From the NCBI RefSeq assembly GCF_000383955.1, contig NZ_KB913013.1, positions 5,599,694 to 5,663,693 on the forward strand: DNA of 64,000 nt. The letters run 5' to 3'. A program made the position numbers and the translations under genes. Shown here one piece after another: positions 1 to 64,000 of this stretch; position 1 is the first letter of the stretch; each line of letters opens with the position of its first letter. The notes under the pieces are model-generated. The model saw only the letters and a list, made by a program, of their open reading frames with translations, was not told where the DNA came from and ran no database searches. Origin of the DNA: Rudanella lutea DSM 19387. Lineage in GTDB: Bacteria > Bacteroidota > Bacteroidia > Cytophagales > Spirosomataceae.

Positions 1-84
1 GAAAAGGAGAAGGAAGGAAAGGGAGAAGGGAGAGCTAATTTCCCTTTTTTCCTTTCCTCCCTTCTTCCTTTCCCTTCCTTTTTA
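1..84. repeat. Octamer-word hairpin (cut by window start)
   Basis: A purine-rich arm (about 1-35) is followed by a pyrimidine-rich, roughly complementary arm (about 41-84). Both arms read as degenerate 8-nt words such as AAAAGGAG and TCTTCCTT. The right arm runs into the stop codon of the minus-strand LysM/BON gene, so a terminator-like role for that gene is possible. The left end may continue beyond the window. Confidence 0.7.
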
Positions 85-555
85 CAATTGCGGAATCCGC
101 AGTACCTGATTTGGGTAAATCAGGTCAGGATCTTTGAGCATGGGTTTGTTGGCTTCGAAAATGACGCCGTATTTCATGGGATCACCGTACACCTCTTTCG
201 AGATTTTTGACAGCGAATCGCCCTCTTTAACCGTGTAATAACGTGCTTCTGGGGTTGGGTCGGCAACTTCCAGCTGATTGTCTACCACCTGAACGCCCTC
301 AACGTTACCTACAGCCAACGCAATTTTCTCGGCATCTTCCTGGGTTTTCACTTCCCCTTCCAGAATCACCGTATCGCCTTTGGTTTTAACCGTCAGTTTG
401 TTGTAGGCTAAGCCAAGTTGCTTCACGTGGTTGAGCAGCGCCTGTGCTTTCAGGGGCTCAACTTCAGCTTGTTTGGCGGGCTCGGCGGCTGGCGCTTCGT
501 GCTCTTTGCCGAAGATTTTCTCACCAACGCCTTTAAAAAAATTTAATAGACCCAT
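82..555 (-). CDS. BON and LysM domain protein (Kbp/YgaU-like)
   Basis: 157 residues with no signal peptide, beginning MGLLNFFKGVGEKIF. A BON domain spans roughly residues 35-100 (conserved GDTVILEGEV and a VVDNQLEV strand). A C-terminal LysM domain spans about 106-155 (YYTVKEGDSLSKIS, then YPNQVLRIP). Order and length match the cytosolic Kbp/YgaU family, which is 149 residues in Escherichia coli and binds potassium there. Whether this protein binds potassium or peptidoglycan cannot be read from sequence. It is apparently monocistronic, reading toward the octamer hairpin at the window start. Confidence 0.85.
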   Translation of the reverse strand: MGLLNFFKGVGEKIFGKEHEAPAAEPAKQAEVEPLKAQALLNHVKQLGLAYNKLTVKTKGDTVILEGEVKTQEDAEKIALAVGNVEGVQVVDNQLEVADPTPEARYYTVKEGDSLSKISKEVYGDPMKYGVIFEANKPMLKDPDLIYPNQVLRIPQL

Positions 556-709
556 CGTTTTTATAGATTAATGTGAAACATGAGTTAACGGGGCAAAGAA
601 CAGAAATCGCTTTTAAAAGTCAACCCCGTACGCTCATCCGTATCGTTTTATTAACCTTCCGTTAATCTGAATATTTATACAAAATCGATTCTGAAAGCCC
701 AGAAACGGG

Positions 710-717
710 TACTTTTG
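710..717 (+). promoter_or_regulatory. Bacteroidota -7 element (TAnnTTTG)
   Basis: TACTTTTG lies about 50 bp upstream of the SGNH lipoprotein ATG. It matches the Bacteroidota sigma-factor -7 consensus. No clear TTG sits 19 bp upstream. Confidence 0.55.
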
Positions 718-766
718 CGTTCTTTTACATGAAAGTATAATTTTTCCATTGTTTAATTTACTTAAG

Positions 767-2104
767 ATGGTAAATAACAAACAGTTACGATGGGGGCTGG
801 TGCTGGGCACTCTGTTGGGTGTGTCGGCTTGTTCCAACGATATTGACCCAAATGCCGGGTTACCTACCCCAACTCGGGGCGAAGCTGACTTTACGAAGTA
901 TGTAGCCGTAGGAAACTCGCTCACGGCTGGCTACCAGGATGGGGGCTTGTACCGTGAGGGGCAGCTGAGCTCATATCCGGCTTTGCTGGCAGGCCAGTTT
1001 AAAACGGCAGGAGGGGGCGAGTTTGTACAGCCGTTGTTTGCCGAGGCTCAGGCAAATGGTTCGGGTTATCTGAAGCTGACCAGCCTGACGCCTACTACGG
1101 GAATTGTGTTGCCGGGGGCGGCCCGCGGTGGTCAAACTACGGGTGGCCAACTGCTGCTGACTAAGTACAGCGGAGCAAATCAGAACCTGGGCGTACCGGG
1201 TATCCGTATGGCCGACATTCAGCGGCCGGGTTACGGAAGTGTACAGGGCAACGCGTTTTTCGAGCGGTTACTGCCCGATAATTCGACCACAACGTATCTG
1301 CAATACGTGAGCGATAATCTCAACGGGGCTACGTTTTTTAGCTGCTGGTTGGGTAACAACGACGCCCTGGGGTATGCAACTTCTGGCGGGGTATCGCCCC
1401 TGACCGACGAAGCCGTTTTCAATACGAATTACACGGCCATGCTCAACAAACTAACTGAAAACAACCGCAAGGGTATTGTAATCGGGATTCCGCCGGTTTC
1501 GGTGGTGCCCTTCTTTACCACGGTAACATTGCCTCAACTGTTGGCGCAGGTGAATGCGGCTGTTCAGCAGCAGGCTCCCGGCACGCCGTCAATCACGGCG
1601 CTGGTGATTCAGTCGCCGGCGGCTCCGGGTGGCGTACGCGCTACCAAGTCCGGTGATCTGCTGTTACTACAGCCGTTCATTTCGGGTGAATACAACAAAA
1701 TCGGATCAACCTCGGCAGGTACAGGTCGCGGACCCTACGGGCTATCGGCTACGAACCCGCTACCCTCGCAGTTTGTGCTCGATGCCGAAGAGGTGACGTT
1801 GCTCAATGCCCGCATCGCTGCGTTTAACCAAACTATGAAAACGGGAGCCGAAGCCAAAAATATTGCGTACCTGGACCCCGGCGTGTTGCTGACCCGTGCC
1901 CAGCAAGGGATTACCGAAAACGGCGTGACATACAATACCACGTTTGTGCAAGGCGGAATTTTCAGCCTTGATGGGGTTCACCTGACCCCCGCCGGCTACG
2001 CGCTGACGGCCAACGACATTATTAATACCATCAACGCGAAATACAAATCAACGATTCCGACCCTGAACGCGAGCCGGTACCGTCGGGTGCTGTTGCAGCC
2101 TTAA
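767..2104 (+). CDS. SGNH/GDSL hydrolase-like lipoprotein
   Basis: 445 residues. The ATG at 767 is preferred over an in-frame TTG at 749 because it directly precedes a lipoprotein signal ending in a VSAC lipobox, which predicts a lipid-anchored envelope protein. SGNH blocks are visible: a GNSLTAG nucleophile block (Ser51), a GNND block and a C-terminal DGVH block (Asp402, His405), the expected catalytic triad. The fold is typical of esterases and lipases; the substrate is unknown. A barrel protein follows 63 bp downstream on the same strand, in an arrangement reminiscent of FadL-neighbouring SGNH lipoproteins, so a two-gene operon is likely. Confidence 0.8.
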   Translation: MVNNKQLRWGLVLGTLLGVSACSNDIDPNAGLPTPTRGEADFTKYVAVGNSLTAGYQDGGLYREGQLSSYPALLAGQFKTAGGGEFVQPLFAEAQANGSGYLKLTSLTPTTGIVLPGAARGGQTTGGQLLLTKYSGANQNLGVPGIRMADIQRPGYGSVQGNAFFERLLPDNSTTTYLQYVSDNLNGATFFSCWLGNNDALGYATSGGVSPLTDEAVFNTNYTAMLNKLTENNRKGIVIGIPPVSVVPFFTTVTLPQLLAQVNAAVQQQAPGTPSITALVIQSPAAPGGVRATKSGDLLLLQPFISGEYNKIGSTSAGTGRGPYGLSATNPLPSQFVLDAEEVTLLNARIAAFNQTMKTGAEAKNIAYLDPGVLLTRAQQGITENGVTYNTTFVQGGIFSLDGVHLTPAGYALTANDIINTINAKYKSTIPTLNASRYRRVLLQP

Positions 2105-2167
2105 GTTCAGGCGGAGCTACCCCGATTGGGTATGCCTCCCTGCGAAATCTTTTAGACCTCATTCTTT

Positions 2168-2980
2168 ATGAATACACCTAAAAAACTGCTGGCAGCGGGT
2201 CTGTTGCTGGTTTCGACGGCTGCCTGGGCGCAAAACACGGGCGGTTTGTTCAAAGACATACAATATGGTTTGAAAGTGGGCGGAACAGCCACCCACGGCT
2301 ATACCGTGATACCCGCCTTGCCCACGGCGATAGCCAACGTGCAGGTCCCCGAAATTACCAATAACAACAACGGCATTGGCTACGGCTACACCGCTGGATT
2401 GTTTGCTCGGAAAAATATGCGGAAAGGGTATATTCAGGCCGAGGTGACCTACAATATGTTTGTGCTCAAGCAGGTTGCCGATGTCACGCTCGATGTGAAT
2501 GCCAACCCGTCGTTGGTCAATGCCCTCCCCATCAGCGTGGCCCCTGGGTTGGTTAATGCCACGTTGAATGCTACTTCGGAGTCGACGCTGAAATCGGTCA
2601 ATGTGCCAATTCTGCTCGGCCGTCGCCTGCTGAACGATAAAGTGCGGGCCTATTTTGGACCAAACTTCATTTTTGTGACCAATGCGCAGGCGATTCGGAA
2701 TACGAGCGGCCGACTAAACGAAAACAAAACGATTGGATTTCCGCAGCGAGAGATTCCACTCACTACGAGCCAAACGAATCTGCTCAACCGTTTCGAAGCC
2801 GCCGATCTGGAAGTGAAAGACGTTACCTATGCGCTTGAGTTCGGCTTAGGGGTGTCGCCCACGCGCCGAATGGACGTAGACCTGCGGTATGCGGTACCGG
2901 TTGGGGGCGTTTACAAAAATACCGAAATCAAGGGGTTTCTGGGAATTGCCAGCCTGACAATCGGGTACGCGGCATTTTAG
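2168..2980 (+). CDS. Outer-membrane beta-barrel protein
   Basis: 270 residues. A signal peptide ends in AAWAQ (signal peptidase I type). The rest is alternating hydrophobic and polar strands rich in Gly, Tyr and Asn, and the chain ends in Phe (IGYAAF), the usual terminal signal for barrel insertion. It resembles the general Bacteroidota porin-family/outer-membrane beta-barrel proteins. The ligand is unknown. It lies 63 bp after the SGNH lipoprotein gene and is followed by a hairpin terminator. Confidence 0.75.
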   Translation: MNTPKKLLAAGLLLVSTAAWAQNTGGLFKDIQYGLKVGGTATHGYTVIPALPTAIANVQVPEITNNNNGIGYGYTAGLFARKNMRKGYIQAEVTYNMFVLKQVADVTLDVNANPSLVNALPISVAPGLVNATLNATSESTLKSVNVPILLGRRLLNDKVRAYFGPNFIFVTNAQAIRNTSGRLNENKTIGFPQREIPLTTSQTNLLNRFEAADLEVKDVTYALEFGLGVSPTRRMDVDLRYAVPVGGVYKNTEIKGFLGIASLTIGYAAF

Positions 2981-3033
2981 TCTGAATCACGCAATGAGGT
3001 CAATGCCGTACAGACGGTGTATTGCCTTTACAG

Positions 3034-3075
3034 ACAAGGAGGTTGGCCCCGGTGTCAGCCTCCTTGTTCTTTTTT
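3034..3075 (+). terminator. Intrinsic terminator after the barrel gene
   Basis: A 9-bp stem (ACAAGGAGG at 3034-3042 with CCTCCTTGT at 3059-3067) is followed by a T-run at 3070-3075. It overlaps the 3' end of the convergent PliI-like gene. Confidence 0.7.
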
Positions 3076-3636
3076 GGTATCACTTTTTTCCGGTTCCAAC
3101 ACGTAAACCTGTCCGGCAGGTTTTAGACGATAACGCACCATTTGTACACCTCCGGTCGGGTAGGCATTCGCATCGCCTGAGGCATAGACCGGAAACTTAC
3201 GGCATAGGATATACGATTCAGTCCATAGGCTATCATGCCCCATATAGCCGGATGTCGCCGGCATAGGCCATTCGGTAGGTAAAATATCGACGCGCCGGTC
3301 GGGTAAAAACTGCCAGCCGACCACCCGCCCAAATGACCCTGTACCAGTGCTGCGCAAATAAATATAGATTTCGGGAAACCGATTGCTATCCAGATCCGCC
3401 ACATCGGCTCCCACCACAATACCGTCGATGGGTAAGCGAAAAGCGGTGAGCAACAGGCTTCCTCGCCGGGCCTGAATGGCTACTTCTGAGCTTGTACCTG
3501 TATCCAGCGTGGTTATCTGAAAGTTGTAAATATTGAAAGTCAACTGTTTAGAAAACACAATCGGGCTCTGCTCCGGCAGGGATGGGCGGAGTAGAGACAA
3601 GACGACGGTGCATACTAAAACCAGGATGACGGGCAT
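3055..3636 (-). CDS. PliI-like periplasmic lysozyme inhibitor
   Basis: 193 residues from the ATG at 3636; an in-frame TTG at 3660 would add eight. An N-terminal hydrophobic segment (MPVILVLVCTVVLSLL) acts as a signal peptide or anchor. The body carries VADLDSNRFPEIYIY, GYMGHDSLW, a RKFPVY strand and DANAYPTGG. From memory, these match the PliI family, inhibitors of invertebrate-type lysozyme. No inhibitor assay can be inferred, and the family call rests on motif recognition only. It is convergent with the barrel gene and may share a terminator with it. Confidence 0.6.
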   Translation of the reverse strand: MPVILVLVCTVVLSLLRPSLPEQSPIVFSKQLTFNIYNFQITTLDTGTSSEVAIQARRGSLLLTAFRLPIDGIVVGADVADLDSNRFPEIYIYLRSTGTGSFGRVVGWQFLPDRRVDILPTEWPMPATSGYMGHDSLWTESYILCRKFPVYASGDANAYPTGGVQMVRYRLKPAGQVYVLEPEKSDTKKEQGG

Positions 3637-3707
3637 AAAAAAGCGATGACGTACACTCAAGTAACGTCATCGCATATAATTTAGTTGAAGCGAATAACTG
3701 AACCGTA

Positions 3708-4046
3708 TCAGTCTTCCATAAAAGGCGCTCCAATCAAGTGCAGGGAATTCAGGTGAGGCAGAATTCCGCGGCCTTTGGTGGTTAACCGATATTCAACACG
3801 GGGGGGAACCTCACTAAACGACTCTTTCTCCAGCACCCCAAGTGAAATCAGCGATTTCAGCTCCTGAATGAGTACCTTTTCACTCACGTCGGGCATCATG
3901 CGCCGAAGTTCGCCGTAGCGCCGGGTATGTTCACCAAGATTGAGCAGAATAAAAAGTCGCCATTTCCCGCAGATAATATCAAGTGTTCTTCTCAGAACCA
4001 GCTGATCCCGTTCAGCCATAGTCACATCACGATTACTGTCTTTCAT
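3708..4046 (-). CDS. HxlR-family transcriptional regulator
   Basis: 112 residues from the ATG at 4046; a GTG at 4064 would add MNCPIE. It is a winged-helix HxlR domain: LDIICGKWRLFIL, the recognition region YGELRRMMPDVSEKVLIQELKSL, and the wing RVEYRLTTKG. Family members are small DNA-binding regulators, often of redox or aldehyde-stress genes, and frequently autoregulated. A candidate operator lies just upstream. No enzyme gene is adjacent, so its target cannot be named. Confidence 0.88.
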   Translation of the reverse strand: MKDSNRDVTMAERDQLVLRRTLDIICGKWRLFILLNLGEHTRRYGELRRMMPDVSEKVLIQELKSLISLGVLEKESFSEVPPRVEYRLTTKGRGILPHLNSLHLIGAPFMED

Positions 4047-4077
4047 TTCAATTGGACAATTCACCTAGAAAATCCTT

Positions 4078-4106
4078 TTTACTAACTTTTTTGTGTGTAA
4101 GTTACT
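4078..4106 (-). promoter_or_regulatory. Candidate HxlR operator
   Basis: Half-sites TTACTAAC and GTAAGTTAC are arranged roughly as an inverted repeat around a T-rich spacer, 30-60 bp upstream of the HxlR start. The spacing suggests autoregulation. The surrounding 4065-4297 region is AT-rich and holds no gene. Confidence 0.35.
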
Positions 4107-4297
4107 GATTTGTAAGGGGTTGTGCGAATAAGCAAATATAAATCCTCATTTGTTATATCAAGCTGTAAAATGCTATTTTAAGTACTTATTTCGCATAAAT
4201 AGCACTTTAGATAGCAAAACAACTTAACCAAAGAAAGATGTTATATCATTGAATTGCAAACCTCCGAATAAAGTAAATGGTGGCGATTAATTTCGAA

Positions 4298-4465
4298 TTA
4301 ACGTATATCAGTAGCTACGGAGTCAGTCAAGACAGGTGAACGGGCCGAATCTCCGTATTCCTTTTCAACGGGTGCCGATGGAGCGGTTGCTCCGTTACGT
4401 TCATTGGTGGTGGGGTTGCAGCCGTTGAGAAGCGTAACTAATCCGATGAATATCAAATTCTTCAT
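4298..4465 (-). CDS. Small lipoprotein
   Basis: 55 residues starting at the ATG at 4465. The hydrophobic leader ends in a plausible lipobox (LLNGC), after which the mature part is short, polar and rich in Thr, Ser, Pro and Asp. There is no recognisable domain. Upstream in-frame codons would place charged residues before the leader, so the internal Met is preferred. It lies alone between the HxlR regulator and miaA. Expression is unproven. Confidence 0.5.
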   Translation of the reverse strand: MKNLIFIGLVTLLNGCNPTTNERNGATAPSAPVEKEYGDSARSPVLTDSVATDIR

Positions 4466-4618
4466 ACTTTCTAGACTTGTTTCCTGACCTGCTTCCATAA
4501 CGGTAGTTGAACCAGAATAGTGCCAGTAATCTATATAGTTTTGGTAGATAATTGTTTCGTTCGTGAGGCAAATTACAGGGAACCGGTACTTAGATGAAAA
4601 GGCAAACCGTCCGACCCG

Positions 4619-4626
4619 TACCTTTG
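4619..4626 (+). promoter_or_regulatory. miaA -7 promoter element
   Basis: TACCTTTG ends 19 bp before the miaA GTG start, implying a very short 5' leader. Confidence 0.6.
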
Positions 4627-4645
4627 CGGAAAAGGTAAATCATTT

Positions 4646-5545
4646 GTGAAAAAAACGTTGCTGGTCATTGCCGGACCCACCGCCGTCGGAAAAACAGAGT
4701 TGTGTGTTCGCCTGGCCAAAAAATTACAAACCGACGTTGTATCGGCCGACTCCCGGCAGCTATATCGCGAACTGAATATCGGTACGGCCAAACCGACTCG
4801 GGCCGAGATGGACGGGGTTACGCATCATTTTATCAATTCACACTCCATACAGGAGGTGGTCAGCGCGGGGCGCTACGAACGTGAGTGCCTGACCCTGCTC
4901 AATGGGCTTTTCAACCAACACGATGTAGTGATTCTGACCGGTGGAACGGGCTTATATATCGACGCGCTTTGTTTTGGCCTTGACGATATTCCGCCTATCG
5001 ATGGCACCATTCGTGACGGGCTCATGGCTCGGGTCGCATCCGAGGGGCTCGAACCTCTGCAGCAGGAGTTGCGTCAACTCGATCCGGTGTACGCAGCCGA
5101 GGCTGATTTGCAAAATACACAGCGGGTAGTACGAGCTTTGGAGGTGTGCCTGGGGACCGGGCAGCCGTTTTCGTCGTTCCGGCGGCAGCAGGTGGCCCCG
5201 CGCCCGTTCGAGATTATTCTCTGTGCCCTCGACCGACCCCGGGAGGAGTTATACGCTCGCATCGACGCCCGCATGGATGCCATGCTTGCGGCTGGGCTCG
5301 TCGACGAGGCACGGAGTCTATTGCCCTACCGAGATCACCTGGCGCTGCGTACGGTGGGGTATCAGGAGGTATTTGGTTATTTCGATGGCGCCTACGACTA
5401 CGACGAAATGGTGTTTCTGCTCAAACGCAATACCCGGCGCTACGCTAAACGGCAACTGACCTGGTTCAGGCACCGAGCTAATTATGCGTGGTTTAGCCCG
5501 AACGACGTCGATAAAATTGCTTCTCTTGTAAGTAGTAGGCAGTAG
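4646..5545 (+). CDS. miaA: tRNA dimethylallyltransferase
   Basis: 299 residues, GTG start. MiaA adds a dimethylallyl group to A37 of tRNAs that read UNN codons. The P-loop GPTAVGKTEL is at residues 9-18, followed by the signature SADSRQLYRELNIGTAKPT and, further on, LTGGTGLYIDAL. Length matches the family. The last codons (SSRQ and stop) lie within the tandem words of the adjacent hairpin, so the C-terminus seems to have been shaped by that repeat. Convergent with guaA. Confidence 0.97.
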   Translation: MKKTLLVIAGPTAVGKTELCVRLAKKLQTDVVSADSRQLYRELNIGTAKPTRAEMDGVTHHFINSHSIQEVVSAGRYERECLTLLNGLFNQHDVVILTGGTGLYIDALCFGLDDIPPIDGTIRDGLMARVASEGLEPLQQELRQLDPVYAAEADLQNTQRVVRALEVCLGTGQPFSSFRRQQVAPRPFEIILCALDRPREELYARIDARMDAMLAAGLVDEARSLLPYRDHLALRTVGYQEVFGYFDGAYDYDEMVFLLKRNTRRYAKRQLTWFRHRANYAWFSPNDVDKIASLVSSRQ

Positions 5546-5646
5546 CAGTGGGCAGTGGCAGTAGGCAGTACTCTTGCCGGTCCGCCGGTGCGGTCAGCTA
5601 CTGCTTACTGCCACTGCCCAATGCCACTAATTACTGCCTACTACGT
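5531..5646. repeat. Heptamer-word hairpin between miaA and guaA
   Basis: The left arm (about 5531-5570) is built of 6-7-nt words such as GCAGTAG and CAGTGG. The right arm (about 5597-5645) is the approximate complement (TTACTGC, CACTGC). The loop contains a small GC palindrome. The left arm includes the miaA stop codon and the right arm ends two bases before guaA ends, so it fills the whole convergent gap and may terminate both genes. Confidence 0.8.
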
Positions 5647-5647
5647 A

Positions 5648-7180
5648 TTATTCCCACTCAATGGTAGCGGGTGGTTTGCTCGATATATCGTACACAACCC
5701 GGTTAACGCCTTTGACCCGGTTTATAATCTCGTTGGAGATGTCGGCCAGAAACTCGTAGGGGAGATGGGCCCAGTCGGCGGTCATACCGTCCACGCTGGT
5801 TACGGCTCGTAAAGCAACAACTCGCTCGTACGTACGCTCGTCGCCCATAACACCCACCGACTGAATCGGGAGCAACATGGCACCGGCTTGCCAAACCTGA
5901 TCGTATAGGCCGTACCGGCGAAGACCGTCGATAAATAGATAATCGACTTCCTGCAAAATAGCTACTTTCTCGGGGGTGATGTCGCCCAGAATCCGAATCG
6001 CCAGACCCGGACCGGGGAATGGGTGACGGCCCAGAATATTTTGTGGCAACCCAAGCGACCGACCCACGGCCCGCACCTCATCCTTAAACAAGGTATTGAG
6101 CGGCTCCACGACTTTCAGTTTCATGAAATCGGGCAGACCACCCACGTTGTGGTGCGACTTGATCGTGGCCGAGGGGCCTTTGACCGAAACCGACTCAATT
6201 ACGTCGGGGTATATGGTGCCCTGACCCAGCCACACGACATCTTCAAGCAAGTGAGCCTCCTGGTCGAAAACGTCGATAAACGTCTTGCCAATGGCTTTCC
6301 GCTTCGCTTCGGGGTCGGTAAGACCGGCGAGTGCGGTGTAAAACTGCTCCTTGGCGTCGACCCCTTTAATGTTTAGGCCCAGCGTACGGTAGCTCTCCAG
6401 TACGCTCGCAAACTCATCTTTACGGAGCAGCCCGTTGTCGACAAAAATGCAGTACAGGTTTTGCCCGATGGCGCGGTGTACCAACATGGCGGCCACCGAC
6501 GAGTCGACACCGCCCGAGAGCGCCATCACTACTTTGTCGTTGCCCAGTTTGGCTTTCAAATCGGCCACGGTGCTATCCACAAACGAATCGGCGGTCCAGT
6601 CCTGCTTACAGCCACACACATCAACGACAAAGTTGTGCAGTAACTGCTTTCCCTGTAGTGAGTGCGTCACCTCGGGGTGAAACTGAATGCCGTACGTCTC
6701 TTCGCCCGTAACCTGAAAAGCAGCCACGCGGACCGTTTCGGTTGAGGCAATGATGTGGAACGAATCGGGGACCTGCGTGATCGTATCGGCGTGCGACATC
6801 CAGACCTGCGAGTGCGGGTCGATTCCCTGCATCAGTCGGTTGGTTGTTTCTACGGTGCCCAGTTTAGCCCGGCCGTACTCCCGGATACTGGAGGCTTTTA
6901 CCTCTCCTCCGCTTGTTTGGGCCAGCAGTTGTGCACCATAACACACACCCAATACCGGGAAGTGCTGCCGGAACCGGCTCAGGTCGACCATCGGGGCGTC
7001 GGTATCGCGGACCGAACACGGACTGCCCGACAGGATGATTCCTTTAACGTCGGGCGTGATGGCTGGAATGTTGTTGTAAGGATGGATTTCGCAATAGACA
7101 TTCAGTTCGCGAACCCGTCGGGCGATGAGTTGGGTGTATTGCGAACCGAAATCCAGAATAAGAATTTGCTCGGTGGCCAT
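5648..7180 (-). CDS. guaA: GMP synthase (glutamine-hydrolysing)
   Basis: 510 residues. Converts XMP, ATP and glutamine to GMP. The class I glutaminase domain carries [10 protein letters not shown] (Cys nucleophile) and the histidine motif [11 protein letters not shown]. The ATP-pyrophosphatase domain carries the P-loop [10 protein letters not shown]. The C-terminal dimer domain ends IEWE. The start is the ATG at 7180; an upstream in-frame TTG at 7201 is rejected because a -7 promoter element overlaps it. Apparently monocistronic. Confidence 0.97.
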
Positions 7181-7198
7181 GCTTCGGTTTCTAAGGTG

Positions 7199-7206
7199 CA
7201 AAAATA
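7199..7206 (-). promoter_or_regulatory. guaA -7 promoter element
   Basis: On the minus strand this reads TATTTTTG, ending 18 bp before the guaA ATG. It sets the start at 7180. Confidence 0.6.
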
Positions 7207-7318
7207 GAGCCTTTTAGAAGAAAAATCACAGCCTATGCTACAAAAGCGGCAGAAGAATGGTTATTGAAGGAATAATCAGGCTACTCAACCGCTTGCGGAA
7301 ATAAATCAAAATAGGCGA

Positions 7319-8821
7319 ATGGCTGCCCCAAAACAACCAGCTTCAACCCCCGATGTCGTGCTGATCGGGGCGGGTATCATGAGTGCAACGCTCGGTGTGT
7401 TGCTCAAGGAGTTGCAACCGAGTATAACCATTGAAATTTACGAACGTCTGGACCGGGCGGCCGCCGAAAGCTCCGATGCCTGGAACAATGCGGGCACCGG
7501 GCACTCGGCCTTCTGCGAACTCAACTACACGCCCGAACGCGAAGACGGCACGGTTGAAACAAGTAAGGCGGTAAAGATTGCCGAGTCGTTTGAGGTGTCG
7601 AAACAGTTCTGGGCGTACCTGGTCGAACAGGGATTTCTGGAAGATGCCCCCGATTTCATCCGTAGTATTCCGCACATGAGTTTCGTGTGGGGGAAAGACA
7701 ATGTCGATTATCTGCGTCGGCGATTCGAGGCCTTGCAGCAGTGTCATTTGTTTCATGGTATGGCTTACAGCGAAGATCCCAAAACCATTGCCAACTGGAT
7801 TCCGCTTGTGATGGAAGGCCGTGACCCGGCCGAACCCGTAGCCGCGACCCGCATGGATATGGGGACCGATGTGAACTTTGGTGCGCTCACCCGCAACATG
7901 TTCAAACGGCTCATGCAGCTCGACGGCGTTACCATGCATTTCAACCATGATGTGCGGGAGTTGTGGCGATCCAAAACAATGGGTGGCTGGAAAGTGCGGG
8001 TTGAGAATCTCGAAACCGGCCGGGAGCGCGATGTACAGGCTAAGTTTGTATTTATCGGGGCCGGGGGCGGTTCGTTACGGCTTCTCGAAAAATCAGATAT
8101 TCCGGAGGGGCGCGGCTACGGCGGCTTCCCCGTAAGCGGGCAGTGGCTTAAGTGCACCAATCGCGCCATTATCGAACAGCACGAGGCCAAGGTGTATGGT
8201 AAAGCGTCGGTGGGAGCTCCGCCTATGTCGGTGCCGCACCTCGATACCCGCCTGATTGACGGAAAGCGGGAGTTGCTGTTTGGGCCCTACGCTGGCTTCT
8301 CGACCAAGTTTCTGAAAAATGGCTCGTACCTGGATTTACCCAAGTCGATTCAAATGGCCAATCTGGCTCCAATGCTCATGGCGGGCTTGCACAATATTCC
8401 GTTGACCCGCTACCTGATTCAGCAGGTTATGCAATCGCCCGAAGATCGGCTCTTTGCGCTACGCGAGTATTTTCCGAATGCCCAAATGGAGGACTGGGAA
8501 CTTGAAGTAGCCGGGCAGCGGGTGCAGGTCATCAAAAAAGACGAAGAAGAAGGGGGCGTGCTGGAGTTCGGAACGGAGATTGTGAGCGCGGCCGACGGCT
8601 CGATTGCCGCTTTGCTTGGTGCATCGCCGGGAGCCTCTACCGCCGTCTCGATTATGCTCGACCTGCTCAACCGCTGCTTCCCCGACCGAATTATCCGGGA
8701 GGATAACCAGCAAAAAATCAAAGAAATGATACCGAGCTACGGTCGTTCGCTCGCTAAAGACCCCGAACTAACCCGTCAGATCCGCGAACGCACTGGCGAA
8801 GTGTTGGGGTTGGAAGAATAG
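7319..8821 (+). CDS. mqo: Malate:quinone oxidoreductase
   Basis: 500 residues. This FAD-dependent, membrane-associated enzyme oxidises malate to oxaloacetate and feeds electrons to the quinone pool. The N-terminal dinucleotide fold is [14 protein letters not shown], followed by the family-specific [26 protein letters not shown] turn ([12 protein letters not shown]) and a C-terminal [16 protein letters not shown] complete the signature. Length is typical. Its stop codon abuts an octamer hairpin, and it is convergent with the NamZ-type gene. Confidence 0.96.
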
Positions 8822-8881
8822 GGAGAAAAGGAGGAAAGGAGAAGGGAGTCAGACTGCTTTCCTCCTTTCCTCCCTTCCTCC
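8822..8881. repeat. Octamer-word hairpin between mqo and the NamZ gene
   Basis: The left arm (8822-8850) uses 8-nt words such as GGAGGAAA; the right arm (8858-8881) uses CCTCCCTT. It fills the convergent gap exactly from stop codon to stop codon. The vocabulary is close to that of the element at the window start. Confidence 0.8.
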
Positions 8882-10045
8882 TTATTTATACAACAAATAC
8901 CCCTTTCGTTTGGCTTTATACTGACTTAAGGCGGGCTCCCAGCTTTTGCGGATAGCCGACTCTTTGACACCCGCTATCAGTTGTTTGCGCAATTGATCGG
9001 AGCCGTACAGCTTATCAATAAAGTTGCCCTTAAGAAAGAACTTGTCTTTTTCGGGGGCCTTTTCGTAGAAGTCGATCACGTACTTGAGCGTGAACCCCTG
9101 CTTACGGGCGTTTACCTGGGTCAGGTCGAGGCCGTAGCAAAGCTGTCCTTCGTTGGGCGGATTCACGGCACCGGGCTTATCGGTAGGAGTAAACTGAAAC
9201 CGACCGTTTTTAGGGTTTGGTGAGCCAATTACCTGAAACTGCTTGTCGGTGCCCCGCCCAACGCTGACCACGGTTCCTTCGAAAAAGCAAATGGACGGGT
9301 ACAGTAGAATCGACTGGAGATTGGGCAGATTGGGTGAGGGGGCAATAGGTAACTCGTACGGCGTAGCATGGGTGTAATTTTTAACCGGAATCACGGTGAG
9401 GCTCACCTGACGTCCTCCCGCCAGCCATTTTTCGCCATTGATCATACCCGCAAGCTCGCCTACGGTCAGGCCATGTACCACCGGAATGGGGTGCATTCCG
9501 ACAAACGATTTAAACGCCGGGTCGAGCACGGGGCCATCAACGAGGTGCCCATTGGGGTTGGGGCGGTCGAGTACGATAAACGGCTTACCGGCTTCGGCGG
9601 CCGCTTCCATGGCGTAGTGCATGGTGCTGATGTAGGTATAAAACCGCGCACCTACATCCTGAATGTCAAACAGAAGTACGTCGAGTGAGTCGAGCTGCGC
9701 GGGGGTAGGCTTGTAGTTTTTGCCGTAGAGCGATACAATGCTGATACCCGTTTTGGCGTCGCGGCTGTTATCTACTTTTTCGCCCGCGCTGGCCTGTCCC
9801 CGGAAGCCGTGTTCAGGGGCAAATATCGTTTTGATGGTAAGGCCAAGTGCCTGTAGGCTATCCACGAGGTGGGTGTAGCCGCCGGCCCGTTTGATGACCG
9901 ACGTGTGGTTGACCACCATACCTACCCGTTTTCCCTTGAGCGACGGTACGTACAGGTTGGTTTGGTCGGCACCCGTCTGAATCTGGGCAAAGGTTGAGCC
10001 TGCGAAACAGATGCAGGCCAGCAAGAGTAGGGATAAAAAACGCAT
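8882..10045 (-). CDS. DUF1343 exo-beta-N-acetylmuramidase (NamZ family)
   Basis: 387 residues from the ATG at 10045, where a signal peptide begins (MRFLSLLLLACICFAG). Family hallmarks: a KGKRVGMVVNHTS strand, FAPEHGFRG, LFDIQDVGARFYTY and VLDRPNPNG. Characterised members (Bacillus YbbC/NamZ, Tannerella NamZ) remove terminal N-acetylmuramic acid from peptidoglycan fragments, so a role in cell-wall recycling or scavenging is likely. Upstream in-frame starts would mask the signal peptide and are rejected. Confidence 0.88.
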   Translation of the reverse strand: MRFLSLLLLACICFAGSTFAQIQTGADQTNLYVPSLKGKRVGMVVNHTSVIKRAGGYTHLVDSLQALGLTIKTIFAPEHGFRGQASAGEKVDNSRDAKTGISIVSLYGKNYKPTPAQLDSLDVLLFDIQDVGARFYTYISTMHYAMEAAAEAGKPFIVLDRPNPNGHLVDGPVLDPAFKSFVGMHPIPVVHGLTVGELAGMINGEKWLAGGRQVSLTVIPVKNYTHATPYELPIAPSPNLPNLQSILLYPSICFFEGTVVSVGRGTDKQFQVIGSPNPKNGRFQFTPTDKPGAVNPPNEGQLCYGLDLTQVNARKQGFTLKYVIDFYEKAPEKDKFFLKGNFIDKLYGSDQLRKQLIAGVKESAIRKSWEPALSQYKAKRKGYLLYK

Positions 10046-10178
10046 AACGAAGTAAATAACGTGGCTTGGCTGGGATATACGCACGCAGCCGGGGCGCAAA
10101 TATCGGGTGCAAATAGGCGGACACACAAATAACGGTAACTGCCCCTGAGAATTACCCATGCGGTAGCTTTGCGGTTGA

Positions 10179-11243
10179 TTACGGTTTCAAGCCGGTCAGA
10201 AAGCCATCATAAGCCGCTTTTTTCTTGAAGTCTTTGTCGAAAGGCAGTGGGAAGTCGTTGCATTGGCAAAAGCTCGGAATCCAGCTATCGGCATCGCTCA
10301 CGTTCCAGGTGGTTATGCCGTGTTGTTGTGCCGGTGGTACAATCGTCCGGTAGGCTGTGGCAATGGCCTGGTACTTAGCTTTCTGGCGTTGCCAAAGGGC
10401 GTCGGTCGGGGAAAAGTTGGCGGTTTTGGCCTGATTCACCCGGACGTCGAGTTCGGAGATATGGACCAGCAGGCCCGTAGCGGCCGTTTGCCGGATCGCG
10501 TTCTCGATCTGAGCGTCGGGATGGTCGATGTTCGTATGCATTTGCAGGCCCACGCCATCAATCGGAATGTTGCGTTTGCGGAAATCGGCTACCATTGCCA
10601 GTACGGCTGCCAGCTTTTTGGTACTGTACTCCTGCCCATACTCGTTATAAAACAGTTTCACGGCGGGATCGGCCTGCCGGGCGTACACAAAACTGCGGGC
10701 AATGTAGCCGGGGCCGAGGTTCTGAAGCCAAAGCGTGGGCCGCAGGGTACCATCGTCCAGAAAGGCTTCATTGACCACATCCCAGGCCGCAATTTTGCCT
10801 TTGTACTGTTTCACTACCGTCGTGATATGGTCACGCAACAGGTTTTCCCAGGCCAGCGAATCGCCTTTGAATTGAGTGACCCAATCGGGTACCGACTGAT
10901 GCCACACAAGCGCGTGGCCGTGCATTCGTTTACCAGTCTGATTGGCAAAATCGACAATCGTGTTTCCTCCGCTCCAGTCGTACCGGTCCTTTTCGGGATG
11001 CACCTGCCGCATTTTTAGGTGGTTTTCAGACGTGATACTGCTAAACTCCGTTTCGAGCGTTTGGCGATAAAGGGGTTTGCCCGTCAGCAGACTGGGGTTG
11101 ATAGCCGCACCAACCGGAAACGAGGCCACCGAGCGTAATGTGGGTGTGGCTGGCGTGGGGTCGGGGCTTGTACCGGGCTGGGCCGAGGGTTGTTGGCACC
11201 CAGTAATCAGCAGAAAAGAAAACAGGAGCAGGTTGCGTGTCAT
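10179..11243 (-). CDS. GH10 endo-1,4-beta-xylanase lipoprotein
   Basis: 354 residues from the ATG at 11243, directly before a lipoprotein signal (LLITGC lipobox). A Pro/Thr linker follows, then the GH10 barrel: HGHALVWHQSVPDWV, the acid/base Glu159 in WDVVNEA, and the nucleophile Glu264 in HISELDV. It hydrolyses internal xylan linkages and is probably on the cell surface. A longer in-frame upstream extension would cross into the divergent permease promoter and is rejected. A CE15 esterase gene lies 2.4 kb away, but no SusC/SusD pair is present. Confidence 0.92.
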   Translation of the reverse strand: MTRNLLLFSFLLITGCQQPSAQPGTSPDPTPATPTLRSVASFPVGAAINPSLLTGKPLYRQTLETEFSSITSENHLKMRQVHPEKDRYDWSGGNTIVDFANQTGKRMHGHALVWHQSVPDWVTQFKGDSLAWENLLRDHITTVVKQYKGKIAAWDVVNEAFLDDGTLRPTLWLQNLGPGYIARSFVYARQADPAVKLFYNEYGQEYSTKKLAAVLAMVADFRKRNIPIDGVGLQMHTNIDHPDAQIENAIRQTAATGLLVHISELDVRVNQAKTANFSPTDALWQRQKAKYQAIATAYRTIVPPAQQHGITTWNVSDADSWIPSFCQCNDFPLPFDKDFKKKAAYDGFLTGLKP

Positions 11244-11400
11244 GCCCCTAAAAGCGATTTGCGTGTAAAACCTATTGGCGAGAGCTCGCGGCAAATCCGT
11301 TACTTTTATGCCGCCAACAACCGAACCGGCTCCGAACGGGTTATTCGGATAGCGGTTGGTATGGGTTGGAAGCCGTTTATCGTTACTCTCTATTTTACCC

Positions 11401-12663
11401 TTGAACGTTCCGTTTTTTTTGGCCCGTCGTATTCGGCAGGCTCCGATCGAAAGTTTTTCGGCCACCGTCACCAAAGTGGGTATTGCCAGTATCGCTGTTG
11501 GGCTGGCCGTCATGATTGTGGCCTTTGCCGTGCTGTTTGGCTTCAAGCAGACCATTCAGGAGAAGATCTTTCTGTTTGGAGCCCACCTTCAGGTGAGTAA
11601 GTTTACGGCTAATCAGTCGTACGAAGAGGCCCCTATTTCGACAAATACCCGGTTTTTTCGGGAGGTGCAGTCAAACCCAGGCATAGCGCATGTGCAGGCC
11701 GTTGCACTCAAGGCGGGGATTCTCAAAACCCCCGACGAACTGGCGGGTGTTGTGCTAAAAGGGGTAGGCACCGATTACAACTGGCAGCTCATCGAGCAGT
11801 CGCTGGTGGCGGGGCGAGTGCCTGCCATCGGTACCGATTCGGCGCGGGTTGCAACCGGACGGGCCGACACAACGGCTGGCTACTCGACCGAGATTTTGCT
11901 CAGTCAGTTTCTGGCCGATCAGCTCAAACTGAAAGTGGGCGAATCGGTTATCACCTATTTTCTGGGAGGCAGTCAGCCCCGCCCGCGTAAACTCACGGTG
12001 GTGGGTATTTATATGACCGGGCTCGAAGAATTCGATAAGCAGATTGTGCTGGGCGACCTCCGGCTTATTCAGCGGCTCAACAACTGGACGCCCGATATGG
12101 TCGGCAGTTTCGAGCTGTTTGTCCGCGACTTCGACCGGCTCGATGCTACCTTCCGGACCGTGTTCGATCAGATTCCGCCCGATTTCCGGCTCTTCAAGGT
12201 CACCGATCAGTACGGCCCTCTGTTCGACTGGATGGTGCTGCTCGACCGGAACACACTCGTGTTTCTGATTCTAATCCTGTTTGTGGCCAGTTTCAATATG
12301 GTGTCGGTTCTGCTCGTACTGATGATGGAGCGCACCCCCATGATTGGGCTCCTCAAGGCGCTGGGTAGTCAGAATACCTTGCTTCGGCGCATGTTTCTGT
12401 ACGTGGGGCTCAACATGGTAGGGTGGGGTTTGCTCATTGGTAATGCCGTAGGGCTCGGCTTCTGTTTCGTGCAGGATTACTTCAAGCTCATCCCGCTCGA
12501 CCCCAAAAATTACTTCATGAGTTTCGTTCCGATTCAGTGGGACTGGGGCGTAATTGGCCTGCTCAATGCGGCAACCCTTGTACTCATTGCCGCTGTGCTC
12601 TGGATACCCACGCTGGTAATCAACCGGATTGAGCCGGTGCGGGCGCTGGTGTTCAAAAAGTAG
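11401..12663 (+). CDS. ABC transporter permease, FtsX/LolE type
   Basis: 420 residues from a TTG at 11401 (MNVPFFLARRIR...), the start that agrees with my recollection of homologues; an ATG at 11356 would add 15 residues. There is one transmembrane helix near residues 30-50, a large MacB-type extracytoplasmic domain, then three C-terminal helices including the FtsX-signature stretch VLLVLMMERTPMIGLLKALG. The family includes LolC/E, which extract lipoproteins from the inner membrane. No ATPase or partner permease gene is adjacent, so the rest of the complex must be elsewhere. Confidence 0.85.
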   Translation: MNVPFFLARRIRQAPIESFSATVTKVGIASIAVGLAVMIVAFAVLFGFKQTIQEKIFLFGAHLQVSKFTANQSYEEAPISTNTRFFREVQSNPGIAHVQAVALKAGILKTPDELAGVVLKGVGTDYNWQLIEQSLVAGRVPAIGTDSARVATGRADTTAGYSTEILLSQFLADQLKLKVGESVITYFLGGSQPRPRKLTVVGIYMTGLEEFDKQIVLGDLRLIQRLNNWTPDMVGSFELFVRDFDRLDATFRTVFDQIPPDFRLFKVTDQYGPLFDWMVLLDRNTLVFLILILFVASFNMVSVLLVLMMERTPMIGLLKALGSQNTLLRRMFLYVGLNMVGWGLLIGNAVGLGFCFVQDYFKLIPLDPKNYFMSFVPIQWDWGVIGLLNAATLVLIAAVLWIPTLVINRIEPVRALVFKK

Positions 12664-12690
12664 GAGACTGATTGAGGGGCTACAAAAAAC

Positions 12691-12721
12691 AGATGACATC
12701 TCTCCAAACGAGATGTCATCT
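12691..12721. terminator. Convergent hairpin terminator
   Basis: A 12-bp perfect stem (AGATGACATCTC with GAGATGTCATCT) has a 7-nt loop. An A-run at 12684-12689 gives a T-tract on the minus strand, so it best serves the TraB/GumN gene. Confidence 0.75.
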
Positions 12722-12754
12722 GCGGTGAATTGATCTGAAACAAGCAAATTTCCG

Positions 12755-13615
12755 TTACCGAATCCCCTTCACGGTATAGCCTTTCTGGCGAAGCAGGTTA
12801 ATCACGCCCTTATCGCCCCCGAGGTGACCAGCCCCAAACGCAAAGAGCGTTGGTTTGTCTTTTACGGCTTTTTCGATCACTGGAATCCAGTTTTGGTTGC
12901 GCTTGTCGAGCAGATCGGCTTCAAAGTCGTCGAGGCCGCCATCGTACTTGCTTTCTTTCATCTGCTTCATCATCGCCGTTAGGTCCTGGCTCTTGTAAGC
13001 CGCCAGTAGCTTATCCAGTTCGGCTTTCACCTCGCCCGGTTTGCGGGCCATATCGGCCAGCATGGTCACCTGCTTTTCCATCGGGATCTTGTCGAAAATG
13101 GCGAGCTGATCTTCCAGCTTCTCCAGACCGAGAATCTCTTTCTTGTCGTTGCTGGCCATCTGCATGAGCGTCATATCGTATGATGCGGGCTGGCAACCCA
13201 AAGCCCCCATGGCCATGAAGGAGTAGATAGCGATGGGTTTCAGGCCGCCCACCTGCGCAAGCCCCATACCCGCGCTGGCTTTCAGGTGGTTGTCGAGCAG
13301 CGTGTAATCGTCGGCGGAGAGGTAATCTTTGAGGGTTTTGCCGCCGGTAAGCATCATACTCCGCATCATAGACGATTGCAGGGCGGGGTCGTCCATGTCA
13401 ATCTCCAGATACAGCTGTTTCGTGTCGGAAACCGCCTTTTTGGTGGCTTCGGTTAGCACCAGATCATTCGGGCAAACGAGGTGAAACGTGCCATAGAGGT
13501 ACGACGGTTGGGTAAGCCCATTACCCGTAACCTCATACAGCAACGAATTGTCCTGAGCAATGGTGCTTGTGCTGCACAAAATGGCCGCACACAGCGAGAG
13601 AAACCCTTTTTTCAT
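12755..13615 (-). CDS. TraB/GumN family protein
   Basis: 286 residues from the ATG at 13615, with a signal peptide ending STIAQ. Two family motifs are visible: YLYGTFHLV near the N-terminus and FAFGAGHLGGDKGVI near the C-terminus. Their GxxH histidines are proposed metal ligands in the related Tiki proteases. Bacterial TraB/GumN proteins have few assigned substrates, so the role is open. A good promoter with TTG-N19-TAnnTTTG lies just upstream. Confidence 0.85.
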   Translation of the reverse strand: MKKGFLSLCAAILCSTSTIAQDNSLLYEVTGNGLTQPSYLYGTFHLVCPNDLVLTEATKKAVSDTKQLYLEIDMDDPALQSSMMRSMMLTGGKTLKDYLSADDYTLLDNHLKASAGMGLAQVGGLKPIAIYSFMAMGALGCQPASYDMTLMQMASNDKKEILGLEKLEDQLAIFDKIPMEKQVTMLADMARKPGEVKAELDKLLAAYKSQDLTAMMKQMKESKYDGGLDDFEADLLDKRNQNWIPVIEKAVKDKPTLFAFGAGHLGGDKGVINLLRQKGYTVKGIR

Positions 13616-13637
13616 GAATAAATGGTCGATAGTCACC

Positions 13638-13667
13638 CAAAGATAACCACGTTGGCTACTTTACCAA
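13638..13667 (-). promoter_or_regulatory. Full Bacteroidota promoter of the TraB/GumN gene
   Basis: On the minus strand, TTG (13667-13665), exactly 19 bp, then TATCTTTG (13645-13638). It ends 22 bp before the ATG at 13615 and overlaps the last codons of the CE15 gene region. Confidence 0.65.
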
Positions 13668-14906
13668 CGCATCGGCAAAATTCAGATACTGCCACCAGTC
13701 GAACGGTTGTACATCGTGCGGGCCGGTACGCACATGGTAGCGCACACGCTGGCCCACCGTCGTGTTCACGGCGGGGTACTCTACCGGGCCAATGCCCGTT
13801 TCTCGGTACAAACCATACACCGGCTCGGTGGCTTTGGCGCTCAGAAACTCCCCGCGCGGGTCCGACCAGCGGTCATCTTCTGCACTGGCCACGTACAGGG
13901 GCCGGGGGGCTATCAGACTGAGCAGAATGTGCTGATCGACGGGAAGGGCCGGTACGTTGTCGTTGTAGCTCCGGTACTGCCGCGCAAACCAGTGCGGAAA
14001 GGCGTAGTTGAGTCGCCCCACAGTTTCGCCGTAGCTACGCCGGGCGAGTGAGGCTCCGCCCTCACCGGCTTCGTTCGAGATGGCGGCCACAAACCGTTTG
14101 TCTTGTGCAGCCGCCCACAGAGCCGCCTTGCCAATGCGCGAGTGCCCCATCGCAATCACCCGTTTGGCGTCGATAGTCGGGTCGGTTTGTAGATAGTCGA
14201 GAATACGGCTCATGCCCCACGCCCAGGCCCCAATGGCCCCCCAGTTGTCGGTGCGGGTGGTGTCGCCCAGTACCGATCGGATGCCCGTTTTCCAGCCCGT
14301 CGGGTGGTCGGGTTCAATATCGCCGTAGTAGGCGGTCACGATGGCGTACCCACGGGCCACAATCGTGTCGAGTGGCCAGCGCCGGGCCTGCGTTCCCCGG
14401 CTTTTTTCGGTAGCCCGGTGGTTATCGGGCGCACTTGCCACCCAGCGGTCAGAGAGGGGCAGGTCGGCTTCGGTGCTGATGCAGTGGTTGCCGCAAAAAT
14501 TCAGATTCAGAAACGCCGGGGCGGGTTTTCGGGCGTTGTTGGGCACGTAAAGCAGTACGTTGATGGGCGGCAGGGCGGGGTAGTCGGCAAAGTAAATGGC
14601 AACTTGCTTGCGGGTGGCCTTGCCGCCGAGAGCATTGGGTACCACCTCGCCGGGCAGGAAGCGCAGCCGCACCGGTCGCATAGGGGTTTGCCCATACACG
14701 TGAGCGGCAAACTGATTGAGCCAGTAGCCCCGGCTGGCTTCCCAGGCTTTGGCCGAGGTAATACGCGAGCCGTTGGGGGGCATAAGCGGGTCGGGTAGGG
14801 TGTAGGTGCCTACCTTATTCTCGTCGTAATTGGCGACAAAAGCCGGTTGGGCGGCCGTGAGCAGCGGGGCTGTCAGGCTCAGTAAGAGTGAGAAAAAGCG
14901 GAACAT
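13656..14906 (-). CDS. CE15 glucuronoyl esterase-like hydrolase
   Basis: 416 residues, signal peptide ending LTAAQ. An alpha/beta-hydrolase fold with the nucleophile Ser256 in GHSRIGKAALW, the bacterial form of the CE15 motif. Further conserved blocks are ISNEAGEGGAS and LIAPRPLYVASAEDD, and a DVQPFDWW tail carries a candidate catalytic His just before it. CE15 enzymes cleave ester links between glucuronoxylan and lignin. With the nearby GH10 xylanase this suggests attack on plant hemicellulose. A general acetyl-xylan esterase-type hydrolase remains possible. Confidence 0.8.
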   Translation of the reverse strand: MFRFFSLLLSLTAPLLTAAQPAFVANYDENKVGTYTLPDPLMPPNGSRITSAKAWEASRGYWLNQFAAHVYGQTPMRPVRLRFLPGEVVPNALGGKATRKQVAIYFADYPALPPINVLLYVPNNARKPAPAFLNLNFCGNHCISTEADLPLSDRWVASAPDNHRATEKSRGTQARRWPLDTIVARGYAIVTAYYGDIEPDHPTGWKTGIRSVLGDTTRTDNWGAIGAWAWGMSRILDYLQTDPTIDAKRVIAMGHSRIGKAALWAAAQDKRFVAAISNEAGEGGASLARRSYGETVGRLNYAFPHWFARQYRSYNDNVPALPVDQHILLSLIAPRPLYVASAEDDRWSDPRGEFLSAKATEPVYGLYRETGIGPVEYPAVNTTVGQRVRYHVRTGPHDVQPFDWWQYLNFADALVK

Positions 14907-15008
14907 GGTTTGACAAGGGCTCGTTTGTTACCAAATGCCAAATGGAACCAGGCCTACTTGATACGCCGGGAATACCGCTCGAATCCATCTGCGTTCCATC
15001 CATTTCCG

Positions 15009-15016
15009 TATTTTTG
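15009..15016 (+). promoter_or_regulatory. icmF -7 promoter element
   Basis: TATTTTTG, 41 bp upstream of the icmF ATG. No cobalamin-riboswitch-like structure is evident between 14907 and 15057. Confidence 0.5.
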
Positions 15017-15057
15017 TCCAAAACTTCATCAACTGAAATCTATTTTTCAACAGCGCC

Positions 15058-18000
15058 ATGACGACAACCGACGTTCAGCCCCAGTCCTCCCCGACGACGG
15101 GTCTGACCCATAAAGTACGAATTGTAACAGCGGCCTCCCTGTTCGACGGGCACGATGCCGCCATCAACCTGATGCGTCGGCTCATGCAGGCATCCGGAGC
15201 CGAGGTAATTCACCTTGGGCACAACCGGTCGGTGGCCGAAATTGTCGAGTGCGCCATTCAGGAGGACGTACAGGGTATTGCCATCACCAGCTATCAGGGG
15301 GGGCACGTTGAGTTTTTCAAATACATGTACGACCTGCTCAACGAGCGCGGGGCCGGGCATATCAAGATTTTTGGTGGGGGCGGAGGTACTATTCTGCCTT
15401 CCGAAATACAGGAACTCCACGCCTATGGCATTGCCCGCATTTACAGCCCCGACGATGGCCGGGCGATGGGCTTGCAGGGCATGATCGACGATCTGTTGCG
15501 GCAGTGTGATTTTGAACTGCCCGCCCTTGACCGGGTTGAACAGGTAGCCACCGACGAGGTGCCGCGCCTGATTACCATGGCCGAGAACAACCCCACTAAC
15601 TTCCAGTCAATCACTCAATCACTCCGCTACGGCGGACCGAATCGCTCATTCACTCATTCTGTCCCTGTTCTCGGCATCACAGGCACAGGCGGGGCGGGTA
15701 AATCGTCGCTGGTTGATGAATTGGTGTTGCGGTACCTGCGGACGTTTTCCGACAAAACGCTGGCGATCATCTCGGTCGATCCGTCGAAGCGTAAAACCGG
15801 CGGGGCCCTGCTCGGCGACCGGATTCGGATGAACGCCATCCATAACCACAACGGAGCCTCTCGTGTGTACATGCGTTCGCTGGCAACGCGGCAGTCGAAT
15901 CTGGCCTTGAGTCGGCACGTGCAAGAGGCCATCGACGTGTGCAAGGCCGCTCGTTTCGACCTGATTATTGTGGAAACTTCAGGGATTGGGCAGTCAGACA
16001 CCGAAATCACCGAACACGCCGACAAGACGCTGTACGTGATGACCTCGGAATATGGGGCAGCTACGCAGCTCGAAAAAATCGACATGCTCGATTTTGCCGA
16101 CGTGATTGCCATCAACAAGTTCGACAAACGCGGCTCGCTCGATGCCCTGCGCGATGTGCGGAAGCAGTATCGCCGGAACCATAACAACTGGGATACGCCC
16201 GACGATGAACTGCCGATTCTGGGTACTATTGCCGCTCAGTTCAACGACGGTGGCATGAACGCCCTGTTCGACCGGCTCATGGGAGTTTTGGGGGTTCAAA
16301 TGCCCGATGCAACCGCCGGGAAAACTGATGCCCGTCCGCAGGCGATCATCCCCGCCGACCGGGTGCGGTACCTGGCCGAAATTGTGGAAGAAAGCCGCCG
16401 GTATGGCGATTTCGTGGCCGAACAGACGGCCCTCGCCCGGCAACTTTACCAGATCGACGGCACCCTGAAGCTCCTGCCTGATGGGCCGTTGAAAGACGAA
16501 CTGGGCCAGATATACAGTACGCTCGAAAGTCGCCTTCATGCCGATTGCCGGGCATTGTTGCAGCAGTGGCCCGCCATGCAACAGCGGTACACAGCCGAGT
16601 TTTACGAATACAAAGTGCGTGACAAGGTGATTCGGCAGCCGCTCTACACCGAAACCCTTTCGCACCTGAAAATGCCCAAAGTAAGCCTGCCCAAATACCA
16701 CGATTGGGGCGATGTGCTGCGTTGGCTCCTGACGGAGAATGTGCCGGGTGAATTTCCGTACACGGCGGGTGTGTTTCCGCTCAAACGGGCGGGCGAAGAC
16801 CCCACCCGGATGTTTGCGGGCGAGGGTGGCCCCGAACGTACCAACCGCCGGTTTCACTACGTCTCGAAAAATATGCCCGCCAAACGGCTTTCGACGGCCT
16901 TTGACTCGGTGACGCTCTACGGCGAAGACCCGGCACTTCGGCCCGACATTTTCGGGAAAGTAGGTAACTCAGGGGTGAGTATCTGTACCCTCGACGATGC
17001 CAAAAAACTTTACTCGGGTTTCGATTTGTGCGACCCCAGCACCTCGGTGTCCATGACCATCAACGGCCCGGCTCCCATGTTGCTGGCTTTCTTCCTCAAC
17101 GCGGCTATTGATCAGCAGTGTGAGAAGTGGCTACAGGCAGAAGGGAAAAAGGAGAAGGGAGAAGGTGTGAACGGATCTATTTCTACTCCCGTTTACAATG
17201 GCGAATTACCCGAGGGTAATGATGGGCTGGGTCTGGCCTTGCTGGGTACGACCGGCGATAAAGTGATTCCGCGTGAAGTGTACGAGCGCATCAAGGCCGA
17301 TACCTTGCGCACCGTGCGTGGCACCGTACAGGCCGATATTCTGAAGGAAGATCAGGCGCAGAACACCTGTATCTTCTCGACGGAATTTGCGCTCAGGATG
17401 ATGGGCGATATTCAGCAGTACTTCACCCAGAATCGGGTGCAGAACTTCTATTCGGTGTCGATTTCGGGGTACCACATTGCCGAGGCCGGGGCTAATCCGA
17501 TCTCGCAACTGGCCTTTACGTTGTCCAACGGGTTTACGTTTGTGGAGTACTACCTCAGCCGGGGCCTTAAAATCGACGATTTTGCGCCCAACCTGTCGTT
17601 CTTTTTCTCCAACGGCATGGACCCCGAGTACACCGTGCTGGGCCGGGTGGCGCGTCGGATCTGGGCGAAGGCCATGAAACACAAGTACAAAGGCAACGAC
17701 CGGAGCCAGAAACTCAAGTACCACATTCAGACTTCGGGTCGCAGCCTGCACGCGCAGGAGATTGCCTTCAACGACATCCGAACGACGTTGCAGGCGCTGC
17801 TGGCCATTTACGACAATACCAACTCACTGCACACCAACGCTTACGATGAAGCCATTACCACCCCGACCGAAGAGTCGGTTCGGCGGGCCATGGCGATTCA
17901 GTTGATTATCAACCGGGAGTTTGGCCTGACCAAAAATGAAAACCCGTTACAGGGCTCGTTTGTGGTCGAAGAACTGACCGATCTGGTCGAGGAAGCGGTG

Positions 18001-18417
18001 TACGCCGAGTTCCTGGCTATCAACGAGCGCGGGGGCGTTTTGGGCGCTATGGAGCGCATGTATCAGCGCAGCAAGATTCAGGAAGAGTCGATGTACTACG
18101 AAACGCTCAAGCACAACGGTCAACTCCCGATTGTGGGCGTCAATACCTTCCTCGACCCGAACGGTTCCCCCACCATCACCCCGGCCGAGGTTATCCGCTC
18201 GACGGAAGAAGAGCGCCGGTATCAGGTCGATTCGTGCCGGGCGTTTCAGGAGCGGCACCGGGCTGAGGCCGAACAGGCACTGGCGCAGTTGCAGCAAACG
18301 GCCCTGGAGGGGGGCAACATTTTTGAAAGCCTGATGGAAGCCGCCAAAGTATGTACACTGGGGCAGCTAAGCCGTGCCCTGTACGCCGTGGGCGGGCAGT
18401 ACCGCCGGAACATGTAA
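15058..18417 (+). CDS. icmF: Fused isobutyryl-CoA mutase (IcmF)
   Basis: 1119 residues in one chain: a B12-binding domain (about 20-165, SLFDGHDAA with the cobalt-ligand His), a MeaB-like GTPase (about 200-420, P-loop GTGGAGKSS, then [16 protein letters not shown]), and a C-terminal acyl-CoA mutase domain (about 540-1119). Phe573 (AGVFPLKR) and Gln768 (LKEDQAQ) replace the Tyr and Arg of methylmalonyl-CoA mutase, the pair diagnostic of isobutyryl/n-butyryl-CoA specificity. The enzyme isomerises carbon skeletons with adenosylcobalamin and carries its own G-protein chaperone. Two low-complexity linkers (about residues 183-199 and 695-703) are encoded by octamer words like those of the intergenic hairpins. 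Confidence 0.93.
15604..15655 (+). repeat. Octamer words inside icmF (first linker)
   Basis: Within the linker between the B12 and GTPase domains, DNA reads TCAATCAC twice in tandem, then, after a short palindrome, TCGCTCAT and TCACTCAT. The 13-mer TCGCTCATTCACT here is identical to segments at about 36731, 53963 and 62181 in intergenic hairpins. The reading frame is kept. Confidence 0.7.
17140..17166 (+). repeat. Purine octamer words inside icmF (second linker)
   Basis: The codons for residues 695-703 (EGKKEKGEG) are a purine array of degenerate 8-nt words (AAAGGAGA, AGGGAGAA), matching the vocabulary of the hairpins at 1-84 and 8822-8881. Confidence 0.6.
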
Positions 18418-18433
18418 GGGCGGGAATCCAATA

Positions 18434-18480
18434 CAATCAAAAAAGCCGGAGAGCGATTCGCTCTCCGGCTTTTTTGATTG
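18434..18480. terminator. Bidirectional terminator
   Basis: A perfect 22-bp stem with a 3-nt loop. A-run on the left and T-run on the right make it a classic bidirectional terminator between convergent icmF and the NlpC/P60 gene. Confidence 0.95.
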
Positions 18481-18489
18481 GGTAAGCTG

Positions 18490-19008
18490 TTATTTCTCGG
18501 CTAAGAGGGTAACTACCCGACGGACGCCAACAAATCGGCGCTGGTAGTAATCGGCGTGGAGGTAATCGTAGCGGATGCCGCCATTCCAGGCCGAGTGAAT
18601 AAACTTGATTTTGTCGCCAACCACCTCAGTAATCATGCCCACGTGCCCGATTCGGCTACCGCTGGCTGAATGTCCTTTGAAGAAAATAAGATCGCCGGGC
18701 TTCGCTTCTTCTTTGTCGACTGGTTGGCCAACGTTGCCCTGAGCGGCACTGGAGTGGGGTAATTGAATCCCGAATTTGCTGAAACAGAACCGGGTAAAGC
18801 CTGAGCAATCGAAACCTCTGGGCGTAGTACCACCTGAGCGGTAGCGGATAGAGAGATGCTTTTTGGCGTAGTTGATGACCTCACCAACAAGGGGTATCTG
18901 GTCGTAAAAAGAGGTCTCTGTTGACGAAGTTTCGGCGGGTACTGACTGAGCTTGAATCGTGCTAAACGAGACGGTAAAAAGCACCGTCAGGAGCATTTTC
19001 TTAATCAT
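18490..19008 (-). CDS. NlpC/P60 cysteine peptidase
   Basis: 172 residues from the ATG at 19008, with a signal peptide ending IQAQ. The NlpC/P60 domain fills the mature protein: Cys68 in GFDCSGFTRF, His in IGHVGMI, and a third polar residue in KFIHSAW. Family enzymes are secreted peptidoglycan endopeptidases that cut D-Glu/diamino-acid links. There is no SH3 or LysM targeting domain. An upstream in-frame start is rejected because it hides the signal peptide. Confidence 0.92.
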   Translation of the reverse strand: MIKKMLLTVLFTVSFSTIQAQSVPAETSSTETSFYDQIPLVGEVINYAKKHLSIRYRSGGTTPRGFDCSGFTRFCFSKFGIQLPHSSAAQGNVGQPVDKEEAKPGDLIFFKGHSASGSRIGHVGMITEVVGDKIKFIHSAWNGGIRYDYLHADYYQRRFVGVRRVVTLLAEK

Positions 19009-19307
19009 TTCAACAAGGTTAAGTTTCAAGTATCGTGAGCGAAAATAGCCCCGATGTGGAACAAACGCCAAACAAATGAGGTGTTTTTTCTACAATTTTA
19101 ATATAAAATTTGTCTGGCAGGTAGGTTAATGTCTTGATTTTCAGTTGGGTGGGTTTGGGTCAATTTGTCGCTGATTAAAGGAATTCCGGATACCTGGCGC
19201 ACCCTGATAGGACCGTGGATTTTCCGGTTGAAAAAAGTTTTAAGCGTTCATTTGTGTGTTGCCATTTGTCTCTTTTCTTTGGTCGTTCATTTACACACAA
19301 CCATTTT
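19009..19307. other. Divergent intergenic region
   Basis: About 300 bp between the divergent NlpC/P60 and barrel genes. AT-rich near 19080-19110. It must carry both promoters, but I see no convincing consensus element and no small gene or RNA. Confidence 0.5.
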
Positions 19308-20453
19308 ATGAAAAAGACAATTGTACTGGCGGCTGGTCTGCTGGGGGTATTCGGAGCGCAGGCGCAAACCCAAAAAGGCAACGGCATACTGAGTGGGGGA
19401 TTTGGCTTAGGCTATGATGTACAAAAGGTAGAAAACCCACAGAATGAATCGTATGAAGCTCCCTCGATAAGACCACAGCTAAATGTGCAGATTGGGCAAT
19501 TTGTCGCCGACAATTGGCTGTTGGGTGTTGGTGTTGGTTATTCAGGTCGGTTTAGCAAGCGTCGGTTTAACACCGGCAACACGGTAGGTAACCTCGATAA
19601 TGCCACAGATGTGTCTTTAGCCCCCTTTTTTCGGCGGTACTGGTCTGTAGGGCCGGTAGTGCTGTTTGCCGGGGCCGGTGTAGAAGCCTCGCTCAATCAT
19701 TCGTACCGAGAATACGACCCTGATCTTTCGTATCGGAATACTCGTGTTTCAATAAACCCAACGGTTGAAGCTGGCGGCACCTATTTTTTGAGTAAGCGCC
19801 TGGGGGTGCAGGGGACCATCAGCGGAACGAGCTTGCCTATTCCAGCCAGTACGGTTGGGTTAGGGCTTGTGTACTGGATGGGGCCATCGGGTACAGGCCT
19901 GACGAACCCCGAAACGGAGCTAACCCCCACACAGGCCGGTAACTGGGTAGTGGAGGGGGGCTTCAGTACTACGTTTATTGGCGATGAGAACAAGGCCCGT
20001 GGTCAGAATCAATCCAATAACACGAATCAGGTAACGATCAATGCCTCTATTGGTCGTTTTGTGACTACCAACACATTGGTGGGGCTTCGCCTGGGGTTTT
20101 CCTCACAGAAAATGGAAACGACACCGGTTTCCGGTCCGTTTCAGACGTATTCAATCAGCCCGTTTGTACAGCGATATGTATCCAACCAACGGTTAACGCC
20201 GTTTGTAAGGGCCTCGGTTGAGTACAGTAACAGCGGGTCTACACGATTAGACAACCGGGCTAATTCGGTGAGTGGGTCTGTGCAGTTGGGATTGGCTTAC
20301 CGGCTGAGTAACCGGTTTTTGGTTGAAACAGCGTTGGCCTCAGCTTCGTATCAGTATCTGTGGTACGACCGGTCAATCCAATCGCATGCGGCTAATCTAT
20401 CGGCAAGTTTGGGCAGTGGTTTAAGCGTACGATACGTCATAGTTCAGAAATAG
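19308..20453 (+). CDS. Outer-membrane beta-barrel protein
   Basis: 381 residues from the ATG at 19308, where the signal peptide begins (MKKTIVLAAGLLGVFGAQAQ). The mature part appears to contain two tandem, similar barrel-like halves: each has a strand pattern like NWLLGVGVGYSG or NTLVGLRLGFSS followed by an arginine-tyrosine stretch (FFRRYWS, FVQRYVS). This suggests an internal duplication. The chain ends YVIVQK rather than in an aromatic residue. The ligand is unknown. Confidence 0.7.
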   Translation: MKKTIVLAAGLLGVFGAQAQTQKGNGILSGGFGLGYDVQKVENPQNESYEAPSIRPQLNVQIGQFVADNWLLGVGVGYSGRFSKRRFNTGNTVGNLDNATDVSLAPFFRRYWSVGPVVLFAGAGVEASLNHSYREYDPDLSYRNTRVSINPTVEAGGTYFLSKRLGVQGTISGTSLPIPASTVGLGLVYWMGPSGTGLTNPETELTPTQAGNWVVEGGFSTTFIGDENKARGQNQSNNTNQVTINASIGRFVTTNTLVGLRLGFSSQKMETTPVSGPFQTYSISPFVQRYVSNQRLTPFVRASVEYSNSGSTRLDNRANSVSGSVQLGLAYRLSNRFLVETALASASYQYLWYDRSIQSHAANLSASLGSGLSVRYVIVQK

Positions 20454-20608
20454 ACCGCGCGGCTATTTATCTTGTTGCAGCAGAAATCATCTGGCTTTCG
20501 AACGGTACTAATCCAGAGTACTGGTTGCTGGTAATAGGCTTTTGCCAATTCTTTCCCGAAGGGGTCTGAGAGAGGTCCATTCTTTCTCAAGAAGATCCTA
20601 CTTTACTA

Positions 20609-20638
20609 TTGTCATTCCCCGCTTAAGGGCTATTTTTG
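20609..20638 (+). promoter_or_regulatory. Full Bacteroidota promoter of fabG
   Basis: TTG at 20609-20611, exactly 19 bp, then TATTTTTG at 20631-20638, 51 bp before the fabG ATG. The remaining 20454-20689 gap shows no gene. Confidence 0.65.
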
Positions 20639-20689
20639 AGCCAGTCAAAAACCAAGCTCTCTCCAGATTGAGAGGGTATTTTGTAGCCA

Positions 20690-21436
20690 ATGGATTTATT
20701 GAAAGGAAAAGTGGCGCTCATTACGGGTGCCTCACGCGGAATTGGCCGGGCTATTGCTCAGCGTTTCGCGCAGGAAGGCGCTCAGGTGGCGTTTACGTAC
20801 CTGTCGAGCGTAGAAAAAGGGCAGGCCCTGGAAGACGAACTGAAGGCATTCGGGATCACGGCCAAAGGGTACCGGTCAGATGCTTCGGATTACAAAGCAG
20901 CCGAGGATCTGGTTGCCGCAGTGCTGGCTGACTTCGGTTCGATCGACGTGCTCGTCAACAATGCCGGCATTACCAAAGATGGTTTGCTGATGCGGATGTC
21001 GGAAGAACAATGGGACGTTGTTATCAACGTTAACCTTAAGTCGGTCTTCAACCTGACCAAAGCCGCCATCAAACCCATGATGAAAGCCAAAGCCGGGTCG
21101 ATTATCAACCTGACGTCGGTAGTAGGTATCCGGGGCAACGCGGGCCAAGCCAATTATGCAGCCTCGAAAGCGGGTATTATCGGCTTTACAAAGTCGGTAG
21201 CTCTCGAACTGGGCTCGCGGAATATTCGCTCCAATGCTGTGGCACCGGGCTTTATCGAGACCGAGATGACCGGCGAGATTAACGAAAAAGCCGTGGAAGA
21301 ATGGAAGCAGCAGATCCCGCTCAAGCGGGGTGGGCAACCCGAAGAGGTAGCCGATACCTGCGTGTTCCTGGCTTCTGATTTATCCCGCTACACGACGGGG
21401 CAGGTGCTCCAGGTAGACGGGGGAATGCTTACTTAG
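20690..21436 (+). CDS. fabG: 3-oxoacyl-ACP reductase
   Basis: 248 residues. A short-chain dehydrogenase that reduces 3-oxoacyl-ACP with NADPH in fatty-acid elongation. The cofactor loop is TGASRGIG (residues 13-20), NNAG follows, and the catalytic Ser-Tyr-Lys set is in NLTSVVG and YAASKAG. The NVKSVFNLTKA-like region and terminal VDGGM are typical of FabG. Length is exactly usual. It has its own promoter. A related SDR could be mis-called, but similarity to true FabG is strong. Confidence 0.93.
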   Translation: MDLLKGKVALITGASRGIGRAIAQRFAQEGAQVAFTYLSSVEKGQALEDELKAFGITAKGYRSDASDYKAAEDLVAAVLADFGSIDVLVNNAGITKDGLLMRMSEEQWDVVINVNLKSVFNLTKAAIKPMMKAKAGSIINLTSVVGIRGNAGQANYAASKAGIIGFTKSVALELGSRNIRSNAVAPGFIETEMTGEINEKAVEEWKQQIPLKRGGQPEEVADTCVFLASDLSRYTTGQVLQVDGGMLT

Positions 21437-21541
21437 GATATAGGAGATAGAAGCGAGGAGTGAGGAGAAAAGGTAGCCCAACGGTATTTATTCGTGAGCA
21501 ACCCGTTTCTCCTCACTTCTCGCTTCTGTCTCCTCACTACT
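21437..21541. repeat. Heptamer-word hairpin after fabG
   Basis: The left arm (about 21439-21475) reads in 7-nt words such as AGGAGAT and AGGAGTG; the right arm (about 21503-21541) reads TCGCTTC and TGTCTCC. Here the two flanking genes are co-directional, so the element is not restricted to convergent gaps. Confidence 0.75.
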
Positions 21542-21547
21542 TTCTTT

Positions 21548-23692
21548 ATGAACGTTATTTTCCAATCCTCACCCTGGTGGGTGCTGGTCTGTTTGCTGGT
21601 AGGAGCGCTGTATGCGGCTGCATTGTATCAACCGCTGCCAGCCCGGCTGAGTACCGGTGTTTCTGACTCTGTTTCGTTCTGGGACCGCAACGTCCGCTAT
21701 GCATTGGCGGCTGTTCGGTTTTTGGTCGTGAGTTTACTCTGTTTTCTGCTGGTGAACCCGCTCATCCGCAGTGTACAGACGCTGACCGAAAAACCGAAAG
21801 TGGTGCTGGCTGTCGATAACTCGGAGTCGGTAGCCGCTGCCGGACGGCCCGCGCTCAACACCGCCCTAAGCAACCTGCAAGCCTTGCAGCAGCAACTGAG
21901 CAGTGCCGGATTGGATGTATCGGTGCGGACCCTGAGCGACTCGGCCATGACCGAAGGGACTGACCTGACTCAGATTCCGTTTACCCAGCGGTCAACCAAC
22001 CTGTCGGGGTTGCTGTCGGGAATCCGGTCAGATTACGAAGGCCGCCATCTCACCGATGTGGTGCTTATCTCTGATGGTATTTTCAACCAGGGCCTATCGC
22101 CCACGTTTGGGCAGTACCCGTTTGCCGTTCACACCGTGGGACTCGGCGACACCATTCCCAAGCGCGACATTGCTATCAAGGGCATCGTGGCCAACCGGAT
22201 TGCGTACCTGAACAATCAGTTTCCAATTCAGGTGGAAGTAACCAGCAACGGCTTTAGTGGCCGGGCCGGTACCGTGGTGCTGCGGCAGGGCGGCAAAGAG
22301 GTGGGTCGGCAGAGTGTCTCTTTCGGGCAGAACCAGACCTTTGGCTCGGTGACGTTTCAGACTACAGCCACCCAGAAAGGGGTACAGCGATTTACAGTCG
22401 AAGTAGTGCCGCAGCCGGGCGAGTTCAGCACCCGCAACAACCGGCAGGATGTGTACATCGACGTGATCGACGGGCGCGAGAAAGTTCTTTTGCTGGCTCT
22501 GGCTCCGCACCCAGACGTGAAGGCGATTCGGAGTATGCTCGAACGAAATCAGAATTACGAACTCGATGTTCGGATGATTAACGGCATCGAAGGCCCGCCA
22601 CCTGCCGATAAAAAGTACGACCTCATTATTCTCCACCAGATTCCCGACAATGGCGGGGCCAGTACGGCCTCGGTACAGCAACTGCTGGCCCGCAACAATA
22701 CCACTCCGGTACTGTTTGTATTGGGCAATCAGTCGGCTATGGGGCCGTTCAATACGCTCAACCCGGTGATGCAGGTGACGGCCCTGCCCGGACAGAGTGA
22801 TAAGGTGACCGCCCGCTACAACGATGCCTACAAGCAACTGAACCTGGATGCCGCCCGGCTCGATATTATTACCAAAATGCCACCCATGTCGGTGCCTTAC
22901 GGTGAGTTTCGGCTGTTGCCCGGCAGTCAGGTGGTGCTTTGGCAGCAGGTGGGCAGCGTACAAACCCAGAAGCCCCTGCTTGCGCTCAACGTAACGGCCG
23001 GCTCGCCCGAACGCCCGCGTAAGGCGGCTGTGCTGGCGGGCGAAGGCCTCTGGCAATGGCGGATGGAAGAGTTTGACCTGACCGACAAACAGGAGGTAAT
23101 CGACGAAATGCTGCAAAAGGTCATTCAGCTTATTTCGGTGAAAGAAGACCGGCGCAAGTTGCGCGTGTACCCCATTCGAAATGAGTTTGTAGCGGGTGAA
23201 AAAGTCATTTTTGAGACTGAGCTCTACAACGATATTTACGAGCGTATCTACGACAAGCCCATCAACCTGAGTATTCTGGACGAACGCGGTATCACACGCA
23301 GTTTCAACTATACCCCCACAGCCGACAACAGCCGTTTCGAAATCAGCCGCCTGCCCGAAGGAGCCTACCGGTTCCGGGCAACCACCAACCTAAGCGGCAA
23401 GAATGAAGTGTCGGAAGGGCAGTTTATTGTGCGCGATCTGCAACTCGAAGCCCTCAACACCACGGCCGACCACGGCTTGCTGCGGCAACTGGCCTCGCAA
23501 ACCGGCGGTAAGTTTTACAACACGGCCTCGGTGACTAACCTCGTGCGCGACCTCAGCAGTCGCGAAACACCGGCGCGCCTAAGCAGTACTGAAGAACTGA
23601 ATGAGCTCATCAACTGGCGTTGGCTCTTTTTTATGATTCTGGCACTGGCAACCCTCGAATGGGGCACCCGCAAGTACTTTGGCGGATATTGA
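21548..23692 (+). CDS. VWA-like integral membrane protein
   Basis: 714 residues from the ATG at 21548; an in-frame ATG at 21494 would translate hairpin words and is rejected. Two N-terminal transmembrane helices are followed by a von Willebrand A-like fold (VVLAVDNSESV, later VVLISDGIFNQG), an Ig-like stretch and a Rossmann-like segment, then a C-terminal helix (WLFFMILALATLEW). The architecture resembles Bat-type or glutamine-amidotransferase-like membrane proteins of Bacteroidota. Its function is unknown. It is followed, after 97 bp, by the DUF2027-Smr gene. Confidence 0.75.
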   Translation: MNVIFQSSPWWVLVCLLVGALYAAALYQPLPARLSTGVSDSVSFWDRNVRYALAAVRFLVVSLLCFLLVNPLIRSVQTLTEKPKVVLAVDNSESVAAAGRPALNTALSNLQALQQQLSSAGLDVSVRTLSDSAMTEGTDLTQIPFTQRSTNLSGLLSGIRSDYEGRHLTDVVLISDGIFNQGLSPTFGQYPFAVHTVGLGDTIPKRDIAIKGIVANRIAYLNNQFPIQVEVTSNGFSGRAGTVVLRQGGKEVGRQSVSFGQNQTFGSVTFQTTATQKGVQRFTVEVVPQPGEFSTRNNRQDVYIDVIDGREKVLLLALAPHPDVKAIRSMLERNQNYELDVRMINGIEGPPPADKKYDLIILHQIPDNGGASTASVQQLLARNNTTPVLFVLGNQSAMGPFNTLNPVMQVTALPGQSDKVTARYNDAYKQLNLDAARLDIITKMPPMSVPYGEFRLLPGSQVVLWQQVGSVQTQKPLLALNVTAGSPERPRKAAVLAGEGLWQWRMEEFDLTDKQEVIDEMLQKVIQLISVKEDRRKLRVYPIRNEFVAGEKVIFETELYNDIYERIYDKPINLSILDERGITRSFNYTPTADNSRFEISRLPEGAYRFRATTNLSGKNEVSEGQFIVRDLQLEALNTTADHGLLRQLASQTGGKFYNTASVTNLVRDLSSRETPARLSSTEELNELINWRWLFFMILALATLEWGTRKYFGGY

Positions 23693-23789
23693 GCCGGTAA
23701 AGCCTGTCGGTATAGGCACAAACGTAACTTTTCCGCCCGGATTCGGGTTGGTTTCTCCAGAAGCCCGGCCATTCCGGGTCTGAACAGCA

Positions 23790-24785
23790 ATGAACATTGG
23801 CGATAAAGTCCGTATGATACGGGCCAAAGAACAAGGCGTGGTGACGCGCTTTCTGAGTGGCAATCAGGTTGAAATCGAAATAGAAGACGGCTTTCGGATT
23901 CCGGTGCTCCGCTCCGAACTGGTGGTTGTGTCGCCGTTGGAGGCCGAACGGCTTTTGCGCCCCTCGGGCAACGCCCAGCCTCCGCGCCCAACCGGGCCGG
24001 TTATTCTGGCCAATCAGGGCATTTACATGGCGTTTGTGGCCCAGAACGACCGCGAGTTTGCTGTGCATCTGGTGAATAATACCGACTGGGATATGCCTTA
24101 CACGCTCGCCGAAGAGCGGGGTACAACCCTCAATGGGCTGCAAAGTGGAGTGCTCAAGCCCCGGTCGTCGGCCAAACTAAACGACTACTACTCGTTTTCG
24201 ACGCTCGATAGCTGGCCAACGTTTCTGTTTCAGGGGCTTTGGTTCCGGGCGGCCAAGGTGAGTTTTCGGTCGCCGTTGGTGAAACGGCTCAAATGCCGGG
24301 CTCAGACGTTCCATGCGAGCAAGAAAACCGTGCCGGTGCTCAACCAGCAGGGGCATTTGTATCAGCTCGATGCGGATGAGAAAGAAGCGCCAGCCGAGGC
24401 TCCAATGCCGCTGCCAACCGTGCCGCTCAGCCCGCAGGAGTTGAAAGAAGAAATGCTGAAGGCCAAAAACAACCCCGCTATTCCGCCCAGCTTTGAGCGG
24501 CCCTCGTCGGTAGTTGATTTGCATATCGATGTCCTGTTACCCAAAGGACCCGGTGGCCGACAGCCGGGCGAGCTGCTCGATCTTCAACTCGAAACGTTCG
24601 AAAAGCTGCTCGAAAACGCCATTGCCACCGGAATGAGTGAGATTACGTTTATCCACGGCGTAGGCACCGGCACCTTGCGGACTGAGTTGCACCGTCGATT
24701 GGGTCGGCATCCACACGTGAAATACTTCGAAGATGCCCAAAAGCAGAAATTCGGCTATGGGGCCACCAAAGTCTTCATCAAGTAA
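23790..24785 (+). CDS. DUF2027 and Smr domain protein
   Basis: 331 residues. The N-terminal part (1-55) is an SH3-like DUF2027 segment (GDKVRMIRAKEQGVVTRF). A beta-rich middle follows. The C-terminal Smr domain (about 245-331) has the DLHID motif and the HGVGTGTLRTELHRRL motif typical of Smr nucleases and RNA- or DNA-binding domains. This domain pair is common in Bacteroidota. The role is unknown, though Smr domains in MutS2 rescue collided ribosomes. Probably co-transcribed with the DUF4403 gene 41 bp downstream. Confidence 0.9.
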   Translation: MNIGDKVRMIRAKEQGVVTRFLSGNQVEIEIEDGFRIPVLRSELVVVSPLEAERLLRPSGNAQPPRPTGPVILANQGIYMAFVAQNDREFAVHLVNNTDWDMPYTLAEERGTTLNGLQSGVLKPRSSAKLNDYYSFSTLDSWPTFLFQGLWFRAAKVSFRSPLVKRLKCRAQTFHASKKTVPVLNQQGHLYQLDADEKEAPAEAPMPLPTVPLSPQELKEEMLKAKNNPAIPPSFERPSSVVDLHIDVLLPKGPGGRQPGELLDLQLETFEKLLENAIATGMSEITFIHGVGTGTLRTELHRRLGRHPHVKYFEDAQKQKFGYGATKVFIK

Positions 24786-24826
24786 AGGGCCTGGACCTAC
24801 CCGGCCACCCCAATTTACCACCGTAC

Positions 24827-26269
24827 ATGAGAGCAAAGCTGGTATCTGTTGCCCTGCTGTTTATTTTTGTCGGGTGTAGCAAAACCCCATCGGGGAGGCC
24901 CGCTGCGGGCACATTGAACCCGAAAGCGCCGAAAGAAGCCTACACCCGAACCACCATGGAAGTCCGTAACGAAACCTACCTGTCGACGGTCAATGTGCCC
25001 GTTCGTATAGCCCTCCGCGATGTGGAGCAGCAGATCAACAAACAGGTCAACGGACTTATTTTTGAGAGTAACACCTTCGATACCCCCGCGCCCGACGGCA
25101 GCGACCCCATTCACCTGAAGGTCTGGAAACGGGCGCCCATTGGAGTGTCGGCCGCGGGTGGAGCCGATAGCCTGTTTCGGTTTGTGGTGCCGCTCAGAAT
25201 CTGGGCGAAAGCCGGCAAACGGATTCTGGGCTTCATGCAAAGTGCCGACACCGAGTTCGAAATCACGCTCAAGTTTGCGACCCGGTTCAGTATCGATCCC
25301 AATTGGTCGGTCAATACCCAAACCACGGCCGAGGGCTACGAATGGGGCACCAAGCCCACCGTGCGGCTGGGCGGGTTTGCCATTCCGATCACGGGCCTTG
25401 TGAGTCGGATTATCGACCGGAATCTGGGCACGATTACCAAATCGCTGGATGCTGAAGTCCGTAAACAGATCGACCTCCGAACGCCGGTTCTGGAGGCCTG
25501 GAACACGGTTCGTACCCCGTATCTGTTGTCTGACCAATACAAAACGTGGCTGCAGGTGGTGCCCCGGCGGGTGCTAATTACCCCGCTCCGGTTTGAGGGC
25601 AATGTAATCCGCACGCAGATTGGTCTGGAGGGCTACACGCTGACGAGTGTGGGCAGCAAACCAGCTGTCAAAGCGGCCGTATCACTACCCGATCTGGTGG
25701 TGGTGCCGACCATCAAAGACGATTTTCAGGTGGGTATTCTGAACGAAGCTACCTACGAAGAGGCCGCTAAACTGGCCGGGCAAACGTTTGTGGGCAAACG
25801 GTTCGACTTTCAGGAGGGTCGCTATCACGTTACTATCGAAGATATTGATCTGTACGGGCAAAACGAGAATCTGATTATCAAGGCGGGTTTGTCGGGGAGT
25901 GTGAACGGTCACATTTACCTGAAAGGCCGCCCGTACTACGATCCCGAAACGAAAACGGTGGCCCTCAAAGACCTGCAATACGACCTCGAAACGAGTAGTT
26001 GGCTCCAGCGCACCGCCAGCTGGTTGCTTAAGGGAACCCTCGCCCGGATGCTCGAAAAGCAGTTTACCATTCCGGTCGGCGATCAGATCACGGAGATTCA
26101 GCGTTCGGTGCAGACTCAATTGAAAAACAATCAGCTGGCTAAGGGCGTCGTGCTTAATGGGCAAATTGACGAAATCCGGCCCGACGGGGTGTATCTGACG
26201 CCAACGGCTATTCTGGCGGTGGTTTTTGCCAAAGGCAAAGTAGATGTGAAAGTTGAGGGACTGCAATAG
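24827..26269 (+). CDS. DUF4403 family lipoprotein
   Basis: 480 residues with a lipoprotein signal (FIFVGC lipobox). The body matches DUF4403: STVNVPVRIALRDVEQQINKQVNG at the N-terminus, a repeated half beginning near residue 290, and a C-terminal PDGVYLTPTAILAVV strand. The two halves and overall pattern suggest a lipid-binding tubular fold, which is an inference only. Located 41 bp after the Smr gene, so probably the last gene of that operon. Confidence 0.82.
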   Translation: MRAKLVSVALLFIFVGCSKTPSGRPAAGTLNPKAPKEAYTRTTMEVRNETYLSTVNVPVRIALRDVEQQINKQVNGLIFESNTFDTPAPDGSDPIHLKVWKRAPIGVSAAGGADSLFRFVVPLRIWAKAGKRILGFMQSADTEFEITLKFATRFSIDPNWSVNTQTTAEGYEWGTKPTVRLGGFAIPITGLVSRIIDRNLGTITKSLDAEVRKQIDLRTPVLEAWNTVRTPYLLSDQYKTWLQVVPRRVLITPLRFEGNVIRTQIGLEGYTLTSVGSKPAVKAAVSLPDLVVVPTIKDDFQVGILNEATYEEAAKLAGQTFVGKRFDFQEGRYHVTIEDIDLYGQNENLIIKAGLSGSVNGHIYLKGRPYYDPETKTVALKDLQYDLETSSWLQRTASWLLKGTLARMLEKQFTIPVGDQITEIQRSVQTQLKNNQLAKGVVLNGQIDEIRPDGVYLTPTAILAVVFAKGKVDVKVEGLQ

Positions 26270-26354
26270 CGGGTTGGGTGGCTACCGCAGGTCTGAAAAT
26301 CACCCGGACAGGTCCAGAAACCGGTTAGTTAGGCCAGAAACCCTAAACTTGTGC

Positions 26355-26362
26355 TATCTTTG
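26355..26362 (+). promoter_or_regulatory. rnpB -7 promoter element
   Basis: TATCTTTG, about 12 bp upstream of the first base of the P1 helix, the right distance for an RNA gene. Confidence 0.65.
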
Positions 26363-26374
26363 GCAGGCCAACGC

Positions 26375-26904
26375 GTGCCAATCGGAGCGGTGCCGGTTGT
26401 CTTATCGCTGACCCGAACCGGGTTGGAGGAAAGTCCGGACAGCGCAGAGCACCATACTTCCTAACGGGAAGGCAGGCGGCTGGGAACGGCCGTCTGACAG
26501 CCAGTGTCACAGAAAATATACCGCCAGAAAACAGTTTACAGTTTCAAGTTTATCGGTTTCAGTGCCGCGAAGCGGTCTTACCTGCGTAAGCCAACTATAA
26601 ACTGTAAACAACAAACTGTAAACTGTTTTCGGGTAAGGGTGAAAAGGTGGGGTAAGGGCCTACCGCCCGGCGGGTGACCGACGGGGCAGGATAAACCTTA
26701 TGGGCTGAAAGACCAAATATGCGGCAGATTAGGGGCGGCTCGTTCCTGTAGGTTGGCTTCGGCTGGCCGATGCTGTCGCGGGTAGGTCGATAGAGGTCGT
26801 CGGTGACGGCGATCCCAGATAAATGATAAGACCCGGTGCGTCGGTTTTGCCGACAACCCGGTGACAGAATCCGGCTTATAGGCCGGTATTGCTCCGGTTG
26901 GCAC
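26375..26904 (+). ncRNA. rnpB: RNase P RNA (bacterial type A)
   Basis: The catalytic RNA of RNase P, which removes tRNA 5' leaders. The ends pair as helix P1 (GTGCCAATCGGAGC with GCTCCGGTTGGCAC). Conserved cores are present: GGAGGAAAGTCCGG near 26426, the GGTAAGGGTGAAAAGG block near 26632, and ACAGAATCCGGCTTAT near 26864. At about 530 nt it is much longer than the typical 350-400 nt. Most of the excess is an approximately 105-nt insertion in the P12 arm, described separately. Confidence 0.97.
26526..26630 (+). repeat. Heptamer-word hairpin forming P12 of rnpB
   Basis: Between the conserved ATATACCGCC and GGGTAAGGGTG blocks, where P12 sits, the left arm is made of 7-nt words (GTTTACA, GTTTCAA) and the right arm (26593-26630) of AACTGTA-type words. 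The tip holds two small hairpins (CCGCGAAGCGG and CTTAC-GTAAG). Construction is the same as in the intergenic elements of this window. Confidence 0.85.
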
Positions 26905-26962
26905 GATGTTGGCTATAGAATTGCTGGACTATTCACCCAGTCATTCCGCCTGTCAACGATTC

Positions 26963-28468
26963 ATGAAAAATAGCTGTATCGTCTTTCTTCTCGTCTGGGC
27001 TGTGGGCATGGCCTGGGCACAAACACCGCCCGCCCGCGTGCCCAATCGTTCCTACGACGGCGATTATCCCCTCAACACCTGGTCAATTTCTGTAACCCCG
27101 CAACTGACGCGCTTCTTCGGCGATTTGTCGTACGGGGTGTATCGGGGGGCGCCCGAGCTTGGCGAGAAAGAGATTCTGACCGGTGGGGTAGGGTTGGCAG
27201 TCAACAAGCAACTGAGCCACCTCTTTGGGGTATCCGTACAGGCCAATGGTGGCATGCTCAGTGGTTCCAAGAAACCCATTTACAACGCCTATTTTCGGAC
27301 TAATTACCTACAGGGGGCCATGCTGGCGTCGGTTAACGTGAAATCCCTCTTGCTGGGTGCCAAACGACTCAAGCGCCTGAAATGGGACGTATACGGCGGT
27401 ATTGGCGGTATCTGGTTCGATGCGCGGGTGTATGACCTGACAACCAACCGGCTCATCCGGTATAGTAACGACCGGGACAATTTCAGCTCGGTCACGTCGG
27501 GCCGGTGGGAAGGTGATGGCTCCGTGTTTACCCGCGAACTCGTAGTGCCGATTGGAACCGCCGTTCACTACGAGCTGAGTCCTCGTTTCGATATTGGGCT
27601 CGATTTTGTGTACAACAACGTCAACACCGAAAAACTGGATATGACTGTCGGGTCGACAGACCCAGCCTACAATAACAACCCGGCCAATATTTACCTGTTC
27701 CGTAAGGGTGAGTCGGCCCTCGATAAGTACGGGGCCGTGGGTTTATCAATTACCTACAAACTGGGCCGGACGCCCCTGCGTGTGGGACGCGATGGCCGGT
27801 ACGATGCCGACAAAGGCCGGTATCACCTGCGCTGGGCTGATCCCGCCAACCTGGTCAAGCCGGCTTACAACCCATCTGTAACCGAGGCCGACTCTATTGC
27901 CAAGGCCAACATGCCCCAACCTGCAGATCCGCGCCTGTACACCGACTCCGATAACGATGGCGTAGCCGATCTGTTCGATAAGCAACCCCGGACCCCGGCG
28001 GGGAGTGTGGTTTCGGGGGCGGGTGTTGCCATGAATCTGGATAGTTTGCTGGCCCGGCCAAAAACCACGCGGGAGGCCGGCGAATGTGTCGATGTTTTCA
28101 GCAATGTTGAGTTCGATACGGATAAAGCCACTCTTCGGCCAACGTCGCAAACGCTGCTGCGGCAGGTAACCGAGTTGCTCAACGAGCGGCCCAATTGCCG
28201 GGCTATTGTAGTGGGTCATGCCGATGCCCGCGCGTCGGACGCCTACAACGTACAGTTGTCCAAACGCCGGGTGGAGGCCGTCAAGCGGTTTATGACGCGG
28301 GCCGGCCTGAACGATCCGAGCCGGATAACACTCGAATATTACGGCGAAATACGCCCTGCAGCCCCTAACTCGACCCGCACGGGCTTGCAGGCCAACCGGC
28401 GGGTGGAGATTCGGATCGAACCCATGAGCGATATGCGCTCGCGGTATCCGGCTGGGTTCAGAAAGTAG
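26963..28468 (+). CDS. OmpA-family outer-membrane protein
   Basis: 501 residues from the ATG at 26963, where the signal peptide starts (ending MAWAQ). The N-terminal part (about 40-300) is a predicted beta-barrel. A calcium-binding thrombospondin-3-like repeat (DSDNDGVADLFDKQP) follows near residue 340. The C-terminal OmpA domain (about 385-490) has NVEFDTDKATLRP, GHADARASDAYNVQLSKRRVEAV and a LQANRRVEIRI end, and should bind peptidoglycan. It tethers outer membrane to wall. An upstream in-frame start overlapping the rnpB 3' end is rejected. Confidence 0.88.
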   Translation: MKNSCIVFLLVWAVGMAWAQTPPARVPNRSYDGDYPLNTWSISVTPQLTRFFGDLSYGVYRGAPELGEKEILTGGVGLAVNKQLSHLFGVSVQANGGMLSGSKKPIYNAYFRTNYLQGAMLASVNVKSLLLGAKRLKRLKWDVYGGIGGIWFDARVYDLTTNRLIRYSNDRDNFSSVTSGRWEGDGSVFTRELVVPIGTAVHYELSPRFDIGLDFVYNNVNTEKLDMTVGSTDPAYNNNPANIYLFRKGESALDKYGAVGLSITYKLGRTPLRVGRDGRYDADKGRYHLRWADPANLVKPAYNPSVTEADSIAKANMPQPADPRLYTDSDNDGVADLFDKQPRTPAGSVVSGAGVAMNLDSLLARPKTTREAGECVDVFSNVEFDTDKATLRPTSQTLLRQVTELLNERPNCRAIVVGHADARASDAYNVQLSKRRVEAVKRFMTRAGLNDPSRITLEYYGEIRPAAPNSTRTGLQANRRVEIRIEPMSDMRSRYPAGFRK

Positions 28469-28529
28469 CGACAGTCAAACTCTTTCCGAAAAACTAACCC
28501 GTACGGTAGAGATACTCCGAAAAAAATGC

Positions 28530-28537
28530 TACCTTTG
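28530..28537 (+). promoter_or_regulatory. rpsP -7 promoter element
   Basis: TACCTTTG, 54 bp upstream of rpsP. Probably drives rpsP-rimM-trmD, although a terminator follows rpsP. Confidence 0.55.
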
Positions 28538-28591
28538 CGCCCACGTTTCTCCGGGGGGACGGGTTCCCTCCATTGAAAACAAGCAAGCAAA

Positions 28592-29140
28592 ATGGCTGTT
28601 AAAATTCGTTTAGCGCGTCGTGGACGCAAGAAAATGGCGATGTATGACATCGTCGTAGCTCCTTCTCAAGCTGGCCGTGATGGCGCATTCATCGAGAAAA
28701 TCGGTTCGTACAACCCCAACACAGACCCCTCAACCGTGGTGTTGAAGTCGGAGCGGGCGTTGTACTGGCTGATGGTTGGTGCTCAACCCACCGACACCGC
28801 TCGTTCGATTCTGTCGCACGAAGGCGTCATGCTGAAAAAGCACCTGCAGGTTGGCGTAAACAAAGGCGCGATCACGCAGGAGCAGGCTGATGAGAAGTTT
28901 ACATCCTGGAAAGAAGGCAAAGAAGGCCGCAAGTCTGACTCTGCTGACGCCAAGCAACAAGCAAAAGACAAGGCTCGTCAGGAGCGTCTGGAAGCCGAGC
29001 GTAAGGTGAATGAAGCCCGCGCTGAGGCCATTGCTAAGAAAAACGTTGTGGTTGAAGAAGCACCAGCCGAAGAGGCTCCTGCTGCTGAAGAAGCACCGGA
29101 AGCATCAGCTGACGCAACGGAAACCCCCGCTGCTGAATAA
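28592..29140 (+). CDS. rpsP: 30S ribosomal protein S16
   Basis: 182 residues. The N-terminal 80 residues are canonical S16 ([21 protein letters not shown], then IGSYNP). The remaining 100 are a charged extension, first Lys/Gln/Asp-rich and helical, then an Ala/Glu tail ([16 protein letters not shown]). S16 is usually about 80-90 residues, but long acidic tails are common in Bacteroidota. First of the rpsP-rimM-trmD set, although a hairpin terminator separates it from rimM. Confidence 0.96.
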
Positions 29141-29162
29141 GCACGCTGGTTCGGTATGTAAG

Positions 29163-29191
29163 GAGCCTGTTCGTTTGAGCAGGCTCTTTTT
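29163..29191 (+). terminator. rpsP terminator or attenuator
   Basis: A 7-bp stem (GAGCCTG with CAGGCTC) followed by TTTTT. It lies between rpsP and rimM, so it could reduce downstream expression relative to the ribosomal protein. Confidence 0.75.
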
Positions 29192-29257
29192 GTAGGTATT
29201 TAACCGTTTGAGGTAGGCTCTCAATAACCGCCTGAAACGAGTAAACTCTGTAAAAGC

Positions 29258-29851
29258 GTGACAAAAGACGATTGTTATCAGGTTGGCCACATCACCAAAA
29301 CGCATGGCGTAAACGGTGAACTGGTCTTTTTCTTGGACGTCGATGACGCGAAAGAATACGCCGATATTGACTCGATCCTGCTTGAGGTGAAGGGTCAGTT
29401 GACGCCTTATTTTATTGAATCGATCACCATTGTAAAGGGGAGCCGGGCGATCGTGGCTCTGGAAGAAGTCGAAACCATTGAGCAGGCCGAGCGTCTCATT
29501 GGGTCGGGTTTGTGGTTGCCTCTCGCTAATCTGGAGCCGATTGAGGACGAAACCCGGTTTTACTTTCACGAGATTATCGGATTTCGGGTAGTCGATGCCG
29601 AAAAAGGGGCGCTTGGTACTGTAACGGCAGTGTACACAATGGCAACGCAGGACCTGATCGCGATGGATTATGAGGGACATGAGGTCTTGATCCCGATCAA
29701 CAGCGATATTGTGCCTTCGGTAAACCGGGCCGAAAACCAGATCAACGTGGTGTTGCCTGAGGGCCTGTTGGAAATTTACACGAGCGATAGCGGCAACGAT
29801 AAGCCCGAAGTAGACGGGGACGAAGAAGCTGACGAGACCGATGAGGATTGA
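29258..29851 (+). CDS. rimM: 16S rRNA processing protein RimM
   Basis: 197 residues, GTG start. RimM helps mature the 30S head and binds S19. The N-terminal RimM domain begins [18 protein letters not shown]; the PRC-barrel follows ([21 protein letters not shown], then [15 protein letters not shown]). The C-terminus is an acidic tail ([12 protein letters not shown]). It overlaps trmD by 11 nt, indicating translational coupling. Confidence 0.95.
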
Positions 29852-30518
29852 TATTATTACCTGCCTGCCCCGCTTGCTCGATAGCTATTTTGCGCACTCT
29901 ATTTTGCAGCGGGCGCAACAGGCCGGGCACGCCGAAGTGGTAGTGCATGACCTGCGCGACTATACGCTCGACAAGCACCGGCGGGTCGATGATTATATGT
30001 TTGGGGGAGGGGCCGGTATGGTGATGCAGATTGAACCCATTGCCCGCTGTATTCGGGCGTTGCAGGCCGAACGTACCTACGACGAGGTGATTTACATGAC
30101 CCCCGACGGGCAACGGCTCAATCAACAAACGGTCAATACGCTCTCGCTCAAGCAAAATCTGATTATTCTATGCGGGCATTACAAAGGCGTCGACGAGCGG
30201 ATTCGGGAGCGGTTTATCACGCGGGAAGTCAGTATCGGCGACTTTGTGTTGTCGGGAGGAGAATTGCCGGCGGCCGTTCTGTCCGACGCTATTATCCGCC
30301 TGATTCCGGGGGTACTCAACGATGAGACCTCGGCCCTCACCGACTCGTTTCAGGACGATCTTCTGGCTCCGCCCGTGTACACGCGCCCGGCTGAGTGGGA
30401 GGGTATGAAGGTTCCCGATATTCTGCTGTCGGGGCATGAAGCTAAAATTGACGAGTGGCGTTACGAGCAGGCGTTGGCCCGTACCCGCGCCCGACGGCCC
30501 GATTTACTGGGTGAATAA
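29841..30518 (+). CDS. trmD: tRNA (guanine-N1)-methyltransferase
   Basis: 225 residues. TrmD methylates G37 of tRNAs with a G36. The trefoil-knot SPOUT motifs are present: [24 protein letters not shown] and the knot [14 protein letters not shown]. It starts inside rimM, in a different frame. The stop codon is the first three bases of a 29-bp perfect palindrome. Confidence 0.97.
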
Positions 30519-30575
30519 ACGCTGTAAGCCGAAAGGGCGGGGTTGTAACCCCGCCCTTTCGGCTTACAGCGTTTA
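30516..30575. terminator. Perfect 29-bp palindromic terminator after trmD
   Basis: Left arm 30516-30544 and right arm 30547-30575 pair perfectly over 29 bp with a minimal loop. The arm starts at the trmD stop codon itself. No long T-run follows immediately, but such a strong stem between convergent genes is terminator-like. Confidence 0.75.
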
Positions 30576-30692
30576 TAGTTCTTGGTTTTTTGTGTATGGT
30601 TTTTGGGGTGCTTATGTTCAATTAAGCAAGTTCCGGTTCACGGGCAACTTGCCCCCACAACCAGAAACGATAAACTAAAAACGATAAACCCC
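30571..30692. repeat. Heptamer-word hairpin before the GT51 gene
   Basis: The left arm (about 30571-30608) reads GTTTATA, GTTCTTG and similar 7-nt words; the right arm (about 30660-30691) reads AAACGAT, AAACTAA. It fills the rest of the convergent gap up to the minus-strand gene end. Confidence 0.65.
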
Positions 30693-30694
30693 TT

Positions 30695-32899
30695 TTACCG
30701 GTTGGTGTCTTCCTGCTGTTGTCGTTCTTCGCGTTCCCGACGTTTGCGCTCGCGCCGTTCCTGCCGAAGCTGACGGCGGGTTTTCACGGTATCGCCCGAT
30801 GAGACATTCGGCGTGGCTGGGCTGTTCGACTCCGACTGGGTTTGTACATTTTCGGTCTCTTCTTTCTCGTCGTCACGGTCGCGGTTTCCATTGAAGAGTC
30901 GCTTGAAGAAATCGTCGATACCACCGCCCTCGTCGGTATCATTCATCAAACTATCCGACTGCATACTGTCGACGGGGGCCACCTGTTGGCGTAAGCCCTC
31001 GCGTAACCGAACATTGTAAAAACCGTAGGCTCCGCTATCGGGCTCGGTAAGGCCCCGCCGGGCCATAATGCGGCCGATAATTCGGAAGTAGCCCCGCACG
31101 TTACGGACTTGAAGCGTTCCGTCGGGATTGAACCAGTTAAGCGCGCGTTTGGGGCTCGGAATCACAAACGCCAGAAAAATGCTTTCGCCCAGATCCAGTT
31201 CGGAGGGCGACTTGCCAAAGTAATACCGGGCTGCCTCGCCAATTCCGTAAATATTACGCCCCCACTCAATCAGGTTGAGGTACACTTCGTACATTCGTTC
31301 TTTCGGTACGAGCCGCCCGTTTTCCATCAACCACACGATCAAAATCTCTTCGACCTTGCGGGAGAGGGTTTTGTTGCGGTTGAGGTACACGTTTTTAACC
31401 AGCTGCATCGAGATGGTACTGGCTCCCCGCTTGAATTTCTTTTCCTTGAAATTGGTCGCAATCGACACTCGGAACGCTTTCTCGTTGAACCCCTTGTGGG
31501 TCATGAAGTTGTAATCTTCTGAGGTCAGAACAGCGTTGCGCAAATCGGGCGAAATAGCCGAAAGGGGCGTAAAGTCCGGGTTTTCGGGGCCAATCACAAT
31601 ATCGCGAACCGGCTTATCTTTCTCGTAAGGCGTGTACACAAACGAGTTGTTGATCTTGCCAAAATCAACGCGACCCATGCGTACAATCTTGAAGTTATCA
31701 GACGTCAGCCCTGAATTGAACTTGACCGAGTCGGGCAGAGCTTCGTCGAGCTGAAACGACATATCGTATTTCAGCCCTCCCGTCACCTGCATACCTTCGA
31801 GCGACTCAAACAGCCCCTGCGGAAACGAATTGAACAAAGCCTGCGCATTCATCATGTCGGTATGCAGCTCGACTTCGTAGGTCTTGGTGGGCGAGAGGGT
31901 GTATTTGACAAACGGCCGCCCGCTTACCTGACCCAGGTACACCACCGATGAGCTATCGATACCGACGTAGTTTTCGCCTACAAACAGGTTGGCGTCCATA
32001 GCCGCCCGGTCTACAAACACATCGGTACGGGCAATGGCGGGATGGTTAATGCGCAGGTTACGCACCGATCCGACGCCTTCCATCCGAAATTCGCCCCCGG
32101 CCCGGTCTACATCTTTGAGTTCGGCGTGCAGTGTATCGGCCTGCAGTTTTAGCTTATACCGGTTTTCCAGATACTTGAGTTCGAGCGGTTTCCCATCGGC
32201 ATACAGCGAGAGATCGTACTCGCGGTCGGCGGGGTCGGCGGTGCCGGAGATGTGCCAGGTGGCCTCGTTGCCATTGAGCCGTAACGTCGATGATACGGCC
32301 TCATCCTCAATGGTAGCCTGCTCGGTGAGCAACGAGAGCCGCTGCGTAGTATCGCGGTCCGAATCAATCACCCGAAAATCGAGGTTACGGACGTTCATAT
32401 TGTCTGGAATTTTAGACAAAAGCTCGTCGATGAGGTTTTCGGCCACGTCGGCCAAATCCACCCGTCGGGTCGATTTGGTGGCGGTGGAGTCGCGTTTGCG
32501 CCGGAGAATAAAGTCGATGTTGGTCAGCGAATCGCGCCGAACCACCTGCACCATTCCGTTTTCGAGGGCTAGGTCAGACAGGGCAATTTGCCCCAGGAGC
32601 ATGGGCCAAAGCCGCACGCCCACTTCGGCCCGGTTGATACGGGCGAGGCTGTCGCGTTGTTCGGGAACAATGGAAATATCGGAAAAAGCGACGGAACTGA
32701 GGCCGGTAAAGGTGGCCGAGCCAATTTTCAGATCCAGTTTATAGTCGCGTTTGGCTTTTTGGGTGGCTCGTTTGAGGGCAATCTGAAGGAGGGCTTCGCG
32801 TTTGGTGAAAGCGTATCCCGCGCCAATGGCTCCCAGCAAAAATAGCCCCAACAAAGTCCAGCCGGTGATGCGGAGTGCTTTACGTTGACCAGCAGTCAT
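30695..32899 (-). CDS. AsmA-like and GT51 transglycosylase fusion protein
   Basis: 734 residues from the ATG at 32899. One N-terminal transmembrane helix (about 10-30) is followed by about 400 residues resembling AsmA/TamB-type repeats (VGVRLWPMLLGQIALSDLALENG). Then comes a GT51 peptidoglycan glycosyltransferase domain with catalytic Glu461 in SEDYNFMTHKGFN and RGASTISMQLVKNVYL. There is no transpeptidase domain. A very basic, Arg/Glu-rich cytosol-like tail ends the chain. GT51 polymerises lipid II, so a monofunctional glycan polymerase is expected. The long N-terminal region is unusual for MtgA or class A PBPs. Confidence 0.8.
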   Translation of the reverse strand: MTAGQRKALRITGWTLLGLFLLGAIGAGYAFTKREALLQIALKRATQKAKRDYKLDLKIGSATFTGLSSVAFSDISIVPEQRDSLARINRAEVGVRLWPMLLGQIALSDLALENGMVQVVRRDSLTNIDFILRRKRDSTATKSTRRVDLADVAENLIDELLSKIPDNMNVRNLDFRVIDSDRDTTQRLSLLTEQATIEDEAVSSTLRLNGNEATWHISGTADPADREYDLSLYADGKPLELKYLENRYKLKLQADTLHAELKDVDRAGGEFRMEGVGSVRNLRINHPAIARTDVFVDRAAMDANLFVGENYVGIDSSSVVYLGQVSGRPFVKYTLSPTKTYEVELHTDMMNAQALFNSFPQGLFESLEGMQVTGGLKYDMSFQLDEALPDSVKFNSGLTSDNFKIVRMGRVDFGKINNSFVYTPYEKDKPVRDIVIGPENPDFTPLSAISPDLRNAVLTSEDYNFMTHKGFNEKAFRVSIATNFKEKKFKRGASTISMQLVKNVYLNRNKTLSRKVEEILIVWLMENGRLVPKERMYEVYLNLIEWGRNIYGIGEAARYYFGKSPSELDLGESIFLAFVIPSPKRALNWFNPDGTLQVRNVRGYFRIIGRIMARRGLTEPDSGAYGFYNVRLREGLRQQVAPVDSMQSDSLMNDTDEGGGIDDFFKRLFNGNRDRDDEKEETENVQTQSESNSPATPNVSSGDTVKTRRQLRQERRERKRREREERQQQEDTNR

Positions 32900-32922
32900 T
32901 CTGTGTGTTTGAGTCGAAAGCC

Positions 32923-32930
32923 CAAAGATA
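32923..32930 (-). promoter_or_regulatory. -7 promoter element of the GT51 gene
   Basis: Reads TATCTTTG on the minus strand, 23 bp upstream of the ATG at 32899. Confidence 0.5.
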
Positions 32931-32950
32931 AGGCCTTTTCCATCGTCCCG

Positions 32951-32979
32951 AAAACAAAACCCCACCGAACGGTGGGGTT
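32951..32979 (-). terminator. Terminator of the VapBC-like operon
   Basis: A 10-bp stem (AACCCCACCG with CGGTGGGGTT) followed on the minus strand by TTTTGTTTT. It lies about 105 bp past the toxin gene. Confidence 0.75.
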
Positions 32980-33084
32980 AAGGTAAGCGGTAGAGAGTCC
33001 GAAACTGCTGCTATTCGGTAACGACAATCATCACGTTGATGGTTCGGTCTTACTCAAGATGGAGAGGAATTCGGTAGTATATGG

Positions 33085-33498
33085 TCAAGCAATAACAGTG
33101 ATATGGCTGTATTTGGGGAAGTACTGGTCTGTGCTTAAAATCGGAATTTGCTCGGAGTGGGCTTGTGCCAGAATCAGCAAATCAAACGGGTCGGCATGAG
33201 GTTTACCATCTGGTTTGAACACTTTTGATACCTGTTGAATCGATTCGTAATGCGTTGAATTGGTTCGTAAAATTTTTATTTTGGATTGGCGCCGGGCTCT
33301 TTGAATACCTGAATAATTTATATGTGCAAAATCTTTCTTCCCAACCCTGATCTTGATTGCAATTTCGTACAGGCTCGCTTCTGATACAAAAAACGAGTTG
33401 GCCGGGTCGCTAAGGACTCTCAACTGATTGTCACTTAACCGGCTGAAACTTTTCTCAAAAAGAATAATTAGAACATTCGTATCAATCAGATACCTCAT
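33085..33498 (-). CDS. PIN-domain toxin (VapC-like)
   Basis: 137 residues. PIN nuclease fold with the acidic residues expected at the active site: Asp5 in YLIDTNVL, a Glu in SEASLYEIAIK, Asp in HADPFDLLILAQA and Asp in LSTDQYF. VapC toxins cut tRNA or rRNA when freed from antitoxin. The start overlaps the antitoxin stop by 4 nt (ATGA), so the pair is translationally coupled. A stand-alone PIN nuclease of other function is possible. Confidence 0.87.
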   Translation of the reverse strand: MRYLIDTNVLIILFEKSFSRLSDNQLRVLSDPANSFFVSEASLYEIAIKIRVGKKDFAHINYSGIQRARRQSKIKILRTNSTHYESIQQVSKVFKPDGKPHADPFDLLILAQAHSEQIPILSTDQYFPKYSHITVIA

Positions 33499-33794
33499 GC
33501 CTTTTTACCCTTTCTGGCCTGTGGAATTTCGTGCGGTTCAAGCAACTCTGACAGACCTTTGAACTTCCCCTCCGGAATGAGTCGGGTAACGCGTTCCAAT
33601 AAACTTTCGCCTTCCTGACTTTGCGAAGTGAACGTTCGGCTCTTGCCCTTCACGACCACAGTTAGTGTAGGATGTATTCGGCTACGGACACCCGACAAGA
33701 CGGCTCCCTGACGTACCAAGTGTTTCTTCTTAGTGCCTGTGACTGAATCTGTTTGAGGCTTTTCTCCTGATTTGTGAGCGAATGAGGTTGCCAT
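33495..33794 (-). CDS. Putative antitoxin partner of the PIN toxin
   Basis: 99 residues from the ATG at 33794. It is basic and Ser/Thr/Lys-rich, with no certain DNA-binding domain. The C-terminal part (RVTRLIPEGKFKGLSELLEPHEIP) looks amphipathic and could wrap the toxin. Antitoxin assignment rests on the 4-nt ATGA overlap with a PIN gene and on size. I do not recognise the family. Confidence 0.65.
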   Translation of the reverse strand: MATSFAHKSGEKPQTDSVTGTKKKHLVRQGAVLSGVRSRIHPTLTVVVKGKSRTFTSQSQEGESLLERVTRLIPEGKFKGLSELLEPHEIPQARKGKKA

Positions 33795-34009
33795 GGCAGC
33801 GTTTTTTACAAATATAAAACAAGTAATCACCTGGGCAAGGTTCAGGCTATTTAGGATAAGACGCTACTGGTTGTACCTGTGTTGTACCAATCACAAAAAA
33901 ACGCCGTCAGCAATGCGCTGAAACTGTAAACGGTATCATATCTGAAATATATACCGTTCAATTGAACTGGATTGGATGAAGGTAAGCAACCGTTAATCAG
34001 TATGATAAG

Positions 34010-34162
34010 ATGAGTCACAAGGCAAAAAACGCCCCCCCTTCAGACCTACGGTTTGTCTATGTCATTCACCCAGACACCGGTGAAACGAAGCGGATAAAAG
34101 CACGTGATTTTGAGAGCTGGAAAGAAAATGGATGGATAGTGGATAAGTCGGTTCATAAATAG
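34010..34162 (+). CDS. Small 50-residue protein
   Basis: An intact ATG-to-TAG frame of 50 codons, MSHKAKNAPPSDLR at the start and DKSVHK at the end. It has a short beta-like stretch (FVYVIHPDTGETKRI) and a WKENGW motif. No family is recognised. Its last five residues (KSVHK) equal those of the convergent HNH-like protein because both 3' ends lie in one perfect inverted repeat. It is on the opposite strand to the PIN pair. Expression is unproven. Confidence 0.45.
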   Translation: MSHKAKNAPPSDLRFVYVIHPDTGETKRIKARDFESWKENGWIVDKSVHK

Positions 34163-34224
34163 AGCATTATAGCCCTACTAATTACTTTGGTAGGGCTATA
34201 ATGCTCTATTTATGAACCGACTTA
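34144..34224. repeat. Perfect 35-bp inverted repeat covering two gene ends
   Basis: Left arm 34144-34178 and right arm 34190-34224 are perfectly complementary, with an 11-nt loop. The left arm contains the last codons and stop of the 50-residue gene; the right arm contains those of the HNH-like gene. It can act as a bidirectional terminator, but has no T-run. Confidence 0.95.
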
Positions 34225-34997
34225 CGCCGAGCAATAACAGCTATGTCTACTTGAAACTTATAAAAATCTTCATATTGATTTTTTAGTGTAAACTGGCTAT
34301 TCTTCTCATAAGGCCAAAGTCTGAGTACTTTCTCACTATGAATGGTATCTATCGAGTAATTAGACTCTTTAGCGTTCTCATAAAATGAGACTCTCATTGC
34401 GAATGCTCGTATTTGCAAGGCAATGCAATATGATACAGTCTCAGTTGTGAATTGTTCTGAAAATTTTTCACTGTTTTCCTTACGGGAGATAAGAGCAATT
34501 TGGATTGGACTTTGAATCCATTCTAGATCCTTTCCTTTCTTAATTAAGGCTATATCAACTTTGACGTTTCTAGGAAGTTGCTTGAACTTTCCAATGTGCT
34601 TAAAATGTACATCAGGAACTAACTTTCTATAATTTGAAGCAGCATTGATTGTTATAGCTGTTTTATAAGCCCATAAGACAACAGCACTCCTCTCTTTCCT
34701 AGAAAGATGAAGTAAGTAATTATTGTTAGATAGGATTTTCAATAATAGAGGTCTAAAGTCATTTTCTAGCTCACACATCCAGCCATTATTACAGACTTGA
34801 CACACATTACCAAGAACTAGATTTTCGCCCGATTGGATTCTTTCATCCAAGGGTTGCATAAGAAAATTAGAAATATGAGTTCCTCTGAAAATTTGCTTTG
34901 TACCTCCGGTAATTTCTTTTTGAAGCCACTTAGGCCAGACATGTTCTTTGGCTTTTTCTCTGGTTTTACCACAAAAAATGCATGTTGTATTACCCAT
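34206..34997 (-). CDS. HNH/zinc-ribbon-like protein
   Basis: 263 residues. The N-terminus has CIFCGKTREKAKEHVWPKWL and, about 45 residues later, CQVCNNGWMCELE. Two CxxC pairs plus EHV and NNGWM resemble HNH endonuclease-like proteins widespread as uncharacterised genes, in which the Cys residues bind zinc. The C-terminal 180 residues are not recognised. Its codons are markedly AT-rich compared with neighbours (visibly below 40% GC), which suggests recent transfer. Whether it is a nuclease is inference; it lies next to a toxin-antitoxin pair and a tRNA. Confidence 0.65.
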   Translation of the reverse strand: MGNTTCIFCGKTREKAKEHVWPKWLQKEITGGTKQIFRGTHISNFLMQPLDERIQSGENLVLGNVCQVCNNGWMCELENDFRPLLLKILSNNNYLLHLSRKERSAVVLWAYKTAITINAASNYRKLVPDVHFKHIGKFKQLPRNVKVDIALIKKGKDLEWIQSPIQIALISRKENSEKFSEQFTTETVSYCIALQIRAFAMRVSFYENAKESNYSIDTIHSEKVLRLWPYEKNSQFTLKNQYEDFYKFQVDIAVIARRKSVHK

Positions 34998-35118
34998 AAG
35001 TGATTCGTTAACGCTTACAGAAGAAGGGGGCCTACACCACTGGTAATTTGATCTAGGAAGTATTAGAAACTGGAGACTGTACCTTTTTTGCTAACTGCAC
35101 CCTAGAGAATAAATTAAA

Positions 35119-35153
35119 AAACCCCTTAAAAGAGATTGTTTTAAGGGGTTTTG
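35119..35153 (-). terminator. tRNA-Ser terminator
   Basis: A 14-bp stem (AAAACCCCTTAAAA with its complement) with a 7-nt loop. On the minus strand it lies 10 bp after the tRNA and ends in a T-rich stretch. Confidence 0.85.
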
Positions 35154-35162
35154 ACACTTTTG

Positions 35163-35250
35163 CAGAGAGGAAGGGATTCGAACCCTCGATACGCTTGAGA
35201 CGTATACACACTTTCCAGGCGTGCTCCTTCAACCGCTCGGACACCTCTCT
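35163..35250 (-). tRNA. tRNA-Ser (GGA)
   Basis: 88 nt, minus strand, with a long variable arm as expected for serine. Acceptor stem AGAGAGG pairs with CCTCTCT, discriminator G. The anticodon loop CTGGAAA gives GGA, and GGTTCGAATC is the T loop region. The 3' CCA is not encoded. It bounds the accessory patch at 33-35 kb. Confidence 0.96.
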
Positions 35251-35319
35251 GTTTGCAGGGGCAAAAGTAGCGTTTTTCGGGACTAATCGCGTTGAGAAAG
35301 CGGTTTTAGTTGTACGCTA

Positions 35320-36636
35320 TCACTCCCGCTCCGACATTAAAGCCGCCGGATCCGACACTGGCGTTACCGTGCCTCGCTCTACCTTGCCGACCAAAAAACT
35401 GTATGAGCAGGCCCCGATAAAACCGAGCACGGCAATAAACACGAGCGCGGGTTTGAAGTCGCCATCTTTGGCCAGATACCCGATTACAATCGGGACAATA
35501 ATCGACGCCAGGTTACCCATGAAGTTGAACACCCCACCCGTAAGGCCAATCAGGTGCCGGGGCGACAGCAGCGAGACGAATACCCACGAAATGAGCGCCA
35601 TACCCGACCCAAAGAACGCCAGCGACATGAAGAAGATAATCAGGGTGGTATCGTCGGTGTAGTTGGCTCCGACAATGCTTACCGAGAGCAGCATCCCGAT
35701 AATAATGGGCGTTTTGCGGGCGGCCCCCACCGAGCGGCCTTGCTGCACCAGCCGGTCCGACACGAAGCCCGACAGCAACAATCCCGCGCAGGCCGCCAGA
35801 AACGGCACCGATGCCAGATACCCCGACTTGATAAAATCGAGCCCCCGGTATTTAACCAGATACGTCGGGAACCAGGTCAGGAAAAACCAGAGCATAGCGT
35901 TGACCGAAAACTGCCCGATGTACACCCCCCAGAGCGTCCGTCGGGAGAATACCTGTTTCAGGTTGACCCACTGCCAGATGGACGTGCCGTCGGTTTTGGC
36001 GGTTTGCCCCCGAAAATGCCCCCCGCCTGCTTCGATATGCGCCAGTTCGGCCTCACTGACCGTTTTGTGATCGAGCGGGTCGCGGTAGAGCGTGTACCAG
36101 ACAACGGCCCATACCAGCCCCACCAAACCGGTGGTGACAAAAAGCCCCTGCCAGCCCGCGTAGTGCTGAATAGTGACCAGCACGGGGGTCAGAAAGGCCA
36201 GCCCGATAAACTGCCCTGACACGTAGAGCGCAATGGCCGATGCCCGCTCGTTGTCGGGAAACCAGCTCGTCACAATCCGGTTGTTGATCGGGTAGGAGGG
36301 AGCTTCAAATGCGCCCGTGGCCAGCCGGAGGGCAAATAACGACGCAAATCCGCGCGCAAATCCCTGCAACACCGTCGACAGCGACCAGGTAGCGAGGCAA
36401 AAGGCGTACAGCACCCGTGGACCAAACCGGTCGGCTACGAGGCCCCCTGGTATCTGCAACAGGGCATACGTCCAGCCGAAGGCCGAGAAAATATACCCCA
36501 GATCGACCGACGACAGGTTAAGGTCTTTGCTCAGGGCCGGGCCGGCAACCGAAATGTTACTCCGGTCGAGGTAATTGATCACGACATTGACAAACACAAG
36601 GGCCAGCATCCCGTAGCGCACGCGGGTCGTTTTCAT
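35320..36636 (-). CDS. MFS transporter, anion:cation symporter type
   Basis: 438 residues and about 12 transmembrane helices. The first-loop MFS motif is visible as GGLVADRFGPRVLY, and the N-terminus has NVVINYLDRSNIS, typical of the ACS subfamily that imports hexuronates, glucarate, galactarate or similar acids. It starts the sugar-acid-like cluster on the minus strand (the SDR, TIM-barrel and PVC-cytochrome genes lie upstream), separated from the SDR by an octamer hairpin. The exact substrate cannot be told. Confidence 0.88.
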   Translation of the reverse strand: MKTTRVRYGMLALVFVNVVINYLDRSNISVAGPALSKDLNLSSVDLGYIFSAFGWTYALLQIPGGLVADRFGPRVLYAFCLATWSLSTVLQGFARGFASLFALRLATGAFEAPSYPINNRIVTSWFPDNERASAIALYVSGQFIGLAFLTPVLVTIQHYAGWQGLFVTTGLVGLVWAVVWYTLYRDPLDHKTVSEAELAHIEAGGGHFRGQTAKTDGTSIWQWVNLKQVFSRRTLWGVYIGQFSVNAMLWFFLTWFPTYLVKYRGLDFIKSGYLASVPFLAACAGLLLSGFVSDRLVQQGRSVGAARKTPIIIGMLLSVSIVGANYTDDTTLIIFFMSLAFFGSGMALISWVFVSLLSPRHLIGLTGGVFNFMGNLASIIVPIVIGYLAKDGDFKPALVFIAVLGFIGACSYSFLVGKVERGTVTPVSDPAALMSERE

Positions 36637-36637
36637 T

Positions 36638-36756
36638 GGAGAAAGAGTGAAAAAGTGAAAAACTGAGAGAGTGAAGGGGTGAAAGAGTGGGCTGTCGGGG
36701 AGTGGGATTACGCGTCAGACATTCACTCTTTCGCTCATTCACTCTCTTGGCATTCG
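36638..36756. repeat. Octamer-word hairpin between MFS and SDR genes
   Basis: The left arm (about 36643-36693) has at least six 8-nt words such as GAAAAAGT and GAGAGAGT; the right arm (about 36718-36750) has TCACTCTT, TCGCTCAT. The flanking genes are co-directional. The 13-mer TCGCTCATTCACT occurs at about 36731. Confidence 0.85.
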
Positions 36757-36757
36757 T

Positions 36758-37543
36758 TTACCGGGCTGTCCAGCCGCCGTCTACGGTGAGCATGGAGCCA
36801 ACCATGTAGCTGCCCGCATCGCTCGCCAGGAAAATAGCGGCTCCCTGAATCTCACGTAGTTCGCCCCAGCGGCCCAGGGCCGTGGCCCCCACCACAAACT
36901 TTTTGCCTTCTTCGGTATCGGCAATGGGGATGTTCATGGCCGTCAGAAACGGGCCGGGGCAGATGGCATTGACGTTGATATTGAATGGAGCCAGCTCTAA
37001 GCCGAGGGCGCGGGTCATCTGCACTACGGCCCCTTTGCTCGACGTGTAGGGGGTTCGGTTGGCGAGCCCCACCAGTCCGAGCGTGCTGGCTAAGTTGATG
37101 ATCTTGCCCTTGCCAGCCGCCTTCATAAACGGCGTTACGGCCCGGCAGCACAGCCAGGTACCGTGCACGTTGATGCTCATTACCTGTTGAAATTCGTCCG
37201 ACGACAACTCGTCGATAGCCCCCCGAATATTGATACCGGCACTGTTGATGAGAATGTCGATTCGGCCAAAGGCGTCCATAGCGGCCTGGGCCATGGCTTC
37301 GGTCTGTGACTGATCGGTCACGTCGGCGGCAAACGCCCGGGCCTGTACGCCGTACTCGTGGCTGAGGGCTTCGGCGGCCTGTACGCCCTCGTCGGCGTTG
37401 CGGTTAACGAGTAGAAGATTTGCCCCGGCCGAGGCCAGTCCGGCTGCCATGGCCAGGCCCAAACCTTTGGAGCCACCCGTGATAATGGCCGTTCGGCCGC
37501 TCAGATCAAATTGGGAAATACCGGGTAATCGTTCGTGGGTCAT
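36758..37543 (-). CDS. SDR-family sugar or sugar-acid dehydrogenase
   Basis: 261 residues. Classical short-chain dehydrogenase: cofactor loop TGGSKGLG, NSAG, catalytic Ser in NLASTLG and YTSSKGA, end VDGGW. The pattern is closest to gluconate 5-dehydrogenase / 2-deoxy-D-gluconate 3-dehydrogenase (IdnO/KduD) types. The neighbouring transporter supports a sugar-acid substrate, but specificity is inference. It lies 94 bp upstream-read from the TIM-barrel gene. Confidence 0.88.
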   Translation of the reverse strand: MTHERLPGISQFDLSGRTAIITGGSKGLGLAMAAGLASAGANLLLVNRNADEGVQAAEALSHEYGVQARAFAADVTDQSQTEAMAQAAMDAFGRIDILINSAGINIRGAIDELSSDEFQQVMSINVHGTWLCCRAVTPFMKAAGKGKIINLASTLGLVGLANRTPYTSSKGAVVQMTRALGLELAPFNINVNAICPGPFLTAMNIPIADTEEGKKFVVGATALGRWGELREIQGAAIFLASDAGSYMVGSMLTVDGGWTAR

Positions 37544-37637
37544 TCAGGTTTCGGTAATAGAGTGATAAAAAGGGTTTTCGGGTAAACAGCCCCTTTCGAG
37601 ACCGTTTAATCGCAAACCGAGAAGCGCAAACCGTGGC

Positions 37638-38696
37638 TCAGCGGAGCCCGAGTGTTTTCTGGCTGTACTGCATACAGGCCACGATGTTTTCCTGTTCGGC
37701 GGCCAGCCGCTCTTCGGGGGCGAGGGGCGAAATACGCGGCAGAGCCCCGGCCGTTTTTGATCCGTTTACCTGCCGCAACGTCCGGGCGAGGTCGGAGCCG
37801 GGCACCTGCGCAAACGTTGCCCAGTATTCCGGTTTCAGGCACGGAATTTCGAGCGGATCGCGGGTAATCATTTCGAGGTTGAAGGTCACGGCCGGGTTAT
37901 GTTTCCGGCAAAGGGCAAACAGGGTAGGTAAGTCCAGAATCCCTTTGCCGAGGGGCACTTCCGACAAAAGAAACCCGTCGGCATACGGTTCGAGCGCCAT
38001 GTCTTTCACATGGGTCGACAGCACATAGGGGGCCAGAGTTTGCACCACCTCGGTCGAATCTTCGAGCAGGGCCAGATTGTTACCAAAGTCGATAGTCACC
38101 CCAATCCATTCGCTGCTGAGGCTTTTCATCATGGCGGCCAGTTCCGGCGCCCGCCAGTCTTTATGGTTTTCAACGGCGAGCTTCACGCCATGTTTGCGTA
38201 AAATGGGCTCGGCCAGCTGAAGCGAAGCGAGGGCATTTTTGCGCATTTCCTCAAATCCTTCGGGCGAGCGTAGAATCTCGTACCGGCGTCCGCTCGAACA
38301 AACCGTTCGGAGAATCCGGGCACCGGCCTCTTTGGCGGCTATCACGTTGCGTTCAAAAGCGGCTGCGTCGGCGGGTGTTTTCGGCGTACCGACCGACCCT
38401 TCGAGGTAAAGCCCGAGTTTTTCGCGTCGGTCGCGCACGCTGTGGGCAAAATCGTCGGCCCAATTGTTGACCACCACCTGGATGCCGCCCCCACCTACCT
38501 GTTGGCAGTGGTCGAGCAGGTCGAGGGCGCTCGTGAGGGCTGGGTAGCGGGTGCTGGGTGTTTTGGCGTTCCAGCGGTGCGCGTAGGAGTGGACCACAAT
38601 GCCCATTCGCTCCTGACGGGCCCACGCGGGTAGTTCGGACAAAGAGATCACTACGGCACCGGCCGAAGCCTGTTGTAAAAACGCACGTCTGTTCAT
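37638..38696 (-). CDS. Secreted TIM-barrel sugar isomerase/epimerase
   Basis: 352 residues. It begins with a signal peptide containing MNRRAFLQQASAG, a Tat-like RR motif (RRAFLQ), ending PAWA. The body is the xylose-isomerase-like TIM barrel (AP endonuclease 2 fold): GVKLAVENHKDWR, GVTIDFGNNLAL, and DMALEP with its downstream EVPLGKG. Metal-binding acidic residues are spaced as in sugar phosphate isomerases. Its function is probably isomerisation of a sugar derivative outside the cytoplasm. The neighbours suggest the same pathway as the transporter. Confidence 0.82.
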   Translation of the reverse strand: MNRRAFLQQASAGAVVISLSELPAWARQERMGIVVHSYAHRWNAKTPSTRYPALTSALDLLDHCQQVGGGGIQVVVNNWADDFAHSVRDRREKLGLYLEGSVGTPKTPADAAAFERNVIAAKEAGARILRTVCSSGRRYEILRSPEGFEEMRKNALASLQLAEPILRKHGVKLAVENHKDWRAPELAAMMKSLSSEWIGVTIDFGNNLALLEDSTEVVQTLAPYVLSTHVKDMALEPYADGFLLSEVPLGKGILDLPTLFALCRKHNPAVTFNLEMITRDPLEIPCLKPEYWATFAQVPGSDLARTLRQVNGSKTAGALPRISPLAPEERLAAEQENIVACMQYSQKTLGLR

Positions 38697-38722
38697 GGCC
38701 GGAAAGGGTTTAGGGATAAGGG

Positions 38723-41293
38723 CTATTTGCCCGACTCTGCTCCGTTTTGAAGCATATACTTGTTAAGGTCTTTGACGGTCCAGGGCACCACGCGGCCCTG
38801 CGAGGTTACGCGGGTCATGCCCACCAACCGCCGACTTACGGGTCCGGCGTTGTGGCCCCACTCATTGCGGATGTAGGTCAGAATGGCCGCGATGGCGTTG
38901 TCGTCGAGGGTCGAGTGGGCAGGCATAACCGGCAGAATGTCGGGGGCGTTGTATACCTTCCCGGCCACATCGACCGGTCCTTCCATGCCGTGCAGCAGAA
39001 TGAGCGCCAGGCGTTTGCCGTCGCCCAGTACCCAGTCGGAATTGATGAGGGGCGGGGCAAAACGGGCCATACCTGCCCCATTGGTGCCGTGGCAACCCGA
39101 GCAGGTGCTCAGGTACATTTGCCGACCAGTGGCGAAGAGTTTCTGATCGTCGGCCGACAGAGTGTTTGCTTTTTGCCCGGCCGACGCGTTGGCGGCCAGC
39201 CGTTGCGTTTTGCCGGGCCAGTCGTACAGGTTTGTAAGAGCTCCTGTTTGCGCGGCTGTCAACGTCTGTTTGGGTTGGCTCAGCAAACGCGGGGCTTTCG
39301 GCAGCCGGACGGCGGTTGTTTTGGTAGCCGAGCTGCCTACGGTCAGGCCGGAGAGCAGGGCTTTTTCGCGCCAGCCGAACGGTTTGGTTGGGTTGTCGAG
39401 CAAAGTCAGCAGGGCCGAAAGTTCTTCGGGGGCTCCTTTTCGAACGACCGAGGTGGCCAGCATTTCCACGAAAATTTCACGGGCGGGGTCGGCAGTTTGC
39501 CAACGGGGTGCTTTCCTGAGTCGTTGTAAAAAGGCCCACTCGCTGTTGGAAAGGCTGCTCAGAACGGCATCCCGGAGCAATGGCTCCTGCAATAATGGGC
39601 GGCTGACAATTGCTTCCAGCAAAGCATGAGCTGCCGGGCGGTCGAGTACCCGTGCCGAAAGGGCCATTTGCAGGCAAACGTCGGCCGGAGCCGAGTTGAC
39701 TCGTTGAAGTAACTCGTCAGCGAGTTTAGCCCGTAGCGTAGCATCGGTTTGCGCAAACGGCTCCAGGAGTCGCAGGGCGGTGGTCTGCACAAAGGGATGC
39801 GCGTCGGTCAGCAGGCCCAGCAAGACATCGGGGCGGTTTTGGTTGAGTCCGTCGAGCGCCCAGAGAGCCTGCGCCCGGCCGTAGGGGTTTGTGCCTTTCT
39901 GCGCAAGCGCGGTTAGGGCGGAGCGAGCGTCGGCGTTGTTGCGGGCCACCAGCAAGTGCTGGGCCATATCGCGGTGCCAGCCGTCGGGGCTGTTCAGGGC
40001 CTGAATCAGTTCATTGTTAGTGGCCCGGCTTAGTTTCTGAGTTGGCGCTGTCTGCCAGCTTTTCGGAACAATTCGCCAGATACGTCCCCGATCGACGGGC
40101 TGCGTCAGGTTCCGGGCCAGTGTCTGGTCTTTGAGGTAGGGCGTCATGTAGGCCGCGTGCTGAATAATGCCCCGATACATGTCGGCTACGTACAGAGCGC
40201 CGTCGGGACCGGTTGCCATATGCACCGGCCGGAACCGTTCGTCGGTCGAGGCCAGAAACTCGCGGCCGGGGTGAGGGTCACGGGCTGCCAGCACCGGGCC
40301 ATTAGCCGTGACCACGTTGCGTTTGATCAGGTTGCCCGCCGGTTCGCACACAAACACGTTGCCTGCAAACTCCGTTGGGAGCGCCGTGCCCCGGTACACA
40401 AGGGGCGAACAGGCCGCTGTAAATTCGAGCAGGCGGTTGTTTTTGTCGAGCGTCCCCGGAATGTAACCCCGGTTCACGGCCGGATTCGACCGGATGGGGT
40501 AAATCTGCCGTTCTACGGTGAGTCCGTGGTCGATACCCGTTGTTGGGGTGTGGTTTCGGTTGGCGCTGAGGTAGTTGGCCGGTACCAGATCGGCGTGTAG
40601 CTGCGACCAGTTGTAGTTGTAATGCAACCGCCCCTGATTGTCGTGGCTCAGACCCCACTGCCCCCGAAACTCGGTGGAGTCGCGTAGCCAGGTGCCGTTT
40701 GTGTGCCGGTACCGAAACCGCGACTTGGCATTGTAGTACCAGTTGTCCAGACCGCGCCATAGCCCATTGCCGGCATGTTCGGGCAGGGCGCTCCCGGCAT
40801 AGTCTTTATCAATCAGCGTTTTGGTGTCAGCTTTGAGGTCGCCGTTGAGGTCTTTGGTAAGCCACAACGCTCCGTTTTCGGCCACCAGAACCCCATCCGG
40901 TGCAAAGGCCATGGCCCGGGGCATAATAAGGCTGTCAAGGTACACGGTCGCTTTATCCATTTGCCCGTCGCCGTTTTGGTCTTCCAGTACCGACACCCGG
41001 CCGCTCGGCTTGCTTTCTTCGCTCGCGTCGATCGTCGACATGTACCCCCGCATTTCAACGACCCAAAGCCGGCCGTCGGCGTCGAAATTAATCACGACCG
41101 GTGCCTGTACCAGCGGTTCGGCTGCTACCAACTGTATGTGAAGGCCCGGTTCTAGCTGAAACGTAGCTGCTTCCTGCGTGGGAGTGAGTATGGGCGAGGG
41201 GTCGTCGTAGGCGGGGCTGAGATTCGTTGTGAAGCTGACCATACTCAGCAGGCCGGTGGCCAGAAGCAGCGGGTAAAAAGCGGGCTTAACCAT
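38723..41293 (-). CDS. PVC-type heme-binding dehydrogenase
   Basis: 856 residues from the ATG at 41293, with a signal peptide. The N-terminal half is a propeller of glucose/sorbosone-dehydrogenase-like blades (GLHIQLVAAEPLVQAP, GPDGALYVADMYRGI). HEAT-like helical repeats follow, about residues 450-640. The C-terminus is a cytochrome c domain with CSGCH (heme attachment) and APPLINSDWVLG, with a distal Met nearby. The architecture is typical of PVC-type heme-binding proteins, periplasmic or surface enzymes that oxidise sugars. It is the first gene of the minus-strand cluster that ends with the MFS transporter. Confidence 0.87.
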   Translation of the reverse strand: MVKPAFYPLLLATGLLSMVSFTTNLSPAYDDPSPILTPTQEAATFQLEPGLHIQLVAAEPLVQAPVVINFDADGRLWVVEMRGYMSTIDASEESKPSGRVSVLEDQNGDGQMDKATVYLDSLIMPRAMAFAPDGVLVAENGALWLTKDLNGDLKADTKTLIDKDYAGSALPEHAGNGLWRGLDNWYYNAKSRFRYRHTNGTWLRDSTEFRGQWGLSHDNQGRLHYNYNWSQLHADLVPANYLSANRNHTPTTGIDHGLTVERQIYPIRSNPAVNRGYIPGTLDKNNRLLEFTAACSPLVYRGTALPTEFAGNVFVCEPAGNLIKRNVVTANGPVLAARDPHPGREFLASTDERFRPVHMATGPDGALYVADMYRGIIQHAAYMTPYLKDQTLARNLTQPVDRGRIWRIVPKSWQTAPTQKLSRATNNELIQALNSPDGWHRDMAQHLLVARNNADARSALTALAQKGTNPYGRAQALWALDGLNQNRPDVLLGLLTDAHPFVQTTALRLLEPFAQTDATLRAKLADELLQRVNSAPADVCLQMALSARVLDRPAAHALLEAIVSRPLLQEPLLRDAVLSSLSNSEWAFLQRLRKAPRWQTADPAREIFVEMLATSVVRKGAPEELSALLTLLDNPTKPFGWREKALLSGLTVGSSATKTTAVRLPKAPRLLSQPKQTLTAAQTGALTNLYDWPGKTQRLAANASAGQKANTLSADDQKLFATGRQMYLSTCSGCHGTNGAGMARFAPPLINSDWVLGDGKRLALILLHGMEGPVDVAGKVYNAPDILPVMPAHSTLDDNAIAAILTYIRNEWGHNAGPVSRRLVGMTRVTSQGRVVPWTVKDLNKYMLQNGAESGK

Positions 41294-41390
41294 GATTGCA
41301 ATCCGGGGCTTGGTCAAAACGTTGCGGGGTCGACTCGTATCCGATAAAGCCGGGTGTCCGGGTCAAATACTCAGTCAGTTAGCCGCAATA

Positions 41391-41416
41391 AAAAAGCCCG
41401 TTATACAACGGGCTTT
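41391..41416 (-). terminator. Terminator after the ansA-coupled gene
   Basis: A 10-bp stem (AAAGCCCGTT with AACGGGCTTT), 4-nt loop and A-run on the left, i.e. a T-run on the minus strand. Confidence 0.85.
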
Positions 41417-41454
41417 CCGGGCTAATTAAAGAGGTTAATGCCGGGCTGAGGAGC

Positions 41455-41688
41455 TCACCATTTGTGCCATTCGCTCCAGGACCGGGGGTAGTGTTTAAGC
41501 CAGCTATGCAGTAAGGCCAACACGATGTTGAGGCTCAGCCCGCCCACGATGATACTAAGGATGCCCCGCCAGCTGGTCGCGAAAAAACAGCCCACAGCCG
41601 TAGCTAGCACCACCCCGGTCATGGCGGTGGCCAACAGAAACCGAAGCAGCCGAATGAAGAAAGACGGGGGCCGGGGCGATATTGTCAT
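41455..41688 (-). CDS. Small membrane protein coupled to ansA
   Basis: 77 residues from the ATG at 41688. Two hydrophobic helices (about 13-36 and 42-60), with a basic N-terminus and a Trp/His-rich tail (SEWHKW). Its ATG overlaps the ansA stop as ATGA, a good sign of translational coupling. No family is recognised. A role in amino-acid handling is only suggested by the coupling. Confidence 0.65.
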   Translation of the reverse strand: MTISPRPPSFFIRLLRFLLATAMTGVVLATAVGCFFATSWRGILSIIVGGLSLNIVLALLHSWLKHYPRSWSEWHKW

Positions 41689-42746
41689 AGACTCATTTCG
41701 CCACAAAGCGGCTCGCCCAGCCGATGCCGCAGCCGGGTGGGGTCGGTTTCCTGGCCGAGTAGGTACATTAATTTAGTGACAGCGGCCTCGGTCGTGATGT
41801 CGGTTCCGCTAATCACCCCGATTTCACCCATGCGGGTACTCGTTTGGTACTGCCCCTGCGTAACGCGTCCTCCCTCGCACTGCGACACGTTGAACAAGAC
41901 AATACCCCGGTCGTTTGCGGCCTTCAGGGCATCCAGAAACCAGCGTTCGGTAGGGGCATTGCCTGCCCCGAAGGTTTCGAGAACCACTCCGCGCAGGCCG
42001 GGCATTTCCAGAATCGCCCGCACTACCGGTTCGGTAATACCAGGGAACATTTTCAGAATGGCCACATTGGCGTCCATCTCGGTTTGGATGGTGAGGTCAA
42101 CGTCGGGCTGAAGTCGGCGGATAAACGGCCGGTTGTACTCAATTCGAACACCGGCCATAGCCAGATGCGGGTAGTTTTCGGAGTGAAACGCGTTGAAATG
42201 AACGCTCTCCTGTTTCGTGGCCCGGTTGCCCCGCAGCAGTACCGAGTTGAAATAGATGCTTACCTCCGGCACCATCGGTTGCCCCTCGGTGTCGAGGGCA
42301 GCCGCAATTTCGAGGGCCGTAATAAAATTTTCGCGGGCGTCGGTCCGGGCTACCCCAATCGGTAGTTGGGCCCCCGTCAGAATCACGGGTTTCTGCAAGT
42401 TGCAAAGCATGAAACTGAGCGCCGAAGCCGTGTAGGCCATGGTGTCGGTGCCGTGCAGAATCACGAAGCTATCATACGTGCTGTAATGCGTATGCACCAG
42501 TTGGGCCAGCTCGGCCCAGATAGCCGGGGTCATGTTCGACGAATCGATGATAGTAGGCAGGGTAATCAGGTCGATTTCAAAATCGAGCCGGTGAATTTCG
42601 GGCACGCGGTCGAGTACCTGCTCAAAGTTGAACGGAACCAGTTGGCCGGTGGGGTGGTCGTACACCATACCCAGTGTACCACCGGTATAAATGACCAGCA
42701 CCGACACGCGGGGCTTATGCGGCAGGGCCGGATTAATTCGAATCAT
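41685..42746 (-). CDS. ansA: Type I (cytoplasmic) L-asparaginase
   Basis: 353 residues from the ATG at 42746. Hydrolyses asparagine to aspartate and ammonia. Conserved catalytic triad regions: TGGTLGM (Thr nucleophile) and HGTDTMAYTASALSFM (Thr-Asp pair). There is no signal peptide, so it is the cytosolic type I form. It is followed by the small membrane gene with ATGA overlap. Confidence 0.93.
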   Translation of the reverse strand: MIRINPALPHKPRVSVLVIYTGGTLGMVYDHPTGQLVPFNFEQVLDRVPEIHRLDFEIDLITLPTIIDSSNMTPAIWAELAQLVHTHYSTYDSFVILHGTDTMAYTASALSFMLCNLQKPVILTGAQLPIGVARTDARENFITALEIAAALDTEGQPMVPEVSIYFNSVLLRGNRATKQESVHFNAFHSENYPHLAMAGVRIEYNRPFIRRLQPDVDLTIQTEMDANVAILKMFPGITEPVVRAILEMPGLRGVVLETFGAGNAPTERWFLDALKAANDRGIVLFNVSQCEGGRVTQGQYQTSTRMGEIGVISGTDITTEAAVTKLMYLLGQETDPTRLRHRLGEPLCGEMSL

Positions 42747-42809
42747 GACGGATGAAGTGCTATTGAAACTAAAACGGAATTCGACTGACACGTCAGTCGC
42801 CGGGGCAAC

Positions 42810-43634
42810 TTAAGTGGTTGCGTCGGAAGAAACGAGGCTTCCCTGCCGCAACCGGTTGGCGTTGGCGGTGGTATGCCGGGCAATATCGGTAAGCGGCAGG
42901 TTCATCAGCTCAGCTACGCGGGCAGCTACGAGCGGAATGTAGGCGGGTTCGTTGCGCTTACCCCGGTACGGAATCGGGGCCAGATAGGGGCTGTCGGTTT
43001 CGAGTACAATGTGTTCGGGGCTGATATAGGGCAAGACTTTATCCAGTCCTCCATTTTTGAACGTAGCCACCCCGCCAATACCCAGTAGAAATCCCAGATC
43101 GATGGCGCGCCGGGCTTCGTCGAGCGTACCCACAAAGCAATGGAAAATGCCCGTCAGGTTGGGCAGGGCCATCGACTCAATCAGATCGGCAGCTTCGGCA
43201 AAGGCGTTGCGGTCGTGCCCCGAGCGCGTATGCATCGACACGAACCAGTTTTGGGCAGAGGCCCAGCCCAGCTGAATCCGAAAGGCTTCAAACTGCCGGT
43301 CTACGTGCGTCAGGTCCCAGTAGAAGTCGAGCCCAATTTCACCCACGGCCATAAACGGATAGTCTTTCAGTTGCTTTTCCATCTCGGCCAGTTCGGCGTC
43401 CATCGTCTCGTTGACGTAGGTGGGGTGCAGCCCCATCATGGGCAGACAACGATCGGGAAAGGTCTCGGCCAACGCCATCATGCCCGGAATGGTCTCGGTG
43501 TCGCAGTTGGGCATCCAGATTTGCTCTACCTGCTGACTGCGGGCGGTTTGCAACATGGCTTCGGGACCGCCGGGGTAGCGTTCGGCACCGAACTGTTTAT
43601 CGTAGATGTGCGCGTGCGTGTCGATAAAGATCAT
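42810..43634 (-). CDS. TatD-family metal-dependent hydrolase
   Basis: 274 residues from the ATG at 43634. TatD signature: FIDTHAHIYD (HxH metal ligands), AVGEIGLDFYWD, SMHTR and LETDSPYLAP near the C-terminus. Family members are metal-dependent DNases or RNases; the cellular role varies. The -7 promoter element lies only 4 bp before the ATG, so the mRNA may be leaderless. An in-frame start at 43670 is rejected for that reason. Confidence 0.9.
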   Translation of the reverse strand: MIFIDTHAHIYDKQFGAERYPGGPEAMLQTARSQQVEQIWMPNCDTETIPGMMALAETFPDRCLPMMGLHPTYVNETMDAELAEMEKQLKDYPFMAVGEIGLDFYWDLTHVDRQFEAFRIQLGWASAQNWFVSMHTRSGHDRNAFAEAADLIESMALPNLTGIFHCFVGTLDEARRAIDLGFLLGIGGVATFKNGGLDKVLPYISPEHIVLETDSPYLAPIPYRGKRNEPAYIPLVAARVAELMNLPLTDIARHTTANANRLRQGSLVSSDATT

Positions 43635-43638
43635 GCCG

Positions 43639-43646
43639 CAAAGGTA
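43639..43646 (-). promoter_or_regulatory. -7 element next to the TatD start
   Basis: Reads TACCTTTG on the minus strand and ends 4 bp before the ATG at 43634. A start site at the usual distance would fall at or next to the start codon. Confidence 0.5.
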
Positions 43647-43733
43647 CGGGGATTGCGAGGAATGGCGCATCCGTCGTCAACCAAAAACCCTAAACGATAA
43701 AAGGCCTAAAGCGGTCAGTAAGTACTCAGGCTG

Positions 43734-43825
43734 AATTTAATGTATAATGAACAATGTTAAATGTATAATTAAATGGCTGGTTGTGAGTAGGTAATTCAAT
43801 TATTCATTTTACATTGTTCATTCAC
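43734..43825. repeat. AT-rich heptamer-word hairpin
   Basis: The left arm (43734-43777) has words AATGTAT, AATGAAC, AATGTTA; the right arm (43792-43825) has ATTCATT, TTACATT. Located in the 339-bp gap 43635-43973, which otherwise holds no gene. Confidence 0.8.
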
Positions 43826-43875
43826 TTCTTACGGCTTTCGTTGCTTCTGTATATGATGGGTGTAGAACAAGTTTA

Positions 43876-43957
43876 TTTTTCTGACAGGATTACAGGATAA
43901 ACAGGATTTTTTTGGGGCTCAATCAATCCTGTTTATCCTGTAATCCTGTCAGAAAAA
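43876..43957. repeat. Perfect 33-bp hairpin of CAGGAT words
   Basis: Left arm 43876-43908 and right arm 43925-43957 are perfectly complementary over 33 bp, with a 16-nt loop. Units of 8-9 nt (CAGGATTA, CAGGATAAA) repeat three times per arm. A looser outer pairing extends into the last codons of the minus-strand flavoprotein gene. Confidence 0.95.
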
Positions 43958-43973
43958 ACTTCTGTCGAACCTA

Positions 43974-45122
43974 TCACAAAGAACTTGTCCTACATCCCAT
44001 ATGATCGGCAATCTGGCCGGAGTCGATATTGAGGCTACGCAGAATACCCGTCAGGGGTGTTTTGAAGCCCAGAAAATACAGACCCTTCAGCTCGGGCTCG
44101 TCGAACCAGAGTGCTTTCGGGTAGCCCCGTTCGTTCAGGACTTGGGTGCAGAGAGCCTCGCCGAGCACCGGTTGCAAACCCGGCCGGTAGCCCGTAGCCA
44201 GCACAATGGCATCGAACGGCCGCTCCGACCCATCGCTAAACGTGACTGTGCGGGCGTTGATGCGCTCGATGCTCGGGGCCACGGCAATACGACCGGCTTT
44301 GATCTGGTCGAGTGTGCCCTGATCAATGACCGGAATCCGGCCCTTTTCCCGAATCAGGTACGAGGGCGGGTGCGTTGGCTTGCCCAGTCCGTACCCCGAC
44401 AAATCGCCCACGGTGAGCCGTTGCGACAGTCCGGCCACAAAATCGTAAAACCAGTTAGGGAATTTATTCAGAAAAATAGCCGATGGCTGGGTGGGCTTCC
44501 CGAACATATCGCGCCGGACAATGCTGATGGGGCCCCGCACCGAGATAGTGGGTCGGGCGCCGTGTTCGAGTAGGTCGAGAGCCACTTCGGCACCCGTGTT
44601 ACCCATGCCAATCACGAGCACGTTTTCGTCGGAAAAAGCGGCTCCGTTGCGGTATTCGTGGCTGTGCCAGACAATCCCCCGGAAGTCGCGCAGGCCGGGT
44701 AGGTCGGGCTTGTTCGGAATCCGGTTGTAGCCGGTGGCCACCACTACGCGCTCTGCCTCGAAGGTATCGGTCGGTGTGGTTACCTGCCAGTGTCCATTCG
44801 GTAACCGGCTTACCTGTCGCACCGGTTGGTTGAACAGGGGGTGAATCCGAAAATGCTCAGCGTACTGTTCCAGGTATTCCACAAACTCCAGCCGCGAAAC
44901 ATAAGTGGGGTACGCGCTCGGGTAGGGCAGGTGGGGCAGGGCCGAGTATTCTTTTACCGTATGCAGGTGCAGCCGGTCGTAATGGTTACGCCAGGCAACC
45001 CCCACGTATTCGCTTGCTTCGAGAACGGTAAACGTCGGTTGGGTGGGGTTCCGGTGGGCCAGCTGACCCGCCATCGCGAGTCCGGCCGGACCAGCACCGA
45101 TAATTAGAGTTGAATGTATCAT
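43974..45122 (-). CDS. FAD/NAD(P)-dependent oxidoreductase, FMO-like
   Basis: 382 residues. Rossmann motif GAGPAGLAMAG (9-19), the group B flavin-monooxygenase fingerprint as FRGIVWHSHEY (147-157), a second dinucleotide motif GMGNTGAEV (172-180), then VLATGYRPGLQ. It belongs to the flavin-containing monooxygenase/CzcO-like group. Substrate unknown. Monocistronic; the 3' end runs into the CAGGAT hairpin. Confidence 0.88.
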   Translation of the reverse strand: MIHSTLIIGAGPAGLAMAGQLAHRNPTQPTFTVLEASEYVGVAWRNHYDRLHLHTVKEYSALPHLPYPSAYPTYVSRLEFVEYLEQYAEHFRIHPLFNQPVRQVSRLPNGHWQVTTPTDTFEAERVVVATGYNRIPNKPDLPGLRDFRGIVWHSHEYRNGAAFSDENVLVIGMGNTGAEVALDLLEHGARPTISVRGPISIVRRDMFGKPTQPSAIFLNKFPNWFYDFVAGLSQRLTVGDLSGYGLGKPTHPPSYLIREKGRIPVIDQGTLDQIKAGRIAVAPSIERINARTVTFSDGSERPFDAIVLATGYRPGLQPVLGEALCTQVLNERGYPKALWFDEPELKGLYFLGFKTPLTGILRSLNIDSGQIADHMGCRTSSL

Positions 45123-45142
45123 GCAGCCAAACGCAGCACTGC

Positions 45143-45601
45143 TTATTTAATTCGTGTCCAGGTTTGGGTTTTGCCAATGAGCGAAATGCCTACGTAGCCG
45201 CGTACATCGAGCGTATTGGCGTCTTTGAGCGTCATTTTGCAGCTGTAGGTTTTGCCATCTTCAGGGTTATAAATTTTTCCTTCGTCCCACACATTACCGC
45301 CATCGAACTGAAAATCGTTCATGATGTTCAGGCCCATCAGTGGTCGCGACTGCATTTTGGCGTCGGGATTTTTGCTGTCGAGCTTCGGCTTGTTGGTAGC
45401 GGGGTCGTTGGGATCTTTCAGCCAGATCAGTTTACCATAATACTTGTTGCCCTGCTTATAAATCTGAACATGCCCACGCTTGGTGCCATTGAGCCAGGTA
45501 CCGACTACGGCGTCGGGATTATCGGCGGTAGAAACGGGCCGGAACGACGAAAACAGACCGACAAAAATGAAAAGAAAAGCCATGCGGATGAAAACACTCA
45601 T
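45143..45601 (-). CDS. DUF2147 family exported protein
   Basis: 152 residues from the ATG at 45601; another Met at 45583 is possible. Signal peptide or anchor (MAFLFIFVGLFSSF). The DUF2147 pattern is clear: AVVGTWLNGTKRGHVQIYKQGNKYYGKLIWLKDP, then GGNVWDEGKIYNPEDGKTY and LDVRGYVGISLIGKTQTW. Family proteins are small extracytoplasmic beta-barrel-like proteins of unknown role. Convergent with nothing; it follows 20 bp after the flavoprotein start on the same strand. Confidence 0.85.
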   Translation of the reverse strand: MSVFIRMAFLFIFVGLFSSFRPVSTADNPDAVVGTWLNGTKRGHVQIYKQGNKYYGKLIWLKDPNDPATNKPKLDSKNPDAKMQSRPLMGLNIMNDFQFDGGNVWDEGKIYNPEDGKTYSCKMTLKDANTLDVRGYVGISLIGKTQTWTRIK

Positions 45602-45711
45602 GCGTCGAAAATTATGGTTTTTTGTTTGTTTTATTGTACTAACGCAAATATCCGGCCTCAAAATGTGCTGAACAACGTATAGAGTGGTTAATCTTGCGAA
45701 AAACTTCGTTC

Positions 45712-46227
45712 ATGTTCAAACGCGACCCCTATAAAAGTTACCCGACCGAAACCGAATCGCGCATGATTATTCGGTTTCAGGATTGCGACCCGCTTCAGCA
45801 CCTCAACAACGCCAAGTACTTTGATTACTACTTCAACGCCCGCGAAGATCAGGTAGCCAAGCTGTACGACTTCAACCCCGGTCAGCTGTTTCGGGAGTTT
45901 GGTACGAGTTGGGTGGTGTATCAGCATCAGATTGCGTACATCCGGCCGGCGCTGGTGAGCGAATGGGTGCGGATTGTATCTCGCGTGATTCATTTTACCG
46001 AAGACACCACCGTGACCGAATATTACATGACGGATGATGCCGGGCGACAGCTGAAAAATGTTCTTTGGGTAACGTCAAAATACATCAGCGTGCGTACCGG
46101 CAAGCGGGTGTCGCATCACCCGGCTGTGATGGAACTTCTCGAAGCCACCTGCGAGCCCAACATCAAGTTCGATGAGTTGGTTTTTAACGACCGCATTCGC
46201 GACATCAAAAGCAAGTTACAGTTATAA
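45712..46227 (+). CDS. Hotdog-fold acyl-CoA thioesterase
   Basis: 171 residues from the ATG at 45712; a TTG at 45694 would add six. The hotdog motif RFQDCDPLQHLNNAKYFDYYF resembles the 4-hydroxybenzoyl-CoA thioesterase family (Asp and His-Asn-Asn region). It likely releases free acids from CoA thioesters. The substrate is unknown. Confidence 0.82.
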   Translation: MFKRDPYKSYPTETESRMIIRFQDCDPLQHLNNAKYFDYYFNAREDQVAKLYDFNPGQLFREFGTSWVVYQHQIAYIRPALVSEWVRIVSRVIHFTEDTTVTEYYMTDDAGRQLKNVLWVTSKYISVRTGKRVSHHPAVMELLEATCEPNIKFDELVFNDRIRDIKSKLQL

Positions 46228-46244
46228 AAGTAGCTTTGGCAGGG

Positions 46245-46988
46245 TCAGGCCATCTGCTCGCGCAGGGTTCGGAAATAATCGGCCGAGTGGGCGATCCGGC
46301 TGCCGTACCAGCTAAACATTTCTCCATCGACGAGTTCAATCCGGGCCTGTGGACAGATAGCCCGAAGCTCGTTGATGTGTTTCGGTCCGAACGGGTAAGG
46401 TTCCGACGACAGTAGGACCACGTCGGGCGCAGCCCGTTGCAGATCGTCGGGGGTAACTACCGGATACCGGGGGCAGTCGGCAAACACATTGCTAAAGCCC
46501 GCCAGGGGCAACAGAGAATGGATGAAGGTATCGCTGCCGGCTACCATCCAGGGCTTTCGCCAAATCAGGTAAGCCGCTCGCAGGGGTTTCGGGGTGCTGG
46601 GAAGTGACGCCAGTGAGGTTCTTATCTGATTCGCCAAAGTGTTGGCTTTTTCGGGCCGACCGACGTGTTCGCCCACCGTTCGGATCATGGTCAGGGCATC
46701 GTCGACAGTTACGATGTCGGTTACCAAAACCGGGTGTGTTTTGGCCAGTTGTTCAACATCCGCTTTGGTGTTTTCTTCCTTATTCGCCAGAATCAGCGTG
46801 GGGTTGAGGGCCGCAATCTTCTCAAAATCGACCTGTTTGGTGCCACCAACCACCGGGCGACTCTTCACCTTATCGGCCGGGTGAATACAAAATTTGGTCA
46901 GCCCCACAATCTCTTCATCGAGCCCTAAGTCAAACAGGAGCTCGGTCAGTGAGGGCACCAGTGAAATAATCCGTTGAGACGTTTTCAT
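46245..46988 (-). CDS. Helical-backbone metal receptor (BtuF-like) lacking a signal
   Basis: 247 residues. Periplasmic-binding-protein-like fold of the BtuF/FepB class: RIISLVPSLTELLFDLGL, then KIAALNPTLILANKEENT and DDLQRAAPDVVLLSSEPYPF. No signal peptide or lipobox is visible, so it should be cytosolic, unlike true uptake receptors. Such soluble members exist in Bacteroidota and could bind a corrinoid. No transporter partner is adjacent. Confidence 0.8.
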   Translation of the reverse strand: MKTSQRIISLVPSLTELLFDLGLDEEIVGLTKFCIHPADKVKSRPVVGGTKQVDFEKIAALNPTLILANKEENTKADVEQLAKTHPVLVTDIVTVDDALTMIRTVGEHVGRPEKANTLANQIRTSLASLPSTPKPLRAAYLIWRKPWMVAGSDTFIHSLLPLAGFSNVFADCPRYPVVTPDDLQRAAPDVVLLSSEPYPFGPKHINELRAICPQARIELVDGEMFSWYGSRIAHSADYFRTLREQMA

Positions 46989-46997
46989 AGACGAAAA

Positions 46998-47024
46998 AAC
47001 GGAGCAGGGGTTGCCTGCTCCGTT
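46998..47024 (-). terminator. Terminator of the DUF2892 gene
   Basis: An 11-bp stem (AACGGAGCAGG with CCTGCTCCGTT) and an A-run on the left (T-run on the minus strand), 28 bp past the gene. Confidence 0.8.
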
Positions 47025-47051
47025 GGTGATTGTATGGTTGTGAGCGCCTGT

Positions 47052-47276
47052 TTACAGGCGTGTATTTTGCTCCTCACGCCGGGTCGAGAGGCCCAGTAGC
47101 CGGTAAACCGGACAATAGCCCATCAGGCAGGTTGCCGCCAGAGCCAGTGCAAGAGCAAACAACACAAACGCGCTCAGGCCGGTTATAACCCCCAGCATAT
47201 ACGCGACCAATATGTCAATAATCAGCAAAGCGCGAACCATTTGGTCCACAAATCCTACGTTTTTAACAAAGCTCAT
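47052..47276 (-). CDS. DUF2892 small membrane protein
   Basis: 74 residues from the ATG at 47276. Two transmembrane helices, the second carrying ATCLMGYCPVYRLLGLST. This Cys pair with PVYRLLG is the DUF2892 (YgaP-tail-like) signature, here without the rhodanese domain. The function in stand-alone form is unknown. Confidence 0.85.
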   Translation of the reverse strand: MSFVKNVGFVDQMVRALLIIDILVAYMLGVITGLSAFVLFALALALAATCLMGYCPVYRLLGLSTRREEQNTRL

Positions 47277-47398
47277 AGCGCGTGAATGGAAGAGAAAAAC
47301 AAATATAGGAACGCATGAATGCGATGTCAATCAGCAGTGATTTAAAAGGACGTTAAATAAAGGTGCGTCCGGCACGCTTATACGCCCTGATCCTGAGC

Positions 47399-48691
47399 TT
47401 ATTCCGAAACAAGCGAACTCCGATGGATGATGGCTTCGCGGTCGGGACCGGTCGAGATGAAGCTGATGGGAATACCCAGCGACTCTTCGAGGAAGTCGAT
47501 GTACTGCGCCAGCTCGGCCGGGATGTCGTCAAACGAATGGAACGGTTCGAGCGAGGTTTTCCAACCTTTGAATGTTTTGTACACGGGCGTCACATCGGCA
47601 TCAACCAGATCATACGGAAGCTGATCAGTTGTGGGGCCTCCGTTAGAAAGCTCATAGTGGGTGCACACCTTAATCTCGTCGAAAATGTTCAGCACGTCGA
47701 CCTTCATCATGATGAGCTGGGTAACGCCGTTGAGCATGATGGCGTATTTCAGGGCGGGCAAATCGAGCCAGCCGCACCGCCGTGGGCGTCCGGTTGTTGC
47801 CCCAAACTCACGGCCTTCAGCCCGCATCTGTTCGCCGGTTTCGTCGAACAGTTCGGTGGGGAAGGGGCCACTACCAACGCGGGTGCAATACGCTTTAAAA
47901 ATGCCATACACCTCTCCAATTTGCCGGGGAGCAATGCCCAGACCCGTGCAGGCACCGGCGGTCATGGTGCTCGAGCTGGTCACAAACGGGTACGAACCAA
48001 AGTCGATGTCGAGCAGCGAGCCCTGTGCGCCCTCAGCCAGGATTTTCTTGCCGCTGCTCAGAGCCTCATTGATGGCGTACTCACTGTCGGTAAGCCGGAA
48101 CTGCTTCATAAAGGCTACAGCCGCGAAGAAGTCGGTTTCGGCGTCGGGAAGTACCGAAGCGTAGTCGAATCCGTAATGATCAAGCGTGACTTTGTGCAGG
48201 CTTACCAACTTGTTGTATTTGTCGTGGAAATTGGGCGACAGAATATCACCCACCCGCAGGCCCTGCCGGGCTACTTTGTCCTGATACGCCGGGCCGATCC
48301 CGCGCAGGGTAGAGCCAATTTTCGATTCGCCCTTGGACTGCTCAAAAGCCGCATCAAGAAGCCGGTGCGTTGGGATAATAATCGACGCTTTCTTGGAGAT
48401 CGTCAGGTTACGGCTCAGGTCCAGATTAAACTTGCCTAACCCATCGATTTCACGCCGGAATACGATGGGATCGAGCACCACACCGTTGCCAATAATGTTC
48501 TGAATGTCGGCTCGGAAAATCCCCGACGGAATCTGGTGGAGAACATGCTTAATGCCATCGAACTCCAGTGTGTGACCCGCATTGGGACCACCCTGAAACC
48601 GGGCCACAACTTCATATTGTGGCGCCAGCACGTCCACAATCTTACCTTTTCCTTCATCGCCCCATTGGAGGCCTAATAAAACATCAACCAT
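47399..48691 (-). CDS. purA: Adenylosuccinate synthase
   Basis: 430 residues. Joins IMP and aspartate using GTP, the first committed step to AMP. Signatures: QWGDEGKGKIVD at residues 9-20, the GNGVVLDP region, GPAYQDKVAR and QGSLLDIDFGSYPFVTSS. Apparently monocistronic. Confidence 0.97.
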   Translation of the reverse strand: MVDVLLGLQWGDEGKGKIVDVLAPQYEVVARFQGGPNAGHTLEFDGIKHVLHQIPSGIFRADIQNIIGNGVVLDPIVFRREIDGLGKFNLDLSRNLTISKKASIIIPTHRLLDAAFEQSKGESKIGSTLRGIGPAYQDKVARQGLRVGDILSPNFHDKYNKLVSLHKVTLDHYGFDYASVLPDAETDFFAAVAFMKQFRLTDSEYAINEALSSGKKILAEGAQGSLLDIDFGSYPFVTSSSTMTAGACTGLGIAPRQIGEVYGIFKAYCTRVGSGPFPTELFDETGEQMRAEGREFGATTGRPRRCGWLDLPALKYAIMLNGVTQLIMMKVDVLNIFDEIKVCTHYELSNGGPTTDQLPYDLVDADVTPVYKTFKGWKTSLEPFHSFDDIPAELAQYIDFLEESLGIPISFISTGPDREAIIHRSSLVSE

Positions 48692-48850
48692 AAAACTAAA
48701 AACGTCAGTGTTTATAGCCCATCGTTCCCGAAGTAAGTGGTTGCTCGATACTCAGGTGCAACCCCCGCAAACAGCCAACGGCAAACTATTTGTTTAAGCG
48801 TATTACGTTATAAAAAGCCGGTATGGACCGGGACAGTACAAAAACTTAAA

Positions 48851-48884
48851 TGCCGGTCGGGTGGGTCATCCCACCCGACCGGCA
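48851..48884 (-). terminator. fur terminator
   Basis: A perfect 15-bp GC-rich stem with a TCAT loop, 11 bp past the fur stop, followed on the minus strand by a T-rich tract. The 48692-48894 gap shows no gene. Confidence 0.85.
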
Positions 48885-48894
48885 AAAGGTCGGC

Positions 48895-49428
48895 TCAGTC
48901 GCGAACGTCGGCCGGGTATTCGAGGGTGCCCTGTTGCCCTTCCGGCTCTTCGGCATGGGCCGGGTGCGTTCGGTTTTCGCAGTGTTCGCGGGTACAGGAG
49001 CCGTAAAAAATAAGCGAGTGGTGCATCACGTTGAACTTCAGCATGTCACCAACCATGTTCTGGATGTTCTGCACCCGTGGGTCGCAAAACTCCATGACCT
49101 TGTGGCAATCGGTGCAAATCAGGTGATCATGCTGTTTGTAGCCGTACGATTTCTCGTACTGGGCCAGATTCCGGCCAAACTGATGCTTCGTAACCAGGTC
49201 GCAATCTACCAGCACATCGAGGGTGTTATACACGGTAGCGCGGCTAACCTGGTACTTTTTATTTTTCATGGAGATATACAACTCATCGACGTCGAAGTGG
49301 TCTTCGCGGTTGTAAATCTCTTCGAGTATGGCAAACCGTTCGGGCGTTTTGCGCAGGCCCTTCCGCTCCAGATAGGCTGTAAAAATCGTCCGGGCAGCGT
49401 CTAAATTCGTTTGTTTCGGCGCAGGCAT
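48895..49428 (-). CDS. Fur-family transcriptional regulator
   Basis: 177 residues. Winged helix ([25 protein letters not shown], then [13 protein letters not shown]) and a dimer/metal domain with [15 protein letters not shown] and CTREHC zinc sites. It is a Fur/Zur/PerR-type regulator of metal or peroxide genes; which metal is not clear. A longer C-terminal tail than usual (about 20 residues, acidic) is present. Its start abuts a heptamer hairpin. Confidence 0.9.
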
Positions 49429-49437
49429 GAGGCAAAG

Positions 49438-49575
49438 TTAACAGATATGGGTGAACAACGAGCAACGAACAGAGAACAACGAACAATCAACAACGAACAA
49501 TCAACAACGAGCAATGAACAGAGAGCAATTTTTTGCCCGTTGTTCTCTGTTCGTTGTTCTCTGATAATTGTCAGT
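49438..49575. repeat. Long heptamer-word hairpin between fur and rel
   Basis: The left arm (49450-49531) contains about eleven 7-nt words such as GAACAAC, GAGCAAC and CAACAAC. The right arm (about 49538-49575) contains GTTGTTC, TCTGTTC and similar. It is the longest array seen. Co-directional genes flank it. Confidence 0.9.
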
Positions 49576-49578
49576 TGT

Positions 49579-51828
49579 TTAGTCGAAGCGTACCACTTCG
49601 TACACTCCGTCGACGTTGTCGAGCTTCTTCATGAGGGTTTCGAGGTGGGCTGTGTCGTGGACATAGAGCTTAATTTTGCCCTCGAAGATGCCGTCTTTCG
49701 AGTCAATCGTGACCGAGCGCATATTGATACTGAGCTCGTTGCTGATGATCCGGGTTACGTCGTTGACCAGCCCGACGCGGTCGGTGCCCGTAATGCGTAG
49801 CCCCGCCAGAAACGCCAGATCGCGTTGCGAGGTCCATTTGGCCTTGATGATCCGGTTGCCGTGGTTCGACATCAGTTCAACGGCGTTGGGGCACGATACC
49901 CGGTGAATCTTGATACCGTCGTTGATGGTCACAAACCCAAACACATCGTCGCCGGAGATCGGGTTACAGCACTTGGAGAGTGTGTAGTCGATCTTGTCCA
50001 TATCTTCCCCGATCAGGAGCATGTCGGCATCGGCTCGGTCGCCGTGCATCTTCTTGAGCTCTTTCGTAAAGCTCTTGCCGTCGGCAATGTTGTCGGTATT
50101 GAGTTTGTTCTGCCGGTTTTCCTTAGCTTCCTTCTCTGACTTGAACCGAACTATTTCTTTGGTTTCAATATGCCCTTTTCCGACCCGGTAGAAGAAATCG
50201 GCCGTGGTTTTCGACCCAAAAAACGCCCGTAGCTGGTTAAGCAGCTCATTGGTCATGTCGAGCCGGAGCGTTTTCAGTTTCTTGGCCACCATGTCGCGCC
50301 CATCCGTCACGTAGCGTTTGTTTTCCTCCTTGATGAGGTCTTTGATCTTGGTGCGGGCTTTGGATGTCACCACAAACCGGAGCCAGTCTTCGTTGGGCTT
50401 TTGTTTGTTGGAGGTAATCACCTCGACCTGATCGCCGTTTTGCAGGACGTGGCTCAACGGTACCAGCACATTATTGACTTTGGCTGCCATACACTTGGCC
50501 CCAATTTGGGTGTGGATGTCAAAGGCAAAATCAAGCGCGGTTGCTCCCCGTTGCAATACTTTCAGGTCGCCTTTGGGCGTAAATACGAAGACCTCCTCAC
50601 TGTAGAGATTGCTGCGGAAATCATCGAGAAACTCAATGGCCCCGGCTTTTTCCCCTTTCTCAGTCGTCTCGATCATGTCGCGAACCTGACTGATCCAGAG
50701 GTCGATACCGCGGCCCGTTTGGGTGTCGTTGCCTTTGTATTTCCAGTGGGCCGCGTAGCCTTTCTCGGCAATTTCGTTCATCCGCTCCGTCCGAATCTGC
50801 ACCTCAACCCACTGTCCGGTTTTGCTCATAACCGTGGTATGCAGCGACTCGTAGCCGTTGGCGCGCGGGGTGCTGATCCAGTCTTTGAGCCGGTCAGGAT
50901 TAGGTTTGTAATGATCCGTAACAATGGAATAAGCTCGCCAACAGGCCGCTTTCTCCTGCTGCGGTGGCACATCCAGAATAATCCGAACGGCAAACAAATC
51001 GTAAATTTCCTCGAAGGGCTTCTTCGACTTGCTCAATTTGTTCCAGATGGAATAGATCGACTTGGGCCGCCCCCGAACCACGTATTTATAGCCGGTGGCC
51101 TGTAAGCTTTCTTCAATCGGCTCGATAAACTTGCTGATGAATCGGTCGCGGCCGGCCTTCGTTTCGCGGAGTTTCCGGGCTACGTCTTTGTAGGCTTCGG
51201 GTTCCACGTACTTCAGGTACAGATCTTCGAGCTCCGACTTGATCGCGTACAAACCGAGTCGGTGCGCCAGTGGGGCGTAGATGTAAATAGTCTCCGAAGC
51301 GATCTTGAGCTGCTTGTCGCGGGGCATCGAGTCGAGCGTCCGCATATTGTGCAGTCGGTCGGCGAGTTTGATCAGAATCACGCGCACATCGTCTGACAGA
51401 GTCAGCAGCATTTTGCGGAAATTCTCAGCCTGCTGCGAGGTGCCGTACTCAAAAATACCGGAGATTTTGGTCAGTCCGTCGATGATGCGGGCCACCTTCG
51501 CGCCAAACAGCCGATCAATGTCGGGGATGGTCATGTCGGTGTCTTCGACCACATCGTGCAACAGAGCGGCTACGATTGATGTAGTGCCCAACCCAATTTC
51601 TTCCACGGCGATCTGTGCCACGGCGAGCGGGTGGTAAATATATGGTTCGCCCGACCGACGACGCATATTCTTGTGCGCTTCGGCTGAGGTGTTAAACGCC
51701 TTTTTGATCAGTTTAGCGTCATTTTCCTTCAACAGAGGTTTGGCCGCCCGGAGCAAACGTCGGTATCGTTTCAGAATCTCCTGGCGTTCCAGTTCCAGAT
51801 CAATGACGGGTTCGACTACATCATTCAT
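49579..51828 (-). CDS. RelA/SpoT bifunctional (p)ppGpp synthase/hydrolase
   Basis: 749 residues. Four domains in order: HD hydrolase (HPLAVAQIAVEE, then ALLHDVVEDTD), synthetase (GRPKSIYSIWNKLSKSKK, later GYAAHWKYKG), TGS (VFTPKGDLKVL) and C-terminal ACT (GLRITGTDRVGLVNDVTRII). The intact HD motif argues for hydrolase activity, the synthetase motif for ppGpp synthesis, so it should be the single bifunctional stringent-response enzyme. Confidence 0.95.
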   Translation of the reverse strand: MNDVVEPVIDLELERQEILKRYRRLLRAAKPLLKENDAKLIKKAFNTSAEAHKNMRRRSGEPYIYHPLAVAQIAVEEIGLGTTSIVAALLHDVVEDTDMTIPDIDRLFGAKVARIIDGLTKISGIFEYGTSQQAENFRKMLLTLSDDVRVILIKLADRLHNMRTLDSMPRDKQLKIASETIYIYAPLAHRLGLYAIKSELEDLYLKYVEPEAYKDVARKLRETKAGRDRFISKFIEPIEESLQATGYKYVVRGRPKSIYSIWNKLSKSKKPFEEIYDLFAVRIILDVPPQQEKAACWRAYSIVTDHYKPNPDRLKDWISTPRANGYESLHTTVMSKTGQWVEVQIRTERMNEIAEKGYAAHWKYKGNDTQTGRGIDLWISQVRDMIETTEKGEKAGAIEFLDDFRSNLYSEEVFVFTPKGDLKVLQRGATALDFAFDIHTQIGAKCMAAKVNNVLVPLSHVLQNGDQVEVITSNKQKPNEDWLRFVVTSKARTKIKDLIKEENKRYVTDGRDMVAKKLKTLRLDMTNELLNQLRAFFGSKTTADFFYRVGKGHIETKEIVRFKSEKEAKENRQNKLNTDNIADGKSFTKELKKMHGDRADADMLLIGEDMDKIDYTLSKCCNPISGDDVFGFVTINDGIKIHRVSCPNAVELMSNHGNRIIKAKWTSQRDLAFLAGLRITGTDRVGLVNDVTRIISNELSINMRSVTIDSKDGIFEGKIKLYVHDTAHLETLMKKLDNVDGVYEVVRFD

Positions 51829-52075
51829 AGGTAATTTATCATCTCGTTACGTTGTACTCTGTCGTTCAAGTTACGGGATAAAAACAAATTAACCGCCTGC
51901 TTCGATCACAAAAAATCTGATTTGTCTGTCCAGCAATTTTTCGTCGTTCACGTCTGGGGAGGCCCCACTGCGATTTCGTTTGCCCTACGGTCTTACCGGT
52001 TAGAAACCGTACCCTATAATTGTTTGGAACATACGTGACCAGCTAAACGGATTCTGATCTCTGATTCTGAAGATA

Positions 52076-53587
52076 ATGACCAAATCGATTGCACTTACTT
52101 TTTGGGGTGTTTTGCTTGCACTCGTAGGGGTAGCTCAGCAAAAGCCCAATATTGTGTTGATTTACGCCGATGATCTGGGGTACGGTGATCTGAGCTGTTA
52201 CGGAGCCAAAACCGTCAGAACCCCAAACATCGACAAGGTAGCCGCTGAAGGATTGCGGTTCAGCCGTGCCCACGCGACGGCGGCCACGTGTACGCCGTCG
52301 CGCTACACACTCATGACCGGGCAGTATGCCTGGCGCAAATCCGGTACGGGTATCGCGCCGGGCGACGCTGCCCTCCTCATCCCGACCGACCGGGCCACGC
52401 TGCCCCGTTTGCTGCAACGGGCGGGCTACCAAACTGGAGTGGTGGGTAAATGGCACCTCGGCCTTGGCCTCAAAGGTGGCCCCGACTGGAACGGCGAAAT
52501 AAAGCCCGGTCCGCGCGAAATCGGGTTCAACTACTCGTTCTTACTGCCCGCCACCGGTGACCGAGTCCCGTGTGTGTATGTCGAAAATGGCCGCATTGTT
52601 GGCCTCAATCCAGCCGACCCGGTGCAGGTCAGTTACCGCGAGCCGGTTGGCAACGAACCAACCGGTAAAGACCACCCGGAGTTGTTGAAAATGAAGCACT
52701 CGCACGGGCATAATCAAACCATCATCAATGGCGTAGGCCGGATCGGGTATATGACAGGCGGAAAAGCCGCTCGCTGGGTAGATGAGGACATGGCCGATGT
52801 GCTTACCCAAAAGGCAACCGCTTTTATCGAAACCAACCGGAAGGCCCCTTTCTTCCTGTACTTTTCAACGCACGACATTCACGTGCCCCGGATGCCCCAC
52901 TCCCGGTTTGTTGGAAAAAGCGGTATGGGGCCTCGTGGTGACGTTATTTTGCAGCTCGACTGGTGCGTGGGCGAGGTTATGAAAGCCCTGGACCGACTCG
53001 GGCTGAAACAAAATACGCTCGTAATTATCAGTAGCGACAACGGCCCTGTTATCGATGATGGGTATCAGGATGAAGCCGTTACTAAACTGGGTACTCACCA
53101 GCCGGCGGGGCCGCTTCGGGGTGGTAAGTATAGCGCGTTTGAAGCGGGTACGCGGGTGCCGTTCATTGTACGCTGGCCCGGCCGGGTCAGGACTGGTGTT
53201 TCTGATGCCCTCATGAGCCAGGTCGATTTGCCCGCTTCACTGGCTGCTTTAGCGGGTCAAAAACCGGCACCGGGCGAAGTGCCGGACAGTTTTAATACCC
53301 TGAATACACTTTTGGGCAAAGAAAACAAAGGCCGTGCGTACGTAGTCGAGCAGGCTTTGAACAATACGCTTTCGGTTGTCCGGGGAGACTGGAAATATAT
53401 TGAACCGAGCAACGGCCCAACTGTGGAGAAAAACACCAACACGGAGCTAGGCAATGCGCAGCAACCGCAGTTGTATAATCTGAAAGCAGACAGAGGGGAA
53501 ACGAAAAACCGGGCTGGGGAGCAACCGCAATTGGTCGATGAGCTGAGGCAGTTACTCGAGTCTGTACGCGGTAGTGATCGTAAATGA
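52076..53587 (+). CDS. S1-family arylsulfatase
   Basis: 503 residues, signal peptide ending GVAQQ. Sulfatase core: IYADDLGYGDLSCYG metal ligands and Cys72 in CTPSRYTLMTGQ, the CxPxR formylglycine site, followed by GKWHLG and IISSDNGP. The Cys is converted to formylglycine, so the cell needs an anaerobic or aerobic maturase elsewhere. A desulfation role on polysaccharides is likely; the exact sugar is unknown. Confidence 0.92.
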   Translation: MTKSIALTFWGVLLALVGVAQQKPNIVLIYADDLGYGDLSCYGAKTVRTPNIDKVAAEGLRFSRAHATAATCTPSRYTLMTGQYAWRKSGTGIAPGDAALLIPTDRATLPRLLQRAGYQTGVVGKWHLGLGLKGGPDWNGEIKPGPREIGFNYSFLLPATGDRVPCVYVENGRIVGLNPADPVQVSYREPVGNEPTGKDHPELLKMKHSHGHNQTIINGVGRIGYMTGGKAARWVDEDMADVLTQKATAFIETNRKAPFFLYFSTHDIHVPRMPHSRFVGKSGMGPRGDVILQLDWCVGEVMKALDRLGLKQNTLVIISSDNGPVIDDGYQDEAVTKLGTHQPAGPLRGGKYSAFEAGTRVPFIVRWPGRVRTGVSDALMSQVDLPASLAALAGQKPAPGEVPDSFNTLNTLLGKENKGRAYVVEQALNNTLSVVRGDWKYIEPSNGPTVEKNTNTELGNAQQPQLYNLKADRGETKNRAGEQPQLVDELRQLLESVRGSDRK

Positions 53588-53684
53588 TCTCAAACAGAGA
53601 TAGTTTGCGGGGGCGAGGAACGCCTACAGTGGCCTGTCTGTAGCGTACGTACAGAATTTGTTCCTATTTATTGCTCGTTCACTA

Positions 53685-53714
53685 TTGCGCTATTCAATCT
53701 TATTCGTACTTTTG
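53685..53714 (+). promoter_or_regulatory. Full Bacteroidota promoter upstream of tRNA-Leu
   Basis: TTG at 53685-53687, exactly 19 bp, then TACTTTTG at 53707-53714. About 85 bp separates it from the tRNA, so a leader is transcribed and trimmed. The 53588-53800 gap shows nothing else. Confidence 0.65.
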
Positions 53715-53800
53715 CGGGCCAAACCAGTAAGCTTTAGGGATTGGAAAAACGCAAAAGTATCTGCTTACGCGAACATCTAATACCGACGACTGGCCACTTT

Positions 53801-53882
53801 GCGGGCGTGGCGAAATTGGTAGACGTGCCAGACTTAGGATCTGGTGCCGCAAGGCATGGGGGTTCGAGTCCCTCCGCCCGTA
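53801..53882 (+). tRNA. tRNA-Leu (TAG)
   Basis: 82 nt with a long variable arm. Acceptor GCGGGCG pairs with CGCCCGT (one G-T pair). The anticodon stem CCAGA/TCTGG frames loop CTTAGGA, giving TAG. T loop GGTTCGAGTC. The CCA end is not encoded. An octamer array begins immediately after. Confidence 0.96.
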
Positions 53883-53982
53883 CAACAGTACAATGAGCGA
53901 ATGTGTGAATGAGTGAATTGGCGAATGTCTCTCGAGCCGCTTTTATTCACGCATTCATCCATTCGCTCATTCACTTAATAAA
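53883..53982. repeat. Octamer-word hairpin between tRNA-Leu and tig
   Basis: The left arm (53890-53925) has words AATGAGCG, AATGTGTG, AATGAGTG; the right arm (53943-53976) is TTCACGCA, TTCGCTCA and similar. The 13-mer TCGCTCATTCACT lies in the right arm. It immediately follows tRNA-Leu. Confidence 0.9.
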
Positions 53983-53993
53983 CAATCACAATT

Positions 53994-55358
53994 GTGGATA
54001 TAGCTCTCGATAAAGCGAGTGAGACCAATGCCTCGCTACGGATTACGCTGACACCGGACGACTACAAGCCGGAAGTTGATAAAAAACTGAAGCAATACAG
54101 TAAGACCGTTGCTCTGAAGGGCTTCCGCCCCGGTCATGTTCCCCCGGCTCTGATCAAAAAGATGTACGGCAAAGGAATACTGGTTGAAGAAATCAATTCT
54201 ATTCTGGGCAAAACGGTCTCTAATTATATCCGCGAAAACAAACTGCAGGTGGTAGGCGACCCCGTTCCGAACCGGGAGCAGGCCGACGCTATCGACTGGG
54301 ATACGCAGGAGCAATTTGAGTTCAGCTATGAGCTTGGTTTGGCCTCTGATTTCGACGTTCATTTTGATCAGTTGCCCGCCCTCACGCAGTATCAGATTGA
54401 GGTAACGGACAAAGAGATCAACGAAACGATCGAAAACCTCCAGAAGCAGTTCCATACGCATGAGCACGCCGACGAAGTTGCCGATGGCGACACGATCTAC
54501 GGCGAGCTGAAGCAGGTGAACGCGCCCGAAGGTGCAGAAGCTGGCTTTGCGAGCAAAACGGCTTTCCCAACCAATAAAATGGCTGAGGAAGCCAAAGCTG
54601 ATTTCATCGGAAAGAAAAAAGGCGAGGTCGTGACGTTCACGATCGAGACGGTTTTCCCCAATGAGAAAGACCGCGCCAACGCTACCGGCGTGAAGAAAGA
54701 GGAAGCCGCTGACCTAACCGGTGAGTTTACGTTTGAAATTGAAGACGTAACCCGTCATCAGCCAGCTGAAATCAACCAGGAACTGTTCGACAAAACCTTT
54801 GGCATTGGCCAGGTTGAGAGCGAAGAGCAATTCCGGACGAAGATTGCGGAGGTAATCTCGAAAAACTACGAGCGCGAGTCGAGCACGCTGTTGCGGTACG
54901 ACATTGAGCGTGAGTTACTCAACAATATTCCTATTCTGTTGCCCGAAGAGTTCCTGAAAAACTGGCTCATCGAAAGCAACGAAGGCAAGGTAAGCCGCGA
55001 GCAGGTTGATGCCGAGTTCGAAGAGTTTGCCAAGTCGGTGAAGCTGCAACTCATCAAGAACAAGATCGCCGAGACGGCCGATGTGAAAGTTGAGTTTGAA
55101 GAAATCATGGAAGTAACCCGTCAGATGGTGCGTGAGCAGTTTGGCTTCACCAACACCGACGACGAGGAGATGAACAAAACCATCGACAAGATCGCCCGGA
55201 ATTACCTGATGGACGAGAAAAACAACGGTCAGAATTACACGAGCCTGTTCAACCGCGTGTTCGACGACAAAGTAATCGAATACGCCAAAACGCAGGTGAC
55301 GGTAGAATCGAAGCCCGCTTCATTCGACGAGTTCAAAGCTGTTGCCGAAGGCCGGTAA
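53994..55358 (+). CDS. tig: Trigger factor
   Basis: 454 residues, GTG start. Ribosome-bound folding chaperone. The N-terminal ribosome-binding domain contains LKGFRPGHVPPALIKKMYG (usual GFRxGxxP signature), a central FKBP-like domain is degenerate, and the C-terminal arms are helical and Lys/Glu-rich. Followed by a terminator, a divergent regulator and then clpP, as in the usual tig-clpP-clpX order. Confidence 0.93.
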   Translation: MDIALDKASETNASLRITLTPDDYKPEVDKKLKQYSKTVALKGFRPGHVPPALIKKMYGKGILVEEINSILGKTVSNYIRENKLQVVGDPVPNREQADAIDWDTQEQFEFSYELGLASDFDVHFDQLPALTQYQIEVTDKEINETIENLQKQFHTHEHADEVADGDTIYGELKQVNAPEGAEAGFASKTAFPTNKMAEEAKADFIGKKKGEVVTFTIETVFPNEKDRANATGVKKEEAADLTGEFTFEIEDVTRHQPAEINQELFDKTFGIGQVESEEQFRTKIAEVISKNYERESSTLLRYDIERELLNNIPILLPEEFLKNWLIESNEGKVSREQVDAEFEEFAKSVKLQLIKNKIAETADVKVEFEEIMEVTRQMVREQFGFTNTDDEEMNKTIDKIARNYLMDEKNNGQNYTSLFNRVFDDKVIEYAKTQVTVESKPASFDEFKAVAEGR

Positions 55359-55369
55359 GAACCTCCTGT

Positions 55370-55412
55370 AAAAAGAAAAGGCGAACTCATAATGGGTTCG
55401 CCTTTTCTTTTT
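55370..55412. terminator. tig terminator
   Basis: A perfect 17-bp stem whose flanks are A- and T-rich, so it can work in both directions between tig and the convergent XRE gene. Confidence 0.92.
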
Positions 55413-55435
55413 ATGGATTGCAGAGGGTTATCTGG

Positions 55436-55840
55436 TCAGAAGCCGATCCGCTCCCGCACGGGTTCCTGCCCCAGAGCGCGGGCTAATTCAAAGGCGATTC
55501 GGTCTTCGTACCGACGCTTCCAGTAATCGGTTTCGAGCCGGAGTTTTTCGAGTTCCAGCTGCTGCTTCTCCACGGTGAGCCGTAGGGTTTCCAGTTCGTG
55601 ACTCGGGTCGGATAGGGGCACGGCCTCGGCGGGAGTAAGCGGCTCTTCGTCGGTCAGGAGGGCAGCGGGCGATAGGTCGAAAACGGCGGCAATCTGACTC
55701 AGCCGCGACAGGGTCAGATCGGTTTTGCCGCGTTCGATGTCGCCATAAGCCGTTGTCGACAAATGGAGCAGATCGGCCATGTTTTCCTGCGATAGCCCCC
55801 GTTGCAGGCGCCGGAGCCGGATTCGTTCGCTGAGGGTCAT
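55436..55840 (-). CDS. XRE-family regulator with coiled coil
   Basis: 134 residues. The N-terminal helix-turn-helix (residues 3-60) reads RLQRGLSQENMADLLHLSTTAYGDIERG, then LSRLSQIAAVFD. The C-terminal part from about residue 75 has a heptad-like coiled coil (LETLRLTVEKQQLELEKLRLE). Probably a dimeric transcriptional regulator. It is divergent from clpP, whose promoter region (55841-56023) it may control; this is inference. Confidence 0.87.
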   Translation of the reverse strand: MTLSERIRLRRLQRGLSQENMADLLHLSTTAYGDIERGKTDLTLSRLSQIAAVFDLSPAALLTDEEPLTPAEAVPLSDPSHELETLRLTVEKQQLELEKLRLETDYWKRRYEDRIAFELARALGQEPVRERIGF

Positions 55841-56023
55841 GGGAGAAGGGGTTGAGGTGGTAAAGAAATCAAGTTGTGCTGATAATTTCTACAGTCAGAC
55901 CGACAATACTTTTCGTTTGCATAACGCATTTTTGTGACGAAAGATTTAGGCCGATGACCGGGATGTTGTTTCTGGAAACTTCTGCGAATCGGGATTAGTT
56001 AGTTAAACAAAGGAAACCTTACC

Positions 56024-56698
56024 ATGAATTTCGGACAAGAATTTAGAAAATTTGCCGTACACGGCATGGGCCTTAATGGCCTGACGGTGGACGGTTACAT
56101 GAACCACACGGTTGAGAACATGACCCGCTCTGTTATTGAAGAGCGCCCCATGAACTTCCGCGAAGTCGATGTGTTTTCGCGCCTGATGGCCGACCGCATC
56201 ATCTTCATGGGTATGGGAGTAGATGATAACATTGCCAACATCATTGTAGCTCAGTTGCTCTTTCTGGAGTCGGCTGACCCGAAGAAAGACATCCTGATGT
56301 ACATCAACAGCCCCGGCGGTTCGGTGTATGCCGGTTTGGGTATTTATGATACCATGCAGTATGTGCGCCCCGATGTCGCCACGGTTTGTACAAGCCTTGC
56401 TGCTTCAATGGGAGCCGTGTTGTTGGCGGGTGGTGCCGCCGGTAAGCGGTCGGCCTTACCCCATGCCCGTGTTATGATTCACCAGCCCTCGGGCGGTGCG
56501 CAGGGCCAATCGGTCGATATTGAAATTACGGCCCGTGAGATCGTGAAGTTACGGGAAGAACTGTACACGATTCTGGCCGATCACTGCGGCAAAACCGTTG
56601 AGCAGATTGAGCGCGACTCAGACCGTGACAAGTGGTTCCGTGCCGACGAAGCGAAAGAATACGGACTAATCGACGAAGTACTGCGTCGGGAGCGATAA
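56024..56698 (+). CDS. clpP: ATP-dependent Clp protease proteolytic subunit
   Basis: 224 residues. Serine peptidase with Ser128 in [13 protein letters not shown] and His153 in [10 protein letters not shown]; the catalytic Asp is further on. [17 protein letters not shown] is the family signature. Forms the tetradecameric chamber served by ClpX. Here clpX lies 3.2 kb away, beyond the rhodopsin cassette. Confidence 0.97.
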
Positions 56699-56714
56699 GC
56701 ACGCTGTCAACGAG

Positions 56715-56758
56715 TAATTAAAAAAGGCAACCTCAAGCGGGGTTGCCTTTTTTAATTA
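56715..56758. terminator. clpP terminator
   Basis: A perfect 18-bp stem with an 8-nt loop; A- and T-rich flanks allow bidirectional use between clpP and the rhodopsin gene. Confidence 0.95.
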
Positions 56759-56828
56759 TCCTACTCTACTCCATACTATGTTTTGTTCGCATAGATCTTA
56801 ACCTTCATTTGGGGTGTTCGGTAGAAGT

Positions 56829-57584
56829 TCAGACAGTGGCCGATACGAGTTTTGATACTTTAGACTCGTTTTTGGTTGAAGCTACTGCCGCTCCGTACAC
56901 GACTAAACCGAATCCGATTTTGTTAATGGCATCGCCAATGTTGTAAACGAGGTCGAGGTTAAGGCCCATGCCGCCGAGCAAGCCACCGGGCATAGCCATG
57001 TACCCAATCGGGTAAATCCCCCAGCCGATCAGCACAAAGTTGCGGAGCAGTTTCACGGCTTTGGCAACCTCCGGATTGGGTGAAGCATCGGCCGTCTTTT
57101 TTACGTCGCCCAGGGTGGCTTCATAAATAATGCCGAGGTAGCCTAACGTCGATACGGCACCCCAGATAATGGTGTTGCTTGGGTCAATGGCTTCACCGAT
57201 GTAACCAGTCACCAGCATAAATACCGAATAGCCAATCAGCTTCCAGAGGGTTGACGTTTTGCCGCCGTAGGGCTTGATCAGCAGGTAAAACTCGACGCAC
57301 ATCAGTGGTACAGTGAGGGTCCAGTCGATGTACCGAAATTCGGTGGGCGACGTTTTGGTCTCAAGCCATACCCCACGCATGTAGAAGTAATGTACGGCCG
57401 CAATCATGGTGATGAGACCCGAAATTAACAGTGATGTACGCCACTTACCGTCGACCTCACCACGTTCCATGAAGAAGAAGACCGATGCGGCAAACATGGA
57501 CATGTAACCGGTAAAGAAAGTGAAACCGATCACATCACCTGGCTGAAGTACCTCCAGCAAAATTGAGTTAAGTTGACTAAGCAT
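56829..57584 (-). CDS. Green-tuned proton-pumping proteorhodopsin
   Basis: 251 residues, seven helices. Retinal-binding Lys222 (GDAINKIGFG), counter-ion complex His65 (AVHYFYMRG) and Asp87, Thr91, Glu98 in FRYIDWTLTVPLMCVEF. DTE is the outward proton-pump motif. Met95 occupies the spectral-tuning site (Leu/Met green, Gln blue). Gly142 (TIIWGAVS) aligns by hand with Gly156 of xanthorhodopsin and Trp138 of bacteriorhodopsin, so a carotenoid antenna is possible. Light would add proton motive force in the inner membrane. blh lies upstream on the same strand, across a 187-bp AT-rich gap. Confidence 0.96.
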   Translation of the reverse strand: MLSQLNSILLEVLQPGDVIGFTFFTGYMSMFAASVFFFMERGEVDGKWRTSLLISGLITMIAAVHYFYMRGVWLETKTSPTEFRYIDWTLTVPLMCVEFYLLIKPYGGKTSTLWKLIGYSVFMLVTGYIGEAIDPSNTIIWGAVSTLGYLGIIYEATLGDVKKTADASPNPEVAKAVKLLRNFVLIGWGIYPIGYMAMPGGLLGGMGLNLDLVYNIGDAINKIGFGLVVYGAAVASTKNESKVSKLVSATV

Positions 57585-57586
57585 TG

Positions 57587-57622
57587 TAGTTGAAGTGAAA
57601 AAGTGAACAAACTGAAAAAGTG
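57587..57622. repeat. Single octamer array in the rhodopsin leader
   Basis: Words GAAAAAGT and GAACAAACT repeat with 8-9 nt spacing just upstream of the rhodopsin ATG. GTGAAAAAGTGAA is shared with the hairpin at 36638. No clear second arm is nearby. The rest of 57585-57771 is AT-rich without a gene and should hold the promoter. Confidence 0.6.
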
Positions 57623-57771
57623 CAATTAATTATTGAAACATCAACAGAGTGTTCATTTTTATTGTTTAAGATTTTTGTAAAAAAACTAAACAATATTTTT
57701 ATCCAACGGTACGTGAAATCTGTTTACTTAGTCAATTTTATTTATTTTATTTGAAACTAATACATTGATAA

Positions 57772-58737
57772 TCAGTTATTTAAATTGTTGTCAATTCCGT
57801 ACATAACCTCAATATGAGGTAAAGTGATTAATGACAAAAAGATAAACAAAAGTGGTAAAGGGTCGAAATCAGGATAAATGGTTTGCCAACTAACTGTAAA
57901 AAGAAGGAGAAAGAAGATTGAAAGCAGCGTAAGAGGCAGCGATTTTACCCAGATATGTTTCAGGGCGCCATACGGTTTTTGGTTATTTACAGGCAGGAAA
58001 TTCTGAAGGGTAGCAAATGAGGAGAGGGCGTGCCAACCACCGAAGTACAACATAAATGAAGGCAGCAAAGGTAAAAAGTAAGCCAGTAAAAGAATGGTGA
58101 GCAAACGCATGATTCGAGCACCATTGAGTGAAATTGGGTGATGGCTATAAGCCAGCATGGTCAACACTAAAATTAGCGTAGCCCAACCGCGTAAAACAGC
58201 CCCGGCCCGATCGGCAGCAAACTGCCAAACCTGCATAACCTGAGCGTCGGCCTGCACGATGCGGCTCAAAATCGGGCTTGTTTCGTCGGCATGGGTTAAA
58301 AGAATGAACCCCAGAACAAAGCCGCCAGCCGCAAGCCGGGCGATAAGCCAGTACGGTGTTTGAGGGGCGTTGTTTAGGTCAGTTTCGCCGAAGTGCCAGG
58401 CTGAGATCAAAAGAAAAACCAGTAGGCAAGGCACAGGCGCAAATAGCCATGCAAGTGCATAGAGGCCCATCGTGAGCAAATATTTAGCGATAAACCGCCT
58501 GAACGAAAACGGTTTGTGGAGCCGGATGGATCGTTCGTGTTCGACCAAATGATCGAGAGCCCCGTGTGGGATACCCGCAACGGCGAGCATAAAGGCGCAA
58601 AAACCTACTTGAAGCGTTTGGGGGAGAGAGCCTATCACGAATTGGTACGTGACTAAAACGAGACCAACGAGAATGGTCAGAAGGGTAGGGGTTTGGTACA
58701 GGCGACGCCAAACCCGGGCGGTCAGTAAGCGGATCAT
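57772..58737 (-). CDS. blh: Brp/Blh beta-carotene 15,15'-dioxygenase
   Basis: 321 residues, multi-helix membrane enzyme. Conserved His motifs of the family: AGIPHGALDHLVEH, SAWHFGETDLN, YFGGWHALSSF and LPHIEVMYGID. It cleaves beta-carotene into two retinals, supplying the chromophore for the adjacent rhodopsin. No carotenoid synthesis genes (crtE, crtB, crtI, crtY) lie in the window, so the substrate must come from elsewhere in the genome. The codon usage looks somewhat more AT-rich than the flanks. Confidence 0.94.
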   Translation of the reverse strand: MIRLLTARVWRRLYQTPTLLTILVGLVLVTYQFVIGSLPQTLQVGFCAFMLAVAGIPHGALDHLVEHERSIRLHKPFSFRRFIAKYLLTMGLYALAWLFAPVPCLLVFLLISAWHFGETDLNNAPQTPYWLIARLAAGGFVLGFILLTHADETSPILSRIVQADAQVMQVWQFAADRAGAVLRGWATLILVLTMLAYSHHPISLNGARIMRLLTILLLAYFLPLLPSFMLYFGGWHALSSFATLQNFLPVNNQKPYGALKHIWVKSLPLTLLSIFFLLLFTVSWQTIYPDFDPLPLLFIFLSLITLPHIEVMYGIDNNLNN

Positions 58738-58811
58738 CGGTGAAGTGTACGGTTGGTACTTAGTACTAATCTGTTCAAACTCAATATCGAACCGGATGTT
58801 TAAGCGTTTTT

Positions 58812-58918
58812 GCCTCGGTACTGGACCTTCGGACTTCAGACACTGGACGTTAGACTTACTACCTTTATATAGGAAGGTCTAACGTCTAATGTCCAACATC
58901 TAATGTCCAGTACTGAGC
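58812..58918. repeat. Heptamer-word hairpin upstream of blh and yhhN
   Basis: The left arm (about 58817-58862) has words GGACCTT, CGGACTT; the right arm (about 58876-58915) has GTCTAAC, GTCTAAT, GTCCAAC. It lies in a divergent gap (58738-59039), the only element between divergent genes, so it cannot be only a terminator. Confidence 0.85.
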
Positions 58919-59039
58919 GTTTTTGCACGATGGTAGACAGATGGAATTTCGCGAACTGGATCAGGAAAAACGAGATGTTGTTTATGTGGATGGATGGGCC
59001 CAAATTGCAGGCTTACACAACTGCTCTTCATTGGCCGGT

Positions 59040-59750
59040 ATGATTTCTCGTCCGCTTTTTATCTGGTTGTTGCTCGTAACGGCTCTCGAAATCACGGGCG
59101 ACCTACTGCGCATACCCGTGTTACATTACGTATGCAAGCCGCTCATTATGCTCTCGCTCATGACCTGGGTGGTGTTTAAACGGGCACACTGGCAGGAGAG
59201 CGGACCCGTGCGGTGGCTGTTTGTCGGAATGGTATTTGCCCTGCTCGGCGATGTGTTTCTGATGATTCGGGAAATCGACTTGTTTGTGGTGGGGCTGGGG
59301 TCGTTTTTGTTTATGCAACTGGCCTATATAGCCTCTTTTTGGGGGCAACTTAGCGATGCCGGAGTGCGCTTGTCGGCTCGCCAGTTTGCGCTTCGGGCCA
59401 TTCCGTTTGGATTGTATTCGGCCGGATTTCTGCTGTATCTGTACAAGCCGCTGCGTGCAACCGGATTACTTGGCCCGGTAGTGGGTTATGTAGTCTGTAT
59501 TGCGCTGATGGGCATCATGGCGGCCATGCGCCGGGAGGCTGTGACCGAGGCTAATTACAGACAGGTAGTGGCGGGGGCCGTATTGTTTATGCTCTCCGAC
59601 TCGGCTATCGCGTTAAATAAGTTTGCATTCCCGTTGCCTGTTGCCAGCCTGATCGTTATGAGTACGTATGCTGCTGCGCAATACCTGATTGTGACGGGTG
59701 TGGTGCAGGCAACCGCCGATGTGGAGGGGGCAGAAGAGGCCGTTCTGTAG
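59040..59750 (+). CDS. YhhN-family lysoplasmalogenase-like protein
   Basis: 236 residues from the ATG at 59040; an in-frame start at 58923 is rejected because the added region is polar and repeat-adjacent. About eight transmembrane helices with the YhhN signature FALLGDVFLMI and FMLSDSAIALNKF. TMEM86/YhhN enzymes hydrolyse the vinyl-ether bond of lysoplasmalogen. Its proximity to the rhodopsin genes may be coincidental. Confidence 0.85.
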   Translation: MISRPLFIWLLLVTALEITGDLLRIPVLHYVCKPLIMLSLMTWVVFKRAHWQESGPVRWLFVGMVFALLGDVFLMIREIDLFVVGLGSFLFMQLAYIASFWGQLSDAGVRLSARQFALRAIPFGLYSAGFLLYLYKPLRATGLLGPVVGYVVCIALMGIMAAMRREAVTEANYRQVVAGAVLFMLSDSAIALNKFAFPLPVASLIVMSTYAAAQYLIVTGVVQATADVEGAEEAVL

Positions 59751-59773
59751 CTGCCCTTTGGATAAACAGGTAC

Positions 59774-59804
59774 TTGGGTTTTCGGCACGATGCCTTTATT
59801 TTTG
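59774..59804 (+). promoter_or_regulatory. clpX promoter
   Basis: TTG at 59774-59776, 20 bp, then TATTTTTG at 59797-59804, about 116 bp before the clpX ATG. Confidence 0.5.
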
Positions 59805-59920
59805 TTAGCCTATTATGACTTGATTCGCATCAGGTCTTTTTTTGTGCGGTTTCGGTTAACAAACAATATCAACGCTCCGTTACCGTATCACATTTTTCTA
59901 CCCGAAATAGACACGTATTC

Positions 59921-61171
59921 ATGCCAAATATTAACTGTTCGTTCTGCGGCCGACGCAAAAATGAGGTCATGCTGCTACTTTCTGGCCTGGATGCCCACAT
60001 CTGCAATTATTGCATTGAAGAGGGGCATCAGGTGGTGTTGCAGGAAATGAAGCCGCAACGGACCGAGGCTAAAGAGGTTGATATCAAGTTGATCAAGCCG
60101 GTCGACATGAAAAAGCACCTCGATCAGTACGTGATTGGGCAGGACGAGGCCAAGAAAGCGTTGACGGTGGCTGTGTACAACCACTACAAACGGTTGATGC
60201 AGCCGAAGTCGGCCGATGAGGTAACGATCGAAAAATCGAACATTCTGATGGTGGGCGAAACCGGTACCGGTAAAACCTACCTCGCCCGCACGATTGCCAA
60301 GATTCTGGAAGTGCCCTTCTGCATTGCCGATGCCACCGTGATTACCGAAGCCGGATACGTAGGCGAGGATGTGGAAACGATACTGACCCGCCTGCTTCAG
60401 GCAGCCGACTATGATGTCGATGCGGCCGAACGGGGTATCGTGTACATTGACGAGATCGACAAAATTGCGCGCAAAGCGGATAACCCCTCAATTACCCGCG
60501 ATGTCAGTGGCGAAGGGGTACAACAGGCATTGCTTAAATTGCTCGAAGGATCGGTGGTGAACGTGCCCCCGCAGGGTGGCCGTAAGCATCCCGATCAGCG
60601 GATGATTGCCCTCAACACCGAAAACATTCTGTTTATATGTGGAGGAGCTTTCGACGGCATTGAGCGGCATATTGCCAAGCGCGTCAACTCACGGCCCATT
60701 GGGTTCTCGGGCGAGCGTCGGCTCCACGAGAGCTCCGAAAAGTCATACCTGATGCGGTACGTATCGGCGCTGGATCTCAAATCGTTCGGCCTCATCCCCG
60801 AATTGCTCGGCCGGTTGCCTATTCTGACTCACCTTGAACCCCTCGATCGTAAGGCTCTGCTTCAGATCCTGACCGAACCCAAAAACGCCATCTCGAAACA
60901 GTACAATAAACTGTTTGCAATGGAAGGTATTGAGCTGAAATGGACCGACGAAGTGCTCGACTTTATCGTTGATCAGGCGCTCACCTATAACCTGGGGGCG
61001 CGGGGCCTGCGTTCGATCTGCGAATCCATCATTCTGGATGCCATGTACGAGTTGCCGTCGCAACCCGGCATCAAGGAGTTTACGGTATCGCTCGACTACG
61101 CGCGCCAGAAATTTGGCGATTCGAAGTTTCAGGGCATGTTGCGGTGGTCCGATACGTCGGCTGCGGCCTAA
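59921..61171 (+). CDS. clpX: ATP-dependent Clp protease ATP-binding subunit
   Basis: 416 residues. N-terminal zinc-binding domain with [10 protein letters not shown] and CNYC; AAA+ core with Walker [11 protein letters not shown] and Walker [11 protein letters not shown], sensor [10 protein letters not shown]-terminal [11 protein letters not shown]. Unfolds substrates for ClpP. It is separated from clpP by three genes, as noted. Length is typical. Confidence 0.97.
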
Positions 61172-61287
61172 TCTGGACCGTTTCCTCGCTTTTTCGGAAC
61201 TGCGTCATTTGTTAGCAACAAAGTCATCAGGGCGTTGTTAGACCGGTGAAATCTGAGTAGTTCACCATTAAACAAAAACGTTATCTG

Positions 61288-61905
61288 ATGAAAACTTTTG
61301 CCCAACGAATCACCCTTTTCGTGGCCGGAACGGCCCTGTTCACTGCCTGCAGCCGTCCGTATGCAACCATTCAGCGCACCCCTGCCGAAAAGTTTGCTAC
61401 GGTTACCAAAACGGAGGCTGTACAAACCATTGCGCCTGCTCAGAATGAAGCACCGGTAGCCGTGCAGGCTCCGGTAGCAACGCCTGACGTGGAAACCCCC
61501 GCTGCACCAGTGGCTCCACAAGCTCAATTGGCTACGGTTCGGGCGCAGCTGAACGAAGCCGTTGCCAGTAACAAAGAGGTAATGGCCGACAAGCGGGTGC
61601 AGAAGAAAATGGCTAAGATCAACGCCATGCTCGACGCCACCACTCAGCAGGCAACCATGGCACCTGTATCAAACACGGCTGCCAAGAAAATGAACCTGAT
61701 GGAGCGGACCATGGTGAAGAAGATCGACAAAAAGATCAAGAAGCAGATGGCTCCTGACCAGCCAATGGCGAAGAGCCTGCTCACATTGGGGGCTATCATT
61801 GCCATTGCCGGTTTGATCCTGATGTTGCTTGGCGTAGCCAGCCCGCTGGGTGTTATTGCCCTGATTGTAGGTCTGGTACTGATTTTGGTTGATCTGTTGC
61901 GATAA
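61288..61905 (+). CDS. Lipoprotein with C-terminal hydrophobic hairpin
   Basis: 205 residues. Lipoprotein signal with lipobox FTAC, then a Pro/Ala/Val-rich spacer, a coiled-coil-like Lys/Met-rich region (RVQKKMAKINAML, KKIDKKIKKQM), and two hydrophobic helices at the end (LTLGAIIAIAGLILMLLG and LGVIALIVGLVLILVDLL). A lipidated N-terminus with a membrane-spanning C-terminus is an unusual topology. No family assigned, although similar lipoproteins occur in Bacteroidota. Confidence 0.7.
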   Translation: MKTFAQRITLFVAGTALFTACSRPYATIQRTPAEKFATVTKTEAVQTIAPAQNEAPVAVQAPVATPDVETPAAPVAPQAQLATVRAQLNEAVASNKEVMADKRVQKKMAKINAMLDATTQQATMAPVSNTAAKKMNLMERTMVKKIDKKIKKQMAPDQPMAKSLLTLGAIIAIAGLILMLLGVASPLGVIALIVGLVLILVDLLR

Positions 61906-61960
61906 CCGAAGGCTCAGACACGCGACCGTGTCGGTCTGAAGACCTGAATCCACCAGAGAG

Positions 61961-62015
61961 CCGCCGGGTGATCGCATGAAGATTGGCTTCGTGCGGCCAC
62001 CCGGCGCTTTGTTTT
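61961..62015 (+). terminator. Terminator after the lipoprotein gene
   Basis: Stem of about 18 bp with G-T pairs (61963-61981 with 61988-62005), followed by TTTGTTTTTG. Confidence 0.8.
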
Positions 62016-62040
62016 TGTATGTTTTATGTATTGAATCGGA

Positions 62041-62139
62041 ATGAAATGTATAATGTAGAATGAATAGTGAAAACGATGATGACCAGCGCATTGAGCTTTT
62101 TCCATTGTACATTATTTATTGTGCATTAACTTATAATGG
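62041..62139. repeat. AT-rich heptamer-word hairpin
   Basis: The left arm (about 62041-62070) uses AATGTAG-type words; the right arm (about 62103-62135) uses CATTGTA, CATTATT. The vocabulary resembles that at 43734-43825. Together with the next element it fills the 309-bp gap 61906-62214, which holds no gene. Confidence 0.7.
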
Positions 62140-62212
62140 AGTGAATGATTGTGTGAAACGCTCTGGCCCTATTCACTCAATCGCTCATTCACTCAATCAC
62201 TCAATCAAAACC
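62140..62212. repeat. Octamer-word hairpin before the hydrolase gene
   Basis: The left arm (about 62140-62165) reads GAGTGAAT, GATTGTGT; the right arm (62171-62206) has TCACTCAA, TCGCTCAT and two more TCACTCAA-type words. It ends within 10 bp of the hydrolase ATG and contains the 13-mer TCGCTCATTCACT. Confidence 0.85.
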
Positions 62213-62214
62213 GT

Positions 62215-62946
62215 ATGGATCAGAAAAAAACAGTGGTGCTGGTGCATGGGCACGGGGTCGATGCGTCGATCTGGGACTCCTTGTACACCGAACTCGCTCA
62301 GGATTATCAGCTGATCAAACCCGATTTCTCAGCCCTTGCCAACCATACTACCATTGAAGCCTATGCTGAATATCTGTACAGCATGCTGCAGGCAGCTCAG
62401 GTCGACAAGGCAGTGCTGATAGGGCACTCGATGGGTGGATACATTGCTCTGGCTTTTGCCGAGTATCACCCCGAGCTGGTGAGTGGGCTGGTTTTGTTTC
62501 ACTCGACGGTCTTCGCCGACGATGACGAACGGAAAGCGAAACGGCAGGCCGCTATTGAACAAATTCAGCAGCAGGGTAGCCGGGCTTTTGTCGAAGAGAC
62601 GGTACCCAAAATGGTGGCATCGTCGCATCGTGAAGCGCTGGGCGAACAGGTTGCCAAGCGTATCGAAATCGGCTCACAGCTGCCTCCTGATGCGCTGGCT
62701 GCGGGTGTACGTGCCATTGCCGCCCGACCCGACCGTTCGGCGGTGCTGCAACATGCGTCGTTTCCAATACTCGTGATTGCCGGCAAAGAAGATAACCTCG
62801 TTCCGTTTGAGAAAAGCACCCAAATGGCCGATCTGCTCAATGACAAAGGGGCGTTTGTGGGGCTGGACAATGCCGGGCATCTGGGTATGATAGAGCAACC
62901 CGAGGAGTCGCTTCGAATTCTGCGCGAATTTCTGGTGCGTGTATAG
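62215..62946 (+). CDS. Alpha/beta hydrolase
   Basis: 243 residues from the ATG at 62215; an in-frame ATG at 62149 would translate octamer words and is rejected. Hydrolase core: HGHGVDASIWD oxyanion region, nucleophile Ser in GHSMGGYIAL, Asp in VIAGKEDNLVPF, His in GHLGMIEQPE. The triad is complete. Substrate unknown. Confidence 0.88.
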   Translation: MDQKKTVVLVHGHGVDASIWDSLYTELAQDYQLIKPDFSALANHTTIEAYAEYLYSMLQAAQVDKAVLIGHSMGGYIALAFAEYHPELVSGLVLFHSTVFADDDERKAKRQAAIEQIQQQGSRAFVEETVPKMVASSHREALGEQVAKRIEIGSQLPPDALAAGVRAIAARPDRSAVLQHASFPILVIAGKEDNLVPFEKSTQMADLLNDKGAFVGLDNAGHLGMIEQPEESLRILREFLVRV

Positions 62947-62983
62947 GGGAAGGGCGGCCGGGCGGCTGGCCTTGTCAAGTTTA

Positions 62984-63021
62984 CAAAAAGGAGGCCCGAG
63001 TGCTTCCTTTTTGCTTTTTTT
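62984..63021 (+). terminator. Terminator after the hydrolase gene
   Basis: A 9-bp stem (CAAAAAGGA with TCCTTTTTG) followed by a T-run at 63015-63021. Confidence 0.7.
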
Positions 63022-63119
63022 AGCCCTTATTCCCCTAAAAATCCGTAATCTTGTTCTTCTTTTTTTGCGAAACATGAAATGTGCGCAGTCGTACTGACGG
63101 CTGACGCCCTCTACTGCCG

Positions 63120-64000
63120 ATGGCTGAGTTATTTAATGTGTACCCGCTGAACGATGTGGAACCCGTTCGGGCGTTGGGCAGCTACCTTTGGGATACCAGG
63201 GGAGATCGTTATCTGGACTTGTACGGTGGCCACGCCGTAATTTCGGTAGGGCACACGCATCCGCGTTATGTACAGGCCCTGACGGAGCAGCTAAACCGAA
63301 TTTCGTTTTACTCGAACTCGGTCAGGATTCCGTTGCAACAGGAGTTGGCCGATAAGTTAGGTGAGATGTCGGAACACCCGGATTATGCCCTGTTTCTATG
63401 CAATTCGGGGGCCGAGGCCAACGAAAATGCCCTCAAACTGGCGTCGTTTCATACCGGCCGCAAAAAAGTGATTGCGTTTAGTAAGGCGTTTCATGGTCGC
63501 ACGGCTGGTGCTGTGGCGGCTACCGACAATAAGGCTATTGTGGCTCCGGTCAATTACAGTGAGCACGTTACCTTTTTGCCGTTCAATGATGCCGAAGCTG
63601 CCCAGCAAGGAATTACCGACGAAGCCTGCGCGGTGATCGTTGAAGGAATTCAGGGAGTAGGGGGCATTCAGGTGGCTTCGGATGCGTTTTTGCAAACTTT
63701 GCGGAAGCGTTGCGACGAAACAGGTGCCGTGCTTATTCTGGACGGTGTGCAGTGTGGCTACGGTCGCTCCGGCAAGTTTTTCTCGCATCAGTTCAGCGGT
63801 ATTCAGGCTGATATTATCTCCATGGCGAAAGGCATGGGCAACGGTTTCCCGATTGGAGGTATTCTTATTTCACCCAAGTTCAAGGCGAGTTACGGCTTGC
63901 TAGGCACCACGTTTGGCGGTAATCACCTGGCCTGCACGGCAGCCATCGCGGTTCTTGACATCATGCGCGACGAAAACCTGATCGACAATGCCACCCGAAT
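63120..64000 (+). CDS. argD: Class III aminotransferase, ArgD-like (truncated by window end)
   Basis: The first 293 codons are open to the window end. PLP-dependent class III transaminase: YLWDTRGDRYLDLYGG, HTHPRYV, NSGAEANENALKLA, SKAFHGRTAGAVA, ILDGVQCGYGRSG and the PLP lysine in SMAKGMGNG. It fits acetylornithine (or succinylornithine in Bacteroidota) aminotransferase, making ornithine precursors for arginine. The gene symbol is tentative because other class III enzymes share these motifs. Confidence 0.85.
   Translation, partial: MAELFNVYPLNDVEPVRALGSYLWDTRGDRYLDLYGGHAVISVGHTHPRYVQALTEQLNRISFYSNSVRIPLQQELADKLGEMSEHPDYALFLCNSGAEANENALKLASFHTGRKKVIAFSKAFHGRTAGAVAATDNKAIVAPVNYSEHVTFLPFNDAEAAQQGITDEACAVIVEGIQGVGGIQVASDAFLQTLRKRCDETGAVLILDGVQCGYGRSGKFFSHQFSGIQADIISMAKGMGNGFPIGGILISPKFKASYGLLGTTFGGNHLACTAAIAVLDIMRDENLIDNATR

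Follow-up and report, generated by a model that had tools for sequence, protein, structure and literature searches.

The window, a stretch of 64,000 nucleotides of Rudanella lutea DSM 19387, contains hairpins whose arms are runs of degenerate words of 7 or 8 nt. The question is how such palindromes arise, and whether they serve the ends of transcripts, move as repeats or are left behind by DNA copying.

Periodicity and palindromy of the word hairpins

Each of the 13 listed loci was compared with 300 dinucleotide shuffles for arm periodicity and with 100 shuffles for the inverted repeat. An earlier note had ascribed one two-arm construction of lag 7 or 8 to all of them. The arm periodicity at lag 7 or 8 was significant in 12 of 13 loci (p ≤ 0.003), which agrees with this description; at 62140–62212 the best single lag was 12 with lag 8 a close second, and the arm periodicity of locus 1–84 was not significant (p 0.23). 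For 11 of 13 loci the inverted repeat scored higher than in any of the 100 shuffles, barely so at 8822–8881 (17 vs. 16), but not at 1–84 (18 against a shuffled maximum of 19) or 62041–62139 (12 against 14). The period is not always constant, as 5531–5646 alternates between 6 and 7 by eye. The observation of word palindromes is real; it was partly confirmed and in part corrected.

The tandem-array search covered the gap sequences of a genome sample (644 kb of R. lutea DSM 19387, Spirosomataceae) at lags 5–12. A period of 7 or 8 was found in 37 of 38 arrays (27 at lag 7, 10 at lag 8), and the shuffled gaps of R. lutea gave none; among all shuffles of this search, Pontibacter gaps gave 8 arrays and the other groups 0. 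The gap autocorrelation of the sample peaked at lags 4, 7, 8, 11, 14 and 21. The excess at lags 7 and 8 over shuffled gaps, proposed earlier as a check, is thus present. Strong inverted repeats (score ≥15) occurred in 78 of 288 gaps and in 0 of 288 shuffled gaps, gaps shorter than 30 nt being excluded from most gap counts. The arrays lie inside hairpins in 31/38 cases in R. lutea and in 19/19 in genome G010. The arms are variable word arrays of up to 66 bp, and the match from arm to arm exceeds that from word to word along an arm; one G010 example is a 40-bp stem without mismatches. Hairpins were placed in the word class at an arm periodicity of p ≤ 0.04, a class with some false members (e.g., L065 8447). 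Locus L039, which overlaps a 264-kb stretch, was excluded from the counts of arrays, families, loops, distances from the stop, mismatches, edges, T-runs and apices of word hairpins.

The words are not particular to each locus, as had been thought, and recur between loci as about ten families (Table 1). Within families A–I, 50 of 52 hairpins have the same word on their 5′ arm, a polarity that reflects consistency within families and is no blind test, since the word lists were drawn up after the arms had been seen. The loops differ between copies in most families (adjacent 20-kb loci were scanned separately for this comparison). Outer ends or loops recur among certain copies in families E and I, and only such copies may have constant terminal inverted repeats of the MITE type. 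The left arm of the 5531–5646 hairpin covers the stop codon of the IPP-transferase gene, and the orthologous gap of genome G002 has CTGTTAT/CTGTTCA words instead of GGCAGTA. The gap of the 12690–12722 palindrome holds an additional family E hairpin in sister species G001. At gathering scores, Rfam returned RNase P RNA and two tRNAs only in the window.

Table 1. Hairpins and related features of the window.
Feature	Position	Strand	Context
Family A (GGAGAAAGG) hairpin	1..84 (palindrome 1..81)	.	Convergent gap, stop to stop; neither periodicity nor inverted repeat exceeds composition shuffles
Family C (GGCAGTA) hairpin	5531..5646	.	Between IPP-transferase gene (+) and GMP-synthase gene (-)
Family A hairpin	8822..8881	.	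Occupies entire convergent Mqo/NamZ gap, stop to stop
Family K (GATGTCATC, recurring) short palindrome, not word-built	12690..12722	.
Family B (AGGAGTG/AGGAGAT) hairpin	21437..21541	.	Co-directional gap, immediately 3′ of SDR gene stop
rnpB, RNase P RNA gene	26389..26894	+	Rfam RF00010, 250.5 bits
Family G (CAGTTTA) word hairpin	26526..26630	+	Lengthens one RNase P RNA helix; kept in G001
Perfect hairpin, 25 bp, 4-nt loop, not word-built	30519..30572	.	Same convergent gap as 30571..30692
Family G (GTTTATAG/GGTTTTTTG) word hairpin	30571..30692	.	Convergent gap
Family F (GAGTGAAA, period 8) hairpin	36638..36756	.	Occupies co-directional SDR/MFS gap
Family E (AATGTATAATG) hairpin	43734..43825	.	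Co-directional gap; missing in sister species G001
Family J (ACAGGATTACAGGAT) perfect 33-bp hairpin	43876..43957	.	Missing in G001
Family D (AACAACG/AACAATG) hairpin	49438..49575	.	Co-directional gap, between FUR and RelA/SpoT genes
Family F (GAATGAGT) hairpin	53884..53982	.	Directly 3′ of tRNA-Leu
Family I (GTTAGAC/TTGGACAT) hairpin, GTACTGGAC-type ends	58812..58918	.	Gap between divergent BCD (-) and YhhN (+) genes
Family E hairpin, weak inverted repeat	62041..62139	.
Family F array, weak hairpin	62140..62212	.

Placement, turnover and apex

The listed loci had all been taken as intergenic, but 26526–26630 lies within the RNase P RNA, in a helix that is presumably P12. The rnpB reading covered 52 of 57 matches (the five left out are all 346–405 nt). 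Periodic word hairpins were present in one RNase P RNA loop in 8 of the 52 Spirosomataceae rnpB genes read (p ≤ 0.01 each), with words that differ between the 8 RNAs; a ninth, short loop hairpin in G010 gave p 0.05. Since transcription must pass through there, word hairpins are probably not strong terminators in RNase P RNA, which supports the view that not all of them can be put down to simple termination.

Convergent, co-directional and divergent gaps all host some hairpins, as the earlier note had claimed, but the placement is not blind to orientation. Inverted repeats of any kind with a score ≥15 were found in 30/45 convergent, 48/186 co-directional and 0/57 divergent gaps, counts that are approximate because our simple gene caller missed at least one real gene (57772–58737 of the window). 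The hairpin in the real divergent gap at 58812–58918 is below the score-15 threshold. Gaps called divergent held 3 of 38 tandem arrays in R. lutea and 7 word-classed hairpins of relatives, and are rare hosts of word hairpins. In the co-directional gaps of R. lutea, word hairpins begin a median of 9 nt past the upstream stop. Of 160 stop-side edges, 20 have a word stem that crosses the stop into coding sequence; none of 96 start-side edges has one that crosses the start.

Related species have different words, and hairpins present in one species may be missing from a close one. G010 and its congener G236 both had a hairpin in 10 of the gaps compared; in 7 of these 10 the arms had no 8-mer in common, and by eye both species had words in only 3 of the 7. 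With congener G204, all 4 such gaps lacked a common arm 8-mer. The hairpin-bearing gaps of G010 and G236 tended to coincide (10 in both, 4 and 2 in one only, 7 in neither; Fisher p 0.036), with p 0.27 once gaps shorter than 40 nt were excluded, and G010 and G204 showed no tendency for hairpins in the same gaps (p 1.0). Conservation of hairpin position between G010 and its congeners is weak with G236 and absent with G204. At 22 places, G236 carries full-length copies, 80–89% similar, of one G010 hairpin. Filled and empty pairs differ across most of the gap, and no clean junction was seen at which a target site duplication could be read. The comparison of orthologous gaps thus gave two pictures: the same gap often has unrelated hairpins in the genus of G010, but in the two species of Rudanella the majority of word hairpins have stayed in place, changing on one side at a time. 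Compensated double changes numbered 14 in the Rudanella pair, against about 2 expected; 10 of them fell in gaps without a word-classed hairpin, and arm-to-arm correction is not evident between the two species.

The convergent gap L269 was read in six genomes. The G222 palindrome has the end of gene 1, CGGTAGCGTATTAA, inverted against the end of gene 2, and the two join at a common CGGTA. In G006, the end of gene 2, ACCCAACGGTAA, is inverted within the gap. The C-termini are alike in the six genomes (LLAVAY or LLAVAF, and DYTQR), so the coding ends predate the palindromes. Inverted copies of adjacent unique sequence, the mark of template switching, were found in these two cases only, at one gap; at a second gap, L242, the stretch in common was the stop region only.

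Some hairpins in several genera have one apex, GGCTGACGC...GCGTCAGCC, beneath different words; the arms vary between loci while the apex is constant. A search of 241 genomes for GCTGACGC-N6-20-GCGTCAGC gave 104 copies in G236, 71 in G010 and 8 in R. lutea, and a scrambled apex never gave more than 3 in one of these genomes. Arms of at least 13 bp outside the apex were present in 36 of 42 apex copies read. The 40 apex regions had been chosen among places already listed, and a later comparison drew on some of them again. The exact apex occurred in 2/49 word hairpins of R. lutea and 4/26 of G010, so a common seed is not demonstrated for most of them; looser apex-like motifs occurred in 6/49 and 14/26.

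Origin of the word palindromes

We propose that word palindromes arise by fold-back template switching together with word slippage and survive in tolerant transcribed DNA, a reading to which we give about an even chance. It starts from features read in the sequences, namely periodicity, palindromy, a common apex under different words, gap turnover within one genus, inverted coding ends in two genomes and presence in RNase P RNA. The origin would be intramolecular template switching during DNA replication. The nascent strand would copy one flank, consisting of a word array and at times also the adjoining gene end, and would turn back on itself at a small seed hairpin; a minority of these seeds would be GGCTGACGC-loop-GCGTCAGCC. 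The folded strand would then copy itself, giving a perfect inverted copy, and return to the normal template at a short common sequence. Slippage by one word may lengthen or shorten the arrays, and point mutation would later erode the palindromes. They would persist where an extra hairpin is nearly harmless, that is, past stop codons, past a tRNA and in the RNase P RNA loop, and rarely before genes. The copying is probably replicative, with the apex as the likely turning point and slippage as the likely source of the words, and placement may be set by purging rather than by positive function.

The earlier note had spoken of a hairpin-generating replication process and of a spreading repeat. The inverted coding ends at one gap and the mismatch-free arms of degenerate words argue for the former, and the G236 copies of one G010 hairpin and the presence/absence differences for the latter; its interpretation as a whole is partly supported. 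The template-switch proposal does not account for tens of copies of one word family per genome. The dispersed full-length copies and the fixed word polarity suggest that hairpins were copied whole, an outcome that template switching would not produce. A dedicated palindrome-writing system may be imagined, in which a Spirosomataceae enzyme or replication factor would recognise the GGCTGACGC apex in single-stranded DNA or RNA, reverse synthesis, write or rewrite word palindromes where transcripts end and in RNA loops that tolerate them, and spread word families between loci; we consider this quite unlikely.

The hairpins may instead be selected transcript-end structures (bidirectional terminators, insulators or stabilisers of mRNA 3′ ends), in which words provide a cheap long stem. 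The preference for convergent gaps, the onset just past the stop and the tendency of G010 and G236 gaps to coincide are consistent with this, but the hairpins within RNase P RNA are not. T-runs of ≥4 were fewer at word-hairpin edges (31/160 vs. 112/364 other-hairpin edges, p 0.008) and the median loop was longer (27 vs. 10 nt); as a class, word hairpins do not combine the short loop and T-run of intrinsic terminators. The sense-strand mismatches of co-directional stems (92 G-T vs. 79 A-C) showed no G-T excess, in a comparison without positive control, as the other hairpins show none either. We regard selection for transcript ends as possible but rather doubtful. Fold-back during reverse transcription would also place hairpins at transcript ends, because transcripts would prime their own cDNA at the end hairpin and the inverted copy would be recombined back. 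Hairpins behind genes, behind a tRNA and inside an RNA gene, as well as the inverted coding ends, fit such a route, but the rnpB hairpins are internal and DNA-level switching requires no extra enzyme, which makes it very unlikely.

A transposase that recognises the apex or the ends, and so moves the hairpins as miniature transposons or REP-like elements, could explain the hairpin family at 22 G236 places, the presence/absence between sisters and the common ends or loops in families E and I. Y1 transposase genes (PF01797, RAYT or IS200 type) were above cut-off in 17/19 genomes. However, 12 PF01797 loci lacked the apex motif; they carry other hairpins, none of them word-built by eye, and the same palindrome flanking the transposase gene, as for a REP with its RAYT, was not found there. 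A Y1 transposase of the RAYT type was rejected as mover. The differing loops of most families, the constancy of the apex under differing arms and the uptake of neighbouring coding ends also argue against transposition, which we consider unlikely. The hairpins could lastly be plain heptamer arrays born of slippage, as in cyanobacteria, with palindromy secondary. Their period agrees with this, as does the presence of word hairpins within rnpB, but most arrays lie in hairpins, the palindromes reach past the words into coding ends and a common apex exists, so we give it hardly any chance.

Comparison with known repeat systems

The gene-end hairpins of Spirosomataceae should not be annotated wholesale as terminators. 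In one genus, palindromes have replaced gene-end DNA so quickly that the arms have no 8-mer in common between sister species in most hairpin gaps compared. Copied coding ends may serve as markers of how palindromes form, and the RNase P case offers a ready test of whether word hairpins are harmless inserts.

The closest known kinds are the cyanobacterial STRR, the REPs and template-switch hairpins. In heterocystous cyanobacteria, the short tandemly repeated repetitive (STRR) sequences are direct repeats that need no inverted partner. Their degenerate heptanucleotide words form tandem arrays in numerous intergenic gaps, and in RNase P RNA they are located in helix P12. Vioque reportedly treated them in 1997 (NAR 25:3471). 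The arrays in R. lutea gaps are likewise degenerate and mostly heptanucleotide. They differ in that Spirosomataceae words may also be 8 nt, most arrays form palindrome arms, an apex recurs and the bacteria that carry them belong to Bacteroidota. The open-access literature searched showed no description of word palindromes from this phylum.

TAACTGA heptamer direct repeats are described from Beggiatoaceae, cyanobacteria and five Bacteroidetes (PMC4679880). They are also intergenic and patchy between species. They consist of a single direct word, with Maribeggiatoa copies mostly just before start codons, whereas the R. lutea hairpins have many words, are inverted and lie past stop codons. The BrickBuilt MITE of Porphyromonas gingivalis is another intergenic Bacteroidetes element that contains a tandem array (PMC4596501); it is one family with a 23-nt unit, a leader and a tail with small inverted-repeat ends, and 19 copies in one strain, unlike the word palindromes. 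REPs are high-copy extragenic palindromes with GTAG and CGTC tags (PMC3733652), and the Spirosomataceae apex includes CGTC. REPs measure 20–40 bp with the tag at one end; word palindromes have the motif at the apex, with variable word-array arms of up to 66 bp.

Template-switch hairpins acquire perfect stems by reverse-complement copying in one event and keep them (PMC8794818). Word palindromes may share this manner of origin. The former were inferred in RNA genes by ancestral reconstruction, whereas the latter lie in gene-end gaps and some have a recurrent apex. Word palindromes thus link heptamer repeats, palindromes and the growth of RNA helices.

Periodic words, their families and their siting

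The earlier note had claimed hairpins with arms of degenerate 7- or 8-nt tandem words (word hairpins) at 13 window loci; the window spans bases 5,599,694–5,663,693 of contig 1. Lag-7/8 periodicity of the arms was significant at 12/13 loci and the inverted repeat exceeded all 100 shuffles at 11/13, so the claim stands except at the first locus (both properties) and at 62041 (inverted repeat). Autocorrelation of the gaps in the window and a 400-kb sample showed peaks at lags 4, 7, 8, 11, 14 and 21. The 38 tandem arrays at lags 5–12 in 644 kb of the host genome (6.5 Mb in all) comprised 27 of lag 7, 10 of lag 8 and 1 of lag 9, whereas shuffles contained none; the proposed lag-7/8 signal was thus recovered (37/38), and 31 arrays lay in hairpins.

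The word-built class made up 49 of the 134 hairpins in the host genome sample (35 co-directional, 14 convergent). Were this sample representative, a genome would hold about 500. The idea of a private word for each locus was not borne out, as words recur across the host genome as families: GGAGAAAGG, AGGAGTGAGGAGATAG, GGCAGTA, AACAACG, AATGTATAATGAAC, GAGTGAATGAGTGAAA, CAGTTTA/GGTTTATAG, GATGAGTGATGAG, GTTAGAC/TTGGACAT and two more. Within families A–I, the 5′ arm bore the same word in 50/52 hairpins. Word-classed hairpins were 18/50 in the sister species G001, 8/44 in the congener G002, 26/56 in G010, 5/35 in G006, 15/47 in Spirosoma, 5/19 in Larkinella, 2/4 in Fibrisoma and 5/19 in Arcicella; the comparison groups gave 2/48 (Pontibacter), 1/10 (Saprospiraceae), 4/20 (Dysgonomonas) and 2/14 (Hymenobacter). 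Similarity of one protein suggests that genus g8 (G010, G236, G204) resembles Fibrisoma and that g4 resembles Spirosoma.

Gaps with a strong inverted repeat, whatever its kind, numbered 30/45 (convergent), 48/186 (co-directional) and 0/57 (divergent), and lowering the threshold to 12 gave 52, 79 and 4 hairpins. All three sitings that had been claimed do occur, but divergent ones are rare: one in the window, three host-genome arrays in gaps called divergent (two adjoining an exact-apex hairpin) and seven word-classed hairpins in relatives. In co-directional gaps, word hairpins started a median of 9 nt past the stop and ended 22 nt ahead of the next start, compared with 26.5 and 140 nt for other hairpins. 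Across the sampled clade, word stems entered coding sequence at 20/160 stop-side and 0/96 start-side edges, and other stems at 22/364 and 0/158.

Coordinates of hairpins and neighbouring features (window positions unless a genome or locus is named)
Position	Feature	Observation
1–84	Listed locus	Neither periodicity nor inverted repeat above shuffles
12664	AATGTATAATG hairpin	Extra in G001
12690–12722	GATGTCATC palindrome	
26389–26894	rnpB	506 nt; the gene is ~100 nt shorter in most relatives
26526–26630	Word hairpin	Within rnpB
32998–35318	~2.3 kb beside tRNA-Ser	Mostly unshared with G001 (1.3 kb there); tRNA identical
34144–34224	35-bp perfect hairpin	Inside 32998–35318
43734 and 43876	Hairpin pair	Missing in G001
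58812–58918	Word hairpin	Real divergent gap
62041	Listed locus	Inverted repeat not above all 100 shuffles, though arms periodic
L051 18989–19104	G010 hairpin	Full-length matches, 80–89%, at 22 places in G236
L061 313	Exact-apex hairpin	Adjoined by two arrays
L057 685; L060 18729	G006 hairpins	GTGAGGACACGG-type arms
G001 C28 ~661.7–662.0 kb (L080); 503.8–504.0 kb (L041)	Element	GATCCCTCCT-type inner arms, AGCAGAATTA-type ends

Word hairpins in RNase P RNA and possible roles

The extra length of the window rnpB is due to its word hairpin. Of 57 rnpB matches from 61 genomes, 52 were read for the loop that is flanked by two conserved blocks, ACAGAAA...ACCGCC and GGUAAGGGUGAAA; we take this loop to be helix P12. 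In eight loops there was a long hairpin whose lag-7/8 periodicity was significant (p ≤ 0.01), built of CAGTTTA (host genome, G001), GAATGAGT-like words (G236, G160, G273, G256), GTGAAGA (G069) or AAGTCGTA (G123). The G010 loop has a 52-nt hairpin whose start resembles that of G236 (periodicity p 0.05), the G277 loop is long yet neither hairpin nor periodic, and the congeners G002 and G204 have just 6 nt.

RNA polymerase must pass through these hairpins for the enzyme RNA to form, which agrees with the earlier view that simple termination is insufficient for all loci. T-runs were rarer at word hairpins (31/160 edges) than at other hairpins (112/364), and loops were longer. On the sense strand, G-T was not favoured over A-C mismatches, in a comparison with no working positive control. 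An action at transcript ends is possible; we favour tolerance over a selected function.

Turnover, shared apex and proposed fold-back copying

The 264 kb surrounding the window were largely collinear with G001. Comparison of orthologous gaps gave a divided answer: most window word hairpins occupy the same place in G001, with word insertions and one-sided changes, but the 43734/43876 pair is absent there. In 35 gaps conserved with G001 (13 gaps unmapped, 10 hairpins lost or changed), 755 aligned stem pairs carried 103 one-sided and 18 two-sided changes. The pair was kept in 14/18 two-sided changes versus ~2 expected, and 10 of these 14 lay in gaps without a word-classed hairpin.

Two 20-kb stretches of G010 and G236 had hairpins in both species at 10 mapped gaps, and in 7 the arms had no common 8-mer. 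Those 7, by eye, showed words in both species (3), in G236 only (2) or convergent hairpins without clear words (2). G010 and G204 both had hairpins at 4 gaps, with 0/4 sharing an 8-mer in the arms. At one gap, G010 has a palindrome whose arms are 70 bp long, and G236 has 12 nt. The gap behind namZ, upstream of a gene we read as guaA, showed by eye in seven Spirosoma genomes GAATGAGT-like words (3), GGAGGAAAGG words (1), a wordless hairpin (1) or no evident hairpin (2). The G002 gap equivalent to window 5531 had different words.

Some hairpins read from several genera carried the same tip, GGCTGACGC...GCGTCAGCC (apex), under unrelated words. The pattern GCTGACGC-N6-20-GCGTCAGC was present in 18/241 genomes of the order; 11 genomes, all Spirosomataceae, had more than one copy (G236 104, G010 71, G222 19, host genome 8), and a scrambled control gave 4/241 with a maximum of 3 copies. 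Forty apex regions, picked from listed places, were read. Of their 42 apex hairpins, 18 lay in convergent gaps, 21 in co-directional gaps and 1 in a divergent gap; the other 2, both from G123, were inside called genes and had no word arms. Arms outside the apex were at least 13 bp in 36/42 (maximum 66 bp) and represented many word families. The exact apex occurred in 2/49 word hairpins of the host genome and 4/26 of G010, and apex-like motifs in 6/49 and 14/26. The apex recurs without being universal.

One convergent gap, read by eye in six genomes, had a different palindrome at each of five intact junctions, G160 being split over two contigs. The 66-bp arms in G222 hold an inverted 14 nt of the conserved end of gene 1, joined to the end of gene 2 at a common CGGTA; in G006, the end of gene 2 is inverted within the gap. 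At another G010 gap, the stops of both genes lie inside the palindrome, at a common GGTAG, and G236 has the same apex there with other words and another loop. Inverted coding ends are the footprint that would be expected of fold-back copying. Fold-back copying is described for RNA hairpins in PMC8794818. In short convergent gaps with a hairpin, stem and loop covered a median of 96–97% in G010/G236 (some regions apex-picked), 58% in the host genome and 35% in Pontibacter.

Neighbouring palindromes and known repeats

Other palindromes were observed in these genomes. The GATGTCATC family, present in many gaps, gave the top enriched gap 8-mer of the host genome (22 gap-strands vs 1.4 expected); its palindromes were 5/5 convergent in one count, and two similar ones were co-directional (L031). 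The region beside tRNA-Ser is perhaps a mobile element. Y1 transposase (PF01797) loci (L082, L085, L086, L089) have their own nearby palindromes, e.g. GTGCCGTAGGTACGC and CGTCGCGTAGCGACC, suggestive of a separate REP system. The GATCCCTCCT/AGCAGAATTA element lies at two alignment breaks in G001, the host genome being without it there, and looks like a MITE. The recurring G006 hairpins form another lineage-specific family.

Cyanobacterial STRR have heptamer words and occur in rnpB, and word hairpins have both features in common with them. TAACTGA repeats (PMC4679880) are direct and mostly before starts, unlike word hairpins; REP (PMC3733652), MITE and BrickBuilt (PMC4596501) repeats are set apart by arms, ends or unit. 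We would regard word hairpins, some of which share an apex, as a palindromic relative of STRR in type.
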